A stretch of DNA of 64,000 nt. Source: Bradyrhizobium sp. 170 (lineage in GTDB: Bacteria; Pseudomonadota; Alphaproteobacteria; Rhizobiales; Xanthobacteraceae). The stretch's first letter is position 1, and every line of letters begins with the position of its first letter. The position numbers were made by a program, and so were the translations under genes. The notes below the pieces were generated by a model that saw nothing but the letters and a program-made list of their open reading frames with translations, did not search any database and was not told the origin of the DNA. The stretch spans positions 7,130,001 through 7,194,000 of the forward strand of contig NZ_CP064703.1 of the NCBI RefSeq assembly GCF_023101085.1. Direction: 5' to 3'. This document shows positions 1 through 64,000 of this stretch, piece after piece.

Positions 1-491
1 ATCTCAGAGATCGCTATTACCGATTTAGATTGCCCATCGAGCTCGTCGCTGCAGGCTCTGCAGGATTTCTTTTCGCGGCAGGCGACTTGATCGTGAATGT
101 GCTCTATGACCATCGTTATGCGGAAGCGGGCGTTATGTTGCGCATTCTGAGCTTTGGTCTTTTACTATACCCCAGTCTGCTGATTCGTTCGGCCTTCGCA
201 GTAGTCGGCAAACCAAATATAGTGGCCTGGATATCAGTTCTTCAGGCCATTTCGTTGGCTTGCTGCATGGTATTCGGATTTTATTTTTTCGGTGCTCTTG
301 GCGGCATCGCCGGTGCAGTCGCTAGTCGCGCTATTCCGTCAGTCGCAATACTCTTGATGGCTCGTGGTGAGGGCTGGATAAGTCCAGCGAAAGAGCTACG
401 CTGTGTCCCCATCTACGGCGTCGGATTCATCCTCGGTAAGCTAGCCGTCTACGTTGTGCATTTGATACCGATCGGCCTCGGCCACACATAG
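1..491 (+). CDS. Polysaccharide flippase (Wzx/MATE-like), C-terminal part
   Basis: The reading frame is open from the window edge through to the stop at 489-491, so this is the 3' end of a longer gene. The visible part (about 163 residues) has several hydrophobic helices with the LSFGLLLYP and GALGGIAGAVASR segments usual in the last third of lipid-linked oligosaccharide flippases of the polysaccharide biosynthesis family. Such proteins move undecaprenyl-linked repeat units across the inner membrane. The neighbouring sugar epimerase and glycosyltransferase fit that role. A TTG at 30 could be mistaken for a start but the frame continues upstream of it. Confidence 0.7.
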   Translation, partial: LRDRYYRFRLPIELVAAGSAGFLFAAGDLIVNVLYDHRYAEAGVMLRILSFGLLLYPSLLIRSAFAVVGKPNIVAWISVLQAISLACCMVFGFYFFGALGGIAGAVASRAIPSVAILLMARGEGWISPAKELRCVPIYGVGFILGKLAVYVVHLIPIGLGHT

Positions 492-523
492 GGCTACTGG
501 AAATCGTTCGACCTGCCGAGGAC

Positions 524-1564
524 CTAGGTCAACCCCGCCTTGTTAGCTTGATACCACTCGCTCGTTTCTGCCAAGCCCGCCTCCAGCGGACAGGTTGGCT
601 CGTATCCCAAAAGACGTTGAGCCTTACTGATATCCGCGGATGATCGAACGATATCGCCTGTCCTAGGCTCGCGGTAGACGGGCCTTAGGTCTTTCACATT
701 TGGGCAATGTGGGACGAGAGCCCCCTGGATCATACCAAACAGCTCGTTCAGCGAGGTGCCGCGACCGAGTGCAACATTGTAGATTTGATTTGTTGCGTCG
801 GACGATTCGATCGTTGCAGCCAGAATATTTGCTTGAACTACATTCTCGACATGACAAAAGTCACGACTAGCCTCTCCATCTCCATATATTTCCACTACAT
901 CTCCAGCGATCATCGCGTCCATCCACCGCGGGATGACCGCTGAATACGGACCTTTAGGGTCTTGGCGGCGACCAAAAATGTTGAAGTAACGAAGCCCGAT
1001 CGAGTGAAAGGAAAAGTTTTTGCTAAAGACATCTGCGTAAAGTTCATTGACCAATTTAGTCACCGCGTACGGCGATAAAGGCCGGCCAATCACGTGCTCA
1101 ACCTGACGTGGCGCCACGTGATCACCGTAGGTCGAGCTGGACGCCGCAAAAACAAAGCGGCGAACTGAAGCATCGCGTGATGCGACCAGCATATTAAGAA
1201 ATCCATCTACGTTCACAAGATTGGTTGATACCGGATCGCTGATTGACCAAGGCACACTCCCCAGGGCGGCTTGGTGCAGAACGTAGTCGACGCCAGCGAC
1301 TACCTCTCGACACAGTCGAGCATCAACAACATCCCCCTCAATCATGCGGAAGCGAGAGAACTGGGCAGGCGTGACCAGACTTTTTACGTCCTCAAGATTT
1401 CTTCGATTGCCGGTCGCAAAATTATCCAGACCGACAACGGTTTGGTCGAGCCGTAGCAGCTCCTCGAGGAGATTCGAGCCAATGAATCCCGCAACACCTG
1501 TTATGAGCCATCGCTTAGGCTGGGCTTGCAAACGCTTGCGTACTTGCTGGTATCTAGACATCAT
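524..1564 (-). CDS. UDP-GlcNAc(A) C4-epimerase, WbpP/TviC type
   Basis: This 346-residue extended SDR protein interconverts UDP-N-acetylglucosamine (or its uronic acid) and the galacto form, feeding capsule, O-antigen or exopolysaccharide synthesis in the cytoplasm. It shows the NAD-binding GVAGFIGS glycine motif (residues about 23-30), LDNFATG after the second strand, the SSSTYGD serine region and the catalytic YAVTK. The N-terminal MSRY and the QPKRWLITG segment match my memory of WbpP and TviC closely. Two ATG codons are adjacent at the start. It is convergent with the flippase end, with a 32-base gap. Whether the substrate carries a carboxylate cannot be told by eye. Confidence 0.85.
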   Translation of the reverse strand: MMSRYQQVRKRLQAQPKRWLITGVAGFIGSNLLEELLRLDQTVVGLDNFATGNRRNLEDVKSLVTPAQFSRFRMIEGDVVDARLCREVVAGVDYVLHQAALGSVPWSISDPVSTNLVNVDGFLNMLVASRDASVRRFVFAASSSTYGDHVAPRQVEHVIGRPLSPYAVTKLVNELYADVFSKNFSFHSIGLRYFNIFGRRQDPKGPYSAVIPRWMDAMIAGDVVEIYGDGEASRDFCHVENVVQANILAATIESSDATNQIYNVALGRGTSLNELFGMIQGALVPHCPNVKDLRPVYREPRTGDIVRSSADISKAQRLLGYEPTCPLEAGLAETSEWYQANKAGLT

Positions 1565-1905
1565 AAGCTCATTGCCTCAACAAGGGCTCGCCACTGTCAT
1601 CATGGAAATTCCAAATTTGTTATGGCAAGGGCCGCCGACCACGCTATTGCACATTCTCCTAGACTTCCCTTGCTATGAATATTTATGGGCAGAGAACGTC
1701 AATTGCGTGCCTGCCAAATAATGTTGCTGACCAAAAGTGATTTGCAGGATTAGAGCCTCACCCCCTTGGATCAAGCGCGACCTCTGTCTCATTAACCCTT
1801 TCTCTGTCAAGGGCTAGGCGCTAGTGGTAACGTGGGATAGTCTGCCCGTTTATAGGACTTTTTCAGCTGCGATATTCGAAGACCTGTTTTTAGAGAAGCG
1901 CAGCA
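1565..1905. other. Intergenic region between divergent genes
   Basis: This AT-rich 341-base gap separates the divergently transcribed epimerase and FkbM methyltransferase genes, so it should carry both promoters. I see no convincing gene, repeat or terminator in it. Confidence 0.5.
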
Positions 1906-2823
1906 ATGCCAGTTAAAGTGAAAGCCAAGAACGAAGTGAACACTCGCTCAATTGACAATAACTACGACGACGTGAGGCGGCGAGTTTCTTTGAAACGGAA
2001 AATTGCCTCGTTTGCAGACCGCCCTGGCGGACGGTCACTTCTCGCAGCGCTCACGACGAGAGCCGCGCGCCATATGACCGGCGACCAAGGCATCTCGATC
2101 ATGTATGATGACATGTGGATAGATGTGGTCGATGGCAGGTTTATTCCACGTTCACCTCGGTACGACTACTATGCATTCGACCTTGAGCGGATACGCAGCC
2201 GAGCAGAGTCCAGATTGACCGGGTCATTGGACTACTGGACCTATCTCTACAATCCGCAACCAGGTGACACCATCATCGATGTCGGCGCGGGGGTTGGAGT
2301 TGACGCACTCTCTCTAGCGCCGCTAGTCGGAAATACCGGCCGGGTATACTCAATTGAAGCCAACCCGCAAACGTACCGGGCACTGAAAAAAACTATTTCA
2401 CTCAATAAGCTCGACAACGTCTCACCATACAATTTCGCGGTTGCGGACACTGCAGGCGAGGTCTGGATTACCAACCTCGATAACGATGAGGAGAACAGCA
2501 TCTCCAAACTCGCCGGCGAGAAAAGTACTCCCGTGCCAGCGCTCGATTTGGATACGTTCGTGGAGGACAATCGAATTCAATCGATTGGCCTGCTAAAGAT
2601 GAACATCGAGGGGGCCGAAGAACTCGCAATTCTTGGAATGTCGAAGAGTGTCGATCGCATCAAGAATATTGCGATTGCTTGTCATGATTTTAGAGGCGAT
2701 TTGCCTGGAACAAGGGGGCCAGTTATCGACTTCCTGAAAAAGAATGGCTTCCAAATAGAGGTGCGCGATAGTGACCCGCGCTCCTATGTTCGGGACCATG
2801 TACACGGACAGCGTCTCACCTAG
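1906..2823 (+). CDS. FkbM family methyltransferase
   Basis: A 305-residue SAM-dependent methyltransferase, probably methylating a sugar hydroxyl of a surface glycan. The SAM-binding motif I is DTIIDVGAGVGVDAL at about residue 118, followed by the acidic YSIEANPQTY loop, and the family signature LKMNIEGAEELAILG lies near residue 230. The VPALDLDTFVED segment is also usual for FkbM proteins. It has an N-terminal extension of about 80 residues without a recognisable domain. The neighbouring glycosyltransferase and epimerase suggest a role in polysaccharide decoration. The exact acceptor is unknown. Confidence 0.85.
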   Translation: MPVKVKAKNEVNTRSIDNNYDDVRRRVSLKRKIASFADRPGGRSLLAALTTRAARHMTGDQGISIMYDDMWIDVVDGRFIPRSPRYDYYAFDLERIRSRAESRLTGSLDYWTYLYNPQPGDTIIDVGAGVGVDALSLAPLVGNTGRVYSIEANPQTYRALKKTISLNKLDNVSPYNFAVADTAGEVWITNLDNDEENSISKLAGEKSTPVPALDLDTFVEDNRIQSIGLLKMNIEGAEELAILGMSKSVDRIKNIAIACHDFRGDLPGTRGPVIDFLKKNGFQIEVRDSDPRSYVRDHVHGQRLT

Positions 2824-2992
2824 TGCGCTAGCGGCGAGCTTCCGAAAAGCCTGCGAATCCGGGAAAATCGCGCGCGAGCCAGATCGGGCCTTTGCCGCGT
2901 TGAAGCTTCAATGCGCGTTATGGTTCTTAAGGGGTTGAGGGGCTCCATTCATCAAGCTCAGGCTCCCGACGTCCAGATTGATTAGGCAGCAA

Positions 2993-4216
2993 ATGAAGAT
3001 CGCCATATATGTGCCCTCTTGGCCCGCGGGCTCAGTTGCGAATGGCATTGTTACCTACGCCTCACACCTTGTCCCAGCACTACGCGAACTGGGGCATGAG
3101 GTCTTCATACTGACGCCGAACTGCATCGGCGAATGCGATCAATTCACAATTGACTTGCGCACTGTCTCATTTTCTCAGCCCCTACTCTCCCGCATCAGGT
3201 CGCGCATCTTTCCGCATCAATACATTCTCGAAGTACCCGCAATGCGAATTGCCGCGGCCGTCCAAGCTTTGAAAAACGAGCATCAAATCGACGTGTTTGA
3301 AATGGAAGAGTCTTTCGGGTGGGGTGCAGCCGTTGCGCGGCTAAACGCTGTTCCTTTGGTTGTCAGGTTGCATGGTCCCGCTTTTCTCACCGCACGTTTC
3401 GGTAACCGCGGAGATGCCGTCCGCTACGCGCAAAAAGTAAGGTGTGAAGGCATCGGAATTGAAGCAGCAACTTTGGTGACGTCACCATCGCAAGCCGCCC
3501 TGACGGAGGTGAAGAGGCATTACAACATCAAATTGGAAAACTCGCGCGTGATTCCGAACCCCTCGGGTGCAAGCGCAAACACCGTCACCTGGCATTTGGA
3601 CCAATCCAGTATAAATCGCGTACTTTACGTGGGCAGATTCGATGAATTGAAGGGCGGTGACTTGGTGCTTCATGCGTTCGGAAAGCTAGCCGAACAGTAT
3701 CCAAGCCTTCGACTTACCTTCGTGGGTCCAGACGCCGGAATTCAAGACAATGACGGACGGAACTATTCCTTTCAACAGTTCGTCGGTCAACACCTGCCAA
3801 CTTCGGCCTCGTCTCGCATCGACTACCTCGGCAAGATATCTCATGCTGAGGTGATGTCGTTGCGACCTAACCACCTCTTTACAATCGTTGCATCACGATT
3901 CGAAATGTTCCCATACGCTGTTCTTGAGGCAATGTCGGTTGGAAGTCCAGTCGTCGCGGCCAATGTAGGTGGGGTTCCTGAGCTGATCTCACACCGACAC
4001 AACGGACTTCTGTTTGCTAGTCAAAATGTAGCCGAATTGAGTGAAGCTTGCAGGTCCTTGCTCGATGATCCCTCGCTCGCCAAAGCCCTTGGATCCCAGG
4101 CGAAAAAGGATTGCATGACATCATTCAACTCACATCGAATCGCGATAGAAACGACTAGTGCCTACCAGGCTGCAATCGAAATATTCACGTCTTCCGCAGC
4201 TAGCGGTTCAGCGTAG
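2993..4216 (+). CDS. Glycosyltransferase family 4 (GT-B fold)
   Basis: A cytoplasmic or membrane-associated glycosyltransferase of about 407 residues that transfers a sugar from a nucleotide donor to a growing glycan. The N-terminal half opens with MKIAIYVPSWPAGSVANGI and a GHEVFILTP strand. The C-terminal half has the donor-binding YVGRFDELKGGDLVLHAF, the FTIVASRFEMFPYAVLEAMS region with the conserved acidic residue, and GSPVVAANVGGVPELI. I chose the ATG at 2993 over the TTG five codons upstream because it begins directly at the first beta strand. The 3' end abuts a GC-rich relic on the other strand. Confidence 0.85.
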   Translation: MKIAIYVPSWPAGSVANGIVTYASHLVPALRELGHEVFILTPNCIGECDQFTIDLRTVSFSQPLLSRIRSRIFPHQYILEVPAMRIAAAVQALKNEHQIDVFEMEESFGWGAAVARLNAVPLVVRLHGPAFLTARFGNRGDAVRYAQKVRCEGIGIEAATLVTSPSQAALTEVKRHYNIKLENSRVIPNPSGASANTVTWHLDQSSINRVLYVGRFDELKGGDLVLHAFGKLAEQYPSLRLTFVGPDAGIQDNDGRNYSFQQFVGQHLPTSASSRIDYLGKISHAEVMSLRPNHLFTIVASRFEMFPYAVLEAMSVGSPVVAANVGGVPELISHRHNGLLFASQNVAELSEACRSLLDDPSLAKALGSQAKKDCMTSFNSHRIAIETTSAYQAAIEIFTSSAASGSA

Positions 4217-4515
4217 CCTTGGCGAAAGGCGACATCGACGATCGACTTGTCCTCGATCGGCTTGCGCTTGAATTTCCGCAGCCGCACCGGATCGTTGCCG
4301 ACTTCCGTCACGCCGGTGGCGCGGTACGTCGCCCGCAGCGCCGATTTGCTGTCGTACATCCGGCCGTCGAGCTGCGACTGCACCGGATCCATTACGTCCG
4401 ACGCCGGCCTCGGGCACGGCAGATCCGACCGCTTCGGCTCACGCCGCGCCTTCACCGGCCCCAGCAGTTCCCTGGAGAGGTCGATCAGCTGAAGTTTTCG
4501 CGGTAGGACATGCGG
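4205..4515 (-). pseudogene. Broken fragment of a conserved hypothetical (possibly phage-derived) gene
   Basis: Read on the minus strand, this stretch begins with a plausible start MSYREN at 4512, hits a stop after eight codons, and continues in another frame for about 90 residues including DPVQSQLDGRMYDSKSALRA and TGVTEVGNDPVRLR. The second motif resembles small conserved proteins I associate with prophages of Bradyrhizobium, but this is from memory. The segment is much GC-richer than the genes on both sides. It overlaps the last codons of the glycosyltransferase, so only 4217 onward is free sequence. A frameshift relic inserted between two polysaccharide genes is the simplest reading. Confidence 0.4.
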
Positions 4516-4604
4516 TCGGACCCATGGTTTTCCCCAGGGAAGGGGCTAGGCGAGCAAGGCAACGTGCGGTAGCGTGGCGCTTTCTGAGTTCTGAGAGGTC
4601 TTCC

Positions 4605-5321
4605 GTGAAACTTCCACTTTCGCGCACGCGCGCAAAATTAGTTCATCGCACCAAGGAATTCATTTTCGACAATGGCGGGTTTCAATCGATGCTGGATCTC
4701 AGAACCAAGCATCAATTGGAAGATTCGATGGGGTTCCGCGGACAGTTAGATGAACATCGGCGCTTTCAAATCGAGATGCTAATGGACCGTGGGCTGAAGC
4801 CACATCACAGCTTCCTCGAATTAGGGTGCGGTCCACTCACGGCGGCCATTCCACTGATCCAATATCTTGACCACGGACGGTATGTCGGGGTGGACATTCG
4901 CAGCACTGTTCTCGACATGGGGTGGACTGAGATTGGGAAGGCAAAGCTGAGCGCTAAAAACCCTCGACTGATCTGTTCAACGTCGTTCGGAGCCGAGGAG
5001 ATCGGTGATCAAAGCTTTGACTTCGTGTACAGCTTCAGCGTGCTCTACCACTTGAGCGACGAAATTCTCGTAAATTATTTCAGATTCGTGTCGAAGAGAT
5101 TGGGATCGGGCGGGGTCTGCATCGCCAACGTTAATACAGACACTCAAAGCGATCGATGGCTGGAATTTCCCTTCCTTCAGAAATCGATTGAGACCTACGA
5201 AACCATGGCACGAGCGCATGCTCTGCAAACTAAGAAGATAGGAACTCTTGCCGACCTCGGCTTCCGACATATAGGTGCAATGGAAGCGCGCAATCCGATC
5301 CTCGAGTTCAGGCGTGTCTAG
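4605..5321 (+). CDS. Class I SAM-dependent methyltransferase
   Basis: About 238 residues with the SAM motif FLELGCGPLTAAIPLIQYL, the acidic GVDIRS loop, and the FDFVYSFSVLYHLSD segment that follows the third strand. The GTG start at 4605 has a GAGAGG ribosome site six bases upstream, whereas the longer frame from 4524 runs back into the relic. Its acceptor is not evident. It sits with sugar-modifying genes, so modification of a nucleotide sugar or glycan is plausible. Codon use is AT-richer than the gene block to the right, like its left-hand neighbours. Confidence 0.75.
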   Translation: MKLPLSRTRAKLVHRTKEFIFDNGGFQSMLDLRTKHQLEDSMGFRGQLDEHRRFQIEMLMDRGLKPHHSFLELGCGPLTAAIPLIQYLDHGRYVGVDIRSTVLDMGWTEIGKAKLSAKNPRLICSTSFGAEEIGDQSFDFVYSFSVLYHLSDEILVNYFRFVSKRLGSGGVCIANVNTDTQSDRWLEFPFLQKSIETYETMARAHALQTKKIGTLADLGFRHIGAMEARNPILEFRRV

Positions 5322-5347
5322 GTTTTAATCACTATCTGCCATAACAA

Positions 5348-5945
5348 CTATGCAATCTTCCGTAGCCACATCGGGTCGTTGTCGTTAGGGGCCGGGTCGA
5401 GGTCTCGCTTGAGCAGGAAGTTATAAACTGCGCCTGCGGCCGTGTCGTTACAACCGGGTGCTACAGAGAAAACCGAACTGCTGAACTGCGTTTTGAACAT
5501 TCCGAATTCCACTGTGTTGCTGGTATGGTGTCTGACGCGATCGTTCGCTGGAGTCGAGGCCGACGGCGTAGACAAACCGCTAGTGCCGGCGTACGTGCCG
5601 GTCGAGCAGGCTGAACCACTAACCAGCGAGGCATTCTTGGTGTAGTTGAGCGTAAAGCTTGCCCGACTGCGCCGCAATAAAGCCGTTGGTCATGCCGCTA
5701 GCGGTCATGACATAGAACTCTCGATTCTGGAATGATGCCCCGGAAGTCACCATAGAACAGCTCCGGACGTTCGACCCGGACGAAAGCGAGAGGCTGTATA
5801 TGCTGACCACGCGCGACGAGCCGCCATTGGACGTGGCATCAGGAGTGCTCGACGTAACCCCATCGCACGTCACAGACGTGATGTTACCGCCATTTATAGC
5901 AACGACGACAATTAAGTTATCCCAGAGGCAGACAGACGACCACAT
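5348..5945 (-). pseudogene. Frameshifted beta-rich surface or phage-tail-like protein
   Basis: Two minus-strand frames, 5619-5945 and 5348-5677, overlap and appear to be one protein broken by a frameshift near 5640. The first holds VVVAINGGNITSVTCDGV and FYVMTASGMTNGFIAA; the second continues with FTLNYTKNASLVSGSAC, then NTVEFGMFKTQFSSSVFSV and ends at 5348. The Ser/Thr/Gly-rich composition suggests a beta-sheet extracellular protein. It starts 28 bases after the end of the glycoside-hydrolase-like gene on the same strand, so both may have been one transcript. A sequencing error is an alternative to a true pseudogene. Confidence 0.45.
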
Positions 5946-5973
5946 CTGCTTCTATTCGTAGAGGCAGCCGAGC

Positions 5974-8670
5974 CTAGTTTATGCTGCGATTCCTGACCCC
6001 TTGCTGCTGCCACACTGAAGAGGCATCGCCCCATTCAGCATTTCCGAAGCCATAGGCGGTTGGGAAATTATGTCCCCAGCGGAGGCCGGTTTGAATGTAT
6101 TCGGCGGGCATTCCGGCGCCCGCACCGAACTGGTTGTGAAATTTCAGCATCGCATCTGCCCATGATTGGCTCCGCTTCACAGCGCGCAAAAACATTTGCT
6201 GAGGAGTAAAGGCTACGAACTGGGCAAGCGATAGGCTAACCGTGGTGTTGTTAGAGAGTGTGATCGAGGTGCCTGATGCCGACAACACCGTTGTCCCTGC
6301 GGGGATACCATAGCCCGCAACAAAATATCCTGGCGCTAACGCCGCTACATAGGACGTATTCACTCCGGTTATCATGTTGGTCTTTCCGTCGATCGTTCCC
6401 TGGGCATACGGAAGGGTCCCCGTGACTTGACCACCTGCGCTGATAGCCTGAACGTTACGATCCCATCCACCCTCGTACATTATGACCGACTTGCCGTAGG
6501 ATTTCATTTTGGAGATGTAGGCGGGCAGCAGAACCGTCCGGTAGCGATCCAATGTCTCGTTTCCGCCCAAGGCTGGATCAACTATCCCCTTCACGTATGC
6601 GGCGCATATCAATTCCTGAGCTGCAGCATTACCGGTGCTCTTGGCCCAACTAAGTGCATAGGCGTCAAGATTTGCGGTATCGAACGAAGTGCTCGTCAAG
6701 AAATATCCGCCGAATGAAAAGAAATCGTGGTGCGCCATCGGTGCGATAGTCGGCCCCCACACGTTCAATGGATCATTAAGATAGAACTTGCTTCCATCGA
6801 TGCGCGCCAAGTTCAATCCTGAGATTCCAAGCGTGCCCTGACCTGACAGAACAAATCGCAGACGCGAATTATTGAACGCGGATTTCTTGATATCCTCCAC
6901 GTTTATAACTGAGCGAAGCGCGACCATGCTGGCGTAATCTGCGGCTCCCGCAGTTGGCCAACGGAGTGAGCCGCGATATGCGCAGTAGTATGTTTGAGAA
7001 AAGCCGGCGCCGCCTGAGTTCCATGTCTCGTTGCTGAACTCGACAAACAGTTGCAGGCCGGAAGACAGTCCCCTGAAGCCATTGGCGCCGTTAAGAATGA
7101 CGTTCACCGCCTGGATACCCCAGCTCGATTCCAATCCATAATCCGGATCCATCGAACAAAGACCAAGGTGTGGGATGTTCGTCCACATATGAATTGGACG
7201 CGCCGGTCGCATCGCATTGACCTCGTTCACCAGCGCCGTGCAAATCTCCAGCGGTACACCGCCATCATGTCCGTTGGTTGCGCCTAGATCATTGAACATC
7301 CACACGCCGTAGACATAATTGCCTGCGCCATCCGTCTGGGCCGCGATAGTCTTGTCAAAGACAAACGTCTTGTAATCTCCGCTCGCGATGTAGCCGTTTC
7401 CGTAATACGAGGGAGGTGCAGTCGGAATCGGGAATGTGACTGGATAAGCCCCTCTTCCTCCCACATTTAGGCTGATGAATTGATTTGCCTGCGCAGCGCC
7501 CGAAAATGAACCGAATGTAGTTGTATCGATTCCGATCGAATAATTGTCCTGGTCGATAACCGTGATCGTGCAGGGCAGAATATTCAGCTTTGGCATCACG
7601 CCGCTGGCGAACCTGTGTGAAATAATATCGCCTGTCGCAAAGCCATGGGCATTCGCGGTGACGCGACCGGGATTCGAGTTGGTCACCGCCGTTATCGCTT
7701 TTGAGCCGGCACGCACCATCCCCGAACCGATACGGCAGGTGACAACTTCCCCTTGCAATGGCGTGGCCGGCGTCCCCGTTACGGACGCAAGAGAATACTG
7801 GTTCACTCCCGTTGTCTGGCCATACGGCGGCGATGCCACCCAATTTGTATTACCGCCCCCTCCTGCCGAACCTCCCCAAGCCGCATACGTGGGCAGCGTG
7901 CGACTGGTATCAAATCGCGTCTGCTTCGCATTGTTTCCGCCGACCCAATCCATAAATCGAATTGCACTTGGGCATAGATCGACCAACGACTGCTTGTAAG
8001 GCGTGCGGAAGATTTTTCCGGCTTGCAGATCAGCCTCGTCAGTCAATCGATAGAATTGCACGTTGCGCAACCGCGCACCCGTCCCATCTGTGGCGTAGAC
8101 GATGACTGAGAAGAGTTGCGCCGGTCCACTAAAGCTCAGGACGATGTAGGTATCGGAGCCAGAAGTCGTCCTCCACCTGTCGGACGAAACCTGAGTGGCG
8201 TTGGTGCTCTTGCTCGCCTGATAGGCCCAGGAACCAGCCTGCAGCGAGAGCCTAACCTCGCCGTTACCTTTCCATCGCAGCACGTAGTACTGGCCGCTCC
8301 CAACTTCTCCGTATTGAAACGAAGCGGGTATGCGTACTCCTCCACCAAAAGGCTTGTTATCCGAAGCCTTTATGCTGATGACTGGATAGCCGTCCTTACC
8401 AATCGATTGCATCCATGTGGGCCCAGTGCTCCACGAATTTCCGACCGGACCAAACTGCTCCGCAATCAAGAAATGATCGATAAAGCGATATTCACCTCCC
8501 CCAGCAGCAAAGCCGATGTTGATGACCGAGCGCAATGAAGCAGTACCGCTACTAATGCTAGGCGCCGCCAGAGGCACTGGCCCCGCAAGCGCAGCGGCCG
8601 GCAGCATCGACGTCAGGGAAGCTGCGCTCACGCCTCGCAGAAAGGTTCTACGGTTCATGTTAGACGTCAT
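5974..8670 (-). CDS. Tat-exported glycoside-hydrolase-like protein with inserted modules
   Basis: About 898 residues. The N-terminus MNRRTFLRGVSAAS is a clear twin-arginine signal ending in an AxA-type site (AAALAGP), so it is exported folded. The middle has FVEFSNETWNSG near residue 550, with an Asn-Glu pair like the acid/base of clan A glycosidases, and VIMYEGGWD near residue 735, a candidate nucleophile. A module resembling the FCCH domain (AITAVTNSNPGRVTANAHGF) lies near residues 325-395, and a second beta-rich insert near 755-830 interrupts the region after the nucleophile. I prefer ATG 8670 to the TTG at 8682. Substrate unknown; the polysaccharide context suggests a glycan. Confidence 0.6.
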   Translation of the reverse strand: MTSNMNRRTFLRGVSAASLTSMLPAAALAGPVPLAAPSISSGTASLRSVINIGFAAGGGEYRFIDHFLIAEQFGPVGNSWSTGPTWMQSIGKDGYPVISIKASDNKPFGGGVRIPASFQYGEVGSGQYYVLRWKGNGEVRLSLQAGSWAYQASKSTNATQVSSDRWRTTSGSDTYIVLSFSGPAQLFSVIVYATDGTGARLRNVQFYRLTDEADLQAGKIFRTPYKQSLVDLCPSAIRFMDWVGGNNAKQTRFDTSRTLPTYAAWGGSAGGGGNTNWVASPPYGQTTGVNQYSLASVTGTPATPLQGEVVTCRIGSGMVRAGSKAITAVTNSNPGRVTANAHGFATGDIISHRFASGVMPKLNILPCTITVIDQDNYSIGIDTTTFGSFSGAAQANQFISLNVGGRGAYPVTFPIPTAPPSYYGNGYIASGDYKTFVFDKTIAAQTDGAGNYVYGVWMFNDLGATNGHDGGVPLEICTALVNEVNAMRPARPIHMWTNIPHLGLCSMDPDYGLESSWGIQAVNVILNGANGFRGLSSGLQLFVEFSNETWNSGGAGFSQTYYCAYRGSLRWPTAGAADYASMVALRSVINVEDIKKSAFNNSRLRFVLSGQGTLGISGLNLARIDGSKFYLNDPLNVWGPTIAPMAHHDFFSFGGYFLTSTSFDTANLDAYALSWAKSTGNAAAQELICAAYVKGIVDPALGGNETLDRYRTVLLPAYISKMKSYGKSVIMYEGGWDRNVQAISAGGQVTGTLPYAQGTIDGKTNMITGVNTSYVAALAPGYFVAGYGIPAGTTVLSASGTSITLSNNTTVSLSLAQFVAFTPQQMFLRAVKRSQSWADAMLKFHNQFGAGAGMPAEYIQTGLRWGHNFPTAYGFGNAEWGDASSVWQQQGVRNRSIN

Positions 8671-8797
8671 AGTCAGGTCCAATCATCGTTAAGGGGAAAA
8701 TTTGAAGACGATTAATCACGCGACCGAGCTGATTTTACTGCAGGCCCCGTCACCCACGCTAGTCTATCACTTCTCGGAAAACATTTAATTCGGCCCG

Positions 8798-9292
8798 TTA
8801 ACCGCCCCGGAACGCCGCCGCGCCCGCATTCGCGGACTTGTCAGCGGATTTGGCCTTGCCGGTCGGCCCCAGCGAATAGACCTCGTACTGGCTGTCGATG
8901 ATGGCGTATTGATAAGGCCGCCCCCACGGATCAAGCAGATTCTTCGCCTTCTTCAGATACGGTCCGTTCCAACGCGGTGCCTCGGGCGGCGCCTCGACCA
9001 GGGCTTTCAGGCCGGCGCTGGCACTCGGATAGGCGCCGTTTTCCATATAATAGAGTTCGAGCGCGGTCCCGATATTCTCGATCTGGAGCTGCACCGATTG
9101 GGTTTTGGCCTTGCCGAAATAACCCATTAGCTGCGGCGTCGCGATTGCCGTCAGAACCGCCAGAATACCCATCACGACCAGCAATTCGAGCAGCGTATAG
9201 CCCGCATTTTTACGGTCTCGGGATCGCAAGGTCCGGGCCCGCAATAGCTTTCCGCCACGAGGTTTCGCCCTGTCCAGTATCTTGGCCAACAT
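8798..9292 (-). CDS. gspG: Type II secretion major pseudopilin GspG
   Basis: A 164-residue pseudopilin that polymerises into the periplasmic T2SS piston. A prepilin cleavage site with KNAG before YTLLELLVVMGILAVL lies near residue 30, followed by the GspG hallmarks ALELYYMENGAYPS, GLKALVEAP, LLDPWGRPYQY and a YSLGPTGK tail. ATG 9292 has AGGGG eight bases upstream; longer starts at 9313 or TTG 9358 are less well placed. The leader before the cleavage site is unusually long and basic. It lies about 14 kb from the other gsp genes in this window, so it is an orphan in position, though probably part of the same machine. Confidence 0.9.
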   Translation of the reverse strand: MLAKILDRAKPRGGKLLRARTLRSRDRKNAGYTLLELLVVMGILAVLTAIATPQLMGYFGKAKTQSVQLQIENIGTALELYYMENGAYPSASAGLKALVEAPPEAPRWNGPYLKKAKNLLDPWGRPYQYAIIDSQYEVYSLGPTGKAKSADKSANAGAAAFRGG

Positions 9293-9588
9293 CCTGATCG
9301 CCCCTGAATTCATCTTCGTGAATTTCCGCGAACGATACTGTTGGCCACTGGTGTTCAAAGGGTTTACGAATGGAACCCGCTGGGAAGACGGTCAACGCCA
9401 AGTAACGGATATCGGGAAAGCTAATTATATTCGCGGAAGGGCTTATTCAGGGCCGAAGTCGTCTGGTAAATACCAACTTAAACTGACATTGTCCGGGACA
9501 ATCATTTAATCCAGCACTCCGGCAGGTTCGAAAGACTGGAGCACCACAAGCGGCGCCCGCTCCGCCGGCGCCATGGACGAGGTTGAGC

Positions 9589-12500
9589 ATGGCCTCGATT
9601 TCCGAGCCGTTCATCCGCCGGCCGGTCGGCACCACGCTGCTGGCGATCGGACTCTTCCTGGTCGGTATCGTCGCCTACGTCTTCCTTCCGGTCTCGGCGG
9701 TGCCCAATGTCGACTTCCCGATGATCCGGGTGTCCGCCAACCGCCCCGGCGCTGATCCTGCCGTGATGGCGGCGACGGTCGCAGCCCCCTTGGAGCGCCG
9801 GCTCGGCCAGATTGCCGGCATTGAGCAGATCACCTCGACCAGTTCGCTCGGCACCACCAGCATCCAGTTGCAGTTCTCGATCGGCCGCAACATCGACCGC
9901 GCGGCGCGGGACGTGCAGGCGGCGATCAATGCGTCGCTGGCGGACCTGCCGAGCGACCTGCCGTCGCTGCCGCGCTTCCGCAAAGCCAATCCCGCGGCCA
10001 CGCCGATGTTCGTGCTGGCGCTGACGTCGAAGACCCTGACGACCAGCGCGATGTATGACGTCGCCGACACCGTGATCGCGCAACGTATCTCGCAGGTGCC
10101 GGGTGTCGGCGAGGTCACGGTCTCTGGCGCCGACCAGCCTGCGGTGCGTATCGCGCTGAATCCGGTGGCGCTGTCGAATGCTGATATCGCCACCGATGAC
10201 GTGCGACTGGCCATCATCAATGCCAATCCATTGGGGCCGGTCGGCATCTTCGACGGCGGCCGCCAGAGCGAGACGATTTCGACGAACAAGCAGATGCGCA
10301 CCGCGGCCGAATTCCGCGACATCATCATCAAGAGCTCGGCCGGCAATTTCGTCCGCCTGGCCGACATCGCCGATGTCGAGGATTCCGTCCGCAACCACCG
10401 TTCCATCGCCTGGTTCAACAAGCAGCCGGCGGTCCTGATCCAGATCACCAAGCAGGGCGACGCCAACGTGATCGAGACCGTTGACCGCGTAAAGGCCTTG
10501 CTGCCGGAGCTGAAGCGATGGCTGCCTGCCGGCCTCGAGATTTCGACGCTGGTCGACCGCACCAACACCATCCGCGCCAGCGTGCTCGACATGCAGTTCA
10601 CGCTGCTGGCAACCGCCTTCCTGGTGATGGTGGTCGTGTTCGTGTTCCTGCGGCGGTTGACGCCGACCATCGCGGCGGGCGTCTCGGTGCCGCTGGCGCT
10701 GGCCGGCACCTGCGCCGGCATGTGGCTCGCCGGCTTCTCGATCGATAATCTGTCGCTGATGGCGCTTGCGATCTCGGTCGGCTTCGTGGTCGACGACGCC
10801 ATCGTCATGATCGAGAACATGTACCGCAACCTCGAACAGGGCATGGCGCCGTACCCGGCGGCGCTGGAGGGCGCCAAACAGATCGGCTTTACGGTGCTCT
10901 CGATCAGCCTGTCCTTGATTGCAGCCTTTACGCCGCTGATCTTCATGGACGGGATCGTCGGCCGGCTGTTGCGCGAATTCTCGCTGACGCTGACCTTTGC
11001 CATGGTGGTGTCGACCGTGGTCTCGCTCACGGTCACGCCGATGATCTGTGCGCACTACATCAAGGAGGCGACGTCGGACCATGCGACCTGGTTCGACCGC
11101 CTGGTCGAGGGCACGCTGTCGCGCATCATTTCTTTCTACACCTGGACGCTGCGCGTGGTGCTGGGCTTCCCGCTCCTGACGCTGACCGTATTCTTTGCCA
11201 CCATCGCACTGACGGTGGTGCTCTATATCAAGATACCGAAGGGCTACTTCCCGATCGACGACAGCGGCCTCATCGTCGGCGCCTCGCAAAGTTCATCGGA
11301 CACTTCGTTTCAGTCCATGACCAGATTTCAGAAACAGCTTGAGGACGCCATTGAATCGGACGACGCCGTCGCGGGGGTCGGATCGATCCTTGGCAGCATG
11401 ACGGCGAACCGGGGGCTGTTCTTCATCAGCCTCAAGCCGCCGCAGGAAAGAGCCGGGCTGAGCACCCAGCTCGTGATCGACCGGCTACGCAAGAAGCTCG
11501 AAACAATGCCGGGCGTACGGCTCTATATGTTTGCCGCTCAGGATGTTCGCGCCGGCGGACGCCAAAGCAGCTCCGACTACCAATACACGGTTACAAGCGT
11601 CGACGTCGACCTGCTCAAGAAGTGGGCTCCCATCGTCGCCAAACGCATGGAAACGGTCGAGGGCATTACCGACATTTCCACCGACCGCGATGCCGCCGGG
11701 CTGCAGCTCACGCTGAGGATCGACCGCAACGCCGCCGCCACGCTTGGCGTCCGCGTCAAGGACATTGATGACGCCTTGAACAACGCGTTCGCGCAACGAC
11801 AGATCTCGATCATCTATACCCAGCGCAACCAGTACATGGTGGTGCTGGAGATCGACCCGAAATTCCAGAGCGATCCTTCCAATCTGGAGCGCATCTACGT
11901 GGCCGGCGCCAACGATGCGCAGGTGCCGCTGTCGGCTGTCGTTCGCTATGATCGCGGTTTGGCATCGCTGGCGATCAATCACACCCAGTCGATTCCATCG
12001 GCCACGGTGTCTTTCAACGTCGTTCCCAATGTGCCGCTGGAGATCGCAACCACGAACATCCAGCGCGCCGTCGAGGAACTGCACATGCCGGAAGGCATCC
12101 GCGGCAGTTTTGACGGCAATGCCGGCGATTTCAACAAGACCAGCGGGCGGCAACCGCTCCTGATCCTGGGCGCGCTGGTGGCGATGTATATCGTGCTCGG
12201 CGTGCTCTATGAGAGCCTGGCGCACCCGATCACGATCATCTCGACATTGCCGTCCGCAGGGCTCGGTGCATTGCTGGCGCTGCAGGTGACCAATACGCCG
12301 CTGACGGTGATTGCCTTTGTCGGCATCATCCTGTTGATCGGGATCGTCAAGAAGAACGGCATCATGATGGTCGATTTCGCGCTCGATGCCGAGCGCAACC
12401 GCGGCCTGTCCTCGGCGGACGCGATCTTCGAGGCGTGCCGCGCCCGCTTCCGGCCGATCCTGATGACGACGATGGCGGCGCTGTTTGCCGGCATTCCGCT

Positions 12501-12699
12501 GGTCGTTGCCACCGGCCCCGGCACCGAGCTGCGCCGGCCGCTCGGCATCACCATCATCGGCGGATTGCTCGTTTCGCAGATCCTGACGCTCTACACGACG
12601 CCGGTGATCTATCTCCTGATCGACCGGCTGCGCCAAAAACTGGGATCCCGCGGGGCGCTTCCGCCGCTATCAACATCGTCTCCACCGGCATTACGATAG
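9589..12699 (+). CDS. RND-family efflux transporter, inner-membrane subunit
   Basis: A protein of about 1036 residues of the AcrB/MdtBC class that exports drugs or lipophilic compounds using the proton gradient. It begins ISEPFIRRPVGTTLLAIG and has TM1, two periplasmic porter regions, VGFVVDDAIVMIENMYRN in TM4 with the paired aspartates of the proton relay, and a final TM block with GIVKKNGIMMVDFAL. ATG 9589 has GAGG six bases upstream. No membrane-fusion adaptor or outer-membrane factor gene is adjacent, which is unusual; the partner must be elsewhere. The sequence resembles MdtC-like proteins most, but the substrate is not predictable. Confidence 0.9.
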   Translation: MASISEPFIRRPVGTTLLAIGLFLVGIVAYVFLPVSAVPNVDFPMIRVSANRPGADPAVMAATVAAPLERRLGQIAGIEQITSTSSLGTTSIQLQFSIGRNIDRAARDVQAAINASLADLPSDLPSLPRFRKANPAATPMFVLALTSKTLTTSAMYDVADTVIAQRISQVPGVGEVTVSGADQPAVRIALNPVALSNADIATDDVRLAIINANPLGPVGIFDGGRQSETISTNKQMRTAAEFRDIIIKSSAGNFVRLADIADVEDSVRNHRSIAWFNKQPAVLIQITKQGDANVIETVDRVKALLPELKRWLPAGLEISTLVDRTNTIRASVLDMQFTLLATAFLVMVVVFVFLRRLTPTIAAGVSVPLALAGTCAGMWLAGFSIDNLSLMALAISVGFVVDDAIVMIENMYRNLEQGMAPYPAALEGAKQIGFTVLSISLSLIAAFTPLIFMDGIVGRLLREFSLTLTFAMVVSTVVSLTVTPMICAHYIKEATSDHATWFDRLVEGTLSRIISFYTWTLRVVLGFPLLTLTVFFATIALTVVLYIKIPKGYFPIDDSGLIVGASQSSSDTSFQSMTRFQKQLEDAIESDDAVAGVGSILGSMTANRGLFFISLKPPQERAGLSTQLVIDRLRKKLETMPGVRLYMFAAQDVRAGGRQSSSDYQYTVTSVDVDLLKKWAPIVAKRMETVEGITDISTDRDAAGLQLTLRIDRNAAATLGVRVKDIDDALNNAFAQRQISIIYTQRNQYMVVLEIDPKFQSDPSNLERIYVAGANDAQVPLSAVVRYDRGLASLAINHTQSIPSATVSFNVVPNVPLEIATTNIQRAVEELHMPEGIRGSFDGNAGDFNKTSGRQPLLILGALVAMYIVLGVLYESLAHPITIISTLPSAGLGALLALQVTNTPLTVIAFVGIILLIGIVKKNGIMMVDFALDAERNRGLSSADAIFEACRARFRPILMTTMAALFAGIPLVVATGPGTELRRPLGITIIGGLLVSQILTLYTTPVIYLLIDRLRQKLGSRGALPPLSTSSPPALR

Positions 12700-12883
12700 A
12701 CCGGCTACCCGATGCGGAAGGGTGCGACCTGCCTGGCCCGGCTCGGGGCCCTGATTGCCGCAGGTATAAAGGCCGCCTTTAACGTTTATTCCAATGCATT
12801 AAACAAGGGACCCAAAGTGCCTTTTCTTTTCTGATCCGCAAGACTAATGATCGCCAATTGTTTGCACCAACTGGTCTTACACC

Positions 12884-13867
12884 GTGAAACTGCTCGTTGT
12901 CATCGTTAACTACCGCGTCACCCATCTTGCGATCGATTGCCTGCACTCGGTCGCCAAGGAAATCGCCACCGTCCCGGATACGCATGTCGCGATCTGCGAG
13001 AACGGCTCGGGAGATAATTCTGCCGAGCTCATCCAGCGGGCGATCGACGACAACGGCTGGTCATCCTGGTGCACCCTCACGGCGCTCGAGGTAAACCTCG
13101 GATTTACCGGCGGCAACAATGCGATCCTGCGTCCGGCGCTGGAATCGGCTGACAAGCCGCAATACTTTCTGTTGCTCAATTCCGATACGATCGTCCGGCC
13201 GAACGCATTCAAGGCGCTCGTCGACTTTATGGATAACAATCCTAAAGTCGGCATCGCCGGCAGTCGCCTCGAAGACCCCGACGGCACGCCGCAACGATCC
13301 GCGTTCCGCTTTCAGTCACCGCTCGGAGAACTCGAAGGCAGTCTGAAGCTCAGGCCGGTGAGCAGGTTGCTGGAGCGCTGGATCGTAGCTCCTCCTGTGG
13401 TCGATTACGCGTTCGAAACTGACTGGGTTGCGGGCGCCAGCATGATCATCCGGCGCGAGACGATGGAAGCGACGGGATTGCTCGACGAAGGTTATTTCAC
13501 CTATTTCGACGATATCGACTATTGCTTCAATGCCAAAAAGCGGGGATGGCCGACCTGGTACGTTCCGGCAAGCCACGTGGTCCATCTCGTCGGTCAGTCG
13601 ACCGGCGTGAACAGCAAGCCCAAGCGATTACCGCCCTATCTCCTGGAAGCCCGCAGACGCCACTTCCTGAAGAATTACGGCGCGTTCTACGCTGCCATGG
13701 TCGACGTTTGCAGAATCGCGGGCCTGTCGCTTTGGCGATTGCGGGTTCTTCTTACCGGAAAGGAAGACACCACACCTCCGCAGCACCTTTCCGATTCGAT
13801 CCGGCACAGCGTATTTTTCAAAGGCTTTAAGGTGACCGGCGTCAAGAATCCGGCCCTGACCTCCTAA
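12884..13867 (+). CDS. Glycosyltransferase family 2 (rhamnosyltransferase-like)
   Basis: A 327-residue GT-A enzyme. It opens with LLVVIVNYRVTHLAIDCL, has NLGFTGGNNAIL for nucleotide-sugar binding, FLLLNSDTIVRP carrying the metal-binding aspartate motif, and DWVAGASMIIRR with LDEGYFTYFDDIDYC near residue 205, all as in WbbL-like rhamnosyl and related transferases. The GTG start at 12884 directly precedes the first strand. It is followed 28 bases later by two genes of unknown function on the same strand and may be co-transcribed with them. The acceptor is probably a lipid-linked glycan. Confidence 0.85.
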   Translation: MKLLVVIVNYRVTHLAIDCLHSVAKEIATVPDTHVAICENGSGDNSAELIQRAIDDNGWSSWCTLTALEVNLGFTGGNNAILRPALESADKPQYFLLLNSDTIVRPNAFKALVDFMDNNPKVGIAGSRLEDPDGTPQRSAFRFQSPLGELEGSLKLRPVSRLLERWIVAPPVVDYAFETDWVAGASMIIRRETMEATGLLDEGYFTYFDDIDYCFNAKKRGWPTWYVPASHVVHLVGQSTGVNSKPKRLPPYLLEARRRHFLKNYGAFYAAMVDVCRIAGLSLWRLRVLLTGKEDTTPPQHLSDSIRHSVFFKGFKVTGVKNPALTS

Positions 13868-13895
13868 ATTTTTCAAACCCGATCCGGGATTATTT

Positions 13896-14390
13896 ATGCC
13901 CACCGACGAAGAGATTGATCGAAGCCTGGTAGAATTTGCTCAGAAGATCGCAGCGATACCAAAAAGAATTGCTGACGAGGACCGTTCTGCTGAATCGCCC
14001 GCAGAGGCCGCCCTCGCGGTTTCGTCCGCCGCATCCGAGATCGGCAAGGAGAACCTGCCTCCCCCGCCTCCCGCCGACAAGCAGCCCGATCCGGACATTC
14101 GACCTGCTCCGCCTACCGGCGCAGAGTGCAAACAGGTTCGTAACGCCGATGAACTCGCAGGCATCATCATGAAGTCGCTACGCGCCATCGAAGGTTGCCC
14201 CGCACGCGGATTTACCGTTACGGTCTATGGGTCAAACCCGTGGAACGCCATGCTGACAATACGACCGGAAGCCGGCCCCCGAATTGATCGCGAGCTCTGG
14301 CGTTCCCGGGTGCACGACATCGGCGTGCAGCTCAGAAACGACTTCGACGTGGCTGATGCATCAACCATCTCGACCAGCGGCTCGGCGTAG
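13896..14390 (+). CDS. Proline-rich protein of unknown function
   Basis: A 164-residue protein I do not recognise. The first half is low complexity and acidic, with a proline run (ENLPPPPPADKQPDPDIRP). The second half is folded in appearance (ADELAGIIMKSLRAIEG, then FTVTVYGSNPWNAMLTIRP) and ends in SGSA. No signal peptide or membrane segment is visible, so it is probably cytoplasmic. It starts 28 bases after the glycosyltransferase and is followed at once by the J-domain-like membrane protein, which suggests one transcript. Confidence 0.65.
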   Translation: MPTDEEIDRSLVEFAQKIAAIPKRIADEDRSAESPAEAALAVSSAASEIGKENLPPPPPADKQPDPDIRPAPPTGAECKQVRNADELAGIIMKSLRAIEGCPARGFTVTVYGSNPWNAMLTIRPEAGPRIDRELWRSRVHDIGVQLRNDFDVADASTISTSGSA

Positions 14391-14439
14391 TCACCAGTTA
14401 GAAGTGACGTCAGCGGAAGGCACGTCGGATATCCCGGAT

Positions 14440-15972
14440 ATGGCAATCAATTCAGCCTACGTTAGCCCCCCTTCCGGATTTGATCCGTCAACTCAGCCAT
14501 TCCGCCTCCTGGGAATCGATCCTGCCGCAACGGCCCCGGAGATCGAGGCCGCTCTCGCGCAGGCGCGAGAGATGCGTATCGCGCCGGAGAGCAGTCTGGC
14601 GGAAGCATACGAAAATGTTCTGGACCCGACCCGGCGCCTGCCTGGCGAGCTCGCCTATCCCCTCGGCAGCATGCCCGATCGCGTCGATCTCTTTTACGCC
14701 GATCTGCCTGCCGACGCTTCCGACGAAGACATACTGCAGACGTCGGCTCAGTTTGCACCGATCTCAAGGGCCAATTTCATTGCGCGTTACGCGACTCGCT
14801 GCGGCGCATCGAGCGAACTGCTCCTTGCCTTGATTGACGCGCACAGTTCCATCGATGTCATGGAAACCTATCAGGCCCTGCAGGCGCTCCGGCATCGCGC
14901 CGGCTGGGCCCCGCCATCGCTAGCGAGCGTAAGGGATGGCTTGAACGATCTGCTCAACACACATTGCATGGCCGTTATCGACGCCTACAACCCGGTCGAA
15001 AGTGCCGCAGAACCGCTGCTGGAGGCCACTCGCCGGATCGTTGCAACGCGCGAACAGCCGCTCATCCAGACGCATTCCCTCCTCTTGGCAGTCTATCGGC
15101 GCGCCATTGGAGAGATGCGCTCCAACGCTGACCAGCAGGTCGACAATGCCTGCCAATCGTTCGAGCAACGACCGGACGACGCCTCCTCGATGGAGGGACT
15201 GGCAGAGGCGCTGCATCTGTGGGCCTCGCTCTGCGAGCCCGCGTTGTTGCTGGACGCGCACCAGGGGTTCAGCGAGCCGGGGATGAACGTCACTCCCGAT
15301 CGCATCTTTGGCTTGCTCGGCGTTCTGAGTCGCCGACACCATTATCCCAGGGCGCAGGAGGTTCTGGATCACGCGCTTGACGCTTTCGGATCAATTCCGG
15401 ATGCGGCCGCACGGCTCGCTGAAGTCGGAGAAATACTGCGCGATATGCAGCGCGCCGCTTCGAACGATGTCGGTCCGGACCCGGATCTCAAAGTGCCCGA
15501 AGGAAGCAGCGGCTTCCGTCATGTCAAGAAGGGCATGCTCGCGGCTGCGGCGCTGCTGGCCATGCTTGCACTTCTGGGTGCGTATTGGGCTCTCGATCTT
15601 GGAACAGCATTCTCTGTCGCCTCGGCACCCAATCCGCCTCAGCCGAAAACGGAACCGGAGTTGCTTCCCCCGGTCGGCAAAGGCCAACGCTTTCCGCGCG
15701 AATATGTTCGTTACTGTCATTTTCAGGAAGAACGGCTGCGTGTGGTCAAGCAGCAGGTCCGGGGGCCCGAAGACATCCGCGCCTATAACGCACTTGCAAA
15801 TGACTACAATTCACGCTGCTCCGATTTCTTCTATCAGGACGAAGACCTCCGGCTTGTGAAGGAAGAAGTCATCGCGAAGCGAAAGCTTCTCGAAGCCGAC
15901 GCGGAGCGCATCCTCTCGACCTGGCCATGGCATACGAAAATGGGTGGGGCACCGGCAGCGGCGTCCAGATAG
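14440..15972 (+). CDS. J-domain-like, single-pass membrane protein of unknown function
   Basis: About 510 residues. Near the N-terminus FRLLGIDPAATAPEIEAALAQAR resembles the start of a J domain but I cannot see the HPD tripeptide. A long helical middle region follows. One membrane helix, MLAAAALLAMLALLGAYWAL, sits near residue 365, and a proline-rich linker leads to a helical C-terminal domain with paired Cys (YVRYCHFQEERL and NSRCSDFFYQDED). The longer frame from 14284 overlaps the upstream gene, so I place the start at ATG 14440. GTG 14404 is possible. The architecture suggests a scaffold with one end in the cytoplasm and one in the periplasm; function unknown. Confidence 0.65.
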   Translation: MAINSAYVSPPSGFDPSTQPFRLLGIDPAATAPEIEAALAQAREMRIAPESSLAEAYENVLDPTRRLPGELAYPLGSMPDRVDLFYADLPADASDEDILQTSAQFAPISRANFIARYATRCGASSELLLALIDAHSSIDVMETYQALQALRHRAGWAPPSLASVRDGLNDLLNTHCMAVIDAYNPVESAAEPLLEATRRIVATREQPLIQTHSLLLAVYRRAIGEMRSNADQQVDNACQSFEQRPDDASSMEGLAEALHLWASLCEPALLLDAHQGFSEPGMNVTPDRIFGLLGVLSRRHHYPRAQEVLDHALDAFGSIPDAAARLAEVGEILRDMQRAASNDVGPDPDLKVPEGSSGFRHVKKGMLAAAALLAMLALLGAYWALDLGTAFSVASAPNPPQPKTEPELLPPVGKGQRFPREYVRYCHFQEERLRVVKQQVRGPEDIRAYNALANDYNSRCSDFFYQDEDLRLVKEEVIAKRKLLEADAERILSTWPWHTKMGGAPAAASR

Positions 15973-16241
15973 GCCGGTTTCGGAACGTGCCCGCATTAGG
16001 GTTGATCGTTCAGCATCCATTCAGCGATTGTACTGCCTTCTGCGAAACGGCGGCGATGGTTCGAGCATCCGGGATCGACGGTACATCACGCAAGCGCCGT
16101 AGCGAGGTTCCCGATTTAACGTTTTGCGCGGGTATCAAGCTTAACGCGCGAGTTGCGTTGCGAACGACGCGCGGGAAACTATGGTTGCTTTTGAGTTGCC
16201 GTATTCGGCCAAATTGATTGTATGAACTCGCGGAGCATTTC

Positions 16242-16406
16242 GTGAAGCGCCAGCGTTTGAGCAAACCAAAAGATGTCAGGGAATTGCCGGCCGAGAAGTC
16301 GCTGAGCGACCGCTACGCAGAAGTAGTGAGGCTGCGCCAGGCCGTCTTCCGGACCCAGGCCGCGCTACGGGCGCCGGTCGATGTCAACCGGCTTGCGTCG
16401 AAGTAG
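16242..16406 (+). CDS. Small basic helical protein (RYxEVxxLR family)
   Basis: A 54-residue protein starting at GTG 16242 with GGAG upstream. The first third is Lys/Arg-rich (KRQRLSKPKDVRELP) and the rest is a predicted helix, SLSDRYAEVVRLRQAVFRTQ. It resembles the small protein encoded at 37311-37469 in layout and in the RYxEVxxLR core. No membrane segment. The function is unknown. Confidence 0.45.
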   Translation: MKRQRLSKPKDVRELPAEKSLSDRYAEVVRLRQAVFRTQAALRAPVDVNRLASK

Positions 16407-16410
16407 CGTC

Positions 16411-16518
16411 ATGCGTTCACGCGTTGCCCGGTTCACCTACCTGTTTGCCATCGCCGCAGCCATGATCGGCTGGTCGTGGCTGCTTCTGCATAGCCTCGCC
16501 TGGGCATTTGATTTCTAG
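16411..16518 (+). CDS. 35-residue single-pass membrane protein
   Basis: An ATG at 16411 opens a 35-codon frame: a short basic start MRSRVARF, one hydrophobic helix rich in Ala and Trp (AIAAAMIGWSWLLLHSLAW) and a short tail ending FDF. It begins four bases after the stop of the preceding small gene, so the two are probably co-transcribed. The AMxGWxxL core also appears in the 28-residue protein at 53535-53621. Function unknown; it looks like the small inner-membrane proteins common in rhizobia. Confidence 0.5.
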   Translation: MRSRVARFTYLFAIAAAMIGWSWLLLHSLAWAFDF

Positions 16519-16563
16519 GCGCGTGCGCAGACGGGCGGGATCGCGCCGGATCGAACCTTGCGC

Positions 16564-16869
16564 TTAATCGCAGACTCTCACCGCTCTTTGCCGCCAGCCC
16601 CTGACGGTCCATACCCTTCGCAGCGCATAGCACGCACCATCGCGGCGGTAGGCCCACGGACCGTATTCGGCATACTCGCCATAGCCGAACGGATAATCGT
16701 AGCCGTCGTCAAATGGATGACCGTACAGGCGCGCGTAGCCGTACCCGCCCGGATAGCCAAACCCGCGAAATCCCGGGGCAACGACAAACGCGTCGCCTGC
16801 GGCCGCGATGTCCGGGACGATCACAAGCGCCAGCGAAAGCGCAAACAGAGCTGAATGTGCCTTACGCAT
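16564..16869 (-). CDS. Secreted Gly/Tyr-rich small protein
   Basis: A 101-residue protein with a signal peptide (ALFALSLALVIVPDIAAAG) and a mature region dominated by Gly, Tyr, Phe and Pro (FRGFGYPGGYGYARLYG). Two Cys close to the end could form one disulfide (GACYALRRVW and VRVCD). It is periplasmic or surface exposed. Its start overlaps the stop of the PilZ gene by eight bases, so the two are translationally linked. I know of similar small proteins in Bradyrhizobium without known function. Confidence 0.65.
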   Translation of the reverse strand: MRKAHSALFALSLALVIVPDIAAAGDAFVVAPGFRGFGYPGGYGYARLYGHPFDDGYDYPFGYGEYAEYGPWAYRRDGACYALRRVWTVRGWRQRAVRVCD

Positions 16870-17341
16870 ATTCCGGTGTCCTCGCGCTGCCCCGTGGAGC
16901 GGAGTGTTGTGACGGAGCCGTAGCCAGATGGTCGATAAACTGAGCGCCGAATTCGCACCCGATGCGCCATGCCAGCCGGCACAGACGCGGGCGGCCCGTT
17001 GAAAGGATCAGCGTGAACTCCTCAGGCACATCGAGATTTTCAGCGATCACCCGCACGCCGCCGTCAGATATGTCCGTGATGGTGCAATCGCGCGGCAGCG
17101 TGCCGACCCCGAATTGAATCTTTGCCGCCCCCTGACAGGAGCGACGTTCGCTTTTTCGCCGATCCGCAAACACCTGACCCACCCGTATTTGTTGATTTTG
17201 TCTTTCGGCAATCTTATCGAAAATCCATTGGACTCCGCCTAAGCGATCGGCCCGCAATCGATGGTTTCGTTTATTGGAAAGTTTACCGTCGCCTGCAGGT
17301 CGGCAAAGTTCGGAAAATTCCTTTTGACTTTGTCCATCCAA
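16862..17341 (-). CDS. PilZ domain protein
   Basis: The C-terminal part carries a PilZ-like barrel: ADRRKSERRSCQGAAKIQFG, then CTITDISDGGVRVIAENLD and FTLILSTGRPRLCRLAWRIG. The RRxxxR entry motif and the D/NxSxxG loop (DISDGG) are those that bind cyclic di-GMP, so it probably responds to that messenger, though binding is not proven. The N-terminal 60 residues look non-conserved and the true start is uncertain; TTG 17341 only bounds the frame, and a start just before ADRRKSERR is possible. Cyclic di-GMP control of surface polysaccharide would fit the neighbours. Confidence 0.6.
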   Translation of the reverse strand: MDGQSQKEFSELCRPAGDGKLSNKRNHRLRADRLGGVQWIFDKIAERQNQQIRVGQVFADRRKSERRSCQGAAKIQFGVGTLPRDCTITDISDGGVRVIAENLDVPEEFTLILSTGRPRLCRLAWRIGCEFGAQFIDHLATAPSQHSAPRGSARTPEYA

Positions 17342-17615
17342 GGTAAGGTTAAAGATTCAATTACCTCGAAAGTAGCCCTGAACCGGTACAAAGTGCGAAA
17401 ATGAGAAGACGCAGCTATCAAGCGCGGCATTGCGGCGTATGTATCGCGATCGTTCAGCAGATGGCATCACGACGGGCTAATTAACGCCCCCAATCTACGG
17501 CAGATTTACCAATGGATTTGTTTTCAGAAGCACTTAAAAATGCGGATCTTCCAATATCACCTGCACGGGAAGCGTCATATATGGTTGCTTTACATAATCA
17601 CTTTGCGGTGGCGTT

Positions 17616-18311
17616 ATGAATTTTCAACGCGTCATTGGCCTTGCGGACTACTATTCTCGCAGCAAAGGCAAGTTCTATCCTTGGGGTTTCGCGATGAACG
17701 GCATGACCTCCAGATTGGAGGCCACGCGCCAGATCATTCACGTGCTCGCCATTGAAAGAATTGTCGAGACTGGAACATTTCGCGGCACTACCGCTGAGTG
17801 GTTTGCTCAATTTGGCCTTCCATTCGAAACAGTCGAACTTGCGGAACGCTATTGGACTTTTTCACGAGCCCGGCTGGCCAGATTCACGAACGCGAAAGTT
17901 TACTTGCAATCCTCGATCCCGTTCTTGAAGGAACGGATTGCCCTCGGGTCGGTGGAGAAGGACGCGCGACAATTTTTCTATCTAGATTCTCATTGGGAAA
18001 ATCATCTCCCCTTGCGGGAGGAACTCGAATTGATTTTCAATCACTATACCAACGCCGTCGTCCTGATCGACGATTTCAAGGTGGAGGACGATGCGGGTTA
18101 TGGCTTTGACCACTATGCGCCAGACAAGGAACTAACCCTCGCCTATGTTCGGAGCTCCGGCCTCCCAAAACTATCTTGTTTCTACCCCACAACTCGATCA
18201 AGGGAAGAAACTGGAGCAAGAAGGGGTTGGGTGGTCTTGACTTCAAATCCCGGAATGGCCGAACAATTGAGGACAATGTCCTTGCTGCGAGAATATCCGC
18301 TCAAGACATAA
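17616..18311 (+). CDS. Class I SAM-dependent methyltransferase
   Basis: A 231-residue protein with a short motif I (RIVETGTFRGTTAEWFAQF), an acidic VELAERYW loop, and the ARQFFYLDSHWENHLPLREEL region followed by NAVVLIDDFKVEDDAGYGFD. The arrangement resembles the methyltransferase family that includes rhamnosyl O-methyltransferase and cephalosporin-hydroxylase-like proteins. The DDF and DSH pairs could bind metal. The AT-rich sequence and isolated position suggest acquisition with the following methyltransferase. Substrate unknown. Confidence 0.65.
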   Translation: MNFQRVIGLADYYSRSKGKFYPWGFAMNGMTSRLEATRQIIHVLAIERIVETGTFRGTTAEWFAQFGLPFETVELAERYWTFSRARLARFTNAKVYLQSSIPFLKERIALGSVEKDARQFFYLDSHWENHLPLREELELIFNHYTNAVVLIDDFKVEDDAGYGFDHYAPDKELTLAYVRSSGLPKLSCFYPTTRSREETGARRGWVVLTSNPGMAEQLRTMSLLREYPLKT

Positions 18312-18511
18312 ATGAGGCAATTTGAGGCAGGGCGTCGTTCTCCAAAATGATTTTTGAGGCTCATCTGGATCAACGAGCATTCCCTCCTACTAAAAAGCGG
18401 GCGGAGCACCTGGGTTGATCGACTAACTTTAAACCACCGCCGATTCCGATGATAAGCGTGCCGCACTGAGCTATCCGATCTTTAAATGCCAGCCGTGACC
18501 TTGGAGTCTAC

Positions 18512-19426
18512 ATGCTCACACAATCACAGGCCGAATTCGACGAACGGACGCACTGCATAAATTGCCAGTCAATTCGTTTTAGCGAACTCTCGCACGGTCG
18601 CTTCAGCGACAAGCCATTGACTGATTTCATTGCTGCGGACCCAAGCGGTGACGACATCCGCCCCTATTTTGAGACCGCCGAATGGTCGCTGGTCAAATGC
18701 GACGACTGCTCGCAGGTGTTCCACCGTCGCATTCTGACCGACGCATGGAACAAAAAGCGCTTCGATGAGTGGATGAGTGCCGACGCCATAGCGGAATTCG
18801 AGAGCCGTCTAGGTCCGAAACACCGCCGTCGGTTCGAAGCGGCGCGTTCTTACGTCGAGCACGTTCTGCGAATAGAACAATTAACCAGGTCGATCCGCGG
18901 TGACGATGTTGTTCGCCTCCTCGACTTCGGCTGCGGTTGGGGCAAGTTCCTTGAAGTCTGCGCCCTATTCGGCTTCGATGGAGTCGGCGTAGATCGCTCA
19001 AATCCGAGAGCGCAAGGCGCGAGTTTTCGCATCTATCCTTCGCTCGAAGCGATGGGCGAGCATCCCAAGTTTCACGTCATAACCTTGTTCGAAGTCCTCG
19101 AGCATTTGGATGAACCTTCGGAAACCCTTTCAGCGCTAGCGAAGGTGATCGTTCCGGGCGGGCTTTTGATTCTTGAAACGCCAGATTGTACCGGCGTGAC
19201 CGACATCAAAGCCCATTACGATTATCTAAAGATACATCCGCTTGAGCACATCAACGCGTTCACGCGTATTACGCTGAAGTCCATCGCGGAACGAAATGGC
19301 TTTACATTGTTGAAAAAGGGGTCGGCACACGTCACCCCTGATATTGTCAGGGTGGCTAAGCGCGAGATTAAGCATTTGATCGGCAGGGGCGACAGTTCAA
19401 CGCAGCTCTATTTTAGAAGAACATGA
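18512..19426 (+). CDS. SAM-dependent methyltransferase with N-terminal zinc-ribbon
   Basis: A 304-residue protein. The N-terminus has two Cys pairs, CINC near residue 15 and CDDC near residue 67, as in C-methyltransferases and related enzymes with a small zinc-binding domain. The SAM site is VRLLDFGCGWGKFLEV, then FDGVGVDRSN, and the later ITLFEVLEHLDEP and VPGGLLILETPD strands complete the fold. It may act on nucleotide sugars or glycan ends like other members. It follows another methyltransferase by 200 bases. Confidence 0.75.
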   Translation: MLTQSQAEFDERTHCINCQSIRFSELSHGRFSDKPLTDFIAADPSGDDIRPYFETAEWSLVKCDDCSQVFHRRILTDAWNKKRFDEWMSADAIAEFESRLGPKHRRRFEAARSYVEHVLRIEQLTRSIRGDDVVRLLDFGCGWGKFLEVCALFGFDGVGVDRSNPRAQGASFRIYPSLEAMGEHPKFHVITLFEVLEHLDEPSETLSALAKVIVPGGLLILETPDCTGVTDIKAHYDYLKIHPLEHINAFTRITLKSIAERNGFTLLKKGSAHVTPDIVRVAKREIKHLIGRGDSSTQLYFRRT

Positions 19427-20577
19427 CTTTTCGCTCTCAACCTTTTCCTGCAATTTGCTCAATGCCATCATCTACCAGGGCTGCTCAAATGCGGTCTGAT
19501 TCTATCGCTTCGGCAAGAGAGCCCGTTTGGGCAACGCCTGAAGCTTTCTCGAGAAGTCGAGTGGCTTGAAGTTTCTTGCGGCACGACATGGTCACGGTCG
19601 ACTATGAGTAGCTCGGAGTTGTGGCTCACTTGCCGTTCCCGAGATGCGTCGATAAGCTCGCAAAATGGAATGGGTCGGCAGATTTTCTTTGCAGCTGGCT
19701 GGTGGGTTTTTTCTACCTATGCTTTCGGGGCTCCGTCAGGGGCCCGTTCTGATCGAAACCGGCCCCCAATCCGGTAGTCTATTTTAAAGTTGTCCATCGA
19801 CCGACGACGGGCTGGATGACCTGTTGAATGGCGTATCCAACAAGCTTTAACCGAGCAGTTTGAACGTTTGGCACAGGAGGAGGCAGGAACTGCTCGTGAT
19901 GTGAGAGCCCGCGTACTGGGCGCAAATCAAAACGTTTCCTGAGGCGCGAGCCAAGACCTAACCCCAACAGCTAGCGTTCACCAGCCAACAATACCGGTCA
20001 ACGTTCGATTTTTTTTGGAAGTCCTAGAGCAAAGCAGCCGCCGATAGACGTGACCGCTTCACCTTCCAGGGTTCTTTTGCCGAACAGGCTCGCGTTCGGC
20101 AAAGATCGAAGGGCGACCGGCCTACTTCGACAATAGCGACCTGGCTGCGTCCAGTTTCCGAGTTTTAGTCTCGTTTTTGACGATTTCGATCTCCCCGCAT
20201 TTAAAGTGCACGTATGTGCGAAGGTTTCTGCCAGGCACCGCGCTCACAAGCACCGCACGGCTCGACGGCGCCATAAGGTGGAAAAACGTTAATTGCCCTT
20301 GAAAAGATGGGCTAAATTTTGAATAATACCTAGCCGAGACAAGTTTTCGTCGTTCCAGTGGAATCATCTCCAGCAACATTGGAGCGGCAAATTGCCGGCC
20401 AAAGCCGCTAAATTGGGATGGTCCGATTGGATTTGCTGCGAAATTGACCTTCCTGGTTTAAAAATGACAAAAACAGCCTAAAAAATGATAGACGAATGAT
20501 TGGAATGTTGTGCGCCGCGGTTGACTCGGCTAGAATTCGCAGATATTAATATCTTATTAAATTCCAGGAGTGAAAAA
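19427..20577. other. Long AT-richer stretch without a supported gene
   Basis: About 1.15 kb between the methyltransferase and the first PEPxxWA-CTERM gene. Short frames such as 20122-20379 on the minus strand and 19779-19967 on the minus strand lack domain signatures or good ribosome sites. The low GC and absence of conserved frames suggest decayed sequence. The last 60 bases before 20578 hold a very AT-rich leader and the AGGAG ribosome site of the next gene. Confidence 0.5.
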
Positions 20578-21249
20578 ATGAATAAGCTGCTCAAATTTAC
20601 TGGCGCTGCATTAATTGGCGTTCTGCTTCAGAGCGGCGCCTCACAGGCGAATGTGCTTCTAAACAGCGGGTTTGAATCAGGGAATTTCGCCAATTGGACG
20701 GTGAACACTGGCGGCGACGCTACCTATCCTCAGGTCGTTGTTGCCTACAATCAACCCGGCAACTATCCCACCGGCGTATTCGGGGAGCCTGTCCCCACGG
20801 CGCCCAATGGTGGTACCTATGGCGCTTACTTCGTTTCGGACACTGCCACCCAGTCGATTTCCCAGTCGATCAGCCTGACGCAGGGTCAGAACTATCAGGT
20901 AAGCTTCGAGCTCTATTCCCCCAACAATGGCCGGAATAACGCATTCGACGCTACCCTCCAGTCGAACGTGGACGGGTTGCTCTCCCCGCTGTTCACGGCC
21001 AAGACTTTGGCGAGCGGATGGACCCTTTACTCGGCTATTTTCACGGCCAGTGCTGGTCCCTATACTTTCTCGCTGAATTTCCATGGGCAGGGCGTTCCTG
21101 CGGCAGACTTTGTGGTCGATAACGCGTCGGTGGCGGCTGTCCCTGAGGCATCGACTTGGGCGATGATGATCCTGGGCTTTGTCGGAGTTGGCTTTCTGGC
21201 CTATCGCCGCCGGGAAACCTCGAAGAAGACCGGCTTTCGTCTCGCTTGA
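20578..21249 (+). CDS. PEPxxWA-CTERM secreted protein 1
   Basis: About 223 residues. A signal peptide ([21 protein letters not shown]) is followed by a beta-rich domain, with [19 protein letters not shown] resembling carbohydrate-binding DUF642-like modules. The C-terminus has the sorting tail [14 protein letters not shown], then a hydrophobic helix and a basic end (YRRR). This copy reads PEAS where its sisters read PEPS, and its tail runs on for about ten residues. AGGAG precedes ATG 20578; the frame upstream to 20500 is not used. Expected path: Sec export, tail anchoring in the inner membrane, then processing. A strong terminator follows at 21270. Confidence 0.85.
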
Positions 21250-21269
21250 TTTTAGCCGTACTTGAGTTG

Positions 21270-21299
21270 GAAGCCGCCCGATTGGGCGGCTTCTTTTTT
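21270..21299 (+). terminator. Rho-independent terminator
   Basis: A ten-base-pair perfect stem GAAGCCGCCC / GGGCGGCTTC with a four-base loop is followed by six T. It lies 20 bases after the stop of PEPxxWA-CTERM protein 1. The GCCGCC core recurs in the other terminators of this window. Confidence 0.9.
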
Positions 21300-21719
21300 G
21301 TCCGGCGGCTTAATGTGCGAGGCGAATCTAAATCCCCAGCGGCAAGGCCGCGTCGGGATTTTATTTTTGGAGCTTTTTAATCAGATCAACCTGCTTTAAT
21401 TATATTAAATAAACGGCACTACGCAGAACGCGCCAAACGCACCGACCGAATTCCGCGTCCGCGTGCTCGCCGGACCCGGACGGATAGTCGCTGGGAGCGT
21501 CGAACCGGTGACCATACGCTCAGCCTGGACGCCAAAAGCAACCGGCGAGCGGAAAGGCAAGTATTCCCCCGCGCGCCGCCGTTCGCGCGTAAGAACTGGT
21601 GGCTACTGCAGGCAAGTGCGAGGGTCGACAAACGAGACCGTTCACCGAATGCTTCGCCGCGGTAAGGTTAAGCTGCCAATTCATTCGCGCGGAAGCGAAC
21701 GCCATTGCACAAGTTCAGC
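21300..21719. other. Intergenic stretch, nothing recognised
   Basis: About 420 bases between a terminator and the VanZ-like gene. The first 120 bases are AT-rich; the remainder is GC-rich with an open frame at 21463-21723 that lacks a recognisable domain and runs into the next gene. No repeat or RNA gene seen. Confidence 0.4.
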
Positions 21720-22124
21720 ATGAACCGGAAGATCGTCACCAAGCTAATTGCGATAGCTGCGTGGATTGCCGTCATCGCGATCGCTTATGGGACGTTGACG
21801 CATGTCGGATTCATGTACTCGATCTATTTCAAGCTTGCACCGATCTTGATGGGTCCGGAAATGCGGACTTATGCCCATTTCGAGCATGTCCTGGCGTTCG
21901 CCCTGCTCGGCGCGTTGTTTGCCCATGCCTACCCCCACAAGCTGCTGCTGGTTTGTTGTGTGGTGCTCGGAGGCGCCGTTCTTCTCGAACTTGCGCAGAC
22001 CATGACGCCGGATCGTCACGGGACAATGGTCGATGCGCTGGAGAAAATGGCCGGCGGAGCGGCCGGCATCCTATTCGCGAGAATCACGCATCGGCTGTGG
22101 TTCGCCAAGGATAAGTCGTCCTGA
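21720..22124 (+). CDS. VanZ-like membrane protein
   Basis: About 134 residues with four hydrophobic helices. The order TYAHFEHVLAFALLGALFA, HKLLLVCCVVLGGAVLLELAQ and DRHGTMVDALEKMAGGAAGI matches the VanZ-like family, in which the conserved H..AF, E..Q and D....N/K positions lie at helix ends. The role of chromosomal VanZ-like proteins is unclear; an envelope or polysaccharide-related function is likely. ATG 21720 is preferred to TTG 21705. It stands alone between two PEPxxWA-CTERM genes, which may or may not be meaningful. Confidence 0.75.
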   Translation: MNRKIVTKLIAIAAWIAVIAIAYGTLTHVGFMYSIYFKLAPILMGPEMRTYAHFEHVLAFALLGALFAHAYPHKLLLVCCVVLGGAVLLELAQTMTPDRHGTMVDALEKMAGGAAGILFARITHRLWFAKDKSS

Positions 22125-22355
22125 GCGATTGGGGCTGTCCTGACTTAACCCGCTGGTTCCGCGGCTAAAATGCCGGTTGACGCTTCGCCGAGGTTAGCAG
22201 TCCGATCTCACGTGGTCCTCTGCTCCAAACAAGCGCCAGGGTGGTTGATAGACGTGGGGTTCACGTGCAACGAAGTGTTATCCCCACCTGAGATTGACTC
22301 AAATTAAAGGAAACGTGTTTAAGGAAAATACAACCAATAATAAATGGGGGGAATT

Positions 22356-23012
22356 ATGCGCTTTCCGTCGCTGGGTTTGATCGGTCTGGGGGCCGCGCTT
22401 GCATTGACCTCTTTTGTCAGCAGCGCCTCGGCAGTCGTCACGTTTGATCAGAATTTGGCCTCGGGCTGGCACCAGGGGACCGGCACCAGCAACGGCCATT
22501 TCGCGGTCGACACGGAGGCCAACGGCGTCGAACTCGGATTGCGTGCCTCTATTCGAAAGGTCGGGGCGATTACGCCGACGGGCAATCTCTACATTGCTCC
22601 GGTTGGCATCAAAGAGGGCGTGGCACTCTGGAATTTCGAGTTCTCGGTCAATCCTGGTTCGCTGACAGGTACCTATTCGTTGCTGACGATTACCGGTCCC
22701 GGAGGGGTATTGGCGTTCGATCCGAAGATAATCCCGGACAACAAGCCGATCGGCGGCCCGCTCTATCAGAACAGCGAAAACCTTGCTTTCGCTTTTCTGG
22801 GAGGCCCGCTGAATTTCAATCCCTATCTCTCCGGCGTCTACACCTTCGATCTCAAGCTCTTCAGCGCGAACAGGGAGCTGTTGGGCGACGTCTCGATACA
22901 GGTCAACGCTGTTCCCGAACCCTCGACCTGGGCGATGTTGATTCTTGGCTTCGCCGGTATCGGCTTCATGGCCTATCGCCGGCAATCACGGCCGGCCGTG
23001 CTGGCCGCCTGA
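22356..23012 (+). CDS. PEPxxWA-CTERM secreted protein 2
   Basis: About 218 residues. The signal peptide is GLGAALALTSFVSSASA, then a beta-rich domain (VTFDQNLASGWHQGTGTSNG, LYIAPVGIKEGVALWNFEF) and the tail [14 protein letters not shown] with a Gly-rich helix and YRRQSRP. GGGGGGA lies five bases before ATG 22356, so the apparent start at 22344 is not used. The exported domain has no catalytic motif I recognise and may be a structural or glycan-binding surface protein. A terminator follows 28 bases after the stop, and the T2SS prepilin peptidase gene converges on it. Confidence 0.85.
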   Translation: MRFPSLGLIGLGAALALTSFVSSASAVVTFDQNLASGWHQGTGTSNGHFAVDTEANGVELGLRASIRKVGAITPTGNLYIAPVGIKEGVALWNFEFSVNPGSLTGTYSLLTITGPGGVLAFDPKIIPDNKPIGGPLYQNSENLAFAFLGGPLNFNPYLSGVYTFDLKLFSANRELLGDVSIQVNAVPEPSTWAMLILGFAGIGFMAYRRQSRPAVLAA

Positions 23013-23039
23013 TCCCATCTTCGTCATTGAATGCGAAAG

Positions 23040-23061
23040 GCCGCCTTCGGGCGGCTTTTTT
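23040..23061 (+). terminator. Rho-independent terminator
   Basis: GCCGCC - TTCG - GGCGGC stem-loop followed by six T, just after PEPxxWA-CTERM protein 2. The stem also faces the end of the convergent prepilin peptidase gene. Confidence 0.9.
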
Positions 23062-23118
23062 CTTGCGCTCATCAACTTGAGATCCCGCGCGGCGGGCGGT
23101 CCTGAAGACCGCCCGGCT

Positions 23119-23739
23119 TTAAATCGGCTGCGGTCCCAAAACCCAGACCCACCAAAGGCCGACGGCAAGGTGAGGCCCGAACGAGATAGCCTGCCTGCCG
23201 TGCAGGTCATGTCCTTGCGCTCTCAGGATCAGCAGACTTACCAGGGCGGAGACCACCGCAATCAACAGCAAGCCGGGAATTCCTTCCGCGCCGATCCAAA
23301 GGGCGCCTGCCGCGACGAATTTGACGTCGCCGAAACCCAGGCCGTCATGGCCCCGCAGCCAGCGATAGCCGGCGCGGAACAGGGAGGCGGCAGCAAAGAC
23401 CAGCACAGCCTCAAATCCACGCCACCAGAAGTCCGCCGCGCCCCACAGATAGGCCTGTAGCGCGCCGCCGGCGGCCAGCGCCAGGACCATGCTGTCCGGA
23501 ATGATCCCGTAGCGGCCGTCAATGGCGCAAACGGATGCCAACAGAACGACGAGGTAGCAGCCTGCGATGGCGGGCAGTGCCCAGCCTGGATCCCCTGCAA
23601 GGCTGATGGCGAACCAGACCGCGCCGGCGATCAGACCCCATGCCACCACAAGGTATTGCCGCTCTGGCGGCCGCCACGCCAGCGCATCACGGAAAAAACG
23701 GCTGGTACGATCAAGGGTCTTGCGGAGCGCGCGCATCAT
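23119..23739 (-). CDS. Type IV prepilin peptidase (A24), T2SS GspO-like
   Basis: About 206 residues and six hydrophobic helices. The aspartyl peptidase motifs are both present: AIDGRYGIIPD near residue 78 and GLGFGDVK further on (GxGD motif). It cleaves the leaders of the pseudopilins. It lacks the N-terminal domain with paired Cys pairs that methylates the new N-terminus in full-length GspO/PilD, so it resembles CpaA or archaeal-type short peptidases. The start ATG overlaps the stop of the GspC-like gene in ATGATG, so it is the last gene of the gspLMC-O unit. Confidence 0.85.
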   Translation of the reverse strand: MMRALRKTLDRTSRFFRDALAWRPPERQYLVVAWGLIAGAVWFAISLAGDPGWALPAIAGCYLVVLLASVCAIDGRYGIIPDSMVLALAAGGALQAYLWGAADFWWRGFEAVLVFAAASLFRAGYRWLRGHDGLGFGDVKFVAAGALWIGAEGIPGLLLIAVVSALVSLLILRAQGHDLHGRQAISFGPHLAVGLWWVWVLGPQPI

Positions 23740-24347
23740 CTCCCGCTCGCATGAAGGGGAACGGTCAGCTTCTCGCCCTGCCCCTCCAACACTACGTGCT
23801 CGGGGGTCACCGCGGCGACGCGCCAGCCGTCGATTTGCCCATTGAGCTGAACCCACACGCCCAGCGGATTTTGCGTCGTGATCAGGAAGGCCTTCGCCAC
23901 CCCGTCGCTCATGAAAACCCCTTTCAGGGTCATTCCGGAGTCCAAGGTCGCCATCGGCGGGGGTGGCGCGGCGGCCGGCTCGGCCGCAACAAAGCCTTGC
24001 CGGTTTCGTGAGAACAGCGGGCGCTGCACGATATTCTCAAAGCTCGCGGCGGCGCGCGCTTCGGACGCCTTGGCGGCCGGGCTGCGGCTGCCAAACCAGG
24101 TCGGGGCCGTGACCGTCGACAGCTCAAGCGAAATCACAGCGCTTAGTGTCATCACGCCAACCAGTCCGATCCAGGCCGCGAACCCCAGGATGAGGACGCG
24201 CGTCGCAGGCCGCAGCGCCGTCAATTCGCTCCGGCTGGGCAGGTCGGTCCGCCCGAACATGGCTGCGAGCCTGGCGGCTACGAATTGCAGCGGTGAACCG
24301 GCCAGGCCCGACAGCCGAAACTGGACCATTTGCACCAACGACGTCAT
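23736..24347 (-). CDS. T2SS GspC/GspN-like inner-membrane protein
   Basis: About 203 residues. One membrane helix (RVLILGFAAWIGLVGVMTLS) is followed by the homology region: ASFENIVQRPLFSRNRQG, SGMTLKGVFMSDGVAKAFL, NPLGVWVQLNGQIDGWRVAAV and a final strand. This is the part of GspC that contacts the secretin. The PDZ or coiled-coil domain usual at the C-terminus of GspC is absent. ATG 24347 overlaps the gspM stop as ATGA, which fixes the start; the much longer frame to 25037 is an artefact of GC-rich sequence. Confidence 0.8.
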   Translation of the reverse strand: MTSLVQMVQFRLSGLAGSPLQFVAARLAAMFGRTDLPSRSELTALRPATRVLILGFAAWIGLVGVMTLSAVISLELSTVTAPTWFGSRSPAAKASEARAAASFENIVQRPLFSRNRQGFVAAEPAAAPPPPMATLDSGMTLKGVFMSDGVAKAFLITTQNPLGVWVQLNGQIDGWRVAAVTPEHVVLEGQGEKLTVPLHASGR

Positions 24348-24952
24348 GGCATCCGCTCCGCCGAGGCCGATCCAGGGCCGGCTTGTCCGCCGCCCATGGC
24401 CGCCTCCCTTCCGGAAGGCTGCGAACCGTTGCGGATAGCGCCCTGAACCCTGAGCTCCGCCCTGATCGGACCGTCCTCCCCGTCCGCCAGGCTGCGGAAC
24501 GAGGCCGAAGGGACGAACAATAGCGGCGTCTGATTCTCGATCGTGAAGATCATGTCCCTGATGGCCTTCAGCGGCCCTTCGAGCTCTACGCTGACGGCAA
24601 TCACGTGCAACGGTTGGGACCGCCCGCCCTGCAATCCGCGGATGGCGAGCAGGTTGACGCCGGCATTCGCCGCCATCGACTTCAGGCTGGCCTGCAGGTC
24701 GGCGCTGGCGACGCGCTCTTCGCTGCCGGGAAGGAAAGGATCGCCGGACCGCCCGACGCCGGCCGACTTCTTTGCCGCGCGCGTCACGTTCTGGAAATGC
24801 GCAAGCTGCGCCGCATTGTCCGAAATGTCTTCGCCCCTCGCGGCAAAGTGCGCCATGATCGGTGCAAGGAAGAAGATGACGACAAAGAGTATCGCGGCAG
24901 CATTGAAGGCCAGGAATGGCGTCCCGCGCGCCAATTTCAGATTCTGAATCAT
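24344..24952 (-). CDS. gspM: T2SS assembly platform protein GspM (PilO-like)
   Basis: A 202-residue protein with one N-terminal membrane helix (FLAFNAAAILFVVIFFLAP), a helical linker and a ferredoxin-like domain (SLKSMAANAGVNLLAIRGLQ, then VSVELEGPLKAIRDMIFTIE). It matches the GspM family with a PilO-like fold (Gsp_M type b). It pairs with GspL in the inner-membrane platform. Its start overlaps the gspL stop by four bases and its stop overlaps gspC, showing a tightly coupled unit. Confidence 0.8.
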   Translation of the reverse strand: MIQNLKLARGTPFLAFNAAAILFVVIFFLAPIMAHFAARGEDISDNAAQLAHFQNVTRAAKKSAGVGRSGDPFLPGSEERVASADLQASLKSMAANAGVNLLAIRGLQGGRSQPLHVIAVSVELEGPLKAIRDMIFTIENQTPLLFVPSASFRSLADGEDGPIRAELRVQGAIRNGSQPSGREAAMGGGQAGPGSASAERMP

Positions 24953-26058
24953 GGCGCGGCCCGGGATTTTGCGGTCGCCGCACGCGCGCCACGCAGCTTG
25001 AGCACGATGCTGAAGCGATCCTTGCGCTCGTTCGCATCCGGCGTAATCGCCGAAGTCAGGGTCGCGCCCGAAAACAGCGGCGACTGGTCGATGATGCGAA
25101 CCAGGCGTGCGGCATCCGCTGAAAACCCTGATACCGTCACCGTGCCGTCGGCGATGCGGGTTTCGGTCAGAAAAGTATGTTCGGGCAGAATACGCGACAG
25201 CTCATCCCACACCGCAAGGATGCCGGTGTCAGCCTTCATCGCGAACAAACGCGCCGCGGGATCCAGGCCGTCGCGGCCGCTTTGAGCTGACAGCCGGGCC
25301 TCAACAACTGCCGTCTCCAGCGCGGCGGCAACGCTGGCCTGGCGCCATTCGAACACGACAAGGCCGAGCAGGACGGCGCCGAGCGCGGTGACTGCCAGCA
25401 GCCGAACCGCCCGCAGCGCCCACGCCGGATCTTCGTCACTGACGGCGCGGAACGTGATGACGGGCGCAGCCTCGCCGCCGGCGTCTGCCACCGCCAGACA
25501 GTCGACATCCCGTGACGCCAGACCGAGCTCCGATAAAGCCGCCTCGGCGCGATCACGCCTGATGATCCAGTGACACATCGGCACAACGCCGTCCGATTCC
25601 TGGCCCATTGCCGTTGCGGCATGCCAGATATCCGAAAGCTGGAATGGCGTTCGCCGCAATATGTCCTGGTCAAGGATTTTGGGCAGGGCGCCAAAGGCCG
25701 CCTTGGGCACACTCAACTCGCGCAGAAAGAAAAGCTCGCGCGAAATCACCGGCGCAACCGTCGTCGCCTCCCGCGACACGCCCTGCTCGATGAGCCACTG
25801 CTCGAGTGCAGCCGCGTTAAATAGCGGCAATGGAATCCGGATTTCCGCTGGACCCGTGGAAGACACCAGACGGCATGTGACGCTGTCGCCATCCCGCCAA
25901 AGCGTCACCTGCGGCCTCGCCTCGCCCTCGGCCCATTCGCGCCAGCGCGGGGGAGCCGCCTCGCGCAAGCCCGACAGCCACCACTGCGCAAAGTCCTTGC
26001 CCCACGCCGTGAGGACGTGGAGGCCACCGGCGCGGGCTGGAAGATCGGCGACAGGCAT
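24949..26058 (-). CDS. gspL: T2SS platform protein GspL (PilM/PilN fusion-like)
   Basis: About 369 residues. The first two-thirds is an actin-like cytoplasmic domain with the ELFFLRELSVPKAAFGALPK segment, LSDIWHAATAMG and GLASRDVDCLAVAD, which binds GspE in known systems. A membrane helix (LLAVTALGAVLLGLVVFEW) near residue 240 leads to a PilN-like periplasmic domain with LAVWDELSRILPEHTFLTE and LVRIIDQSPLFSGA. ATG 26058 or GTG 26067 are both possible. It is separated from gspJ by 330 bases, so gspLMC-O may have its own promoter. Confidence 0.8.
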   Translation of the reverse strand: MPVADLPARAGGLHVLTAWGKDFAQWWLSGLREAAPPRWREWAEGEARPQVTLWRDGDSVTCRLVSSTGPAEIRIPLPLFNAAALEQWLIEQGVSREATTVAPVISRELFFLRELSVPKAAFGALPKILDQDILRRTPFQLSDIWHAATAMGQESDGVVPMCHWIIRRDRAEAALSELGLASRDVDCLAVADAGGEAAPVITFRAVSDEDPAWALRAVRLLAVTALGAVLLGLVVFEWRQASVAAALETAVVEARLSAQSGRDGLDPAARLFAMKADTGILAVWDELSRILPEHTFLTETRIADGTVTVSGFSADAARLVRIIDQSPLFSGATLTSAITPDANERKDRFSIVLKLRGARAATAKSRAAP

Positions 26059-26067
26059 GAGCGTCAC

Positions 26068-26386
26068 TTGCGGATCGAGGCATTCGATTCGAACGAGGGA
26101 AAGCCTATTTACTAATTCTTTAACAAGAGTAACGAGCCGCCGTTCACCAGCTGCGTGACGTGCCCGGCGGCCCTCAGTCCGTGCTTTAACTGGGTTTGAT
26201 CATTCGTTTACCGTCTTGTTTGGACGCGATTATTCGAAACTTCGGCGGTACATGGCAGGTCCCAGATACAAAATCGCGAAAACAACCCCATGCAAAGTAG
26301 AATGGTCCCCGGCTCGCAGCACCGAGGCCGCTTGCATCCGGGGCCGAGATGGCCTGTCGTCACGGCCCAACCTGACTCATCATGCG
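26068..26386. other. Gap inside the T2SS gene run
   Basis: About 320 bases between gspJ and gspL, AT-rich in the middle (around 26095-26125), unlike the overlapping genes on both sides. Complementary arms GCCGCCG at 26136-26142 and CGGCGGC at 26165-26171 could form a weak hairpin. No frame looks coding. It probably holds the promoter of gspLMC-O on the minus strand. Confidence 0.4.
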
Positions 26387-27031
26387 CTAGCCTTGCCGCA
26401 GCGCCACCACGGTGGCGGGCTCGTTACTCCGCTCGTCCTCAAATTCGATCCGGATCGAGACCAGATCCGGCAGCCGCTCGGCGCGAACCCAATCGGCGCG
26501 CCAGGCCGGCTTGACCTTGGCGTCGACGGTGCCAAAATACCCAATTCGGATTTCACGCACGCCGCTCAGCACCACGACCCGGGTTGCGGCTGGTTCGGGG
26601 TTCTCCTTCGAGCGAGCCCCGTTAAGCGGCACGAAGTCCGCGACGATATCGCCGCCGCTCCGCCGCAAGACGATCTTGTGCGGCCCGCCTCGCAACGACC
26701 GCCCTTCGCTCAACCCCACGAAGGAGATCACCTCGCCGCGACCGTCGAACCCGACGGCGTCTTTTGGCCCTGCCCCGTCAAACCGGACCGGGAGCGCTGA
26801 CCCCACCAGGGCAGCTACGGTCTGGATCGCAGCACTGGTCTCACTCCCGATCTCGCTCGCACGATCGGCGCCGAAAGCCTGCCGCGCCATCGACAATCCG
26901 CCGGCCAGAAAGCCCGTCAGGATCGCCAGGATGGCGAGCGACAGCAGCAACTCGATCAGCGTCAGCCCCTGCTCGCGCCTCCGGCGCGCAGCAACGCGAG
27001 CGATCAGCCGGCTGCGGACCGCGCGCATCAT
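26387..27031 (-). CDS. gspJ: T2SS minor pseudopilin GspJ
   Basis: A 214-residue prepilin-like protein with a basic leader ending RREQG before LTLIELLLSLAILAILTGFL; Glu at +5 is present. The rest is a larger beta-rich domain, with EVISFVGLSEGRSLRGGPHK and VREIRIGYFGTVDAK, in keeping with GspJ, which with GspI and GspK forms the tip of the pseudopilus. Its start overlaps the gspI stop by four bases. The length and position after GspI support J rather than H. Confidence 0.85.
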   Translation of the reverse strand: MMRAVRSRLIARVAARRRREQGLTLIELLLSLAILAILTGFLAGGLSMARQAFGADRASEIGSETSAAIQTVAALVGSALPVRFDGAGPKDAVGFDGRGEVISFVGLSEGRSLRGGPHKIVLRRSGGDIVADFVPLNGARSKENPEPAATRVVVLSGVREIRIGYFGTVDAKVKPAWRADWVRAERLPDLVSIRIEFEDERSNEPATVVALRQG

Positions 27032-27474
27032 TGCTTCGCCTCGGTCGCAAGCTTCAACGCCGCGAGCTTGATGGCGGTGCCGTCCGGCGCCTCGACGGCT
27101 ATTTCAACCCAGAACGACTGCAAGGCGCCATTTGCGGGCGCAGGCCGCGCGCCTTGCGCCGATCGCGTGTCGCTCGCCGGACGAAGTTCCGTGACGGTCT
27201 GCCGCCACCGGAATTTGTTCGCAACCAAACCTTCCCGGTAGCCCGGCGCAAGCGCCTCGGAAATGCCGGCGGCTTCGAGGCGCGACTGCGCAACCCGCAG
27301 CGCGGTGCGATGGACCTGCGTGCGCGCATCGGAACGCATCGCCACCACCACGCCGGTCGATATCGCGCCGAGCCCCAGCGCCAGGATGACGAAGGCAACG
27401 AGGATTTCGAGCAGGGCAAAACCTCGCTCGCCGTCGCGCCTCGCCAACATCCGTCTCGATCGCGCGCCCATCAT
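27028..27474 (-). CDS. gspI: T2SS minor pseudopilin GspI
   Basis: A 148-residue protein with leader RRDGERG before FALLEILVAFVILALGLGAI. The small C-terminal domain includes RVAQSRLEAAGISEALAPG, typical of GspI, and ends in LKLATEAKQ. It nucleates the pseudopilus tip with GspJ and GspK. The gene overlaps gspH upstream and gspJ downstream by four bases each. Confidence 0.85.
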   Translation of the reverse strand: MMGARSRRMLARRDGERGFALLEILVAFVILALGLGAISTGVVVAMRSDARTQVHRTALRVAQSRLEAAGISEALAPGYREGLVANKFRWRQTVTELRPASDTRSAQGARPAPANGALQSFWVEIAVEAPDGTAIKLAALKLATEAKQ

Positions 27475-27911
27475 TGGATCAACCGTGGTTCGCCGGTCAG
27501 CCAGTTGACGGCGATGCGCGCCGACCGCCCATCCAACGCCAACGCGATCTCGCCGCCGGAGGACTGGCCGTCCGGATAGAATCTGATACCGCCGAGATCG
27601 CCGGAACGCTCCGTCTCGGCAACCACCACCGCGGCGACCATTCCGCGCGGAAGATTGTGCATGGAATTCGGCAAGCCGAACCGGCCTTTCTCCACGTCGA
27701 TCCGGAACAATGTTTCGGCATTGCTCGACATCGCCTGCGCACGAGCCAGCTGAAGCGTCGCCGTGACGGAGCGGGCCGTGACGGCGACACGCGTGGCCAC
27801 GGCCTTCGGTTTGGCGGACAGCGTGCCGGCAAGTACAAGCCCGATGATCCCGATGACCACGAGCAATTCGGCCAGCGTGAACCCGGCTGACGATCGTGCG
27901 GGGCGTCTCAT
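27471..27911 (-). CDS. gspH: T2SS minor pseudopilin GspH
   Basis: A 146-residue pseudopilin: leader RRPARSSAG, then FTLAELLVVIGIIGLVLAG with Glu at +5. The domain after it has TARSVTATLQLARAQAMSS and GGIRFYPDGQSSGGEIAL, the usual GspH/FimT pattern. It lies between GspF and GspI with four-base overlaps on both sides. Confidence 0.85.
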   Translation of the reverse strand: MRRPARSSAGFTLAELLVVIGIIGLVLAGTLSAKPKAVATRVAVTARSVTATLQLARAQAMSSNAETLFRIDVEKGRFGLPNSMHNLPRGMVAAVVVAETERSGDLGGIRFYPDGQSSGGEIALALDGRSARIAVNWLTGEPRLIQ

Positions 27912-29173
27912 TGGAAAGCGAGATTGTTGATCGACAGCACGGCGCTCATCACATGCATGATGAGCCCACCGATGCTTCCGCCGATGACGAGCGTCAAAGC
28001 CGGCGTCAGCAGGCCGACCATGCGCTCGATGCGCCGCTGCAGGTCGGCCTCGATCACGCTTGCCACCTGAATGAGCATGGGGCCGAGCTGACCGGATTCC
28101 TCTCCGACGGCCACGAGACGAAGCGATGCCGGCGGCAACAGGCCGTCGCTATCGAACGCGCGGTGCAGCGGCGTGCCTTCCGGAACACGCTTGATGGCGC
28201 CCTCATAGAGCGCATTCAGGTGCCGGTTGGTGACGAGCGCACGCGCGGTCTGCATCGCGGACATCAACGGCACCCTTGCGACGAGCAGCGTGCCGAGCGC
28301 ACGCGCAAAGCCACCGGCTTCGCGGTTCCGAATAAGCGCGCCAATCACTGGCGCCGAGCATTTCAAGCGATCGGCACCGAGCATAACTTCCGGATTTTGC
28401 TTCGCCTTGCCCCACAACAGGAAAACCGCAGCCCCGCCAAGGGCGACCCCCAACAGGACCATCAGCCAATTGTCCTGAACCTCCTCGAAGAAATGCAGGA
28501 TGCCCGGAAGCGGAAGGCCGGCATCGACAAAGATCGGCGAGATGCTGGGTATCAGCACAAACACGATGACCACGACCGATACCAGCGACATCAGGATCAG
28601 GATCATCGGATAGACGAGCGCTGACGCGATCTTGTTGCGAATCTCGAGCCGGCGCGCCAGCAATTCGGCGATCTGCTTGAGGACCTGCCCGGTGACGCCT
28701 CCGGCTTCGCCGGCGGCCAGAATGGCCCGGTAGTCCGATGGAAATACGTCCGGCCGTTGCGCCATCGCTTCCGAAAGCTGCAATCCGGCCAGCACGTCCT
28801 TGAGAAGCCCGTTGGCGAGACGCGCGGTTTTCGGCGCGGCGCCCGGCCCTGCGATGATCCGGAACGCGGCATCGAGCGTCAGCCCGGAATTGGTCAGCGA
28901 AGCCAGCTCAACCGTAAAGGCCGTCAGTTCCTTCAGGCTGAAGCGATTCGATTGAACGAGCTCGCGTTTCCAGACCGACGTTTCCGCTTCGCGCGCCGGC
29001 GCGGATGGCTGCCCCGAACGTTCCGCCGTCCGGTCGGCCACGCCGTAGGTTTCGAACGGCGTCAGCCCCGAGCCGTAGAGCGCGTCGACGGCGGCATCGA
29101 GGCCTTCGGCAACGATCGTCCCTACGGTGACCGCGCCTCGTTCCGTGTACGCCTTGTAGTGAAAAATTGCCAA
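27908..29173 (-). CDS. gspF: T2SS inner-membrane platform protein GspF
   Basis: A 421-residue polytopic protein with two copies of the GspF domain (first around FTVELASLTNSGLTLDAAFR, second around FARALGTLLVARVPLMSAM) and three membrane helices (ILILMSLVSVVVIVFVL, WLMVLLGVALGGAAVFLL, and near the C-terminus ALTLVIGGSIGGLIMHVM). It couples the GspE ATPase to the pseudopilus. The apparent start is TTG 29173, giving MAIFHYKAYTERG, the normal GspF N-terminus. It lies 16 bases after gspE. Confidence 0.9.
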   Translation of the reverse strand: MAIFHYKAYTERGAVTVGTIVAEGLDAAVDALYGSGLTPFETYGVADRTAERSGQPSAPAREAETSVWKRELVQSNRFSLKELTAFTVELASLTNSGLTLDAAFRIIAGPGAAPKTARLANGLLKDVLAGLQLSEAMAQRPDVFPSDYRAILAAGEAGGVTGQVLKQIAELLARRLEIRNKIASALVYPMILILMSLVSVVVIVFVLIPSISPIFVDAGLPLPGILHFFEEVQDNWLMVLLGVALGGAAVFLLWGKAKQNPEVMLGADRLKCSAPVIGALIRNREAGGFARALGTLLVARVPLMSAMQTARALVTNRHLNALYEGAIKRVPEGTPLHRAFDSDGLLPPASLRLVAVGEESGQLGPMLIQVASVIEADLQRRIERMVGLLTPALTLVIGGSIGGLIMHVMSAVLSINNLAFQ

Positions 29174-29189
29174 GGGCTCGGTGCTCCCT

Positions 29190-30971
29190 TCAGGACGCGC
29201 GCGTGACGCGAAGGACTTCTTCGAGCGAAGTCTCGCCGGCCCCGACCTTCAGGAGGCCATCTTCGTAGAGTGTGTGAAAGCCTGCTTCACGCGCGATCTG
29301 CTCGACCGCGCGCTGGTCCTGGCTTCTTCTTCCGATCGTTTCGCGGATGGCGTCGTCGACCACCAGCAGTTCCGATATCGTCGTGCGGCCGCTATAACCA
29401 GTATTGCCGCACGCCTCGCAGCCAACCGGCTCCCGGCTGTGCGACCAATCTATTCGCGGATTGCCTGCTATCGCCATCTTGAGCTTGCCATGCGCGCGTT
29501 CGCTGTCGCTGTGCAGTCGCGCGCAGACCGGGCAAAGCTTTCTGACCAGACGCTGTGCCATCACGCCTGCGATCGTCGAGGCAAGAAGGTAGCGTTCCAG
29601 TCCGATGTCGATCAGACGCGTGATCGCGGCAATCGCGCTGTTGGTGTGCAAGGTCGAGAACACCAGATGGCCGGTCAGCGCCGCCTGGATGGCGATGCGC
29701 GCAGTTTCAAGATCGCGGATTTCGCCGATCATGACGATATCCGGGTCCTGGCGCAGGATCGAGCGAAGCGCCGTGGGGAAGTCGAGACCGATCTGCGGCT
29801 GAACCTGGATCTGGTTGATCCCGGAGAGCTGATACTCGATCGGATCTTCCACGGTGAACAGCTTCAGTTCGGGTCGATTGAGATCCTTCAAGGCGGTGTA
29901 GAGCGTCGTCGTCTTTCCGCTGCCGGTCGGGCCGGTGACCAGGATGATGCCGTTCGGAAGCGCCATCAGGCGTTGGAGGCATTCCTGCGTCCTGCCGTCG
30001 AGCCCGAGCTTGGTGAAGTCGAGCTCCACCCGGGTCCGGTCGAGGATTCTCATCACGACGCTTTCGCCGAACACCGTCGGCAAGGTCGAGACGCGTATAT
30101 CGATCTCAACGCCGCGCACCACGGTTTTGATGCGGCCATCCTGCGGCAATCGCCGCTCGGCGATGTCGAGCTTGGCCATGATCTTCACGCGCGTCGTCAG
30201 CGCTGCCCGCAGCGTCGCGGGCACGAGGCGCTCCTGCTGCAAAAATCCGTCGACGCGGAATCGAACGGCGACGGCATCGCGTCCGGGCTCGATGTGCACG
30301 TCGGACGCGCCACGCTCGACGGCTCTCGCAATGATCTGATTCACCAGCCGGATGACCGGCGCTTCGTTGGCGATATCGCGCAGGCGCTCGACGTCGAATT
30401 CGCTGCCGTCGTTGCCTGATATCGCGATGTCGTCGGTTTCCTCGGGCTGGATCTCGGACGCCGCGTCCTGATACAGCGTCCGCAAGGCGCGCTCGATTTC
30501 CGCCGGAGCGATCACGGCGAGATCGACGCGCACGTCGAGCATGTAGCTGATGGCCTTTACGGACTCGTCGACAAAGGGATCGGCGGTGGCGATCAACAGG
30601 CGCCGGCCGTCGAACGAGATCGGCAGGATCCGATTGGTCTTGAGGAAAGAGAACTGCAAGCGGTCCGCCAAAACGGGCCGGGACGGGAGATCCGCCGGTT
30701 CGATCAGTGGAAGACCGCAATAGGTGGCGTAGGCCAGACAGAGGTCGGCCTCGGAAATCAGACCGAGTTTAACCAGTACGAGATCGAAACGTTCGGAAGC
30801 CGCTTCGGCGGCCCGCCGTGCCCGGCCGACAGCGGCGGCATCGACCAGGTCCTTGCCGACCAGAAGGTCGGAAAACGCCTGCGCGAAGCCGCCGTCCCTT
30901 GGCCTCGGCAATTCTGTTCCCCGGCTTGGCGGCGCGGCCGGGCGCAACAATTGCTGGATATCGAATGACAT
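29190..30971 (-). CDS. gspE: T2SS ATPase GspE
   Basis: A 593-residue hexameric secretion ATPase. The N-terminal domain (about 30-165) resembles the GspE/MshEN region. Then come the N2 domain (ASDVHIEPGRDAVAVRFRVD), Walker A GPTGSGKTTTLY near residue 347, the Asp and His boxes (DPDIVMIGEIRDLETA, LVFSTLHTNSA) and a C-terminal zinc site with CPVC near 477 and CEAC near 518. All key residues look intact. It begins the gspEFHIJ unit and is divergent from gspK, with 151 bases between for both promoters. Confidence 0.95.
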   Translation of the reverse strand: MSFDIQQLLRPAAPPSRGTELPRPRDGGFAQAFSDLLVGKDLVDAAAVGRARRAAEAASERFDLVLVKLGLISEADLCLAYATYCGLPLIEPADLPSRPVLADRLQFSFLKTNRILPISFDGRRLLIATADPFVDESVKAISYMLDVRVDLAVIAPAEIERALRTLYQDAASEIQPEETDDIAISGNDGSEFDVERLRDIANEAPVIRLVNQIIARAVERGASDVHIEPGRDAVAVRFRVDGFLQQERLVPATLRAALTTRVKIMAKLDIAERRLPQDGRIKTVVRGVEIDIRVSTLPTVFGESVVMRILDRTRVELDFTKLGLDGRTQECLQRLMALPNGIILVTGPTGSGKTTTLYTALKDLNRPELKLFTVEDPIEYQLSGINQIQVQPQIGLDFPTALRSILRQDPDIVMIGEIRDLETARIAIQAALTGHLVFSTLHTNSAIAAITRLIDIGLERYLLASTIAGVMAQRLVRKLCPVCARLHSDSERAHGKLKMAIAGNPRIDWSHSREPVGCEACGNTGYSGRTTISELLVVDDAIRETIGRRSQDQRAVEQIAREAGFHTLYEDGLLKVGAGETSLEEVLRVTRAS

Positions 30972-31122
30972 TCGCGCGCTCGGCGGTGGGGTCTGCGTCG
31001 GCGCGATTCTAGGGGGTTTTGATTAACACAAGCTGTTTGACGCTTTGTTTGCCATTCCCGCGTAAATATCGGCCGAAGATGCAAGGTCAGGCCCGCTGGC
31101 CGTCCCAGCAAGGCTTATCGAC
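30972..31122. promoter_or_regulatory. Divergent promoter region gspE / gspK
   Basis: The 151 bases between the divergent starts of gspE and gspK include an AT-rich stretch at about 31010-31075 in an otherwise GC-rich block. Promoters for both T2SS units must lie here or just inside; I could not define -35 and -10 boxes with confidence. Confidence 0.4.
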
Positions 31123-32037
31123 GTGGCAAATCGGCCAAAGGCCCGAACCAACCGACGTCCTGCCCTCGACCGGCCGGAATGCCCTTCCCTGCCCCGCGCC
31201 AGGGCCGGCCAATCGGGCTTCGCGCTGGTCGCCGTGATCTGGACTTTGGGCCTGATTACGCTGCTTGGAATGGCTGTCATCGTCGGCGCGCGTTACCGCA
31301 CCAAGACATCCTCGAACTACGCCTCGGTGACCGCAGCCGAGATGGCGGCAGAAAGCGCCGTCAACCTGGTGATTGCCACAGCGCTGGCCGCTGCGCCCGA
31401 CCAAGCCGTTAATTTTCCGTTACGGTGCCGATTGCCCGGCGGCGAACGCGCCACGATCACGGTCGAGGAAGAGACCGGAAAAATCGACCTGAACACGGCG
31501 AGCCCAGCCGCCTTGACGCGCCTCTTCACCGCGCTCACGGGCGATCAGTCGAGGGGCATGCGCATCGCCGCGCAGATCGTCGAGTTCCGCAAGCCCAAGG
31601 CACAGGGCATGCCATCCACGGGGCCTGCCGAAACGCGTTTCACGACCATCATGCAGTTGGACCAGATCGACGGCATGTCGCCCCGATTGTTTCGCGCCGC
31701 GCTTCGCCATGTCACGGTTCGCTCGGGACGGCCGGAGCCCGACATGGAAGCCGCCTCGCCCGCCATGCTCAGGCTGCTCAACGTCGAGCCGAAGCAGACG
31801 ACGGCCAAGCGAGGGCTGCCGGTGGGCGGCAGCATGACCATCCGCGCGGATATCAGCGCCTCGGATGGCGCACGCTTCATCCGCGAGGCGCTGGTCTCGC
31901 TGGAGGGCGGCAACGGACGCCCCTACGTCATCCGCGAATGGCGCCGCGGAGACATCGATTCATCAAGCGCGCGGCAGGAAAGCCCCCAAGGCGCGGCGCG
32001 CGCGTGCCTGCGCGTTCGCGACGCGGCGGCAAGCTGA
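31123..32037 (+). CDS. gspK: T2SS minor pseudopilin GspK
   Basis: A 304-residue protein. After a long basic leader, the site GQSG before FALVAVIWTLGLITLLGMAV marks a pseudopilin helix; position +5 is Val rather than Glu, as expected for GspK, which caps the pseudopilus. The KIDLNTASPAALTRLF segment is the helix-hairpin-helix-like region usual in GspK, and TIMQLDQIDGMSPRLF follows. It is on the opposite strand to all other gsp genes here. GTG 31123 is the best start. Confidence 0.85.
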   Translation: MANRPKARTNRRPALDRPECPSLPRARAGQSGFALVAVIWTLGLITLLGMAVIVGARYRTKTSSNYASVTAAEMAAESAVNLVIATALAAAPDQAVNFPLRCRLPGGERATITVEEETGKIDLNTASPAALTRLFTALTGDQSRGMRIAAQIVEFRKPKAQGMPSTGPAETRFTTIMQLDQIDGMSPRLFRAALRHVTVRSGRPEPDMEAASPAMLRLLNVEPKQTTAKRGLPVGGSMTIRADISASDGARFIREALVSLEGGNGRPYVIREWRRGDIDSSSARQESPQGAARACLRVRDAAAS

Positions 32038-32203
32038 CCTTCCTTCGACTCAAAGCTGCAGCTAGGGTGCATACTCATAAAGTCGGTTGCTGCGAGTCGG
32101 CCACCTGATGTCTGCTTCTCCCCCAACAGCGGCGCGGGAGCGGACATCGCGGCACTTCGCCTTCGGGCCAACAGGCGACATCGCACGGTCATCAAGCGCC
32201 AAC

Positions 32204-32224
32204 AAAAAGCCGCCCGAAGGCGGC
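32204..32224 (-). terminator. Rho-independent terminator of PEPxxWA-CTERM protein 3
   Basis: On the minus strand, GCCGCC - TTCG - GGCGGC is followed by five T. It lies 28 bases after the stop of the minus-strand PEPxxWA-CTERM gene and is the same hairpin as at 23040. Confidence 0.9.
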
Positions 32225-32252
32225 TCTTCAATTCAACCCTGATGATCGTGGA

Positions 32253-32822
32253 TCAGGCGGCCATCAGGGCTGGCTTTGACTTGCGGCGATAAGCCATGAA
32301 GCCGACGCCCGCGAAGCCCAGCATCATCATTGCCCAAGTGGATGGTTCGGGAACAGCGGAAATGGCCGCAGGGGAAAGAGTCCAAGTGCCGGGCGTGTCG
32401 TTAACGAAGGCGTGGCCTGACGATCCAAAATCCTGTGTCCCAAAAAGCCCATGACCTAAAGTATAAATTTCGGTCGTATAGTCGGCATTATCAAGTATCA
32501 AAACCCAGCTTGTGACGGCCCCTGCGCCGTTCAAGGTGACATATTGGTTGAAATTGGATGTGATAACCCCGGGTGTACTAGTGGATAGCGTAGCGATTGG
32601 GGTGTTTGTACTAGAATACTGGGTTAACGAAAAAGAGCTGATGCCGGTAGCATAAGCATAGTTACCCGCGCCACAGCCCGTACAAGCTAACTCAACAGAT
32701 GCATCGATATGGCCTCCGTTAGAGAGCGTATTACCGTTGTATAGGTACGTATCCGCTAACGCATGCGATACCGATGCCGCGAGAGCCACGCCAATCATTA
32801 ACCCAATCGATTTAATTTTCAT
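32253..32822 (-). CDS. PEPxxWA-CTERM secreted protein 3
   Basis: A 189-residue protein with signal peptide [19 protein letters not shown], a beta-rich exported domain that holds one CTGCG pair, and the tail [14 protein letters not shown], hydrophobic helix, [12 protein letters not shown]. The exported domain ([20 protein letters not shown], then [10 protein letters not shown] before the tail) looks like the small Ser/Thr-rich surface proteins of this class. The coding sequence is AT-richer than the T2SS genes on its left. It lies between gspK and gspD but on the strand of gspD. Confidence 0.85.
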
Positions 32823-33141
32823 TTCAAGCCTCTAAGTTTAATATATGGCACCGTTTCAAAGAAGTGATCGCCGGTCAATAGCTTGGCAAGTTGCTGAACA
32901 AAAAAGAGACGTATCAACGGGGTCCGCGAGGCCGGTCGCCCAATGGTGGTGCTGCCATTAAAGAAGAGGGTTGTCTCAGTTGGGTCAAACGCGTCACTTT
33001 GGCCGTCGGCCGACTGCTTCCGGTCCTCCCCTGGAAACGGACATCGTCAGTGCCGGTCGCCATGTCTCAAAGGTGCCATGAACGGACATGGGCCCCTATC
33101 CGATCACCTCGTCGGAAAGGGCGAGCAAAATCGATGGCAGG
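32823..33141. other. Intergenic stretch with no supported gene
   Basis: About 320 bases. The part next to 32822 is an AT-rich leader and promoter region for PEPxxWA-CTERM protein 3 on the minus strand. The plus-strand frame at 32891-33145 has no domain signature or ribosome site and looks fortuitous. Confidence 0.4.
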
Positions 33142-33582
33142 CTAATCGCGCACCTTCCTGGCTTCTTCCGTGCTGCGTCGGGCGCTGAACCCATCCGGGT
33201 GTTCGACGAATTCATCGAACCCTAGTTCAGCCAGAGCCTCCCTCACATCGATTGCTAGTCGCGCTCCAATCACCTCGAGAGCCGTGTAGGGGGTCTCGCT
33301 TGAGTAGGGACCATGATGAAGGTCGATTGTACCCAGATAGTTTAAGAAGCTGTTCTCCGGAAGCGCATCAGGATCAAAGTTGAACGCGGTAATCCCGGTC
33401 AAGTAATCGGTGTCCGGATGAGAGGTCCACAACGAACGAACCGTCGGCTCGTTTATTGGACTCATCGCAATCCACGCAGGCCTTCCGGGCTGCCACATCT
33501 GCCGGAGCCGTTCTCCATAGCTAGGGTCCATGACCACAAGTACAGACCCGGTAAGATTGCCTGTCTTCAGCGAGCGCGACAT
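33142..33582 (-). CDS. Conserved-looking protein of unknown function
   Basis: About 146 residues, soluble, no signal peptide. The sequence has the feel of a real protein, with LTGSVLVVMDPSYGERLRQMW, RPAWIAMSPINEPTVRSLW and ALAELGFDEFVEHP, but no known motif. The frame starts at GTG 33588; ATG 33582 gives MSRSLKTGN and is preferred, with AGGACA upstream. It stands alone between a PEPxxWA-CTERM gene and the gspD unit. Fold and role unknown. Confidence 0.5.
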   Translation of the reverse strand: MSRSLKTGNLTGSVLVVMDPSYGERLRQMWQPGRPAWIAMSPINEPTVRSLWTSHPDTDYLTGITAFNFDPDALPENSFLNYLGTIDLHHGPYSSETPYTALEVIGARLAIDVREALAELGFDEFVEHPDGFSARRSTEEARKVRD

Positions 33583-33817
33583 CACCACAGTGTCCTTCCT
33601 TGATACGCTGGATGCCTGTGAGGTTAGGCCGTTGCTATTGCGGCGCCAACAACGGGGGTCATCACCCGATGAGTGCGGGAAGTGGGGGTTGTCCGTTGTG
33701 GGTCACGAACGACAAAACTCAAAGTGAGCATAACGCGTCCGCTTTCGGGCGCATCGCGACCAAAGCGCTCCTTGGCCGGGCATGTTGAGCCCAACTGCGC
33801 GCCAATGAGTCAGCGTC

Positions 33818-34261
33818 CTAGCCTTTTGAATTGAGCACGACCGGCGGCGGCGGCAGAGGTGGTGGCGGCGGCGGACGGACCGAGCCTTCGAGCTTCAAGC
33901 GCTCCTCGACGACGGCAGGGCCCGGCTCCATCACGGTGCAGCCCTTGTAGCGCTGCAGATCGGCGAGCGCGTCGAGCCGCCTGCGTTCATCGATGAGCTG
34001 CTTGGGCGCATCCAGCGGGTAGCGTTCGTAGCCGTAGCCCGCCAAGGGCCCCACCGCCAGCCAATACTCCAGCCGGGCGGCGCGCCGCGCCGCGTAACGG
34101 AACGAGGCCGCGATGCCGTTGCAGCTCATCGATTCATCAACGGGCAGGACGGCATAGGGCGGCGGCGGCTCGATCGGAGCGGCATAGGTCACGCAGCCCG
34201 CCAGCGAGCATGCCATGCTCGACAACAGCCAGAAATTTCTTATGGCCGCTCGGCGCTTCAC
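33818..34261 (-). CDS. Small lipoprotein next to gspD, candidate T2SS pilotin
   Basis: A 147-residue protein with a lipoprotein signal (FWLLSSMACSLAGC, Cys 22). The mature region has two further Cys (MSCNGIAASFRYAARRAARL and LQRYKGCTVMEPG) that could form a disulfide, and a C-terminal polyproline run. Its GTG start overlaps the gspD stop by four bases, so it is translated with the secretin. Position and lipid anchor make it a candidate for the pilotin that carries GspD to the outer membrane; sequence similarity to known GspS is not evident to me. Confidence 0.6.
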   Translation of the reverse strand: MKRRAAIRNFWLLSSMACSLAGCVTYAAPIEPPPPYAVLPVDESMSCNGIAASFRYAARRAARLEYWLAVGPLAGYGYERYPLDAPKQLIDERRRLDALADLQRYKGCTVMEPGPAVVEERLKLEGSVRPPPPPPLPPPPVVLNSKG

Positions 34262-36543
34262 TGTGAAATTATCCGCTGCATGGTGTTGGCCGGCGTACGC
34301 TCGCGCGAGGTCGTGTGCGGCATGTAGACATGCATCTTCCGCCGGTATTCTTCGGTCACGAGACGGCTTTCCGTGCCGTCGCGGACAACCTTGGGCGTGA
34401 TCAGGATGACGAGCTCCGTCTTCTGAACCTGGTCGCCCCGGTTGGAGAACGCAGCGCCAAGCCCGGGTATATCGCCGAGCAGCGGAATCTGGTTGCTGCT
34501 CTTGTTGGCCTGCTCCTGGATCATGCCGCCGAGCGCCAAAACCTCGCCGTCGTTGACGACGACGGTGGTCTTCACACGGCGCTGCTGGATAGTGGGCGAG
34601 TCGATGCCGGATGAGGTGGTTTTCACCACGGCGCTGACTTCCTGCTCGATCTCGAGCTGCACCCTGCCGCTCTCATTGATGCGCGGCGTTACCGAAAGGA
34701 TCACGCCGGTATCCTGCATGGTGATCGAATTGACGATCGCCGTTTGGGCCGTCACGGTGCTGGTCGCGGTCTGCGTGGTGATCGGTACCTGATCGCCGAT
34801 CTGCAGCCTCGCCGTCTTGTTGTCGAGAACCATCAGCGAAGGCGTCGAAATGACATTCACGCGGGTAATCGCGTTCAATGCGCTGAGCGTCGACGCGATG
34901 CTGGCTGCGTTGACAGCATAGTTGAACCCGGGAAAGACCGATGCGACGCCGCCGGTCAGCGCGTTCGAGAACGAGGCGGTCGGCGTGCCCTTCTTCGATA
35001 GCTGCCATTGCACGCCATATTGCAGCTTGTCGTTAAGCACCACTTCCGCGATGACAGCTTCGATCAGGACCTGGCTTGCGACGACATCGAGCCCCTGAAT
35101 GACACGAAGCACGCGCTGGTAGTCCCGCTCATTGGCCATGATGAGAAGCGAGTTTTTCGTCTCGTCGGCGACGATCTTGAGCGGCGGTTCACCGCCCACC
35201 CCATTGGAGGACGGAGATGGCTCCATCGAATCCGGCGCCAATGCTTCCGGCTCGTTGTTCAGTGCGCGCTGCAGGCTTTGCAGATCGTTGCCGGGACTTA
35301 CACCGCGAAGCCCGATCGCCGCGCCCTGATCGATATCCGCCGTCGCGCCGCCCGGTCCGGGCGATTTTGCCGAGCTTCCGGAGAAGCTCGCCTGCTTCGA
35401 CCGCGGAGAGACGCTGCGCGTCGGCGGCTTCACCACTTTCATTTCATTCGCAAACATCGACTGCAGCACGCTCGCGAGCTCCGCGACGGGCCGGTTCTGC
35501 ACCTGATAGACATGAAGCTGCCGCTCGGAGCCGGCCGCCTTGGCGTCGAGCCGCCTGATCCAGGTCTGCGCCCTCGGCAAATAGCTCGGCTGCGAGGTCA
35601 CGACCAAAATCGCGCCAAGCCGCGTGTTTGCAATGAACCTGACACGGCCCTTGAGCGGCCCCTCTTTCTCGGCCGCGAATATCGCCTTTAATTCGTCGAC
35701 CATTTTTTCCGGCTGGGGCGTTTTCACCGGAACAACGGCAAACGACATGCCCTTCATGACATCGACATCGAACACTGAAATCGAATCGAGCATGCTTTCG
35801 ATTTCCGCCGGGGAGCCCTTGAGCGCGAGGATGTTGCGGGCATCGTCGGCCTGGACGATGGCGCCCTTCGGCACCATCGGCTCCAGCACGCGGGCGACTT
35901 CGGTGGCGGAAACGTATTTCAAGGAAACGACGCGAATGCCGTTTCCGGCAATGGCGCTCTCGGCCGGGCCATCGCCGGTCGCAATCACGCCCGTGGCCGC
36001 CTGGTCGGCCGGCGCAATCCGGTAGGTGCCGCGGCTTTGCACCAGCACCGCGCCGATCGGCACCAGTGCGGTCTGGAACATCTCCATCGCCTCGGCCTTG
36101 CTGACCGGACGCGTCGTTTGCACGGAAATGACTCCGTCGACGCGAGGATCGACGACGTAGTTCACGCCGATCATATCGCCGAGAACGGTCTTGGCGGCCT
36201 GCTGAAGGGGAACGCTCGCGAGGTTGAGAACCACGTTCCCGTCCGGGCCGGCGGTCTTCCGTTTCGAATATGTCCCGCCGATCATGCTGCCGCTGCCGCC
36301 ATCGATGACGGCAACGGCCGGCGATGAGGGTGACGGAAGCGGCACGGCGCCCGTAGGGCCGCCGTCATACGCATAGGTTTGCTCGAGGGAAACCGGCTGT
36401 CCCGAAGCCAGTCTGGGTTGTGACACCGTGGTCAAAGGCGTGGGGGTGGTGGTGGTGCAGCCCGACACAACGAGTATTGCCGCCCAACAGGCGGCTAACC
36501 TCGTCGCAAGGCTACGAGAAGGCAACAAAGGTAAAACCCCCAA
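34258..36543 (-). CDS. gspD: T2SS outer-membrane secretin GspD
   Basis: A 761-residue secretin forming the outer-membrane channel. The N-terminus has a lipobox (ILVVSG before Cys 29), so the protein may itself be lipidated. N-domains follow: VVLNLASVPLQQAAKTVLGD (N0), VRVVSLKYVSATEVARVLEP-type N1/N2 repeats, and a Ser/Gly-rich spacer near 395-440. The secretin domain includes VLIEAVIAEVVLNDKLQYGV, VNVISTPSLMVLDNKTA and VPITTQTATS, and ends with KTELVILITPKVVRDG. The only start in frame is TTG 36543. It lies apart from the gspE unit, with PEPxxWA-CTERM gene 3 and a hypothetical gene between. Confidence 0.9.
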   Translation of the reverse strand: MGVLPLLPSRSLATRLAACWAAILVVSGCTTTTPTPLTTVSQPRLASGQPVSLEQTYAYDGGPTGAVPLPSPSSPAVAVIDGGSGSMIGGTYSKRKTAGPDGNVVLNLASVPLQQAAKTVLGDMIGVNYVVDPRVDGVISVQTTRPVSKAEAMEMFQTALVPIGAVLVQSRGTYRIAPADQAATGVIATGDGPAESAIAGNGIRVVSLKYVSATEVARVLEPMVPKGAIVQADDARNILALKGSPAEIESMLDSISVFDVDVMKGMSFAVVPVKTPQPEKMVDELKAIFAAEKEGPLKGRVRFIANTRLGAILVVTSQPSYLPRAQTWIRRLDAKAAGSERQLHVYQVQNRPVAELASVLQSMFANEMKVVKPPTRSVSPRSKQASFSGSSAKSPGPGGATADIDQGAAIGLRGVSPGNDLQSLQRALNNEPEALAPDSMEPSPSSNGVGGEPPLKIVADETKNSLLIMANERDYQRVLRVIQGLDVVASQVLIEAVIAEVVLNDKLQYGVQWQLSKKGTPTASFSNALTGGVASVFPGFNYAVNAASIASTLSALNAITRVNVISTPSLMVLDNKTARLQIGDQVPITTQTATSTVTAQTAIVNSITMQDTGVILSVTPRINESGRVQLEIEQEVSAVVKTTSSGIDSPTIQQRRVKTTVVVNDGEVLALGGMIQEQANKSSNQIPLLGDIPGLGAAFSNRGDQVQKTELVILITPKVVRDGTESRLVTEEYRRKMHVYMPHTTSRERTPANTMQRIISQ

Positions 36544-36850
36544 CGACTTCGCGCCGTGAACGATTTTTGGCGCGTAAATATTTGGTAAAACATCATAGTT
36601 AATCGACAGTAAATCGGCCGGGCCGCGGGAGGCGTGCGGACCCGAGATGCTCCGGGAAAAACTCGCGGCGAGGATAACCAGGGAGATAATGGGTCCGTTT
36701 CGGGCCCATCAATATAAAGCCGACGCCGAGCGGATGAGGCTCGCCTCGCCGATCTGGCTGGAACGCGCGCTGCGGCTGGCTGGATCGGGACAAGGCTGCT
36801 ATATTTAATTCTGGTCCTGCGCTTTCGGACCCGAATGTCAGGATGACGGT
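36544..36850. other. Region upstream of gspD
   Basis: About 307 bases. The part nearest gspD is AT-rich (36555-36605) and probably carries its promoter. Frames across 36599-36793 have no recognisable product. No terminator or repeat identified. Confidence 0.4.
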
Positions 36851-37018
36851 ATGATGAACCTTGTCACAGCTCCCGTGAGCGAGACCTTCTCGATCGTTGG
36901 GACGTGCATCAACTGCACCGCTCCGGCCAGTCTGCTGGCAACGATGACCGTCATCGCCATCGGCGTTGCACTGGCATTTCGCTCAGAACGCCGCAACGGC
37001 GTGTCCCGCAACGCCTGA
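36851..37018 (+). CDS. Small membrane protein with a CxxC pair
   Basis: An ATG-ATG start at 36851 opens 55 codons: MMNLVTAPVSETFSIVGT, CINC, then a hydrophobic helix (LLATMTVIAIGVALAFR) and a basic tail (SERRNGVSRNA). Cys on the outer side followed by a helix and a positive cytoplasmic end suggests an N-out single-pass protein. I do not recognise a family. Confidence 0.4.
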   Translation: MMNLVTAPVSETFSIVGTCINCTAPASLLATMTVIAIGVALAFRSERRNGVSRNA

Positions 37019-37048
37019 GCGAAGCAGTCGATCCATCAAAGGTCGCCA

Positions 37049-37249
37049 TCAAACGAGGTCGTCGGGTTCGTACTCGACGAATTTCTTGTAGATCCAGCGC
37101 CTGCCGTCGTGCCGGCGCCATACCTTGCCCCACAACAGTCGCCCCGTGATCGAGCGCCTCGGCACCATGACCGTCCAGAGATGCCAGGTGTCCGCCCACG
37201 TCCGCTCGGGATTGAGCGACGGGATTTGAAACAGGTTGTATCGGCTCAT
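37049..37249 (-). CDS. Small conserved hypothetical protein
   Basis: A 66-residue basic, Trp-rich protein: MSRYNLFQIPSLNPERTW, then DTWHLWTVMVPRRSITGRL and WRRHDGRRWIYKKFVEYEP. Composition and dense Trp/Arg suggest a compact soluble protein. ATG 37249 has GGAG eight bases upstream; the frame extends to 37276 with poorer starts. I recall similar short proteins in Bradyrhizobium but know no function. Confidence 0.55.
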   Translation of the reverse strand: MSRYNLFQIPSLNPERTWADTWHLWTVMVPRRSITGRLLWGKVWRRHDGRRWIYKKFVEYEPDDLV

Positions 37250-37310
37250 CGGACTGAACTCCGGCATTGAAAGCAAATCGCGCTGGAATAAATGACGGCG
37301 CGTTCACACC

Positions 37311-37469
37311 TCAATGTTGTCTGGGACGAAGCGAAGCCACCTTGGCCGTAACGCATTCGAGTTTGCGCCGGAGCTCGCACACTTCGCGATATCTTTGCGC
37401 GAGATCTTCGGGCCGGGCCCGCGATTTACGCTTGGTGACGACTTTCCGGTGCAGGTGATTTCGCTTCAT
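37311..37469 (-). CDS. Small basic helical protein (RYxEVxxLR family)
   Basis: ATG 37469 opens a 52-residue frame ending TGA at 37311: MKRNHLHRKVVTKRKSRARP, then a predicted helix DLAQRYREVCELRRKLECV and ASLRPRQH. It shares the layout and the RYxEVxxLR core with the protein at 16242-16406. Very basic; could bind nucleic acid or an acidic partner. No known family. Confidence 0.45.
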   Translation of the reverse strand: MKRNHLHRKVVTKRKSRARPEDLAQRYREVCELRRKLECVTAKVASLRPRQH

Positions 37470-37746
37470 GCTTCATCATAGCTTCGCCGATGAAGGGCTC
37501 AATCAAAGCCGTCGATTAAGCTAACCCGTCAACCTTACTCGGCCGCATTCAATCTCAACGTGCGCACGCAATGAACCCTGCTGGACCTCGCGCATCGTTC
37601 CCCGCAAGGGAACCCCCGTAAATTGACGGGCGAAATCAAATAAACCATTCTGTCACGAAATGACGGCGCGGCCTCGCGCGGCTTCGCCATTTCATGTAGG
37701 GAATACCGGTAAACCTATTAATCTCAACGTATTGAATGGCAAATTA

Positions 37747-38517
37747 ATGCGCGCAGTATTGCTGGCGGGTGGCCTGGGAACTCGGTTTGCCGAGGAAACC
37801 GACGTTCGTCCCAAGCCGATGATCGAAATCGGCGGCAAGCCGATCCTTTGGCACATCATGAAGATCTACTCTAGCCACGGCATCAACGACTTCATCATTT
37901 GCCTTGGCTACAAGGGCTACGTGATCAAGGAATACTTCTCCAACTACTTCCTGCATCAATCGAACGTCACTTTCGACCTTCGTGAAAACAGGATGGAGGT
38001 TCTGCAGAAGCACGCCGAGCCGTGGCGGGTGACGTTGATCGACACCGGCGAAGAAACCATGATCGGCGGGCGCATCAAGCGAATCCTTCCCTATATCGGC
38101 GATGACGACGCCTTCTGCCTGACCTATGGCGACGGCGTGGCCGATATCGACATCACCGAAAGCATCGCGTTCCATCGCCGCGAGGGCCGTCTGGCGACCG
38201 TAACCGGCACGCAGCCGCCCGGCCGCTTCGGCGCCATCAACCATCAGGGCCCCCGCGTCACCGGCTTTCAGGAAAAGCCGCGCGGCGACGGCAACTGGAT
38301 CAATGGCGGCTTCTTCGTGCTTTCACCCAAGGTCGGCGATTACATCGAAGGCGACGCGACCGTCTGGGAAAAGGAACCGATGACGAATCTCGCGGAGGCT
38401 GGCCAGCTCAGCGTGTTCCTCCACGACGGCTTCTGGCACCCGATGGATACATTGCGCGACAAGCGATATTTGGAAGATCTTTGGTCAAGCAATAAAGCTC
38501 CCTGGAAAAAATGGTAA
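37747..38517 (+). CDS. rfbF: Glucose-1-phosphate cytidylyltransferase
   Basis: A 256-residue nucleotidyltransferase making CDP-glucose from CTP and glucose 1-phosphate, the entry to CDP-linked deoxysugars. Signature LAGGLGTRFAEETDVRPKPM (residues about 7-26) binds CTP; IGGKPILWHIMKIYSSHGI, TLIDTGEETMIGGRIKRI, YGDGVADIDI and NGGFFVLSPKV match RfbF closely. ATG 37747 gives the normal N-terminus; the frame open to 37660 is not needed. It overlaps the next gene frame and leads a four-gene operon with an SDR, an RmlC-like epimerase and another SDR. Confidence 0.95.
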   Translation: MRAVLLAGGLGTRFAEETDVRPKPMIEIGGKPILWHIMKIYSSHGINDFIICLGYKGYVIKEYFSNYFLHQSNVTFDLRENRMEVLQKHAEPWRVTLIDTGEETMIGGRIKRILPYIGDDDAFCLTYGDGVADIDITESIAFHRREGRLATVTGTQPPGRFGAINHQGPRVTGFQEKPRGDGNWINGGFFVLSPKVGDYIEGDATVWEKEPMTNLAEAGQLSVFLHDGFWHPMDTLRDKRYLEDLWSSNKAPWKKW

Positions 38518-38531
38518 AGAAGAAAGATTCC

Positions 38532-39575
38532 ATGCGTATTCTTATTACCGGTTCGATGGGCTACGTCGGCCCCCTCCTTACGCGTCACCTCCGGCAGAAA
38601 TTTCCAGGCGCCGAATTGATCGGCTTCGACACTGCATTCTTTGCCCACAATCTTACCGGAGCGACCAGGTTGCCCGAGTCGCTGCTGGATCGCGTGCATT
38701 TCGGCGATATTCGTGACTTTCCGCCGGAACTGCTCGATGGCGTCGATGTCGTCGTCCATCTGGCGGCGATCTCCAACGACCCGATGGGCAAGGAGTTCGA
38801 AGGCGTCACCGAAGCGATCAATGAAAAGGCCAGCGTTGCGCTCGCGCAGATGGCGGAACAGCGCGGCGTCAGCCGCTTCGTATTCGCTTCGAGTTGCAGC
38901 ATTTACGGCGCCGCCGAAGGTCGCCCAAAACGCGAAAGCGACTCGCTCAATCCCCTCACCGCCTATGCACGGTCCAAGGTCGCGATGGAAAACGCGCTCC
39001 GCGCGAGCAACGCGGGCGAAATGACGGTCACGTGCCTGAGGTTTGCGACCGCTTGCGGTATGTCCGATCGCCTGCGGCTCGATCTGGTCTTGAACGACTT
39101 TGTCGCGAGTGCGCTGGCCACGGGCGAGATTACCGTGCTCAGCGACGGGACACCGTGGCGGCCGCTGATCGATGTATCCGATATGGCGCGGGCAATTGAA
39201 TGGGCCATCGGACGTGATACCAACCAGGGCGGACGGGTTCTTGTGGTGAATGCCGGCAGCAATACTGGAAACTATCAAGTCCGCGATCTGGCCCAGGTCG
39301 TGGCCGCCGAATTGCCCGGAACCCGGGTGAGCATCAACACTGCGGCGCCCCCGGATCTGCGCTCCTATCAGGTCGACTTTTCACTTTTTGCCGAACTGGC
39401 TCCTGCGCATCTCCCAGCGGTCCCGCTCGCCCAGTCCGTCCGAAACCTCTCAGCCGGGCTGAACGGAATGGGATTCTCGGACAAGGAGTTTCGCACATCC
39501 TCCCTGATGCGGCTCAAGACGCTCAAGGACCATATTGCGGTGGGCCGGCTGTCTGCCGACCTCCGCTGGCATTAA
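38532..39575 (+). CDS. NAD-dependent epimerase/dehydratase (extended SDR)
   Basis: About 347 residues with the nucleotide-binding motif ILITGSMGYVGPLLTRHL, DVVVHLAAISNDPMG, the ASSCSIYGAAEG serine region and catalytic YARSK. The WRPLIDVSDMARAIEWAIG segment is usual in nucleotide-sugar dehydratases and epimerases. Lying directly after rfbF, it probably works on a CDP-linked sugar, perhaps as the 4,6-dehydratase or a reductase, but it is not a close match to RfbG as I remember it. ATG 38532 is preferred over the longer frame from 38511. Confidence 0.8.
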   Translation: MRILITGSMGYVGPLLTRHLRQKFPGAELIGFDTAFFAHNLTGATRLPESLLDRVHFGDIRDFPPELLDGVDVVVHLAAISNDPMGKEFEGVTEAINEKASVALAQMAEQRGVSRFVFASSCSIYGAAEGRPKRESDSLNPLTAYARSKVAMENALRASNAGEMTVTCLRFATACGMSDRLRLDLVLNDFVASALATGEITVLSDGTPWRPLIDVSDMARAIEWAIGRDTNQGGRVLVVNAGSNTGNYQVRDLAQVVAAELPGTRVSINTAAPPDLRSYQVDFSLFAELAPAHLPAVPLAQSVRNLSAGLNGMGFSDKEFRTSSLMRLKTLKDHIAVGRLSADLRWH

Positions 39576-39593
39576 TCTTGAAAGGCTTACATC

Positions 39594-40160
39594 GTGAAGT
39601 TTCACCCAACGCCGCTTCATGGCGCCTACACGATCGAACTCGAAAAGCGCGGTGACGACCGCGGATTCTTCGCACGCTTTTTTTGTCAGAAAGAATTCGA
39701 GGCGGCAGGCGTGCCGATGCCGATCGTTCAGATCAACAACTCCCTGAGTGCGAAAGCCGGCACCCTGCGCGGGATGCACTATCAATTGGCGCCGGCCGCT
39801 GAGATCAAGGTGGTGCGCTGCATCCGCGGTGCCCTCTATGACGCCATCGTCGATCTACGACCGGACTCCCCTACCTTCGGCAAGTGGTTCGGCGTTGAAC
39901 TGACCGCAGAAAACCGAACGATGATTTTCGTTCCGCAGGGTTTCGCGCACGGCATCATGACGCTCACCGACGACACCGAGGCGTTCTATCTGGTGAATGC
40001 GTTCTACGCCCCCGAGCAGGAGCGCGGCTTGCGCTTCGACGATCCACGATTTGGGATCGAGTGGCCACGGGCTCCCGTTGAAGTTTCGCCCAAGGACAGC
40101 AGCTGGCCGGACTTCGACCCGGTATTCCATGGCATCGAATCCCTGCGAGGCCTGACGTGA
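39594..40160 (+). CDS. RmlC-like sugar 3,5-epimerase
   Basis: A 188-residue cupin of the dTDP-4-dehydrorhamnose 3,5-epimerase family. It shows DDRGFFARFFCQKEFEAAG, QINNSLSAKAGTLRGMHYQL (with the catalytic His), KVVRCIRGALYDAIVDLR and FVPQGFAHGIMTL. In this operon the likely substrate is a 4-keto-6-deoxy CDP-hexose. GTG 39594 follows the SDR stop by 18 bases and the end overlaps the next start by four bases. Confidence 0.9.
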   Translation: MKFHPTPLHGAYTIELEKRGDDRGFFARFFCQKEFEAAGVPMPIVQINNSLSAKAGTLRGMHYQLAPAAEIKVVRCIRGALYDAIVDLRPDSPTFGKWFGVELTAENRTMIFVPQGFAHGIMTLTDDTEAFYLVNAFYAPEQERGLRFDDPRFGIEWPRAPVEVSPKDSSWPDFDPVFHGIESLRGLT

Positions 40161-41083
40161 GAATCCTACTGACCGGCGGAAGTTCGTTTACCGGTCTTTG
40201 GTTTGCGCGCAGCCTTGCCGCGAAAGGCCATACCGTCGTCGCCCCCCTCAGGGGCAGCGATTATTCGGACTTGCGCGGCAGTCGCGTTGCCGAGCTTCGC
40301 CGAGTTGCTGAAGTCGTCGAAGATTGCCCGTTTGGCTCGGCCCGCTTTCGCGATCTCGCCGGGACCGGCTCATGGGATCTGCTGTGCCAGCATGCGGCGC
40401 AAACCGGCGACTACCGCAATCCGGACTTCGACGTCATTGGCGCCGTCGCCGACAATACGAAAAATCTTGTTGCGGTCCTGAAGAAGATGATGGATCGCGG
40501 CTCGGCAGGCGTCGTGCTCACCGGCTCGGTATTCGAGCAGGACGAAGGTGCCGGCGATGCGCCGCTCAGGGCTTTTTCACCCTACGGACTGTCGAAAGGC
40601 CTCACCTGGCAATACTATCGCTTCCTGAGCGAGACCATGCATTTCAATCTTGGGAAGTTCGTGATCGCGAACCCCATTGGACCGTTCGAGGAGCCGCGGT
40701 TCTGCAGCTATTTGATACGCACCTGGTTCAAGGGCGAAGTTCCGGCGGTACGGACACCTCTGTACGTGCGCGACAACATTCATGTTGATTTGCTGGCGAC
40801 AGCCTATGCGGCCTTTGCCGAGAGCGTGCCCTTGCATCAGGGCATAGCGAAGCTCCATCCGAGCTTCTACGTCGAGAGCCAGGGCGCCTTCGCGCAACGC
40901 TTCGCCGCTGAAATGTCATCCCGCCTTGGCGTTGCCTGCCCCGTCACGTTGCTGCAGCAGGAGGACTTCACCGAACCGATGGTCCGGATCAACACCGACC
41001 GGATTGACGGGGCGGGACTGGGCTGGAGTGAAACATCGGCCTGGGACGCCGAAGCTGAATTCTACGAGCAGGCCGCAAAATAA
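40157..41083 (+). CDS. NAD-dependent epimerase/reductase (SDR)
   Basis: A 308-residue SDR with ILLTGGSSFTGLWFARSL at the N-terminus, WDLLCQHAAQTGDYRN, VLTGSVFEQDEGAG and the catalytic YGLSK. It resembles nucleotide-sugar reductases that finish deoxysugar synthesis after keto-epimerisation. The GTG start overlaps the rmlC-like stop by four bases, so the two are coupled. End product unknown. Confidence 0.8.
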   Translation: MRILLTGGSSFTGLWFARSLAAKGHTVVAPLRGSDYSDLRGSRVAELRRVAEVVEDCPFGSARFRDLAGTGSWDLLCQHAAQTGDYRNPDFDVIGAVADNTKNLVAVLKKMMDRGSAGVVLTGSVFEQDEGAGDAPLRAFSPYGLSKGLTWQYYRFLSETMHFNLGKFVIANPIGPFEEPRFCSYLIRTWFKGEVPAVRTPLYVRDNIHVDLLATAYAAFAESVPLHQGIAKLHPSFYVESQGAFAQRFAAEMSSRLGVACPVTLLQQEDFTEPMVRINTDRIDGAGLGWSETSAWDAEAEFYEQAAK

Positions 41084-41129
41084 CTATCGAAGCTGCGCCT
41101 CCACGACCACATGGGGCCGGAACCAAACT

Positions 41130-41378
41130 CTATCTGCTACTGCTCTGGCAGCTTTGCCTGCACGTTTGGGCCTGGCTGTCACATGCGCTCTGGCAGGGAG
41201 CACCGAGCGTGGTTGGGCATACGCGCTTGCAGGAATCGTTCTGGCTGGCGCAGTTGGCAAAGCAGGCATCGCTGGCAGCATCGGCCAGGCGCAACTTGCC
41301 GATCGAGACGTTGCTTTGACCTGACGCGGCGGTTCCAATCAGCAGCAGGGACAACGCGGCACACAGCGCGAGCTTCAT
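41130..41378 (-). CDS. Secreted Cys-rich peptide, two tandem Cx3C hairpins
   Basis: An 82-residue protein with signal peptide (LALCAALSLLLIGTAASG) and a mature region with eight Cys in the order Cx3C-x6-Cx3C-x7-Cx3C-x6-Cx3C. This looks like two tandem alpha-hairpinin-like units: CFANCASQNDSCKRVC and CQSACDSQAQTCRQSC, which align with each other. GGAGG is well placed upstream of ATG 41378. Disulfide-stabilised, so periplasmic or extracellular. Convergent with the sugar operon; function unknown. Confidence 0.65.
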   Translation of the reverse strand: MKLALCAALSLLLIGTAASGQSNVSIGKLRLADAASDACFANCASQNDSCKRVCPTTLGAPCQSACDSQAQTCRQSCQSSSR

Positions 41379-41421
41379 GGAGACCTCCGATTACACAGCC
41401 TTTGCGGCTGCCAAAAGACGC

Positions 41422-41799
41422 CTATGCGCGGCGGCGGCGAGGACCTTCGCCGCCGGCTTCCGGCTTGCCAATCACGAACTCCTCGATCTTGTGACCGGTC
41501 TTTAGCGCGGCCGTGAGCCAGCGCGGCTGCTTCCCGCGACCTGACCAGGTTTCGGAAGGCTCGTCGGGATTTCGATATTTTGGGAATACACGCGGGTATT
41601 TCCGGCGCTCGCGAGGCGCACTTCGGACATCCGCGGATTCCGATTGGCGCATCTCTTTTTCGCGTCGAAGTTGCGCCAACCGCTTCTCAAGCTCGCGCTT
41701 TTCCGACGTCAATCGAACCGACAGCACCTGACTAAGCTCCTCATGGAGCTGCCACAACTCGTCTACCGACATTCCATCGAAATTTGGCTTCTTGTTCAT
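41422..41799 (-). CDS. H-NS family DNA-binding protein (copy 1)
   Basis: About 125 residues. The N-terminal coiled coil (SVDELWQLHEELSQVLSVRL, then EKRELEKRLAQLRREKEM) mediates oligomerisation. The C-terminal domain YPRVFPKYRNPDEPSETWSG, with RGKQPRWLTAAL after it, is the AT-hook-like minor-groove reader of H-NS, MvaT and HvrA proteins. The Arg-rich tail (GPRRRRA) adds DNA affinity. ATG 41799 is preferred; the frame continues to 41916. It would silence or organise AT-rich DNA, such as the leaders of the surface protein genes here. Confidence 0.85.
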   Translation of the reverse strand: MNKKPNFDGMSVDELWQLHEELSQVLSVRLTSEKRELEKRLAQLRREKEMRQSESADVRSAPRERRKYPRVFPKYRNPDEPSETWSGRGKQPRWLTAALKTGHKIEEFVIGKPEAGGEGPRRRRA

Positions 41800-42073
41800 C
41801 CCACTCGCGACCATCACGATTCGTGACGAACTATAAGTCCCGCGCCGGCCCTTTCCAGTAAAATTGTAGATTTGGCCGACAAATCTCCGCAAAAACGCGG
41901 GTTTGCAGGGCGTCAAAACCTAAATGGTTCAAATATCTCTCAAATCGTGACCAGTCCCGCAACTTCCGGGAGGCTCGCCTAGATCGCGCAGGGCCGCATA
42001 TGGTGAGGTTCCCCGCCTCGTAGCCGACAACCGCCGGTGTTTGCCACGCAGCGACTCGCCCCTCGGTTGGGGG

Positions 42074-43537
42074 TCAGTAAGCGTTGCGCTTACGAAGCAC
42101 CTCGAAAAAGGTCTTGATCAATATCTGGATGTCCAGCCACAGGCTCCAGTTGTTGATGTACCAGAGATCGAGTTTTACGCGTTCGGAGATGTGCTCGATC
42201 GTAGGCGTGCCCCCGCGCGCGCCGTTGCATTGCGCCCAACCGGTCATGCCGGGTTTGACGTGATGCCGGAAAGCATACTCGCTCAACACCGTCTCAAAAT
42301 AATTGTCATGGGCCAGCGCATGCGGGCGCGGCCCGATCAGCGACATATCTCCCCTGAGGACGTTCAACAGCTGAGGCAATTCGTCGATACTTGCCGATCG
42401 CAACAGCCGGCCAATGGACGTTACCCGGGGATCGTCGCGCGTAGCCTGCACCACAGCAGACCCGTTTTCCTGCACGGTCATGGTGCGGAATTTGAACATC
42501 ATGAACTGCTTGCCATTAAATCCCTTTCGGAACTGCCGGAAAATAACCGGCCCGGGACTGTCAAGCTTGATGGCGAAAGCCGTGAGCGCCATGATGGGGA
42601 GAAAGAACAGCAACGCCAGGGCCGCGATGACGATGTCCATCACGCGCTTGACGAAGCGTTCCGCGGCACCGAGCGGCGCACGTTGAATTTCGATGGCGAG
42701 GACGCGCTGACGCGCCGACGACGCATAATTCGTCAACGTTCGAACCCGCATGTCGGGCAAGAGCCGCACCGCTACCGGAAGCGTCTTGACGTGCTCGCGG
42801 ATGAATTCCAGCCGGGGCGCATCCTCCCAGGGCATCGCAAGCAAGACTTCCCGGCAATTATTGCGCCTGACAAAGTTTGCCGCTGAATTGATAACGCTGA
42901 CATCGGTGGAGTCGCGCTTCACCGGATCATCTTCCAAACTGAGCGTGAAGCGGCTGACTTCGGAAGTACCGAAGAAAACCAGGAGATCCCGGGGCTCCAA
43001 CGCGGCGATCTCGTGGAAATCGCCGATCAGCACGATATCCCGCCGGCCGATCACGCCGCGCGAAACGGCAGCCGCCAGGGCCACCTTGGTAGCCTTCCTG
43101 ACGGCGAGTAATCCCGCCGGCGCAGCAAAATAAAACACCACAAAGGCGCCGCGCGAATAATCGACACCGATCTTGAGCAGAAACGCGAAGAAGGCGAGCA
43201 GCAGCCCTGTCGTAAACCAACAGATCAGTATTTCACCAATCTCGACGCGCGGTTTGGCGCTGTCAGGAAAATCGTAATAACCGCTGCCGCTCATGCGCAG
43301 GATGTGAATGAAGCTGGCCAACAGCCCCACTGCGCAATGCGGGAGAATGTTCGGCACGTCGTTGCCGACGGATAGCTGATAGCCAATGCCCCCTGCCACG
43401 CTGGACAGCAGGATCACGAAGGCATCTGCGGTCGATAAGAGATAGGGGACTGCGTTACTGGAGAAACGGGCGGGAGAACCGCCAGCGGAATTGTCGAGCT
43501 GGCCTACCTTGTTGCCAATATCCGCTCCAATCGACAT
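42074..43537 (-). CDS. Polyprenyl-phosphate sugar-1-phosphate transferase (WcaJ/ExoY-like)
   Basis: A 487-residue membrane enzyme that starts repeat-unit assembly by moving a sugar phosphate to undecaprenyl phosphate. Four N-terminal helices and a Rossmann-like middle (IGRRDIVLIGDFHEIAAL) precede the helix VMDIVIAALALLFFLPIMAL and the catalytic C-terminal domain: SPGPVIFRQFRKGFNGKQF, MFKFRTM, SASIDELPQLLNVLRGDMSL, IGPRPH and KPGMTGWAQ. These motifs are intact. It is divergent from a small membrane protein resembling ExoX. Confidence 0.92.
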   Translation of the reverse strand: MSIGADIGNKVGQLDNSAGGSPARFSSNAVPYLLSTADAFVILLSSVAGGIGYQLSVGNDVPNILPHCAVGLLASFIHILRMSGSGYYDFPDSAKPRVEIGEILICWFTTGLLLAFFAFLLKIGVDYSRGAFVVFYFAAPAGLLAVRKATKVALAAAVSRGVIGRRDIVLIGDFHEIAALEPRDLLVFFGTSEVSRFTLSLEDDPVKRDSTDVSVINSAANFVRRNNCREVLLAMPWEDAPRLEFIREHVKTLPVAVRLLPDMRVRTLTNYASSARQRVLAIEIQRAPLGAAERFVKRVMDIVIAALALLFFLPIMALTAFAIKLDSPGPVIFRQFRKGFNGKQFMMFKFRTMTVQENGSAVVQATRDDPRVTSIGRLLRSASIDELPQLLNVLRGDMSLIGPRPHALAHDNYFETVLSEYAFRHHVKPGMTGWAQCNGARGGTPTIEHISERVKLDLWYINNWSLWLDIQILIKTFFEVLRKRNAY

Positions 43538-43690
43538 GAGAAAAATGCCCGCGCAGTATCACTGATACCAATCGTCCGATTATTGGCCAGAGAGACCATA
43601 AATCCGACAGACCTTCAAAGGTCTAAGTAACTCTTCGTTAATACCCGTGACCATACACTCGGCCGGAGTGCAACGCAACATTTAATCAGT

Positions 43691-43993
43691 TTGAATGCGC
43701 CTTTAATCGTATTCTGGAGCCAGTTAGCGATGCTGCCCATCCTCGCCTGCGGTGCCGGCATCTATGTGGGCCTTCACTTCAATATTCTGGCGCTGCTCCC
43801 GCTCTCCATATTGGGCGCCGGGGCGTATATTGTCTCGGCTTGGGCCGGCGGCCAAGGTTTGCTGGACAGTATAGCCGTCGTGTTGCTTCCGGTTATCAGC
43901 GTTCAGGTGGGGTATTTTGTTGGCCTGACGACCCGGCCGGCATATTTACATTTGCGATCCCGGCTCAATATTCGGCACTCAGAGCGGGTATAA
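43691..43993 (+). CDS. Small membrane protein, ExoX-like (candidate repressor of polysaccharide synthesis)
   Basis: A 100-residue protein with three hydrophobic segments (LIVFWSQLAMLPILACGAGI, ILALLPLSILGAGAYIVSAW, SIAVVLLPVISVQVGYFVGL) and a basic tail. Size, topology and the QVGYF segment recall the rhizobial ExoX exopolysaccharide repressor, which acts against the ExoY transferase. It is divergent from an ExoY/WcaJ-type transferase here, as in that pairing. The start TTG 43691 (MNAP) is the best available. The match is from memory and low in detail. Confidence 0.5.
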   Translation: MNAPLIVFWSQLAMLPILACGAGIYVGLHFNILALLPLSILGAGAYIVSAWAGGQGLLDSIAVVLLPVISVQVGYFVGLTTRPAYLHLRSRLNIRHSERV

Positions 43994-44047
43994 TTCCAGC
44001 AATACGATTTAAACGTGGGTTATCCGCAATTTTCCGGCTGATGGTCC

Positions 44048-44395
44048 CTACCGCACCTTGTCCGCGAAATACCGGCTGAAGACTTCCTGAATGGCACCCA
44101 GACCGCCTAGCTGACGCTCGAGCTCCTGTGTGCGTTTTTCGCCGCTTGCCATTTGCTGCTCGTATTCCTTGATCCTGGCCGCGTCCTTGGCGTCGCGCGT
44201 CAGATATTCATCATAATCAGTGCCTGTGGCAAAGGCAGCCTGATCGCGCGCCGCATCGACCCGCGCACGCAGGGCGTCCCGCTCTTTCCGGATCGAGGCG
44301 ACGGCGGCCTCAACGGCGGCCGAAATTGAGCCGAGCCGTTCGCTGTCGGTCTGAGCATCGCGCTCCGCGGAACGAACCTTGAAAGCTCGTGCCAT
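44048..44395 (-). CDS. Coiled-coil protein of unknown function
   Basis: A 115-residue, charged, helical protein: ERLGSISAAVEAAVASIRKE, then ALRARVDAARDQAAFATGTD and ARIKEYEQQMASGEKRTQEL, ending in SRYFADKVR. It has no signal peptide or membrane helix. GGAG precedes ATG 44395. Likely a cytoplasmic coiled coil; similar proteins exist in Bradyrhizobium without assigned role. Confidence 0.6.
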   Translation of the reverse strand: MARAFKVRSAERDAQTDSERLGSISAAVEAAVASIRKERDALRARVDAARDQAAFATGTDYDEYLTRDAKDAARIKEYEQQMASGEKRTQELERQLGGLGAIQEVFSRYFADKVR

Positions 44396-44641
44396 ATCGA
44401 GTCTCCTTGGCGTGCCAGTTTTCGGGGCACGGTTTCGCTGGACCGGCAGGCCGCTAGACCAACGTTGGAAAAGAAGTTTTGTACAGCCTATCGAACCGCC
44501 GCCCGATCAACAACGTTGCATTTTTTTGAAAAAACGAAAGGCTGGATTCTTGGATGATTCGGATTTTCCGGGATAGCAACGACCGTGCAAGCGTATAGGT
44601 TTGCCAAGCATATACCGAGGTGACGACCGGGCAGAAGCAAG

Positions 44642-45067
44642 ATGAGATTTCGAGACACCTTGAAATTTGCTCTTGAGCTGTTTGTGCCTGAAAAGCTCAT
44701 GCATCCAGGCGGGAGTTCTGCGTCCGATTCGAAGGCTGAGGCTTCGCAGAATGTCGCGACAAGTCTTGAGGCCGAGGAAGCCATACAGCACCGAAAGGCC
44801 CGCCGGATTATCGAGGAACTGGACCACGGCCAATTTGGCGGTCCCTCGTTCGGTCAGCAAACGATCGAGTTGATGTCAAAGGCGCTGGAAGGTGCCGAGG
44901 CTTCCTTGCCCGAGCCGGCATCGGACCAGCAGCTTCGATTGATCGCAGCCAAGATCCTGAAGGTGGCCGGCGACGGCGAGCGCGATCCGATCCGCCTGAA
45001 GGCCGCGGCGATGTCTGCCCTGGGTTCGGTTGCCGGCAATGCAGACGAAAAGCCGCCGTCGACCTGA
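44642..45067 (+). CDS. Protein of unknown function
   Basis: A 141-residue protein, with a hydrophobic-basic start (MRFRDTLKFALELFVPEKL), an acidic low-complexity stretch, then helices (EEAIQHRKARRIIEELDHG, QQTIELMSKALEGAEA, RLIAAKILKVAGDGERD). No known motif. The downstream nucleotidyl cyclase starts 155 bases later on the same strand, so the two could share a transcript. Confidence 0.5.
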   Translation: MRFRDTLKFALELFVPEKLMHPGGSSASDSKAEASQNVATSLEAEEAIQHRKARRIIEELDHGQFGGPSFGQQTIELMSKALEGAEASLPEPASDQQLRLIAAKILKVAGDGERDPIRLKAAAMSALGSVAGNADEKPPST

Positions 45068-45221
45068 CAACAAGCGCCGCCGAAAGAAGGGACCGCTCAG
45101 GTTACTCGCCCGGCATGCGCCTGATCGGACGGGGTGATTTGCCACTAAAGCGGATGGCAAGCTATAAGCTGGCCGAGCAGTTGTCGGATCAACTCGCCCG
45201 CTCTGCCTGGGGACAATCAAA

Positions 45222-46238
45222 GTGGTTCATCGCGAAGCTCCAAAATCGATCCTGGTTCACGTGCTGTTTGGGCTGAGGAAACTGCTGGGCGTCGCAACGT
45301 TCGCCCTGATAATTGTTCTGGTAGGCCCGAAGCTGTTTGTCCTGTTCGACAATCCGAAGAACGCAACGGTCCCGGCCAAGCTGTTCGAAGCGCGCGAATA
45401 CGTTCTCAGTAAATCCGTGCCGGTGCTGCATCGATATGTGCCGACCAACATTGCCGGCAGCGATCGGTCCGACTGGATTCTCATTGGCCTCGCCGTTCTC
45501 GTTACCATCTTCTCAGGCGCAGTCGCCCAACGCGCGCAGACCGCCTCGAACCGGCGGCTGCTGCGAAAGTCGGCCCAGGCATGGCGCCGCAAGGAGGGTG
45601 TGAAGCCGGGCTCCAAGCTCGACGCCGAACTGGAAACGACGCTGCGAATGGCGGAAAGCGGCAAGACCGTGAACCGTCAGGAGTTGTTGAGGGTATTTGC
45701 CGAAACCAAGAAGAAGCTCGACACGTTCGGCCGTGAAGTGGCCTTCCTTGCCGTCGACGTGGTCGGCTCGGCCGGGATGAAGACGGGCGAAGACCATGCT
45801 TCAATTCAATATGACTTCGAAGAGTATCGAAAGCTCGTGGAACGCATCTTTCGCGCCAGAGGCGTGCTGAAGACGGCATGGACGCCCGACGGCGTGATGG
45901 CATGCTTCGCCCATGTGGAGGATGCTTGCCAGTCAGGCAAGGACGTCATCAAGAGTCTCAAGGTGTTCAACCGCGAGGTGAAACTGTCCAAGGCGGATTT
46001 CGCCGTTCGCTGCGGCGTGAACGCGGGCCTGGTCTACTTCGACGACTCGACCCCCCTCGAGACGATCTCGGATCGCGTCATCGACGTCACCGGGCACATG
46101 CAGAAGAATGCCGAGCCGAATACCGTGCTGGTAGCGCGCAAGATCATCGAGCCGTTGCGTCAGCTTGAGGAATTTACCCACACCACGCAAGTTATCGATG
46201 GCTACGAAGCCAGTGTGTGGCGCGATACCGGCTCTTAA
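45222..46238 (+). CDS. Class III adenylate/guanylate cyclase with membrane anchor
   Basis: A 338-residue protein. Two membrane helices (LLGVATFALIIVLVGPKLFV; WILIGLAVLVTIFSGAVA) frame a short periplasmic loop; the C-terminal catalytic domain starts near residue 165. Both metal-binding Asp are visible: VAFLAVDVVGSAG near 179 and WTPDGVMACF near 226. RCGVNAGLVYF and the final ISDRVIDVTGHMQKNAEPN helix fit class III cyclases. GTG 45222 is the only good start. The variant second motif (PDG not GDG) leaves nucleotide choice open. Confidence 0.8.
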   Translation: MVHREAPKSILVHVLFGLRKLLGVATFALIIVLVGPKLFVLFDNPKNATVPAKLFEAREYVLSKSVPVLHRYVPTNIAGSDRSDWILIGLAVLVTIFSGAVAQRAQTASNRRLLRKSAQAWRRKEGVKPGSKLDAELETTLRMAESGKTVNRQELLRVFAETKKKLDTFGREVAFLAVDVVGSAGMKTGEDHASIQYDFEEYRKLVERIFRARGVLKTAWTPDGVMACFAHVEDACQSGKDVIKSLKVFNREVKLSKADFAVRCGVNAGLVYFDDSTPLETISDRVIDVTGHMQKNAEPNTVLVARKIIEPLRQLEEFTHTTQVIDGYEASVWRDTGS

Positions 46239-46305
46239 GCCACGCTCGGCTGCGTCCGCCCACCCCACATATTAGCGCCCGTCATGCGGCGCGTTTGCGA
46301 GCACC

Positions 46306-46333
46306 GAAAAAGGCCGCCCCCGAATGCGGCCTT
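46306..46333 (-). terminator. Minus-strand terminator-like hairpin without an obvious gene
   Basis: Stem AAGGCCGC at 46310-46317 pairs with GCGGCCTT at 46326-46333; on the minus strand it is followed by a T run. No minus-strand gene ends upstream of it, though a short frame ending TGA at 46358-46360 could be a relic. It may also act on plus-strand transcripts of the cyclase as a weak stop. Confidence 0.5.
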
Positions 46334-46679
46334 GAGCGTTGCCGTCGATCATGGTGATCAGACGGCTGCGCCGGCGCCGTAGCGACTCCGCAGCCGCAAT
46401 TTACGGTGGAAGGCCGCCTCTTGAAAAATGCGGGACAGTTCGAAGTGACAAGACCTTTTGCTCGACGGGCGTGCTGCGCGAGCAGAGGACCAGCTTGTTG
46501 AGGCATAAGCGATCAACACAGCAAAAGTATCATCCACGCGTCATAATACGACATTAGATAATGTTCGGAGCTGGCGAACTTTAAATAAACACTTGGGCCA
46601 GCCTTGGGACGCAGTCATCGACCGAGCCTGGCGGGGAACATTCAGTGTTCGGCGCTGGTTCTCAACGGAGCATCATTAA
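46334..46679. other. Intergenic region and AT-rich leader
   Basis: The first half is GC-rich without a supported gene. The second half, 46505-46595, is AT-rich and probably contains the promoter of PEPxxWA-CTERM protein 4 and its long leader. Confidence 0.4.
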
Positions 46680-47381
46680 ATGGTTGGTACTATCGCAAAA
46701 CTGTCTTGCGCTGTTCTTGTTGTGTCCGCCGTGCCAGCCAAAGCTGTCGAGGTGATCACGAACGGCGACTTTCAATCGGGTCTGACGGGATGGACCTCGT
46801 ACACCACCGCGAACGGAACGATCGCGGCCACTCCGAGCCTGCCAGGCGCTCCGCAGCCGCAGAACGCCTCGGTCGTCTCTTTCAACGTGACGGGCTCCGG
46901 CGCCTCGAACGCGTTGTTCCTGAACGCAGGCAAGATCAATCCGATCTATGGTTCAGCTCCCGGGGAAGGTGGTGGTGTCTCGCAGACGTTCACGACGACG
47001 GGTGGTCTGGCGACATTCTCGGCCGATATTGCGGCATATACCCGCGTGAATGGTCTCACGGCGTTCGGATTGATGAGCGTCCTGCTGGATGGTGTGGTGT
47101 TGGATAGCTTTGACTTCGTCGGCCCTGGCACGTCGACGACACTGCGCAACACGCTGGACTTCACCACCAACCTTACGGCGGGCCAGCATACCATCCAGCT
47201 ACAGGCCACGCGCATCTTCGCACCCGGTGGTGGCGTTACCTCACAGTACTTCGACAACGTATCGCTCGACGTGTTGGCGCCCGTTCCGGAGCCCTCAACC
47301 TGGGCGATGCTGATCCTTGGCTTCGTTGGGGTAGGTTTTATGGCTTATCGCCGTCGCAACGGCGCAACGCTCGCGGCCTGA
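46680..47381 (+). CDS. PEPxxWA-CTERM secreted protein 4
   Basis: A 233-residue protein: signal peptide ([15 protein letters not shown]), a beta-sandwich region beginning [19 protein letters not shown], the start typical of carbohydrate-binding modules, and [17 protein letters not shown] before the tail [10 protein letters not shown] with helix and [11 protein letters not shown]. The NGDF..GLTGW motif and FDNVSL close resemble DUF642-like galactose-binding folds, as in protein 1, so both may bind glycans. A terminator follows 21 bases after the stop. Confidence 0.87.
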
Positions 47382-47402
47382 TCAGCGCTCCGATTGGATT
47401 GA

Positions 47403-47431
47403 GAAGCCGCCTCAAGGGCGGCTTCTTTTTT
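47403..47431 (+). terminator. Rho-independent terminator
   Basis: Stem GAAGCCGCC / GGCGGCTTC with a five-base loop and six T after it; it ends the PEPxxWA-CTERM protein 4 transcript. Confidence 0.9.
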
Positions 47432-47784
47432 GTACCGTGCTGGACCGCTGCTGCGCGGCAAATATGCCGCTTTAGAAGCAAAGCGGGCATCAACCTCAGT
47501 GCGTTACGCCATCGAGTCTGTGAGGACACTGAAGCGGCCTCGTCGTGCCGACCACCAACGCTTGTGCCGCAGCCGCGAACAACGGCGATCGTACCTCCTG
47601 ATTGCAGCCATCTTCAGCCCGCAATTAAGGAAAAGCAGAAAACTGCCACCTGAAGACCGCGCCAAGGCTGCCCTGATCGGACTAAGCAAATAAAATCATT
47701 GGAATATTTTTTAATCATCGCGTTGACCGCCACAATATTATCGCATATGTTTTACCTTTAATTGTTTAATTTAAAGGTTTTGCG
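47432..47784. other. Intergenic stretch with an AT-rich inverted repeat
   Basis: No supported gene in 353 bases. Near the end, 47754-47778, ACCTTTAATT and AATTTAAAGGT form a nearly perfect inverted repeat with a GTTT centre, just before a possible small gene. It could be an operator or a leader hairpin. Confidence 0.4.
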
Positions 47785-47994
47785 GTGGCGGCCGTGGATA
47801 CCAAACTCAACTCCGATTTGAGACGATTGCGATACGCCCTCGAGGCGGTTTCCGCGGATTTGGATGCCATTGAACAACGGCCGCATCCTTCGCTTCGTTC
47901 AGCCGCCGAAAACCTCGAGGGAAATCGACGCGACGGCCTCGAGGCATTCGTCAATCACTTTGTCTTTGCGGTAAAGAGTGGCGTCCTGCGGTAG
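47785..47994 (+). CDS. Small helical protein, possible gene
   Basis: A 69-residue frame from GTG 47785: MAAVDTKLNSDLRRLRYALE, AVSADLDAIEQRPHPSLRSA, ending FVFAVKSGVLR. It looks like a helical hairpin. No strong ribosome site and no family recognised; it is kept because an inverted repeat and AT-rich leader precede it. It could be fortuitous. Confidence 0.35.
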   Translation: MAAVDTKLNSDLRRLRYALEAVSADLDAIEQRPHPSLRSAAENLEGNRRDGLEAFVNHFVFAVKSGVLR

Positions 47995-48183
47995 ACGAGC
48001 CACAGCCCGCAAGCACTTGAGCCCTCCATCGCCATAGCGCGCGCGGCGAAACCGCGGATACCAGGCAAGCCCATTTGTATGGCATTGCACTCATATGTCG
48101 TTGTCGGTTCCATTGTTACGTTGTGACCCAACCAAGCGATGGGTTTGTGGTTCAATTTGGAATGCTGGGTCGAGATCACGTTT

Positions 48184-48375
48184 ATGCCGGACGACATTGC
48201 AAAAGCCTATTTCGAGATTCAGCAGCTTCGCGAAGAGATTCGAAGGACGGAGCTCGCTCTCAGGATTTCTTTCGCGCGTCCGCCGAACCGCCCTTGCTAC
48301 ACCGGGCTCATGAACGCCCGTAGCTCGCAGGCAACCAATCCACAAATGCCTCTTTTAAAACGAGGCGGCAATTAA
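48184..48375 (+). CDS. Small coiled protein, possible gene
   Basis: A 63-residue frame from ATG 48184: MPDDIAKAYFEIQQLREEIR, then RTELALRISFARPPNRPC and a polar tail. The first half is an amphipathic helix similar in style to the other small helical proteins here. Start and reality are uncertain. Confidence 0.4.
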   Translation: MPDDIAKAYFEIQQLREEIRRTELALRISFARPPNRPCYTGLMNARSSQATNPQMPLLKRGGN

Positions 48376-48709
48376 CTGCATGGGTTGGCGGCAGCATCAC
48401 CGCGGCGCTCCTGCCCCCGACCCGGCTGGGTCCAGCCCGCCATCGCAAATCGATTTCCGGCGACCGCGTTAATGGTCAAAAATTATGCCGCCCGCATAAA
48501 TACGGGCACGCTCGCATTTACCATGCATCCAAGTCTCCTCCCGCATTTCCACGGTAATCTCTGAAAATCCATTTAAATCAATTGTCTAATTTAGGGTCGC
48601 GAGCTAAATTGCCGGCGATTTCTAATCGTGCCGGCGGGTCAGGCGATGGGACGGCATCTCGGTTGGTATTACGTGTCGTGGGGACGATGCGAACTTTTGA
48701 AAGCAAGGC
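48376..48709. other. Region upstream of wecB
   Basis: About 334 bases. An AT-rich segment around 48560-48595 is a likely promoter area for the wecB-nfrB-like pair. No gene or hairpin identified. Confidence 0.4.
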
Positions 48710-49897
48710 ATGCATCACCCTCGCAGAGAGCATTTCAGCCACTCAACGCCTGTCCGCACTTTTGTCTTTGTGATTGGGACCCGGCCTGAAGTCATCAAGG
48801 TGGCCCCCATCATCCGCCGCCTGCGCGAAGCCGAATGGGCGACCGTTCGGATCGTAACGTCCGGCCAGCAGAGCGATCTGCTCGACAGCACCCTTGCCGA
48901 ATTCGACCTCCGTCCGGACTTCTCCATCCCGCATCGAAGCAATTGTCGCACGCCGGCGGTTCTCGCCAGCCTGCTCATTCGCCGCCTGGACAAATATTTC
49001 GGCGAGGTGCGGCCGGATTGCGTTCTGGCCCAGGGGGACACGACGACCGCCTATGCGTCGTCGATTGCGGCGTTCTACCGCAAGATCGCCTTTGTGCATG
49101 TCGAGGCCGGACTGCGCACGCCAAGCCTTGACGCGCCCTTCCCCGAGGAATTTCACCGCCGTTCGATCGCCGTATCCACGTCTCTCCACTGCGCGCCCAC
49201 ATCGGCCGCTGCGCAGAACCTGACGCGAGAGAACATTTCGCGGGAGAAGATCCTCGTTTCGGGAAACACGGTGATCGACTCGCTGCTCGAAGTCGCGGCT
49301 TCGAAGCCGGCGCCGCCCGCCGACTTTCCGAGGTTACGGACCATCCTCCTCACCGCGCATCGGCGCGAGAATTTTGGCGCGCCGCTGCGGGACGTGTTCA
49401 CCGCGATCAGGGCCTTCGTCGATCTCACCCCCGACGTCGCCGTATATTTTCCGGTTCATCCCAATCCAAACGCGCGCGAAACGGCCATCGAGATTCTTTC
49501 GGGGCATCCCCGGATCAAGCTGGTCGACCCGTTGGGCTACCGCGACATTGTCGCTGCGATACAGAATGCCTGGTGCGTGGTGACCGACAGCGGCGGCCTT
49601 CAGGAAGAGGCGCCTGCGCTCGGCAAGCCCGTTCTGGTGTTGCGCGACGTAACCGAGCGGCCCGAGGCGGTGGCGTCAGGGGTTGTCGAGTTGGTCGGGA
49701 CTTCTCGCGAGGCGGTATTCGGTGCCTTGTTCGAGTTGCACAAGAACAGCGCGAAATACACCCGCATGGCCCGCCCGGTATTTCCCTATGGCGATGGTCA
49801 CGCCAGCAAGCGGATCGTCGAGGCGCTCTATCGACAATTCGTCCTGCCGCCGCAAATGCGCTCCGCCGAAATCATTCAGCTTCACCACGCATCCTGA
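48710..49897 (+). CDS. wecB: UDP-N-acetylglucosamine 2-epimerase (non-hydrolysing)
   Basis: A 395-residue GT-B-like enzyme producing UDP-N-acetylmannosamine. It has FVFVIGTRPEVIKVAPIIRR, the CVLAQGDTTTAYASSIAAFY region, VHVEAGLRTPSLDAPFPEEF, LTAHRRENFG and DSGGLQEEAPALGKPVLVLR with the substrate-binding VTERPEA. All signature motifs look intact. It ends four bases before the NfrB-like transferase gene, so the two are one operon: UDP-ManNAc supply followed by a membrane glycosyltransferase. Confidence 0.93.
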   Translation: MHHPRREHFSHSTPVRTFVFVIGTRPEVIKVAPIIRRLREAEWATVRIVTSGQQSDLLDSTLAEFDLRPDFSIPHRSNCRTPAVLASLLIRRLDKYFGEVRPDCVLAQGDTTTAYASSIAAFYRKIAFVHVEAGLRTPSLDAPFPEEFHRRSIAVSTSLHCAPTSAAAQNLTRENISREKILVSGNTVIDSLLEVAASKPAPPADFPRLRTILLTAHRRENFGAPLRDVFTAIRAFVDLTPDVAVYFPVHPNPNARETAIEILSGHPRIKLVDPLGYRDIVAAIQNAWCVVTDSGGLQEEAPALGKPVLVLRDVTERPEAVASGVVELVGTSREAVFGALFELHKNSAKYTRMARPVFPYGDGHASKRIVEALYRQFVLPPQMRSAEIIQLHHAS

Positions 49898-49900
49898 CTC

Positions 49901-51409
49901 ATGACACAAGCCCCCTCCTTCATCTTTCAATATCTCTATGTCGTCGAGATTCTGATGCTGATCGCTGGCGTGATCATCGCGATCTCCAGCATCGACGACC
50001 TCGTGGTGGACCTGCTGTACTGGAGCAGCAGGCTGATGGGCACGTCGGACAGCAAGTCCAGGGAATTGCCGAGCGTGGAGATTCTCGAGCAACTGCCCGA
50101 GCGCCCCATCGCCATCATGGTGCCGTGCTGGAAGGAGCACGACGTCATTTTTTCGATGCTCTCATCGAACTCCCGGCTCGTGCGCTACCAGCACGCGCAT
50201 TACTTCGTCGGCGTCTATCTGAATGATCCCCTCACCCAGGCCGAGGTGCGCAAGGCGCAGGGGCTGTACAAGAACATCCATATGGTGCTGGTTCCGCACG
50301 ATGGCCCGACCAGCAAGGCCGATTGCCTGAACCAGACGATCTCTGACATCTTCATGTTCGAGGCCGAGCAGAACATTAAGTTTGCGGGAATCGTGATGCA
50401 CGATTCCGAGGACCTCATTCACCCGCTGGAGCTCAAGCTCTTCAACAAGCTGGTCGACATCTACGACTTCATTCAGTTGCCGGTCTACTCGTTCTCCCGG
50501 CCGATCACTTCGATGATCGCGGGCCTCTATATGGATGAGTTCGCCGAGATGCACACCAAGGACCTCGAGGTCCGGCAGCGGATCAGCGGCGTCATTCCCT
50601 GCGCCGGCGTCTCCGCATGCTTCAGCCGGGAGGCGATCCAGCATCTCAACGATCAGAACCACGGCGAGGCTTTCCGCACGTCATCGTTCACGGAAGACTA
50701 TGACATCGCGTTTCGTGTCTCTGAACTCGGGTTCAATTCCGCGTTTATCGCCTATCCGGCCAGCTACGCGATCGACATCGATATCGACAGCGGCAACCCA
50801 GGCATTCTCCACCGGACCCTTCCGGTGGCGACCCGCGAGTTCTTTCCGTCAGGCCTCGAGGCCGCCTATCGCCAGCGCGCGCGCTGGCTGCTCGGCATCG
50901 TATTCCAGGGCTCCCAGGAGCAAGGCTGGAAAGGCTCTCTCGGGACCAAGTACTTTCTGGCGCGAGACAGAAAGGGCGTGATCACCAGCCCGGCGGTCAT
51001 GCTCGCCTATTTTGCGCTCGCCAATCTGACCGTGTTCGAACTCTATAGGGCGGTTTTCGATCCCGAAAAGCAGTTTGTTTATACCCTGCTGAACCAGAAC
51101 TGGGCGGTCTGGATGTTTTTCGCAAACTTCCTGTTTCTGGTCTGGCGCCTGTTCAACCGAATGACGTTCACAGGCATGATCTACAATGTGCGTCATGCCC
51201 TGATGGCCGCGCCGAGGCTTGTCGTTGGCAATTTCGTCAACTTCTTCGCAACGTGGCGCGCCGTGCGCATCTACGTCAGCCACCGGATATCCGGCACGGC
51301 CCTCGTTTGGGACAAGACGTCCCACTCCTACCCCGTTCACATGGGCGACCTCACCTTGCCGCGAACGGCGGTGGCCGCCGATGGCACGGGAGCAGCGGGG
51401 AACAGCTAA
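49901..51409 (+). CDS. NfrB-like membrane glycosyltransferase (GT2)
   Basis: A 502-residue protein. An N-terminal helix (YLYVVEILMLIAGVIIAISS) leads to a GT2 domain with IAIMVPCWKEHDVI, FVGVYLNDPLTQ, VPHDGPTSKADCLNQT, IVMHDSEDLIHPLEL, SSFTEDYDIAFRV and QRARWLLGIVFQG, the last being the QxxRW motif of processive synthases. At least three C-terminal helices follow (ITSPAVMLAYFALANLTVFE onward). This layout is that of NfrB (phage N4 adsorption protein B), but the C-terminal MshEN cyclic-di-GMP domain of the E. coli protein is missing. Paired with wecB it could make a ManNAc glycan. Confidence 0.8.
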   Translation: MTQAPSFIFQYLYVVEILMLIAGVIIAISSIDDLVVDLLYWSSRLMGTSDSKSRELPSVEILEQLPERPIAIMVPCWKEHDVIFSMLSSNSRLVRYQHAHYFVGVYLNDPLTQAEVRKAQGLYKNIHMVLVPHDGPTSKADCLNQTISDIFMFEAEQNIKFAGIVMHDSEDLIHPLELKLFNKLVDIYDFIQLPVYSFSRPITSMIAGLYMDEFAEMHTKDLEVRQRISGVIPCAGVSACFSREAIQHLNDQNHGEAFRTSSFTEDYDIAFRVSELGFNSAFIAYPASYAIDIDIDSGNPGILHRTLPVATREFFPSGLEAAYRQRARWLLGIVFQGSQEQGWKGSLGTKYFLARDRKGVITSPAVMLAYFALANLTVFELYRAVFDPEKQFVYTLLNQNWAVWMFFANFLFLVWRLFNRMTFTGMIYNVRHALMAAPRLVVGNFVNFFATWRAVRIYVSHRISGTALVWDKTSHSYPVHMGDLTLPRTAVAADGTGAAGNS

Positions 51410-51711
51410 GCGGCCAGCAGAGCCTGGCTTTCGCGCGGCTGTTCACGGGACGGGCTGGGGCCAAGGATGAGACGGGCGAACGAGCGCGTTGCGAGGAATG
51501 CCGCGCAGACCACGATCGCAGCGAGTTGAAGACCGGGGTAAAAAATAACCGCTCCGAGAACGAGCCAGCCTGCCGCGATCGCAAGGAAGTCGCCGAGCCT
51601 TGAGCTCCTGCCGTGGGCGGGATCGAAGTCGCGATCGAGCGCATCCGCGATCGCATCGAAGCCGTCAATCGCATCCCTGCTTGTCGGGCCGGCCAGATCA
51701 CGTGAAAACAT
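51406..51711 (-). CDS. Small membrane protein
   Basis: A 101-residue protein starting at ATG 51711 with a GGGGGTG sequence upstream. It has an acidic cytoplasmic start (DAIDGFDAIADALDRDFDPA), a pair of adjacent hydrophobic helices (FLAIAAGWLVLGAVIFYPGL, LAAIVVCAAFLATRSFARLI) and a polar tail. It converges with the NfrB-like gene, overlapping its stop by four bases. Family unknown. A hairpin around its leader (51715-51745) may regulate it. Confidence 0.6.
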   Translation of the reverse strand: MFSRDLAGPTSRDAIDGFDAIADALDRDFDPAHGRSSRLGDFLAIAAGWLVLGAVIFYPGLQLAAIVVCAAFLATRSFARLILGPSPSREQPRESQALLAA

Positions 51712-51750
51712 CGAACACCCCCAAGAGCCTCTCGCGAGCTCTGGGGGCAT

Positions 51751-52107
51751 TTGGCGGGAGGACTATTGCCCGCCGCTCAAACCGACCGTTACAGTTTTAT
51801 CCATATGGCTCTTTTGCGCGCGAAGGCTTTGCGCCTCCCGGGACATGAATAATTCGGGCCCAACGCATTCGTTAGGATTTGAATAATTCGCCCATAGAAA
51901 TGGGGAAACTGGCCGAAGCGAACACAAGGCGGCAGCAAAAGTGCCCACAATTGCGCGCGCTTCTCCGGCGAACCTTGGCTTGCATCCGGGTCGGACGACG
52001 GAATAGCCGTTAGTATTGATATCTCTTCCTTTTAATTGGCCTTGCTTTATTTAATTTTCGAATTTAAATTCCGGACGAGAATTAACTATTTATTTGGAAG
52101 CCCGATC
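51751..52107. other. Intergenic region and AT-rich leader of PEPxxWA-CTERM gene 5
   Basis: The interval runs from the leader of the minus-strand membrane protein gene (starting at 51711) to the next start. Its last 95 bases (52010-52105) are strikingly AT-rich for this genome and end in a GGAAG ribosome site. No other gene is supported. Confidence 0.4.
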
Positions 52108-52824
52108 ATGCGAAAATTGCTTGCACCGCTCTGCGCGCTCGCCGCCCTTGTCGCCTTGAGCGATAGCGCCCGTGCCGTGGTCGTCACGGCATCCAGCGGC
52201 CCATTCAGCGCCGGCAATTCCAATACCAACAACGACATTACGTTCGACGGCCTCGCCACGCCGAACACGTTTGCCGGCACCAGCATCCAGTGGGGCGCTG
52301 CGCCGGCTTCGCTTGGCGGCATCGCCTTCTCGGGTACGGCCATCATCGCCAAGAATGCCGCGGGAACGGCGGCGGGTATCTCGGCGACGCCGGCGGGAGA
52401 CACCACAAACTACATGTCCATTCTGGGTGGCAAGTCCGAGACGCTGACGTTCTCGGGAGCCCAGAACAAGTTCGGTCTGTTTTGGGGATCGATCGATTCC
52501 TACAACAGCGTCGCATTCTATCTGGGAAGCAGCGCCACGCCGTTCCTGACGCTTTTTGGGAACAACCTCAACGCAGTGCCCGCGCTTGGATTTAACGGCG
52601 ACCAGTCGGGCGCTCTGACGAACGCTTATGTCACGTTCACCGGCCTGAGCTTCGACAAGATCGTTCTCGCATCGTCGAGCAATTCATTCGAATTCGACAA
52701 CATCTCCTACGGCAATGTTGGACCCGTGCCGGAGCCCTCGACCTGGGCCATGATGATCCTTGGCTTTGCCGGTGTCGGCTACATGACCTATCGGCGGAAG
52801 CGCCAAGCGACTGCTCTGGCCTAA
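52108..52824 (+). CDS. PEPxxWA-CTERM secreted protein 5
   Basis: About 238 residues: signal peptide [20 protein letters not shown], a beta-rich domain that includes [39 protein letters not shown] and [19 protein letters not shown], and the tail [14 protein letters not shown] with Gly-rich helix and [11 protein letters not shown]. The exported domain resembles the NPCBM/lectin-like PEP-CTERM architecture in which a calcium- or sugar-binding beta-sandwich ends in FDNIS. ATG 52108 follows a GGAAG ribosome site. A terminator lies 26 bases after the stop. Confidence 0.87.
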
Positions 52825-52850
52825 AGCCGCGATCAGTTTCCTGTCGAAGG

Positions 52851-52870
52851 GCCGCCTCAGGGCGGCTTTT
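52851..52870 (+). terminator. Rho-independent terminator
   Basis: GCCGCC - TCAG - GGCGGC stem followed by TTTT, just after PEPxxWA-CTERM gene 5. Confidence 0.85.
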
Positions 52871-52932
52871 CTCTTCGAGAGCGTCTGGTTTGGTAACGAA
52901 CTGGCTTTTCATGCTCCTTGCTGGGGTGCGAC

Positions 52933-53244
52933 ATGAAAGACGACAAACTAAGGCAAATGTCGCTCGACGACCTCTGGGATCTGCACGAAAGAATCGGCGC
53001 GATCCTGAGTGACAAGATTGAGGACGAGAAGAAGAAACTTGAACAGCAGCTCAATCAGCTGGCCAGCAGGGTTGCGGAATTGTCGTCGCCAAGTCCGGAG
53101 CGCCGGCCATACCCGAAGGTAGAGGCCAAGTATCGAAACCCGGACAACCCGTCAGAGACGTGGTCGGGGCGAGGCAAAACCCCGCGCTGGCTGGCCAAAC
53201 TGATTGCGAGTGGAAGAAAGCTCGATGAGTTCAGGATCCAGTAG
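52933..53244 (+). CDS. H-NS family DNA-binding protein (copy 2)
   Basis: A 103-residue paralogue of the protein at 41422-41799. The coiled-coil N-terminus (SLDDLWDLHERIGAILSDKI, EKKKLEQQLNQLASRV) and the C-terminal DNA-binding part (YPKVEAKYRNPDNPSETWSG, RGKTPRWLAKLI) align well, but the basic tail is missing. The frame opens at TTG 52918; ATG 52933 is preferred. It lies just after a PEPxxWA-CTERM gene and could form mixed oligomers with copy 1. Confidence 0.85.
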   Translation: MKDDKLRQMSLDDLWDLHERIGAILSDKIEDEKKKLEQQLNQLASRVAELSSPSPERRPYPKVEAKYRNPDNPSETWSGRGKTPRWLAKLIASGRKLDEFRIQ

Positions 53245-53465
53245 TTGCTGCCACAGGCGCGACTTCGAAGTCTGTCGGAGCAAATGGCGGAGCTCAACAA
53301 GCTAAGCAGCAAGTTCGTGTTGCAGAAGCTACTCTGCGATCCAGGACCTGCCGATCAGTAAGGTTGACTGGTTAGGTTAAGTCGCGAGTTCGGTTGCAGC
53401 GTCCTCAAGCTGGGTTATTGATTGAGTACCGGACAATTTCCCCCAAGCGTCCGGGCCCACACCAG

Positions 53466-53510
53466 CAAAGCCGCCAGGCGAAAATACTCCGCTTGGCGGC
53501 TTTGTTCTTT
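53466..53510 (+). terminator. Terminator-like hairpin
   Basis: An 11-base-pair perfect stem, CAAAGCCGCCA at 53466-53476 and TGGCGGCTTTG at 53494-53504, then TTCTTT. It shares the GCCGCC core with other terminators. It lies between the H-NS copy 2 gene and a 28-residue membrane peptide gene. Confidence 0.7.
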
Positions 53511-53534
53511 GGATCGCCAGTGCGCCACACATGG

Positions 53535-53621
53535 ATGAAAGTAAACTATTTGATCGCTGTCGCGATCGCCATGGCGGGCTGGCTATTTCTCATCGTCTGG
53601 ATCGTGAGACAGCTTTTTTGA
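53535..53621 (+). CDS. 28-residue single-pass membrane peptide
   Basis: ATG 53535 opens MKVNYLIAVAIAMAGWLFLI, then VWIVRQLF and a stop. It is almost wholly one membrane helix. The AIAMAGWLFL core matches AIAAAMIGWSWLLL in the 35-residue protein at 16411-16518, so the two may be one family. The length is at the limit of what can be claimed from sequence alone. Confidence 0.4.
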   Translation: MKVNYLIAVAIAMAGWLFLIVWIVRQLF

Positions 53622-53746
53622 TGGGCCTCAGCAGGAAGGCCGCAAACAGCACGGCATCGTGACGCTGGTCGATCATCGGCACTCGATGCCCACCGTCCGC
53701 ACTTTGCAGCAACGCATAGCCGCGCGGTGCGAACCGCGGCAAGAGA

Positions 53747-54958
53747 TTACTTCGCCGCGAGGGATGGAGCCTGAACCGCCTCTAAATATCCATTGCGGGT
53801 CTGCGGGATTTTTGTGTCGAGAATCCTCGACGCCACCAGCGTCCTCAGCACCTGCGCCGTGCCGCCGGCAATCGTGAACATGCGGGCATCCCGAACCATC
53901 CGTTCGAGCGGATAATCCCGCGAGTAGCCTCTGGCGCCGAACAGTTGCAGCGCCTGGTTCGTGACCGTGTTGGCCGTCTCGGACGCGATGATCTTTGCCT
54001 GCGCCGCGAGAAGAGGATCCGGAAAAGGATCGGCGCTAAGGGCAGCCTGATGCAGCGACAGCCGCGCGGCATTGAGCGCCACCGCCATGTCGGCCAGCAT
54101 CCACTGCAGCCCCTGGAATTCAGCGATCGGGCGTCCGAACTGCTTGCGTTCTTTCACGAAGGTCATGGCCTTCTCAAACGCACCCTGCGCGAGCCCGAGC
54201 GCGACTGTTCCGGCGCCGACCCGCTGGCTGTTATAGGCATCGATGAGGTCCGCAAATCCGCGCCGAAGCCCGCGCGGCGGCAGCACCAGCATATCCTCCT
54301 GGACTTCAAGATTTTCGAAGATGATCTCCGTTTCGGGGATGCCACGGAGGCCCATTGCGGGCTCGCGTTTGCCGATGATCAGACCGGGAGTCCCCCCAAG
54401 CGCGAGGAAGCCGCCGATCCCCTGCTCCTCGCCCCGCTCGTCGAATACGCGGGCGAAGATCAGATGGAGTTTTGAGACCCCGCCGCCCGTAATCCAGTGC
54501 TTCTTGCCTTGGATAACGTAGGTGTTGCCGTGCTTGTCTGCACGCGTCGTCATCTCGGTCGCCGCCGATCCGGCTTCCGGTTCGGTGATGCAAATCGCCG
54601 GCTTGTCGCCGGAAAGAACGAGATCGGCTCCCAGCCGCTTCTGCTTTTCGGTGCCATACTGCATGACCGCGGAGATGGCACCCATGTTGGCCTCGACCGT
54701 AATGCGCCCCGTCGCCCCGCATACCCGCGCCATTTCCTCGATGATCAGGGCAGCCTCGAAGTAACTTCCTCCCCGACCGCCGTGGGATTTAGGAATCGTA
54801 TAGCCCATGAAGCCCGCGGCCTTCAGAGCGGCTACGTTGTCGAAAGGGTAGGCCTCGGTTCGATCGATCTCCGCTGCCTTCGGCGCGAATTCGGCTTCGG
54901 CCAATTCACGCGCAGCGCTGCGGAGCTTCAGTTGCTCAGGCGAAAGTTTCATATCCAT
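53747..54958 (-). CDS. Acyl-CoA dehydrogenase family, 3-sulfinopropanoyl-CoA desulfinase-like
   Basis: A 403-residue flavoprotein. It has the acyl-CoA dehydrogenase fold (AICITEPEAGSAATEMTTRA, KKHWITGGGVSKLHLIFARV, FGRPIAEFQGLQWMLADMA). The catalytic Glu region near the C-terminus reads FTIAGGTAQVLR, with Gly in place of the usual Glu of IYEGT. The GRITVEAN segment keeps an Arg at about position 85. Both, and the general sequence, agree with my memory of the 3-sulfinopropanoyl-CoA desulfinase (AcdDPN7), which releases sulfite instead of oxidising the acyl chain. Neighbouring YeiH-type exporter and LysR gene support a sulfur role. ATG 54958 is preferred. Confidence 0.8.
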   Translation of the reverse strand: MDMKLSPEQLKLRSAARELAEAEFAPKAAEIDRTEAYPFDNVAALKAAGFMGYTIPKSHGGRGGSYFEAALIIEEMARVCGATGRITVEANMGAISAVMQYGTEKQKRLGADLVLSGDKPAICITEPEAGSAATEMTTRADKHGNTYVIQGKKHWITGGGVSKLHLIFARVFDERGEEQGIGGFLALGGTPGLIIGKREPAMGLRGIPETEIIFENLEVQEDMLVLPPRGLRRGFADLIDAYNSQRVGAGTVALGLAQGAFEKAMTFVKERKQFGRPIAEFQGLQWMLADMAVALNAARLSLHQAALSADPFPDPLLAAQAKIIASETANTVTNQALQLFGARGYSRDYPLERMVRDARMFTIAGGTAQVLRTLVASRILDTKIPQTRNGYLEAVQAPSLAAK

Positions 54959-55084
54959 GGCAATCATTCTCCCCGGAAGCGGCGCCGTCTTTTCGATCAT
55001 TCGGCTCCGAAGCGCTGCAAAACGCAACCGAATAATTTATGCTCCCGACTTCAATCATGAGCAGCGCCCCAGGAGACCTTCGAG

Positions 55085-55926
55085 ATGTCCAATTCAAAAA
55101 CCCCGCTCGTCGATCGTTTCGGTCCTGACGCTGCGGATGTGGAATTCGGCGGCGACGCCCCTTCCCTCCTCGGTAAGTTGGCGGCTCGTGGCTCGGTACG
55201 AAAATTCCGGTCCGATCCCATTCCGTACCTGACGTTGCGGCGGCTATGTGCCCTGGCGCTATGCGCTCCGACCAAAAGCGATCTCCAGCAGCGCGACATC
55301 ATCATCATCGACGCGCCGTCCCTGAAATCACAGATCGGAGCATTGTTAGCAGACGGGCCGCTAGGTCAGAAATGGCTTGCAGACGTCCCTAACCTTCTCA
55401 TCTTCTGCGGCAATAATCGGCGACAGCGTCGAATCCACACATTGCGCGACAGGCATTTCGCCAACGATCATCTCGATGCCTTCTTCAATGCCGCTGTCGA
55501 TGCGGCGATCGCCCTGTCCGCGTTCGTGATTGCAGCCGAGGCTGAAGGCCTGGGTGTCTGTCCGGTCAGCGCGGTTCGCAATCACGCCGACGCGCTGTCG
55601 CGCTCCTGAAACTTCCCGACCATGTTTTCCCGGTCGCCGGCCTCGCCGTGGGATATCCTGCGGAAGCGCCAAAGCTCAGCATGCGGCTGCCGCTGTCCGT
55701 GACCGTGCATCACAATACGTTTCTGGAAGACGGCCTCGATGATGCCATCGAGGCATATGATCGGCGCCGCGAGGCAGCGCACCCTAACGCAGCTCAACGC
55801 TATGTCACGGAGTTCGGATTGGCCGAACCCTATGGCTGGTCGGAGGACAAGGCGCGGCAATACACGCATCCCGAGCGCGCGGACTTCGGCGCCTATGTGA
55901 GGCGCATCGGCTTCAGGCTGGACTGA
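55085..55926 (+). pseudogene. Frameshifted nitroreductase family gene
   Basis: Frame one (55085-55609) begins MSNSKTPLVDRFGPDAADVE and contains RGSVRKFRSDPIPYLTLRRL, LCAPTKSDLQQRDIIIID and GLGVCPVSAVRNHAD, as in FMN nitroreductases, then stops. Restoring one base near 55603 lets the frame continue (LLKLPDHVFPVAGLAVGYPA) through 55926 with the usual KLSMRLPLSVTVHHN and YGWSEDKARQYTHPERADFG ends. So this is a full nitroreductase broken by a one-base loss, either a true mutation or an assembly error. It is divergent from the desulfinase-like gene. Confidence 0.7.
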
Positions 55927-55964
55927 TCGGCTCGAACGATTCCGCGCAGCCACCCGGGCGGGCA

Positions 55965-57026
55965 TCAGTTGAACAGATGAACCAGGCCGATGCTGATCGC
56001 AAGCAGGAGCATCAGCGACAGCGTCACGGCCGCCGTCACCCTGCCGCCGACGGTGGCAAGAACCCGAACGTCGACGCCGAGACCGAGTGCCGCCATCGAC
56101 ACGACCGTGAGAAAGCCGGTGATCGCAGCCAGCGGACCGATCACCGTTGCGGGTACGATATCGAGCGAGCGCAGAACGGAAAGCGCGAGAAAGCCGAGAA
56201 TGAACCAGGGCACAAGCCGGAAGAAGCCGACCGTTGTCTTGCCGTGCGCTCCGCCGCGCAGACGCGGAGCGAGCAACGAAAGCCCCACCACGATCGGCCC
56301 CAGCATCAATACGCGCATCAACTTCACCAGCGTGCCGATCTGCGTGCTCACGAGCCCGGCAGGCACCGTTGCGGCAAGCACTTGCGGGACAGCGTAGACC
56401 GTGAGGCCGGCGAGAATTCCGTATTGCGTCGCCGACAATTGCAGAAGTGGAATGAGCAGCGGCAGCCCCAACACCATCATCACGCCGAGTATCGCGGTGA
56501 AGGAGATCGAGGATGCGATTTCGTCACCATCGGCGCCGATGACCGGCGCGACCGCTGCAATCGCCGAATTGCCGCAGATGGAGTTGCCGCAGGCGATCAG
56601 GATCGAGAGCCGCGTCGACAGGTCGAGCATGCGGCCGACGCCGAAGCTGAGGCCCAGGGTCACGACGACGGTCGCAGCAATCGCGCCGAGCAAGGCAGCG
56701 CCGGACGCCGCGATCGCGGCAAAGCTGATGGACGCACCGAGCAGCATCACGGCCACCTCGAGCAGCTGCTTGGCGCTGAAGGCGATGCCGGCCTGCCAGC
56801 GCTCGGACGGATTCCAGAAACTGCGCACGGCCATGCCGAGCAGGATCGCCAGTACCAGCGCCTCCACATAGGGGTGCGCGAACAGGCGCCGTTCTGCAAT
56901 TTCCAGGGCTGCCGAGACGCCGGCGACGACGATGCAAAGGAGAACGCCGGGAATGAGCGCTGCAAGACGGCTGAAGCTGTTGGCCGGCCCATTTCCTGGG
57001 GCGGAAAATTCCTCGTCCTGCGGCAC
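55965..57026 (-). CDS. YeiH-type putative sulfate/sulfite exporter
   Basis: A 353-residue membrane protein with about ten helices. Family features include FSAKQLLEVAVMLLGASISF, CGNSICGNSAIAAVAPVIGA (the conserved Asn/Ser-rich re-entrant segment), EIASSISFTAILGVMMVLGL and VYAVPQVLAATVPAGL. The family is annotated as putative sulfate exporter (UPF0324, YeiH). GTG 57026 has GGGAG six bases upstream; the frame open to 57218 overlaps the LysR gene and is not used. The nearby LysR regulator and desulfinase suggest removal of sulfite or sulfate. Confidence 0.85.
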   Translation of the reverse strand: MPQDEEFSAPGNGPANSFSRLAALIPGVLLCIVVAGVSAALEIAERRLFAHPYVEALVLAILLGMAVRSFWNPSERWQAGIAFSAKQLLEVAVMLLGASISFAAIAASGAALLGAIAATVVVTLGLSFGVGRMLDLSTRLSILIACGNSICGNSAIAAVAPVIGADGDEIASSISFTAILGVMMVLGLPLLIPLLQLSATQYGILAGLTVYAVPQVLAATVPAGLVSTQIGTLVKLMRVLMLGPIVVGLSLLAPRLRGGAHGKTTVGFFRLVPWFILGFLALSVLRSLDIVPATVIGPLAAITGFLTVVSMAALGLGVDVRVLATVGGRVTAAVTLSLMLLLAISIGLVHLFN

Positions 57027-57111
57027 TAATTTCTCCCGGGGAGAAAAATCTATGCGCCAGAATGGGATAGTCGGGTAATATATTTTCGATCTGGCCCGAT
57101 AGATAGAAGTT
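57027..57111. promoter_or_regulatory. Divergent control region yeiH-type / LysR
   Basis: The 85 bases between the divergent starts hold both promoters and probably LysR-binding sites. The stretch CTCCCGGGGAG at 57033-57043 is a short perfect palindrome overlapping the ribosome site of the exporter gene, a candidate operator. Confidence 0.5.
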
Positions 57112-58020
57112 ATGTCCTTAAACCTGCATCTGCTGCGCCTGTTCACGACGGTGGTGAGAACCGGAAGCTTCTCGCGCGCAGCCGACGCCCTCCATATCAG
57201 CCAGCCCGCGATCTCCAAGGGGGTGCGGGATTTCGAGCTTCAGGTCGGCTGCCGCCTGCTCGACCGGACGCCAAAGGGCGTGCGGCCGACGCGGGAGGGA
57301 AAGGCGCTGGTGCGGCATGCGGAGACGCTGTTTGCGGCCGAGCGCGCAGCGGAGGACGAATTGTTGTCGCTGCGCAATCTCGACAGCGGATCGCTGCGCA
57401 TCGGCGCATCCACCACGATCGCGACCTACATGATATCGGACTATCTCGGGACGTTTCACCGAAAATACCCCGGGATCGACCTGCATCTCGTAATCGCGAA
57501 TACCAGGGACATCGCCGATCTCATGCTGGCGCATGATATCGAGATCGCGCTGGCCGAAGGTCCGGTCGAAGATGACGAACTCGAGAGCCATGCCTGGCGC
57601 ACCGACGTGATGAGCCTGATCGTCGATGCGCGGCACCGCTTCGCGGCGGCCGAACGCGGGATCGACGGCGCAGCGCTTGGCGACGAAGTCCTGATCGTGC
57701 GCGAGCCCGGTTCCGGATCGCGCGAAGTGGTGGCGCAGGCGCTGGCTGCCGGGGGCATTGAACCCCGGCGGACGCTGGAGATCGGCAGCACCGAGGCGAT
57801 CAAGCAGGCGGTAGCCGCCGGCCTCGGCGTCGCCATCGTCTCCAGCGCCACGATTTCCGATCAGGTCACGCTCGGCCGGCTCAAGGTCGTGCCGATGCGC
57901 GACCTGCAGATCGAGCGCACGCTGTGGCAATTGAAGGTACCCGGGCGAATAGAAATTCCCGCGGCGACCGCGTTCGAGCGGCTGATCTGGCAGGACAAGC
58001 GCGTTGCGGAGGTAGCTTAG
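57112..58020 (+). CDS. LysR family regulator, YeiE/CysB-like
   Basis: A 302-residue regulator. The N-terminal helix-turn-helix is LRLFTTVVRTGSFSRAADAL with HISQPAISKGVRDFELQVGC, followed by a linker helix and a periplasmic-binding-like sensor domain (GSLRIGASTTIATYMISDYL, EIGSTEAIKQAVAAGLGVAI). Its divergent position next to a YeiH-type gene matches the YeiE-YeiH pair known from enterobacteria, in which YeiE responds to sulfite. It is therefore the likely regulator of the exporter and perhaps of the desulfinase-like gene. Confidence 0.85.
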   Translation: MSLNLHLLRLFTTVVRTGSFSRAADALHISQPAISKGVRDFELQVGCRLLDRTPKGVRPTREGKALVRHAETLFAAERAAEDELLSLRNLDSGSLRIGASTTIATYMISDYLGTFHRKYPGIDLHLVIANTRDIADLMLAHDIEIALAEGPVEDDELESHAWRTDVMSLIVDARHRFAAAERGIDGAALGDEVLIVREPGSGSREVVAQALAAGGIEPRRTLEIGSTEAIKQAVAAGLGVAIVSSATISDQVTLGRLKVVPMRDLQIERTLWQLKVPGRIEIPAATAFERLIWQDKRVAEVA

Positions 58021-58235
58021 AAGATCAAAGCTTTGGCGAGCGCCGCGACGCGGCTGAATTCGTCAAATACGCCCGGCTCGAAGAAGACGGCGCGGGCGAT
58101 CACGATGGCCCCAACCAGCGACCAGAACAGGCCGGTGCCGGCCCACAACAGATATTTGGACGCGCGCGAAGGCGGCGCCGCGCCCCCTTCGGGCGCCAGA
58201 CGCTCGCCAAACGGCTCGTATCTCAAGCGGTCCAT
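58017..58235 (-). CDS. Small membrane protein
   Basis: A 72-residue protein from ATG 58235: MDRLRYEPFGERLAPEGGAA, then one hydrophobic helix (YLLWAGTGLFWSLVGAIVIA) and a short tail FDEFSRVAALAKALIF. It converges with the LysR gene with a four-base overlap. The longer frame to 58487 runs through a tRNA fragment and is not coding. Family unknown. Confidence 0.55.
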   Translation of the reverse strand: MDRLRYEPFGERLAPEGGAAPPSRASKYLLWAGTGLFWSLVGAIVIARAVFFEPGVFDEFSRVAALAKALIF

Positions 58236-58475
58236 TGCACGGCCAATCTGTTGATTTGCAGGGCAAATGTCGTCGTTTCCGGCCGACGGAGCAATGGAAG
58301 CGGTTTGCTTTTTCGAACCGCGGAATGGAAGCGTATTTCCGTATGAACCGGTTGCGGAACGGCTTTCTTCTTTGGCAGTGTTTGGCTGAGGGAATGGCAG
58401 ACGGTCGAGCAGGATTGCCGTCAGTTCGACGCGCGTCACCACATTCAACGGCAATGTATCAGATCTTGAAAGGCT

Positions 58476-58503
58476 TGGTGGGCGCACCAGGGCTCGAACC
58501 TGG
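58476..58503 (-). other. tRNA-Lys-like 3' fragment (possible attachment site scar)
   Basis: On the minus strand, 58503 to 58476 is the T-arm and 3' acceptor of a tRNA including CCA: stem CCAGG / CCTGG around TTCGAGC, then TGCGCCCACCA. The bases that should precede it (anticodon arm) do not form a tRNA. From memory this end fits tRNA-Lys. Such fragments mark recombination sites of integrative elements. Confidence 0.55.
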
Positions 58504-58776
58504 ACGTCGTGAAAAAGTGATCAGATCGAACCGCACAGTTGGGGGTTCGAGTCGGGAGACCACTACTGCTTTTCCCCCACGACACAAATCTGCGATATTT
58601 CCTCCGATCGTCCGCCTAAACTCAAAGCTTGCCGAGTGGTACACGCAACCATCTCAAATTGCTATTCTAGGCTGCCGCCGGAAAGGATAAATTGATAAGC
58701 CGATTGATGCTTCCCACGCTTGCGGTTTTCGGTAACAGGTCAAACCCTTCAATCGCTTGCCGAAACAAACTGCATC

Positions 58777-58829
58777 GCGTTGCCCTCCGAAAGCAAAGGT
58801 CACACGTTCGAATCGTGTCGGGTGCGCCA
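58777..58829 (+). other. tRNA-Arg(CCG) 3' fragment (possible attachment site)
   Basis: These 53 bases match the 3' two-thirds of a tRNA-Arg with anticodon CCG: GCGTTGCCCTCCGAA (anticodon arm), variable region AAAGGTC, T-arm CACACGTTCGAATCGTGT and acceptor CGGGTGCGCCA. The anticodon stem has one mismatch (AGCA where GGCA is expected) and the 5' third is absent. This is the usual scar of a tyrosine-recombinase element integrated in a tRNA gene. Confidence 0.65.
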
Positions 58830-59150
58830 GCGAATTCAATAACTTGCCCAGATCTCTAAAAGCGCACAAGATTCAAAACTCACCACAGACTCACCAACAG
58901 AATTGCCGCGGCTACGTGTGATCGGCGGCCGTTCAGTCGCGTGGACCAACGGTGCCTACGCAATATCGGGAATGACAGGAACCGATGCCGACTACCCGGT
59001 GGGTTTCTTGCCGGCGAAGTGGTCCAGGTGTTCGAGACCCGCGAGGAAGCCGAAGCGTGGGTGGCAGCGAAATCGGCCGCCTGTGGCGGCTTGCAATCAC
59101 CTTCCGGCGGCTTACCATCGATTAGTAGCTCACCCTGCAGGAGCGAAGCC
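58830..59150. other. Gap after the tRNA fragment
   Basis: No supported gene in about 320 bases. A frame from 58941 joins in frame with the adenosine-specific kinase gene and contains GGFLAGEVVQVFETREEAEA, which might be the tail of a lost gene. The last 20 bases carry the AGGAG ribosome site for the kinase gene. Confidence 0.35.
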
Positions 59151-59636
59151 ATGGAACTCACCGTGGTGCCCATCGTCAAGCCGGACGACGCCAACTTCAT
59201 CTTCGGCCAGTCGCATTTCATCAAGACCGTGGAAGACCTCCACGAGGCGCTGGTGGGCGCGGTTCCGCGCATCCGCTTCGGGCTGGCCTTCTGCGAGGCC
59301 TCCGGTAAGCGGCTGGTGCGCTGGTCGGGTAATGACGAAGCCTCACTCACCCTCGCACGCAACAACGCATTGGCCATCGGCGCCGGCCACACTTTCCTGA
59401 TCTTCCTGGGCGACGGGTTCTTTCCCGTCAACGTGCTGGCTGCGGTGCGCGCAGTGCCGGAGGTCTGCCGCATCTATTGCGCGACGGCCAACCCGACGCA
59501 GGTGATCGTCGCACAAACGGAGCTGGGCCGCGGCGTGCTCGGCGTAGTCGATGGCGCCTCGCCGCTGGGTGTCGAAACCGACGTCGACATTGCGTGGCGG
59601 AAAGACCTACTGCGCAAGATCGGCTACAAGCTGTAG
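59151..59636 (+). CDS. Adenosine-specific kinase family protein
   Basis: A 161-residue protein of the compact adenosine-specific kinase family (DUF355 type), known from archaea and scattered bacteria. It shows MELTVVPIVKPDDANFIFGQ, SHFIKTVEDLHEALVGAVP, FGLAFCEASGKRLVRWSGND, then AGHTFLIFLGDGFFPVNVL and NPTQVIVAQTELGRGVLGVV with GASPLGVE. ATG 59151 follows AGGAG by seven bases. Its patchy distribution and position after tRNA scars suggest transfer. The exact reaction in bacteria is not certain. Confidence 0.8.
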   Translation: MELTVVPIVKPDDANFIFGQSHFIKTVEDLHEALVGAVPRIRFGLAFCEASGKRLVRWSGNDEASLTLARNNALAIGAGHTFLIFLGDGFFPVNVLAAVRAVPEVCRIYCATANPTQVIVAQTELGRGVLGVVDGASPLGVETDVDIAWRKDLLRKIGYKL

Positions 59637-59953
59637 TGGTTGGATGAAACCGAAGCCGACAGGGTGCACCACCACCTGCAGCTGACACTGCCACGCATCG
59701 AACGCGACGAGAGGCAGCGCCGCGACGCCAGCAGGGTCCTGACGCCGGCGGCTCGGGCCGGAGCGTCGAAAATGGGCCCCCAGTGACGGCGCCTGCGGCG
59801 GGCCTAGTTCTCGATCAGGCGCGGCTGGTCGCCTTTGAACGTGACGGCGCCGATCGACTGCGAACGCCGGAATTCGAAGGCGAACTGCCGGAGGCGGTTC
59901 GCCGGCGCAGGTTTTGTATCAGATCGCCCTTAGTGCGTCCTCAGCGCGTGACG
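59637..59953. other. Intergenic stretch, nothing supported
   Basis: About 317 GC-rich bases between convergent genes. Short frames such as 59783-59980 have no domain signature. It may hold a relic, since base composition is coding-like, but I cannot name one. Confidence 0.35.
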
Positions 59954-61735
59954 TCAGGACGATCCAACCTCTTGATGTAGCTCGCCACCCCGCATCAAGC
60001 GGCGGGCGATGTCGGCTGTCTGCAGCGACGCGCGTTCGGTCGGTGAATGGGCCGCCAGGTAGCGGGCAACCGCGATGAGGATGTGCCGGCCCTCGTCCGT
60101 GTCGCCCCACGCGCCGAATTGCCGGACTCCCGCCTCCAGCATCTGATACGCATGGAAGCCTGCATCTTCGCGCAGCACCGCATGCGCGAGCGTGGCGATC
60201 AGCGCCTGCGGCGAATGGCCGAGCGTGAGATGCCGTGCCACCAGACGTGCGGCGAGATCGACCTGTCTCTGCCGGTCGAAGGCGTCGAGCAAGGCGGCGC
60301 CGATCGTCTCTGGATCCGCGGGCAGATCATCGAGCCGCTCGCCGCCGTCGCCCGGGATGCGCGCCGGCGGCACATTGAGATAGCGAGCAAGGTAGAGCGC
60401 CATCGCTCCGTGCAATACGCCGCGGACGGCCGTGACGTGAGTGTCGATGTTGGCAGTCCCGATGCGCCTCAGCATCTGGTGGACTGCGTTGGCGTAGGTG
60501 AAGACGTGATGCGCCGTCGCCCAGTCGGCGTGCTCGTTGGCATTGCCGAAGCGCGCCACCCTGAGCGCTGCCGCGTACGCGAGGGATTGGCCAAGGTCAG
60601 CAGGAGCCGCACCGGCGCGGATCGCCTCCTTGAGTGCGTCAACGATCCTGGCCGGATCGTCACCAAGCAGCTCTTGAGCAAGTGCGGCGTGGCCCGACCA
60701 GTCACGCGAGCCGCGTCCGGCACCGAACAGGTTCGCGAGTTCGCTGGTTGATTCCTCACACAACGCAACAAGGTCAACGGGCTGGCGCCAGGCCGTCGAT
60801 TCCTCGGCGCCACGGGCCGCTACCATCTGACCGACGACAGTCGGCAGCAGAGCCGCCGCGTGTTGCCAACCGACCAGGTCGAGGCACTCGAACGCCTTGT
60901 TGATGAAGTCGAGCGAGTGCCCGGTGTCGGCGAAAGCCCGCTCGGTCTCGGCGGCGAACAGGGCATCAGCGAGTTCAGCCGGGGAGAAGCCGGCCGCAAT
61001 CGCCGTGAGCAGGGTGCGCTCGGCCGCCTCGCGATGGCGCACGTTTGTCCAACGCCGCAGCCAGCGTTTGAGCGCGGCCGGATCCGGCCGGCTGCCAAGC
61101 GGCGCGCGTTCCCGCCGCGGTGCCTCGCCGTCGCAGTCCGCCGCCACGCGGCGTGCGCCGTGGAATAGAGCGAGAAAGGCTTCCTCCTCCGGCAGCACAG
61201 GCAGGATATTGGCGAGTGCCGTAAGGATCGTAAGACCCACGCCCCAGCCGTCGCGGTTTTGCGCCCCGAACAGCGCCACCTCCCGTACGATTTCGGCCTG
61301 CGGTACGCCGGCCGCGAGCTGACCATGCACGGCCTTGGCAATGACGAGGCCGAGATCGTGGGCGAGGCCGTTCGCAAGCCGCTGATGCCAGTGCGCGGCG
61401 GGATCGGCATGAGTGAACGTGGTCTTCACCCAGACGTTACCATTGCGCACCTCGACCGGGCAGATCGGTACGTCGTCCGCCCAGAGGTCGAAGGTGCAGC
61501 CGCTTTCGAGATCGAAGCGAGCGTGGTGCCAGTGACAGGTCAAGATGCCGTCCTCGACGCTGCCGCGCTCGAGCGGGAAGCCCATGTGCGGGCACCGATT
61601 GTCGAGGGCGAAGACGCGCCCGCGGTCGTAGATGACAAGAATCGGACGATGGCCACCGTGCACGACGAGCTGCCCCTTGATCTTCAACTCCTCAAGGCTG
61701 CCCGCCAGCGCAAATTCCTTGCTAGGCATGTCCAT
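59954..61735 (-). CDS. Rieske [2Fe-2S] protein with large helical C-terminal domain
   Basis: A 593-residue protein. The N-terminal 110 residues are a Rieske domain: VVHGGHRPILVIYDRGRVFA, NRCPHMGFPLERGSVEDGIL and TCHWHHARFDLESG, giving the CxH..CxxH cluster ligands. The remaining 480 residues are helical and Ala/Leu-rich with scattered His (ATAHHVFTYANAVHQML, RGVLHGAMALYLARYLN, RLVARHLTLGHSPQALI) and no family I can name. GGGAGGT is seven bases before ATG 61735. No signal peptide, so cytoplasmic. The fusion suggests an electron-transfer domain feeding a catalytic helical domain. Confidence 0.7.
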   Translation of the reverse strand: MDMPSKEFALAGSLEELKIKGQLVVHGGHRPILVIYDRGRVFALDNRCPHMGFPLERGSVEDGILTCHWHHARFDLESGCTFDLWADDVPICPVEVRNGNVWVKTTFTHADPAAHWHQRLANGLAHDLGLVIAKAVHGQLAAGVPQAEIVREVALFGAQNRDGWGVGLTILTALANILPVLPEEEAFLALFHGARRVAADCDGEAPRRERAPLGSRPDPAALKRWLRRWTNVRHREAAERTLLTAIAAGFSPAELADALFAAETERAFADTGHSLDFINKAFECLDLVGWQHAAALLPTVVGQMVAARGAEESTAWRQPVDLVALCEESTSELANLFGAGRGSRDWSGHAALAQELLGDDPARIVDALKEAIRAGAAPADLGQSLAYAAALRVARFGNANEHADWATAHHVFTYANAVHQMLRRIGTANIDTHVTAVRGVLHGAMALYLARYLNVPPARIPGDGGERLDDLPADPETIGAALLDAFDRQRQVDLAARLVARHLTLGHSPQALIATLAHAVLREDAGFHAYQMLEAGVRQFGAWGDTDEGRHILIAVARYLAAHSPTERASLQTADIARRLMRGGELHQEVGSS

Positions 61736-62081
61736 GAGCATACCTCCCATTGTCACTCTGGGGCCGCTGCAGGTACCCCGCAACATAGGCATGCTCTCGC
61801 GCAAAGGCGAGAGGATGCCATGGGGGCTGCGCAAAAGGGCGCGAACTGCCATGACGAGATGGCCAAAGGTATTTCAAAAATGCGCTACAAACGCTCGCAC
61901 CTCTTCCAATCTTTCTGGCGATCCCTTTATGCTATTTGACTATCCGTCCGAGCGATCGGATGGAGCCTCGAAACGGCAGGCTATACACCCTGACCAGGCA
62001 AACACCATGAAAGTTAGAAGAGAGCTTGTTCATCATCACGTTCCAACCTGATGTGAAGCGACGAGCTCCAAGTGTTGCACG
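61736..62081. other. Divergent control region
   Basis: About 346 bases between the divergent Rieske and S41 peptidase genes. AT-rich parts at 61880-61935 suggest promoters. Short frames here (for example 62007-62048) are too short to support. Confidence 0.35.
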
Positions 62082-63356
62082 ATGAAGCAGGCAATCAACT
62101 CAGCACCGTCGCGCCGCCACTTTTTGCGGCTAACATCAATGGCTGCGGCATCAGCCCTGGCTCCAGCGTGGGCCGAGCAGCTGGAACCAGCGGATTCGGC
62201 GACATCCCGCGTGTCCGCGGGCATCGCCACGTTCGAGGAGGTATGGCGGACCGTCCGAGACCGATTCTACGATCCGCACCTACAGGGGCTCGATTGGTCG
62301 GCTGTTCGGGAACGTTACTTGCCAGACGCCACACGGGCGAGTTCCGAAGAGGCGCTTGCCAGCGTCACTAATAGCATGCTCTCCGAGCTGCATGCTTCGC
62401 ACACGCGCTACTACACACGGTACGAACCAGAGTACTACCAGCTTTCCGATATCTTTGCCGGTGCGCTAAGGCGACGCGGACTGGAACGCGCTTTTCCGGG
62501 TGGCCGTATCTCCTATCCCGGCATTGGCATCCTCTCGCGTCCCGACATGCAGGGCCACAGCGTGATTACCGGTGTTATAGAGCGCACGCCGGCCCAACAA
62601 GCCGGCCTGCTCGCTGGCGATGTGATCGTCTTTGCCGACGGTGCACCGTTTCAGCCGGTACAGTCGTTCCGCGACAAAATTGGCAAGGAAGTAGTGCTGA
62701 GCCTGCGTCGTGCCGGCGCGTTTATGCAAATATCGGCTACCCCAATCGACATCGAACCCAACAAAATGTTCTTGGACGGCTTGAGGGCCAGCGCCCGCAT
62801 AATGCGCGCCAACGGCCGAAGCATCGGCTATGTTCATGTCTGGTGCTACGCTGGCTCCGTGTATCAGCGGACGCTCGAGCATCTTCTATCGCAAAGTCCG
62901 CTGAACGAAGCCGACGCGCTGATCTGGGACCTGCGCGATGGTTGGGGCGGCGCGATTCCCGAGTATCTTGATTTGTTCAACACGCGAGCGCCGACGATGC
63001 AAGTCACTGATCGCAATGGCGCCAGCGAACTCCGGAACGTGAAGTGGCGCAAGCCTGTCGCCATGCTTGTCAACGGTGGCACCCGCAGCGGCAAGGAGAT
63101 CCTTGCCTATGGCTTCAAAAAATACCGGCTTGGCGAGGTCATCGGTACCCGTACCGAGGGAGCTGTCCTCGCTGCGACGGCATTCCTCATTGGCGGCGGC
63201 TTGCTGTTGCTCGCGGTCGAGGACGTGCATGTCGACGGGGAGCGGCTGGAAGGCGTTGGCGTCGCACCCACGATCGAAGTCCAAGCTGACCCGGACTCCA
63301 TGGATCGTAGTGATCCTCAACTCAATCGTGCAATCGCGGTCCTATCCGGGGTCTGA
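62082..63356 (+). CDS. Tat-exported S41 family (C-terminal processing-like) peptidase
   Basis: A 424-residue protein. The N-terminus SRRHFLRLTSMAAASALAPA is a twin-arginine signal ending near AWAEQ. A cap region (RVSAGIATFEEVWRTVRDRF) and a PDZ-like domain (HSVITGVIERTPAQQAGLLA, GDVIVFADGAPFQPV) precede the S41 core: YVHVWCYAGSVYQRTLEHLL, ADALIWDLRDGWGG and MLVNGGTRSGKEILAYGFKK with the candidate Ser. The segment GEVIGTRTEGAVLAA lacks the Lys of the Ser-Lys dyad in CtpA, so it resembles the tricorn-like branch. Expected in the periplasm. Confidence 0.75.
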   Translation: MKQAINSAPSRRHFLRLTSMAAASALAPAWAEQLEPADSATSRVSAGIATFEEVWRTVRDRFYDPHLQGLDWSAVRERYLPDATRASSEEALASVTNSMLSELHASHTRYYTRYEPEYYQLSDIFAGALRRRGLERAFPGGRISYPGIGILSRPDMQGHSVITGVIERTPAQQAGLLAGDVIVFADGAPFQPVQSFRDKIGKEVVLSLRRAGAFMQISATPIDIEPNKMFLDGLRASARIMRANGRSIGYVHVWCYAGSVYQRTLEHLLSQSPLNEADALIWDLRDGWGGAIPEYLDLFNTRAPTMQVTDRNGASELRNVKWRKPVAMLVNGGTRSGKEILAYGFKKYRLGEVIGTRTEGAVLAATAFLIGGGLLLLAVEDVHVDGERLEGVGVAPTIEVQADPDSMDRSDPQLNRAIAVLSGV

Positions 63357-63789
63357 TCCTCGGGAGGCAGCCTGCTGGGCTCTTACACTGTTCCGGAGGA
63401 TCGGACGCCACCAGTGAAATGCTGCTTGCCTGAGCATTCGCGCCCACGGCAGCTAGATTAGAGCTAGTCCACTCGTGTGCCCAATCGCCTCGGTTAGCGC
63501 AGGTGGGGCGACAAGTCTGAAGTTGGAGGTAGATCGGAAGTAGCCGGCCGACTGCAAAATCGACGCGAATGACCTTCAGGCGACCGCAAGCTTTCGATCG
63601 ACTTCCGGTTTGCGCCAACACCGGACGTCCCCACAACGACGCGAATGACCCGGAGCAGACTTTACCGCAATCGAAATAAGCTTCGGCGTTCAACGCTACT
63701 GCCGACCATTTCGCCGACGTGAGCATCGCATCTGCGAAGATCGTATTGGGACTAACAGAACGACGGCAGTCGGCGGCGCCAACCGGTAG
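63357..63789. other. Intergenic stretch, no supported gene
   Basis: About 433 bases. The minus-strand frame 63322-63726 overlaps the end of the S41 gene and has no recognisable domain. It could be a decayed insertion-sequence end but no inverted repeats were seen. Confidence 0.35.
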
Positions 63790-64000
63790 TCACGAGAAAT
63801 CCTGCCTCAGTGTGGCGGCGATCTGTTGCAGCGCCCAGTCGACCTGATCGCTGGAGATAACAAGCGGCGGGGCGATGCGAATCGTGTGCCCGTGTGTGTC
63901 CTTGGCGAGGATGCCTCGGGTCTGCAGGGCCTGACAGTAGCGACGTGCACCGCCTGCTTCCGGATGAAGCTCGACGGCCAGCATCAGCCCGCGTCCGCGC
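63790..64000 (-). CDS. rocD: Ornithine--oxo-acid aminotransferase, C-terminal part
   Basis: The gene runs off the right edge; the visible 70 residues are the C-terminus of a class III PLP aminotransferase: [59 protein letters not shown]. The [16 protein letters not shown] segment is typical of ornithine aminotransferase, which makes glutamate semialdehyde from ornithine in arginine catabolism. The catalytic Lys lies outside the window. Confidence 0.8.

Follow-up and report, generated by a model that had tools for sequence, protein, structure and literature searches.

Introduction

Among described sorting systems, the closest to the locus analysed here pairs exosortase V (XrtV) with PEPxxWA-CTERM tails. 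The PEP-CTERM/EpsH system was described in PMC1569441; in the available part of that paper, protein E of the type II secretion system (T2SS) is the 34th best hit in one table, so that a T2SS gene has been seen in such a profile before. The outer-membrane exit of PEP-CTERM proteins is called currently unclear in the accessible passages of PMC12188702, which favour the polysaccharide exporter as one possibility. A T2SS has been proposed to carry PepA into the periplasm, as a suggestion in the available passages of PMC9850573, and the Sphingomonas mutants of colony morphology in an accessible table of PMC11340318 include one insertion in GspL and one in GspH. The accessible part of PMC3237569 reports no T2SS subclass marked by rhombosortase. 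Our searches, with most subscription papers outside their reach, found no literature linking an exosortase with a T2SS subclass.

Here we describe a Bradyrhizobium locus in which five surface proteins bear tags that are most likely ordinary, the substrates of a sorting enzyme of known type whose gene lies a little beyond the analysed DNA. Comparison of genomes places XrtV and one T2SS subclass commonly in one sugar-polymer island, which suggests a possible route out of the cell.

Results

Five PEPxxWA-CTERM proteins in and around T2SS genes

The window, meaning the whole stretch of DNA that was analysed, comprises 64,000 nucleotides (bases 7130001-7194000 of a single-contig genome of 9,195,219 bases). 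A sequence-only reading had described five of its genes, in and around T2SS genes, as encoding PEPxxWA-CTERM tails. Profile searches bore this out, all five proteins matching NF035944 and PF07589. The tail end is PEPSTWAM in four proteins and PEASTWAM in the one encoded at 20578, which is borderline for NF035944 with 31.9-35.5 bits across searches against a cut-off of 35 (35.5 bits is the score including neighbours in the frame, 34.9 the score without them and 31.9 that of a separate search). In window positions, the five genes are:

20578..21249, plus strand: tail protein with the PEASTWAM variant (NF035944 borderline; PF02018 CBM_4_9 35.5 bits, cut-off 25.9)
22356..23012 (frame opens at 22344), plus strand: tail protein gene converging on the prepilin peptidase gene (NF035944 over cut-off)
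32253..32822, minus strand: tail protein gene between gspK and gspD (NF035944 over cut-off)
46680..47381, plus strand: tail protein with a beta-sandwich resembling carbohydrate-binding modules (NF035944 over cut-off; model and Foldseek)
52108..52824, plus strand: tail protein of the Npun_F0296 exosortase-dependent surface family (NF050191 66.4 bits, cut-off 29; NF035944 over cut-off)

The T2SS genes of the window encode a secretin, an ATPase, an inner-membrane platform, pseudopilins and a prepilin peptidase. GspD, GspG, GspH and the prepilin peptidase score over their cut-offs; for GspE, F, I, J, K and the GspC-like frame the respective models are the best ones and score below cut-off. GspM was not found by profile among these genes, which are:

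8798..9358, minus strand: gspG, major pseudopilin, apart from the other gsp genes (PF08334 92.2 bits; motif scan)
23119..23856, minus strand: prepilin peptidase (GspO), peptidase A24 (PF01478 over cut-off)
23736..25037, minus strand: frame with a GspC-like domain (PF11356 22.8 bits, below the cut-off of 27)
24949..26067, minus strand: GspL-like (PF05137 PilN domain over cut-off)
26387..27031, minus strand: gspJ-like (T2SS protein J model below cut-off; N_methyl over cut-off)
27028..27474, minus strand: gspI-like (XpsI model below cut-off)
27471..27911, minus strand: gspH (PF12019 over cut-off)
27908..29173, minus strand: gspF (TIGR02120 279.4 bits, below the cut-off of 424)
29190..30971, minus strand: gspE (TIGR02533 606.3 bits, below the cut-off of 630.25)
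31123..32037, plus strand: gspK-like (PF21687 22.6 bits, weak against a cut-off of 26.2; conserved in genomes G729, G634 and G652)
34258..36543, minus strand: gspD, of the subclass here called T2SS-A (TIGR02517 462.5 bits, cut-off 351.35; tree)

Two tail genes directly flank the gsp genes, as had been described: the one at 22356 converges with the peptidase A24 gene (23119-23856), and the one at 32253 lies between gspK and gspD.

Each tail protein had also been credited with a signal peptide and a beta-rich domain. The former is accepted here from reading by eye. The latter holds for the two of the five proteins that were modelled with AlphaFold2: the models for 22356 and 46680 (mean pLDDT 71.5 and 71.9) are rich in beta strands and carry a helix at the C-terminus. 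The proposal that these are glycan-binding domains stands in part. CBM_4_9 is found in one of the five proteins (20578), and carbohydrate-binding modules make up four of the ten best Foldseek matches of the 46680 model, the remainder comprising a glycosidase, proteins of phage tail fibres or spikes, and insecticidal Cry proteins; the TM-scores of 0.31-0.43 by query length denote a moderate likeness of fold. The 22356 model returned no Foldseek match at E<=0.001. The tail proteins may bind the polysaccharide of their own locus. For the 32253 protein, Pfam gave a weak hit to a Tc-toxin binding domain (13.5 bits, cut-off 25), which we attribute to chance.

An exosortase V gene just outside the window

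The sequence-only reading had found no exosortase in sight. This holds for the window and fails for the genome, where a search for exosortases returned a single Pfam match (PF09721, 226.9 bits), an exosortase V. Its gene ends 23,295 bases to the left of window base 1:

7105795-7106706 (genome coordinates), minus strand: exosortase V, XrtV (NF035943 315.9 bits, cut-off 313)

The enzyme falls below the cut-off of the XrtA model (161.9 bits against 208), and its nearest relatives come from genomes named as Bradyrhizobium. Residues C194, R240 and H261 are invariant in a 4-sequence alignment. We take them to be its triad, an assumption that draws on our reading of the available part of the EpsH paper (PMC1569441). 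Near XrtV lies a V-type EpsI (NF045608 243.8 bits, cut-off 228), together with below-cut-off matches to an EpsD-type isomerase, a PEP-CTERM ATPase, an export protein and a chain-length determinant; the surrounding exopolysaccharide (EPS) genes include glycosyltransferases, sugar-nucleotide enzymes and Poly_export. The window lacks an exosortase because its edge cuts one exosortase/EPS locus and leaves the enzyme outside.

Searching the whole genome with NF035944 gave 20 tails over cut-off and four weaker matches. Several tail proteins are thus spread across the genome, as is the case in exosortase V / PEPxxWA-CTERM systems. They are also clustered: the 64-kb window holds five of the 20 that exceed the cut-off, where an even spread over the 9.195 Mb would place about 0.14. 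Three tail genes lie <=10 kb from XrtV, two over cut-off and one below. Beyond the five in the window and the two beside XrtV, the remaining 13 of the 20 above-cut-off tails lie >1 Mb away from XrtV and from the T2SS alike. The tail search in 14 control genomes gave a match at E<=1 in eight of them and none over cut-off.

Tails follow XrtV across genomes

We compared the distribution of tails with that of XrtV and of T2SSs in a family set, in which the same 198 genomes were searched for XrtV (E<=1e-20), tails (E<=1e-5) and GspD (over cut-off), and in a genus set of 265 genomes (XrtV at E<=1e-60; T2SS-A defined as a GspD >=70% identical to that of the window). Scoring was limited to 40 tail candidates per genome in the family and 31 in the genus, so tail counts are lower bounds, and all association counts are raw genome counts that ignore kinship. 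The G and L labels are our own; three genomes each carry two of them (G581 = G784, G590 = G119, G596 = G114).

In the family, XrtV was found in three of 198 genomes, two of them over cut-off. Tails occurred in five, with at least 21, at least 17, at least three, one and one matches; the first three are the XrtV-positive genomes, the only ones with three or more tails. One singleton sits in a 29-residue frame, the other in an 84% complete genome. GspD scored over cut-off in 37 genomes, two of which have XrtV; all 35 of the GspD-positive, XrtV-negative genomes were without tail matches, which rules out that tails track T2SSs in general. The third XrtV-positive genome, Nitrobacter (G119/G590), combines XrtV and tails with no GspD match at E<=1e-40.

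The genus gave the same picture. XrtV was found in 35 of 265 genomes, with scores near the cut-off (24 of the 35 over it), and at least three tails were present in 33 of these 35 versus 6 of the 230 XrtV-negative genomes. The two XrtV-positive genomes with fewer tails, G704 and G630, hold the two lowest-scoring exosortase matches. Counts by regular expressions instead of the NCBI model, which were also used for the tails around T2SS-A and in the search for substitute enzymes, put tails close to XrtV at 21 of the 26 named loci (63 in 498 kb). Of the named XrtV-positive genomes, 25 of 26 were searched (L084 was left out), and this set overlaps the genus and family draws. A class-wide draw of 385 genomes contained two matches, the window's own genome and G334; the latter scores higher for exosortase B and below both cut-offs, and the draw is too thin to use.

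The idea that the tail is handed to the T2SS or to an unlinked enzyme finds no support in this comparison: an XrtV gene lies in the same EPS locus, tails follow XrtV from genome to genome, most tails of the window's genome are far from its T2SS, and tails occur in Nitrobacter and, as described below, in a genome that lacks T2SS-A (G645). We conclude that the five proteins are very probably exosortase V substrates, with the tail processed by the XrtV of the same EPS locus and not read by the T2SS, as judged from sequence comparison.

Tail-rich genomes lacking a recognised exosortase

Of the 39 tail-rich genus genomes, six had no PF09721 match at E<=1e-10. One of them, G729, has T2SS-A and at least 21 tails; the others are without T2SS-A, namely G757 (at least 31 tails, rated 100% complete), G806 (at least nine), G746 (at least eight), G738 (at least four) and G740 (at least three). 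At the same threshold, a PF09721 search of 60 genomes matched six, comprising all four positives that had been included (G603, G605, G630 and G704) plus G705 and G117, which have an exosortase and no tail match. Among 20 control genomes of the genus, picked because they lack tails, XrtV and T2SS-A alike, there was no exosortase match.

These genomes could be taken to mean that an unlinked or unrecognised enzyme, and not XrtV, processes the tails, the more so as the XrtV profile, a multi-helix scan and between-genome comparison found no convincing substitute enzyme in the stretches examined (17 of G757, 340 kb; one each of G806 and G740). We regard this as highly improbable. XrtV is present in the window's genome, four of the six exceptions are drafts of >=240 contigs, and the E<=1e-10 threshold is strict. 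The 200 kb of G729 that were read, moreover, contain no equivalent of the ~29-kb block in which the window's genome carries XrtV, and the junction is occupied by a transposase gene with an integrase core, so that the G729 tails look orphaned. The six genomes nevertheless indicate that XrtV does not explain all cases within the genus. The sequence-only reading had itself named what would speak against it, a dedicated exosortase that fully explains the tails, or tails just as frequent near other loci and in genomes without T2SS. Both were largely found, short of a full account given these six exceptions.

XrtV is linked to one T2SS subclass

XrtV is linked to one T2SS subclass in Bradyrhizobium. 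Among the 265 genus genomes, 30 have both XrtV and T2SS-A, five XrtV alone, four T2SS-A alone and 226 neither; T2SS-A is thus present in 30 of 35 XrtV-positive versus 4 of 230 XrtV-negative genomes (34 in all). Three or more tails were found in all 30 genomes with both, in three of five with XrtV alone, in one of four with T2SS-A alone and in 5 of 226 with neither. Ten further genus genomes carry GspD relatives at 48-51% identity.

A GspD tree built from the 60 GspD places with loci from our searches, minus the duplicate L129, placed the window's protein in a clade of 15 of the 59 proteins, all from XrtV-positive genomes (SH-aLRT 100). Of the other 16 GspD proteins from XrtV-positive genomes, one lies just outside this clade with two XrtV-negative ones and 15 are mixed with 26 XrtV-negative ones. 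The genus search carried out afterwards revealed four XrtV-negative members of the subclass, and a tree of 30 of the 34 T2SS-A genomes with three outgroups requires XrtV to change state twice.

In 20 of the 30 genomes with both, XrtV and gspD lie on one contig, and in each of these 20 they are 9-125 kb apart (median 58 kb). The flanks of T2SS-A were inspected in 20 of the 34 genomes, chosen for XrtV and long contigs and leaving out the window's own genome; two of these flanks end early at contig ends. Tails were found within ~13 kb of the T2SS-A cluster at 17 of 20 loci (39 in 770 kb) versus 0 of 10 other T2SS loci (0 in 400 kb), these controls being 10 of the 15 non-A GspD entries of XrtV-positive genomes in the tree, from nine genomes, with three of the ten places in two genomes that have a single tail each. 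Orthologues of the 22356 protein (79-88% identity) stand beside T2SS-A at 11 of 20 loci, which all belong to a single close group; no close orthologue of the 32253 protein was found in the flanks examined. The link of tails to this gsp type, which had been put forward for comparison with a link to exosortase, is therefore no local accident, as tree, genus counts and flanks agree; tails follow XrtV, and the link with T2SS-A is real as well.

The linkage may reflect island co-inheritance or an export route. In the latter case T2SS-A would be the outer-membrane exit: XrtV would free the tail proteins from the inner membrane and T2SS-A would carry the folded proteins into the island's polysaccharide, in the manner reported for MYXO-CTERM and GlyGly-CTERM proteins. 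The genus counts, the GspD clade, the proximity to XrtV on shared contigs and the contrast between T2SS-A and other T2SS loci fit such a role, as does the absence of a second GspD match (E<=1e-40) from the window's genome. We nonetheless hold it to be unlikely. Three genomes (G634, G652 and G756) have T2SS-A but show neither XrtV nor tail matches, and three others (G645, G754 and G766) have XrtV and at least 18, at least five and at least ten tails without T2SS-A. Nitrobacter and four metagenome-assembled genomes have XrtV and tails with no GspD match, which argues against a general need of tail proteins for a T2SS. The linkage is loose and forms no operon, three of the 20 T2SS-A loci have no tail nearby, and the single-tail genomes among the controls count against this role too.

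The alternative we find rather more probable is that T2SS-A exports other cargo, for example polysaccharide-acting enzymes, and is tied to XrtV and tails only by the shared EPS island. G634 and G652 keep their T2SS-A beside sugar-nucleotide genes, the tails are denser around XrtV than around T2SS-A by the counts given above, and XrtV and GspD-A distances correlate (r 0.72, 26 genomes), as expected for shared inheritance. No cargo gene was recognised for T2SS-A, however, and co-inheritance alone leaves unaccounted for why T2SS-A is so rare without XrtV (4 of 34). Given the exception genomes, it can be claimed neither that XrtV explains every tail nor that T2SS-A is required.

Discussion

Comparison establishes the predicted XrtV system of this locus through enzyme family, partner genes, co-distribution and linkage, whereas cleavage, acceptor, final location and T2SS cargo are ones we infer. 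The tail proteins, whose signal peptides were read by eye, would be exported by Sec, and the C-terminal helix would hold each of them in the inner membrane. XrtV would then cut at the PEPxxWA motif and release the protein or transfer it, so that it is displayed in the extracellular polysaccharide. In Bradyrhizobium this T2SS subclass belongs to the same island as XrtV and the EPS genes, and the tail would not be read by it.

Should XrtV and T2SS-A indeed work as a pair, an exit route for the substrates of an exosortase would have been identified. An exosortase marking one T2SS subclass offers a concrete candidate for such a route, one that simple genetics in a genus of soil bacteria could probe. 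Variants occur in nature: G729 has lost XrtV and kept T2SS-A and tails, G634, G652 and G756 have kept only T2SS-A, and G645 has XrtV and tails without T2SS-A.

With the GlyGly-CTERM/rhombosortase and MYXO-CTERM/myxosortase systems, as far as the available parts of the sources describe them, the locus shares a C-terminal tail, a membrane protease and a T2SS in one cell; protease and motif differ from those found here, where the T2SS is a candidate route for the tail proteins. The XrtA/EpsH PEP-CTERM system supplies the best models, all below cut-offs, for the ATPase, export and chain-length families, and differs in its enzyme, given the score under the XrtA cut-off. To the exosortase V / PEPxxWA-CTERM system (NF035943, NF035944, NF045608) the locus is alike in its exosortase V, V-type EpsI, 20 tails and EPS genes; a feature of which our literature searches found no mention is that the island here also holds a T2SS subclass.

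PEPxxWA tails and exosortases across related genomes

G729, a genome with the T2SS subclass of the window (T2SS-A), carries 21 PEPxxWA tails and gave no exosortase match in a search at E<=1e-10. The position held in the window genome by the block for exosortase V (XrtV) and EPS export is occupied here by ~1.4 kb with an integrase-core gene, which leaves these tails without an exosortase match.

L210 (G729:C1:7750001-7770000), about 10600-12100: G729 junction, integrase-core (transposase) gene

The genus tail search found 3 to 31 tails per genome in G757, G806, G746, G738 and G740, and a profile search (E<=1e-10) found no exosortase match in any of them, G757 being rated 100% complete. The tails of these genomes are handled either by a distant exosortase that the search overlooked or by a different enzyme.

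Stretches read in these genomes:
G757: L227-L243
G806: L244
G740: L245

Exosortase matches were present and PEPxxWA tail matches absent in G705 and G117 (L201, L206), whose exosortases are probably other types serving other tails. G705 also carries a GspD relative with 51% identity to that of the window. GspDs with 48-51% identity to the window GspD, found in ten genomes by the genus search, represent a sister subclass; XrtV is present in one of the ten (G704).

Gene order around T2SS-A

L002:12975-13655: metallophosphatase-like gene, adjoins XrtV
L002:16890-17615: trypsin-like gene, adjoins XrtV
Window 8798-9358, minus strand: gspG

Homologues of the metallophosphatase-like and trypsin-like genes adjoin T2SS-A in G634 and G652, two genomes without XrtV or tails. 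Their gspG homologue lies ~2 kb from the peptidase gene, whereas gspG of the window is separated from the remaining gsp genes by ~14 kb.
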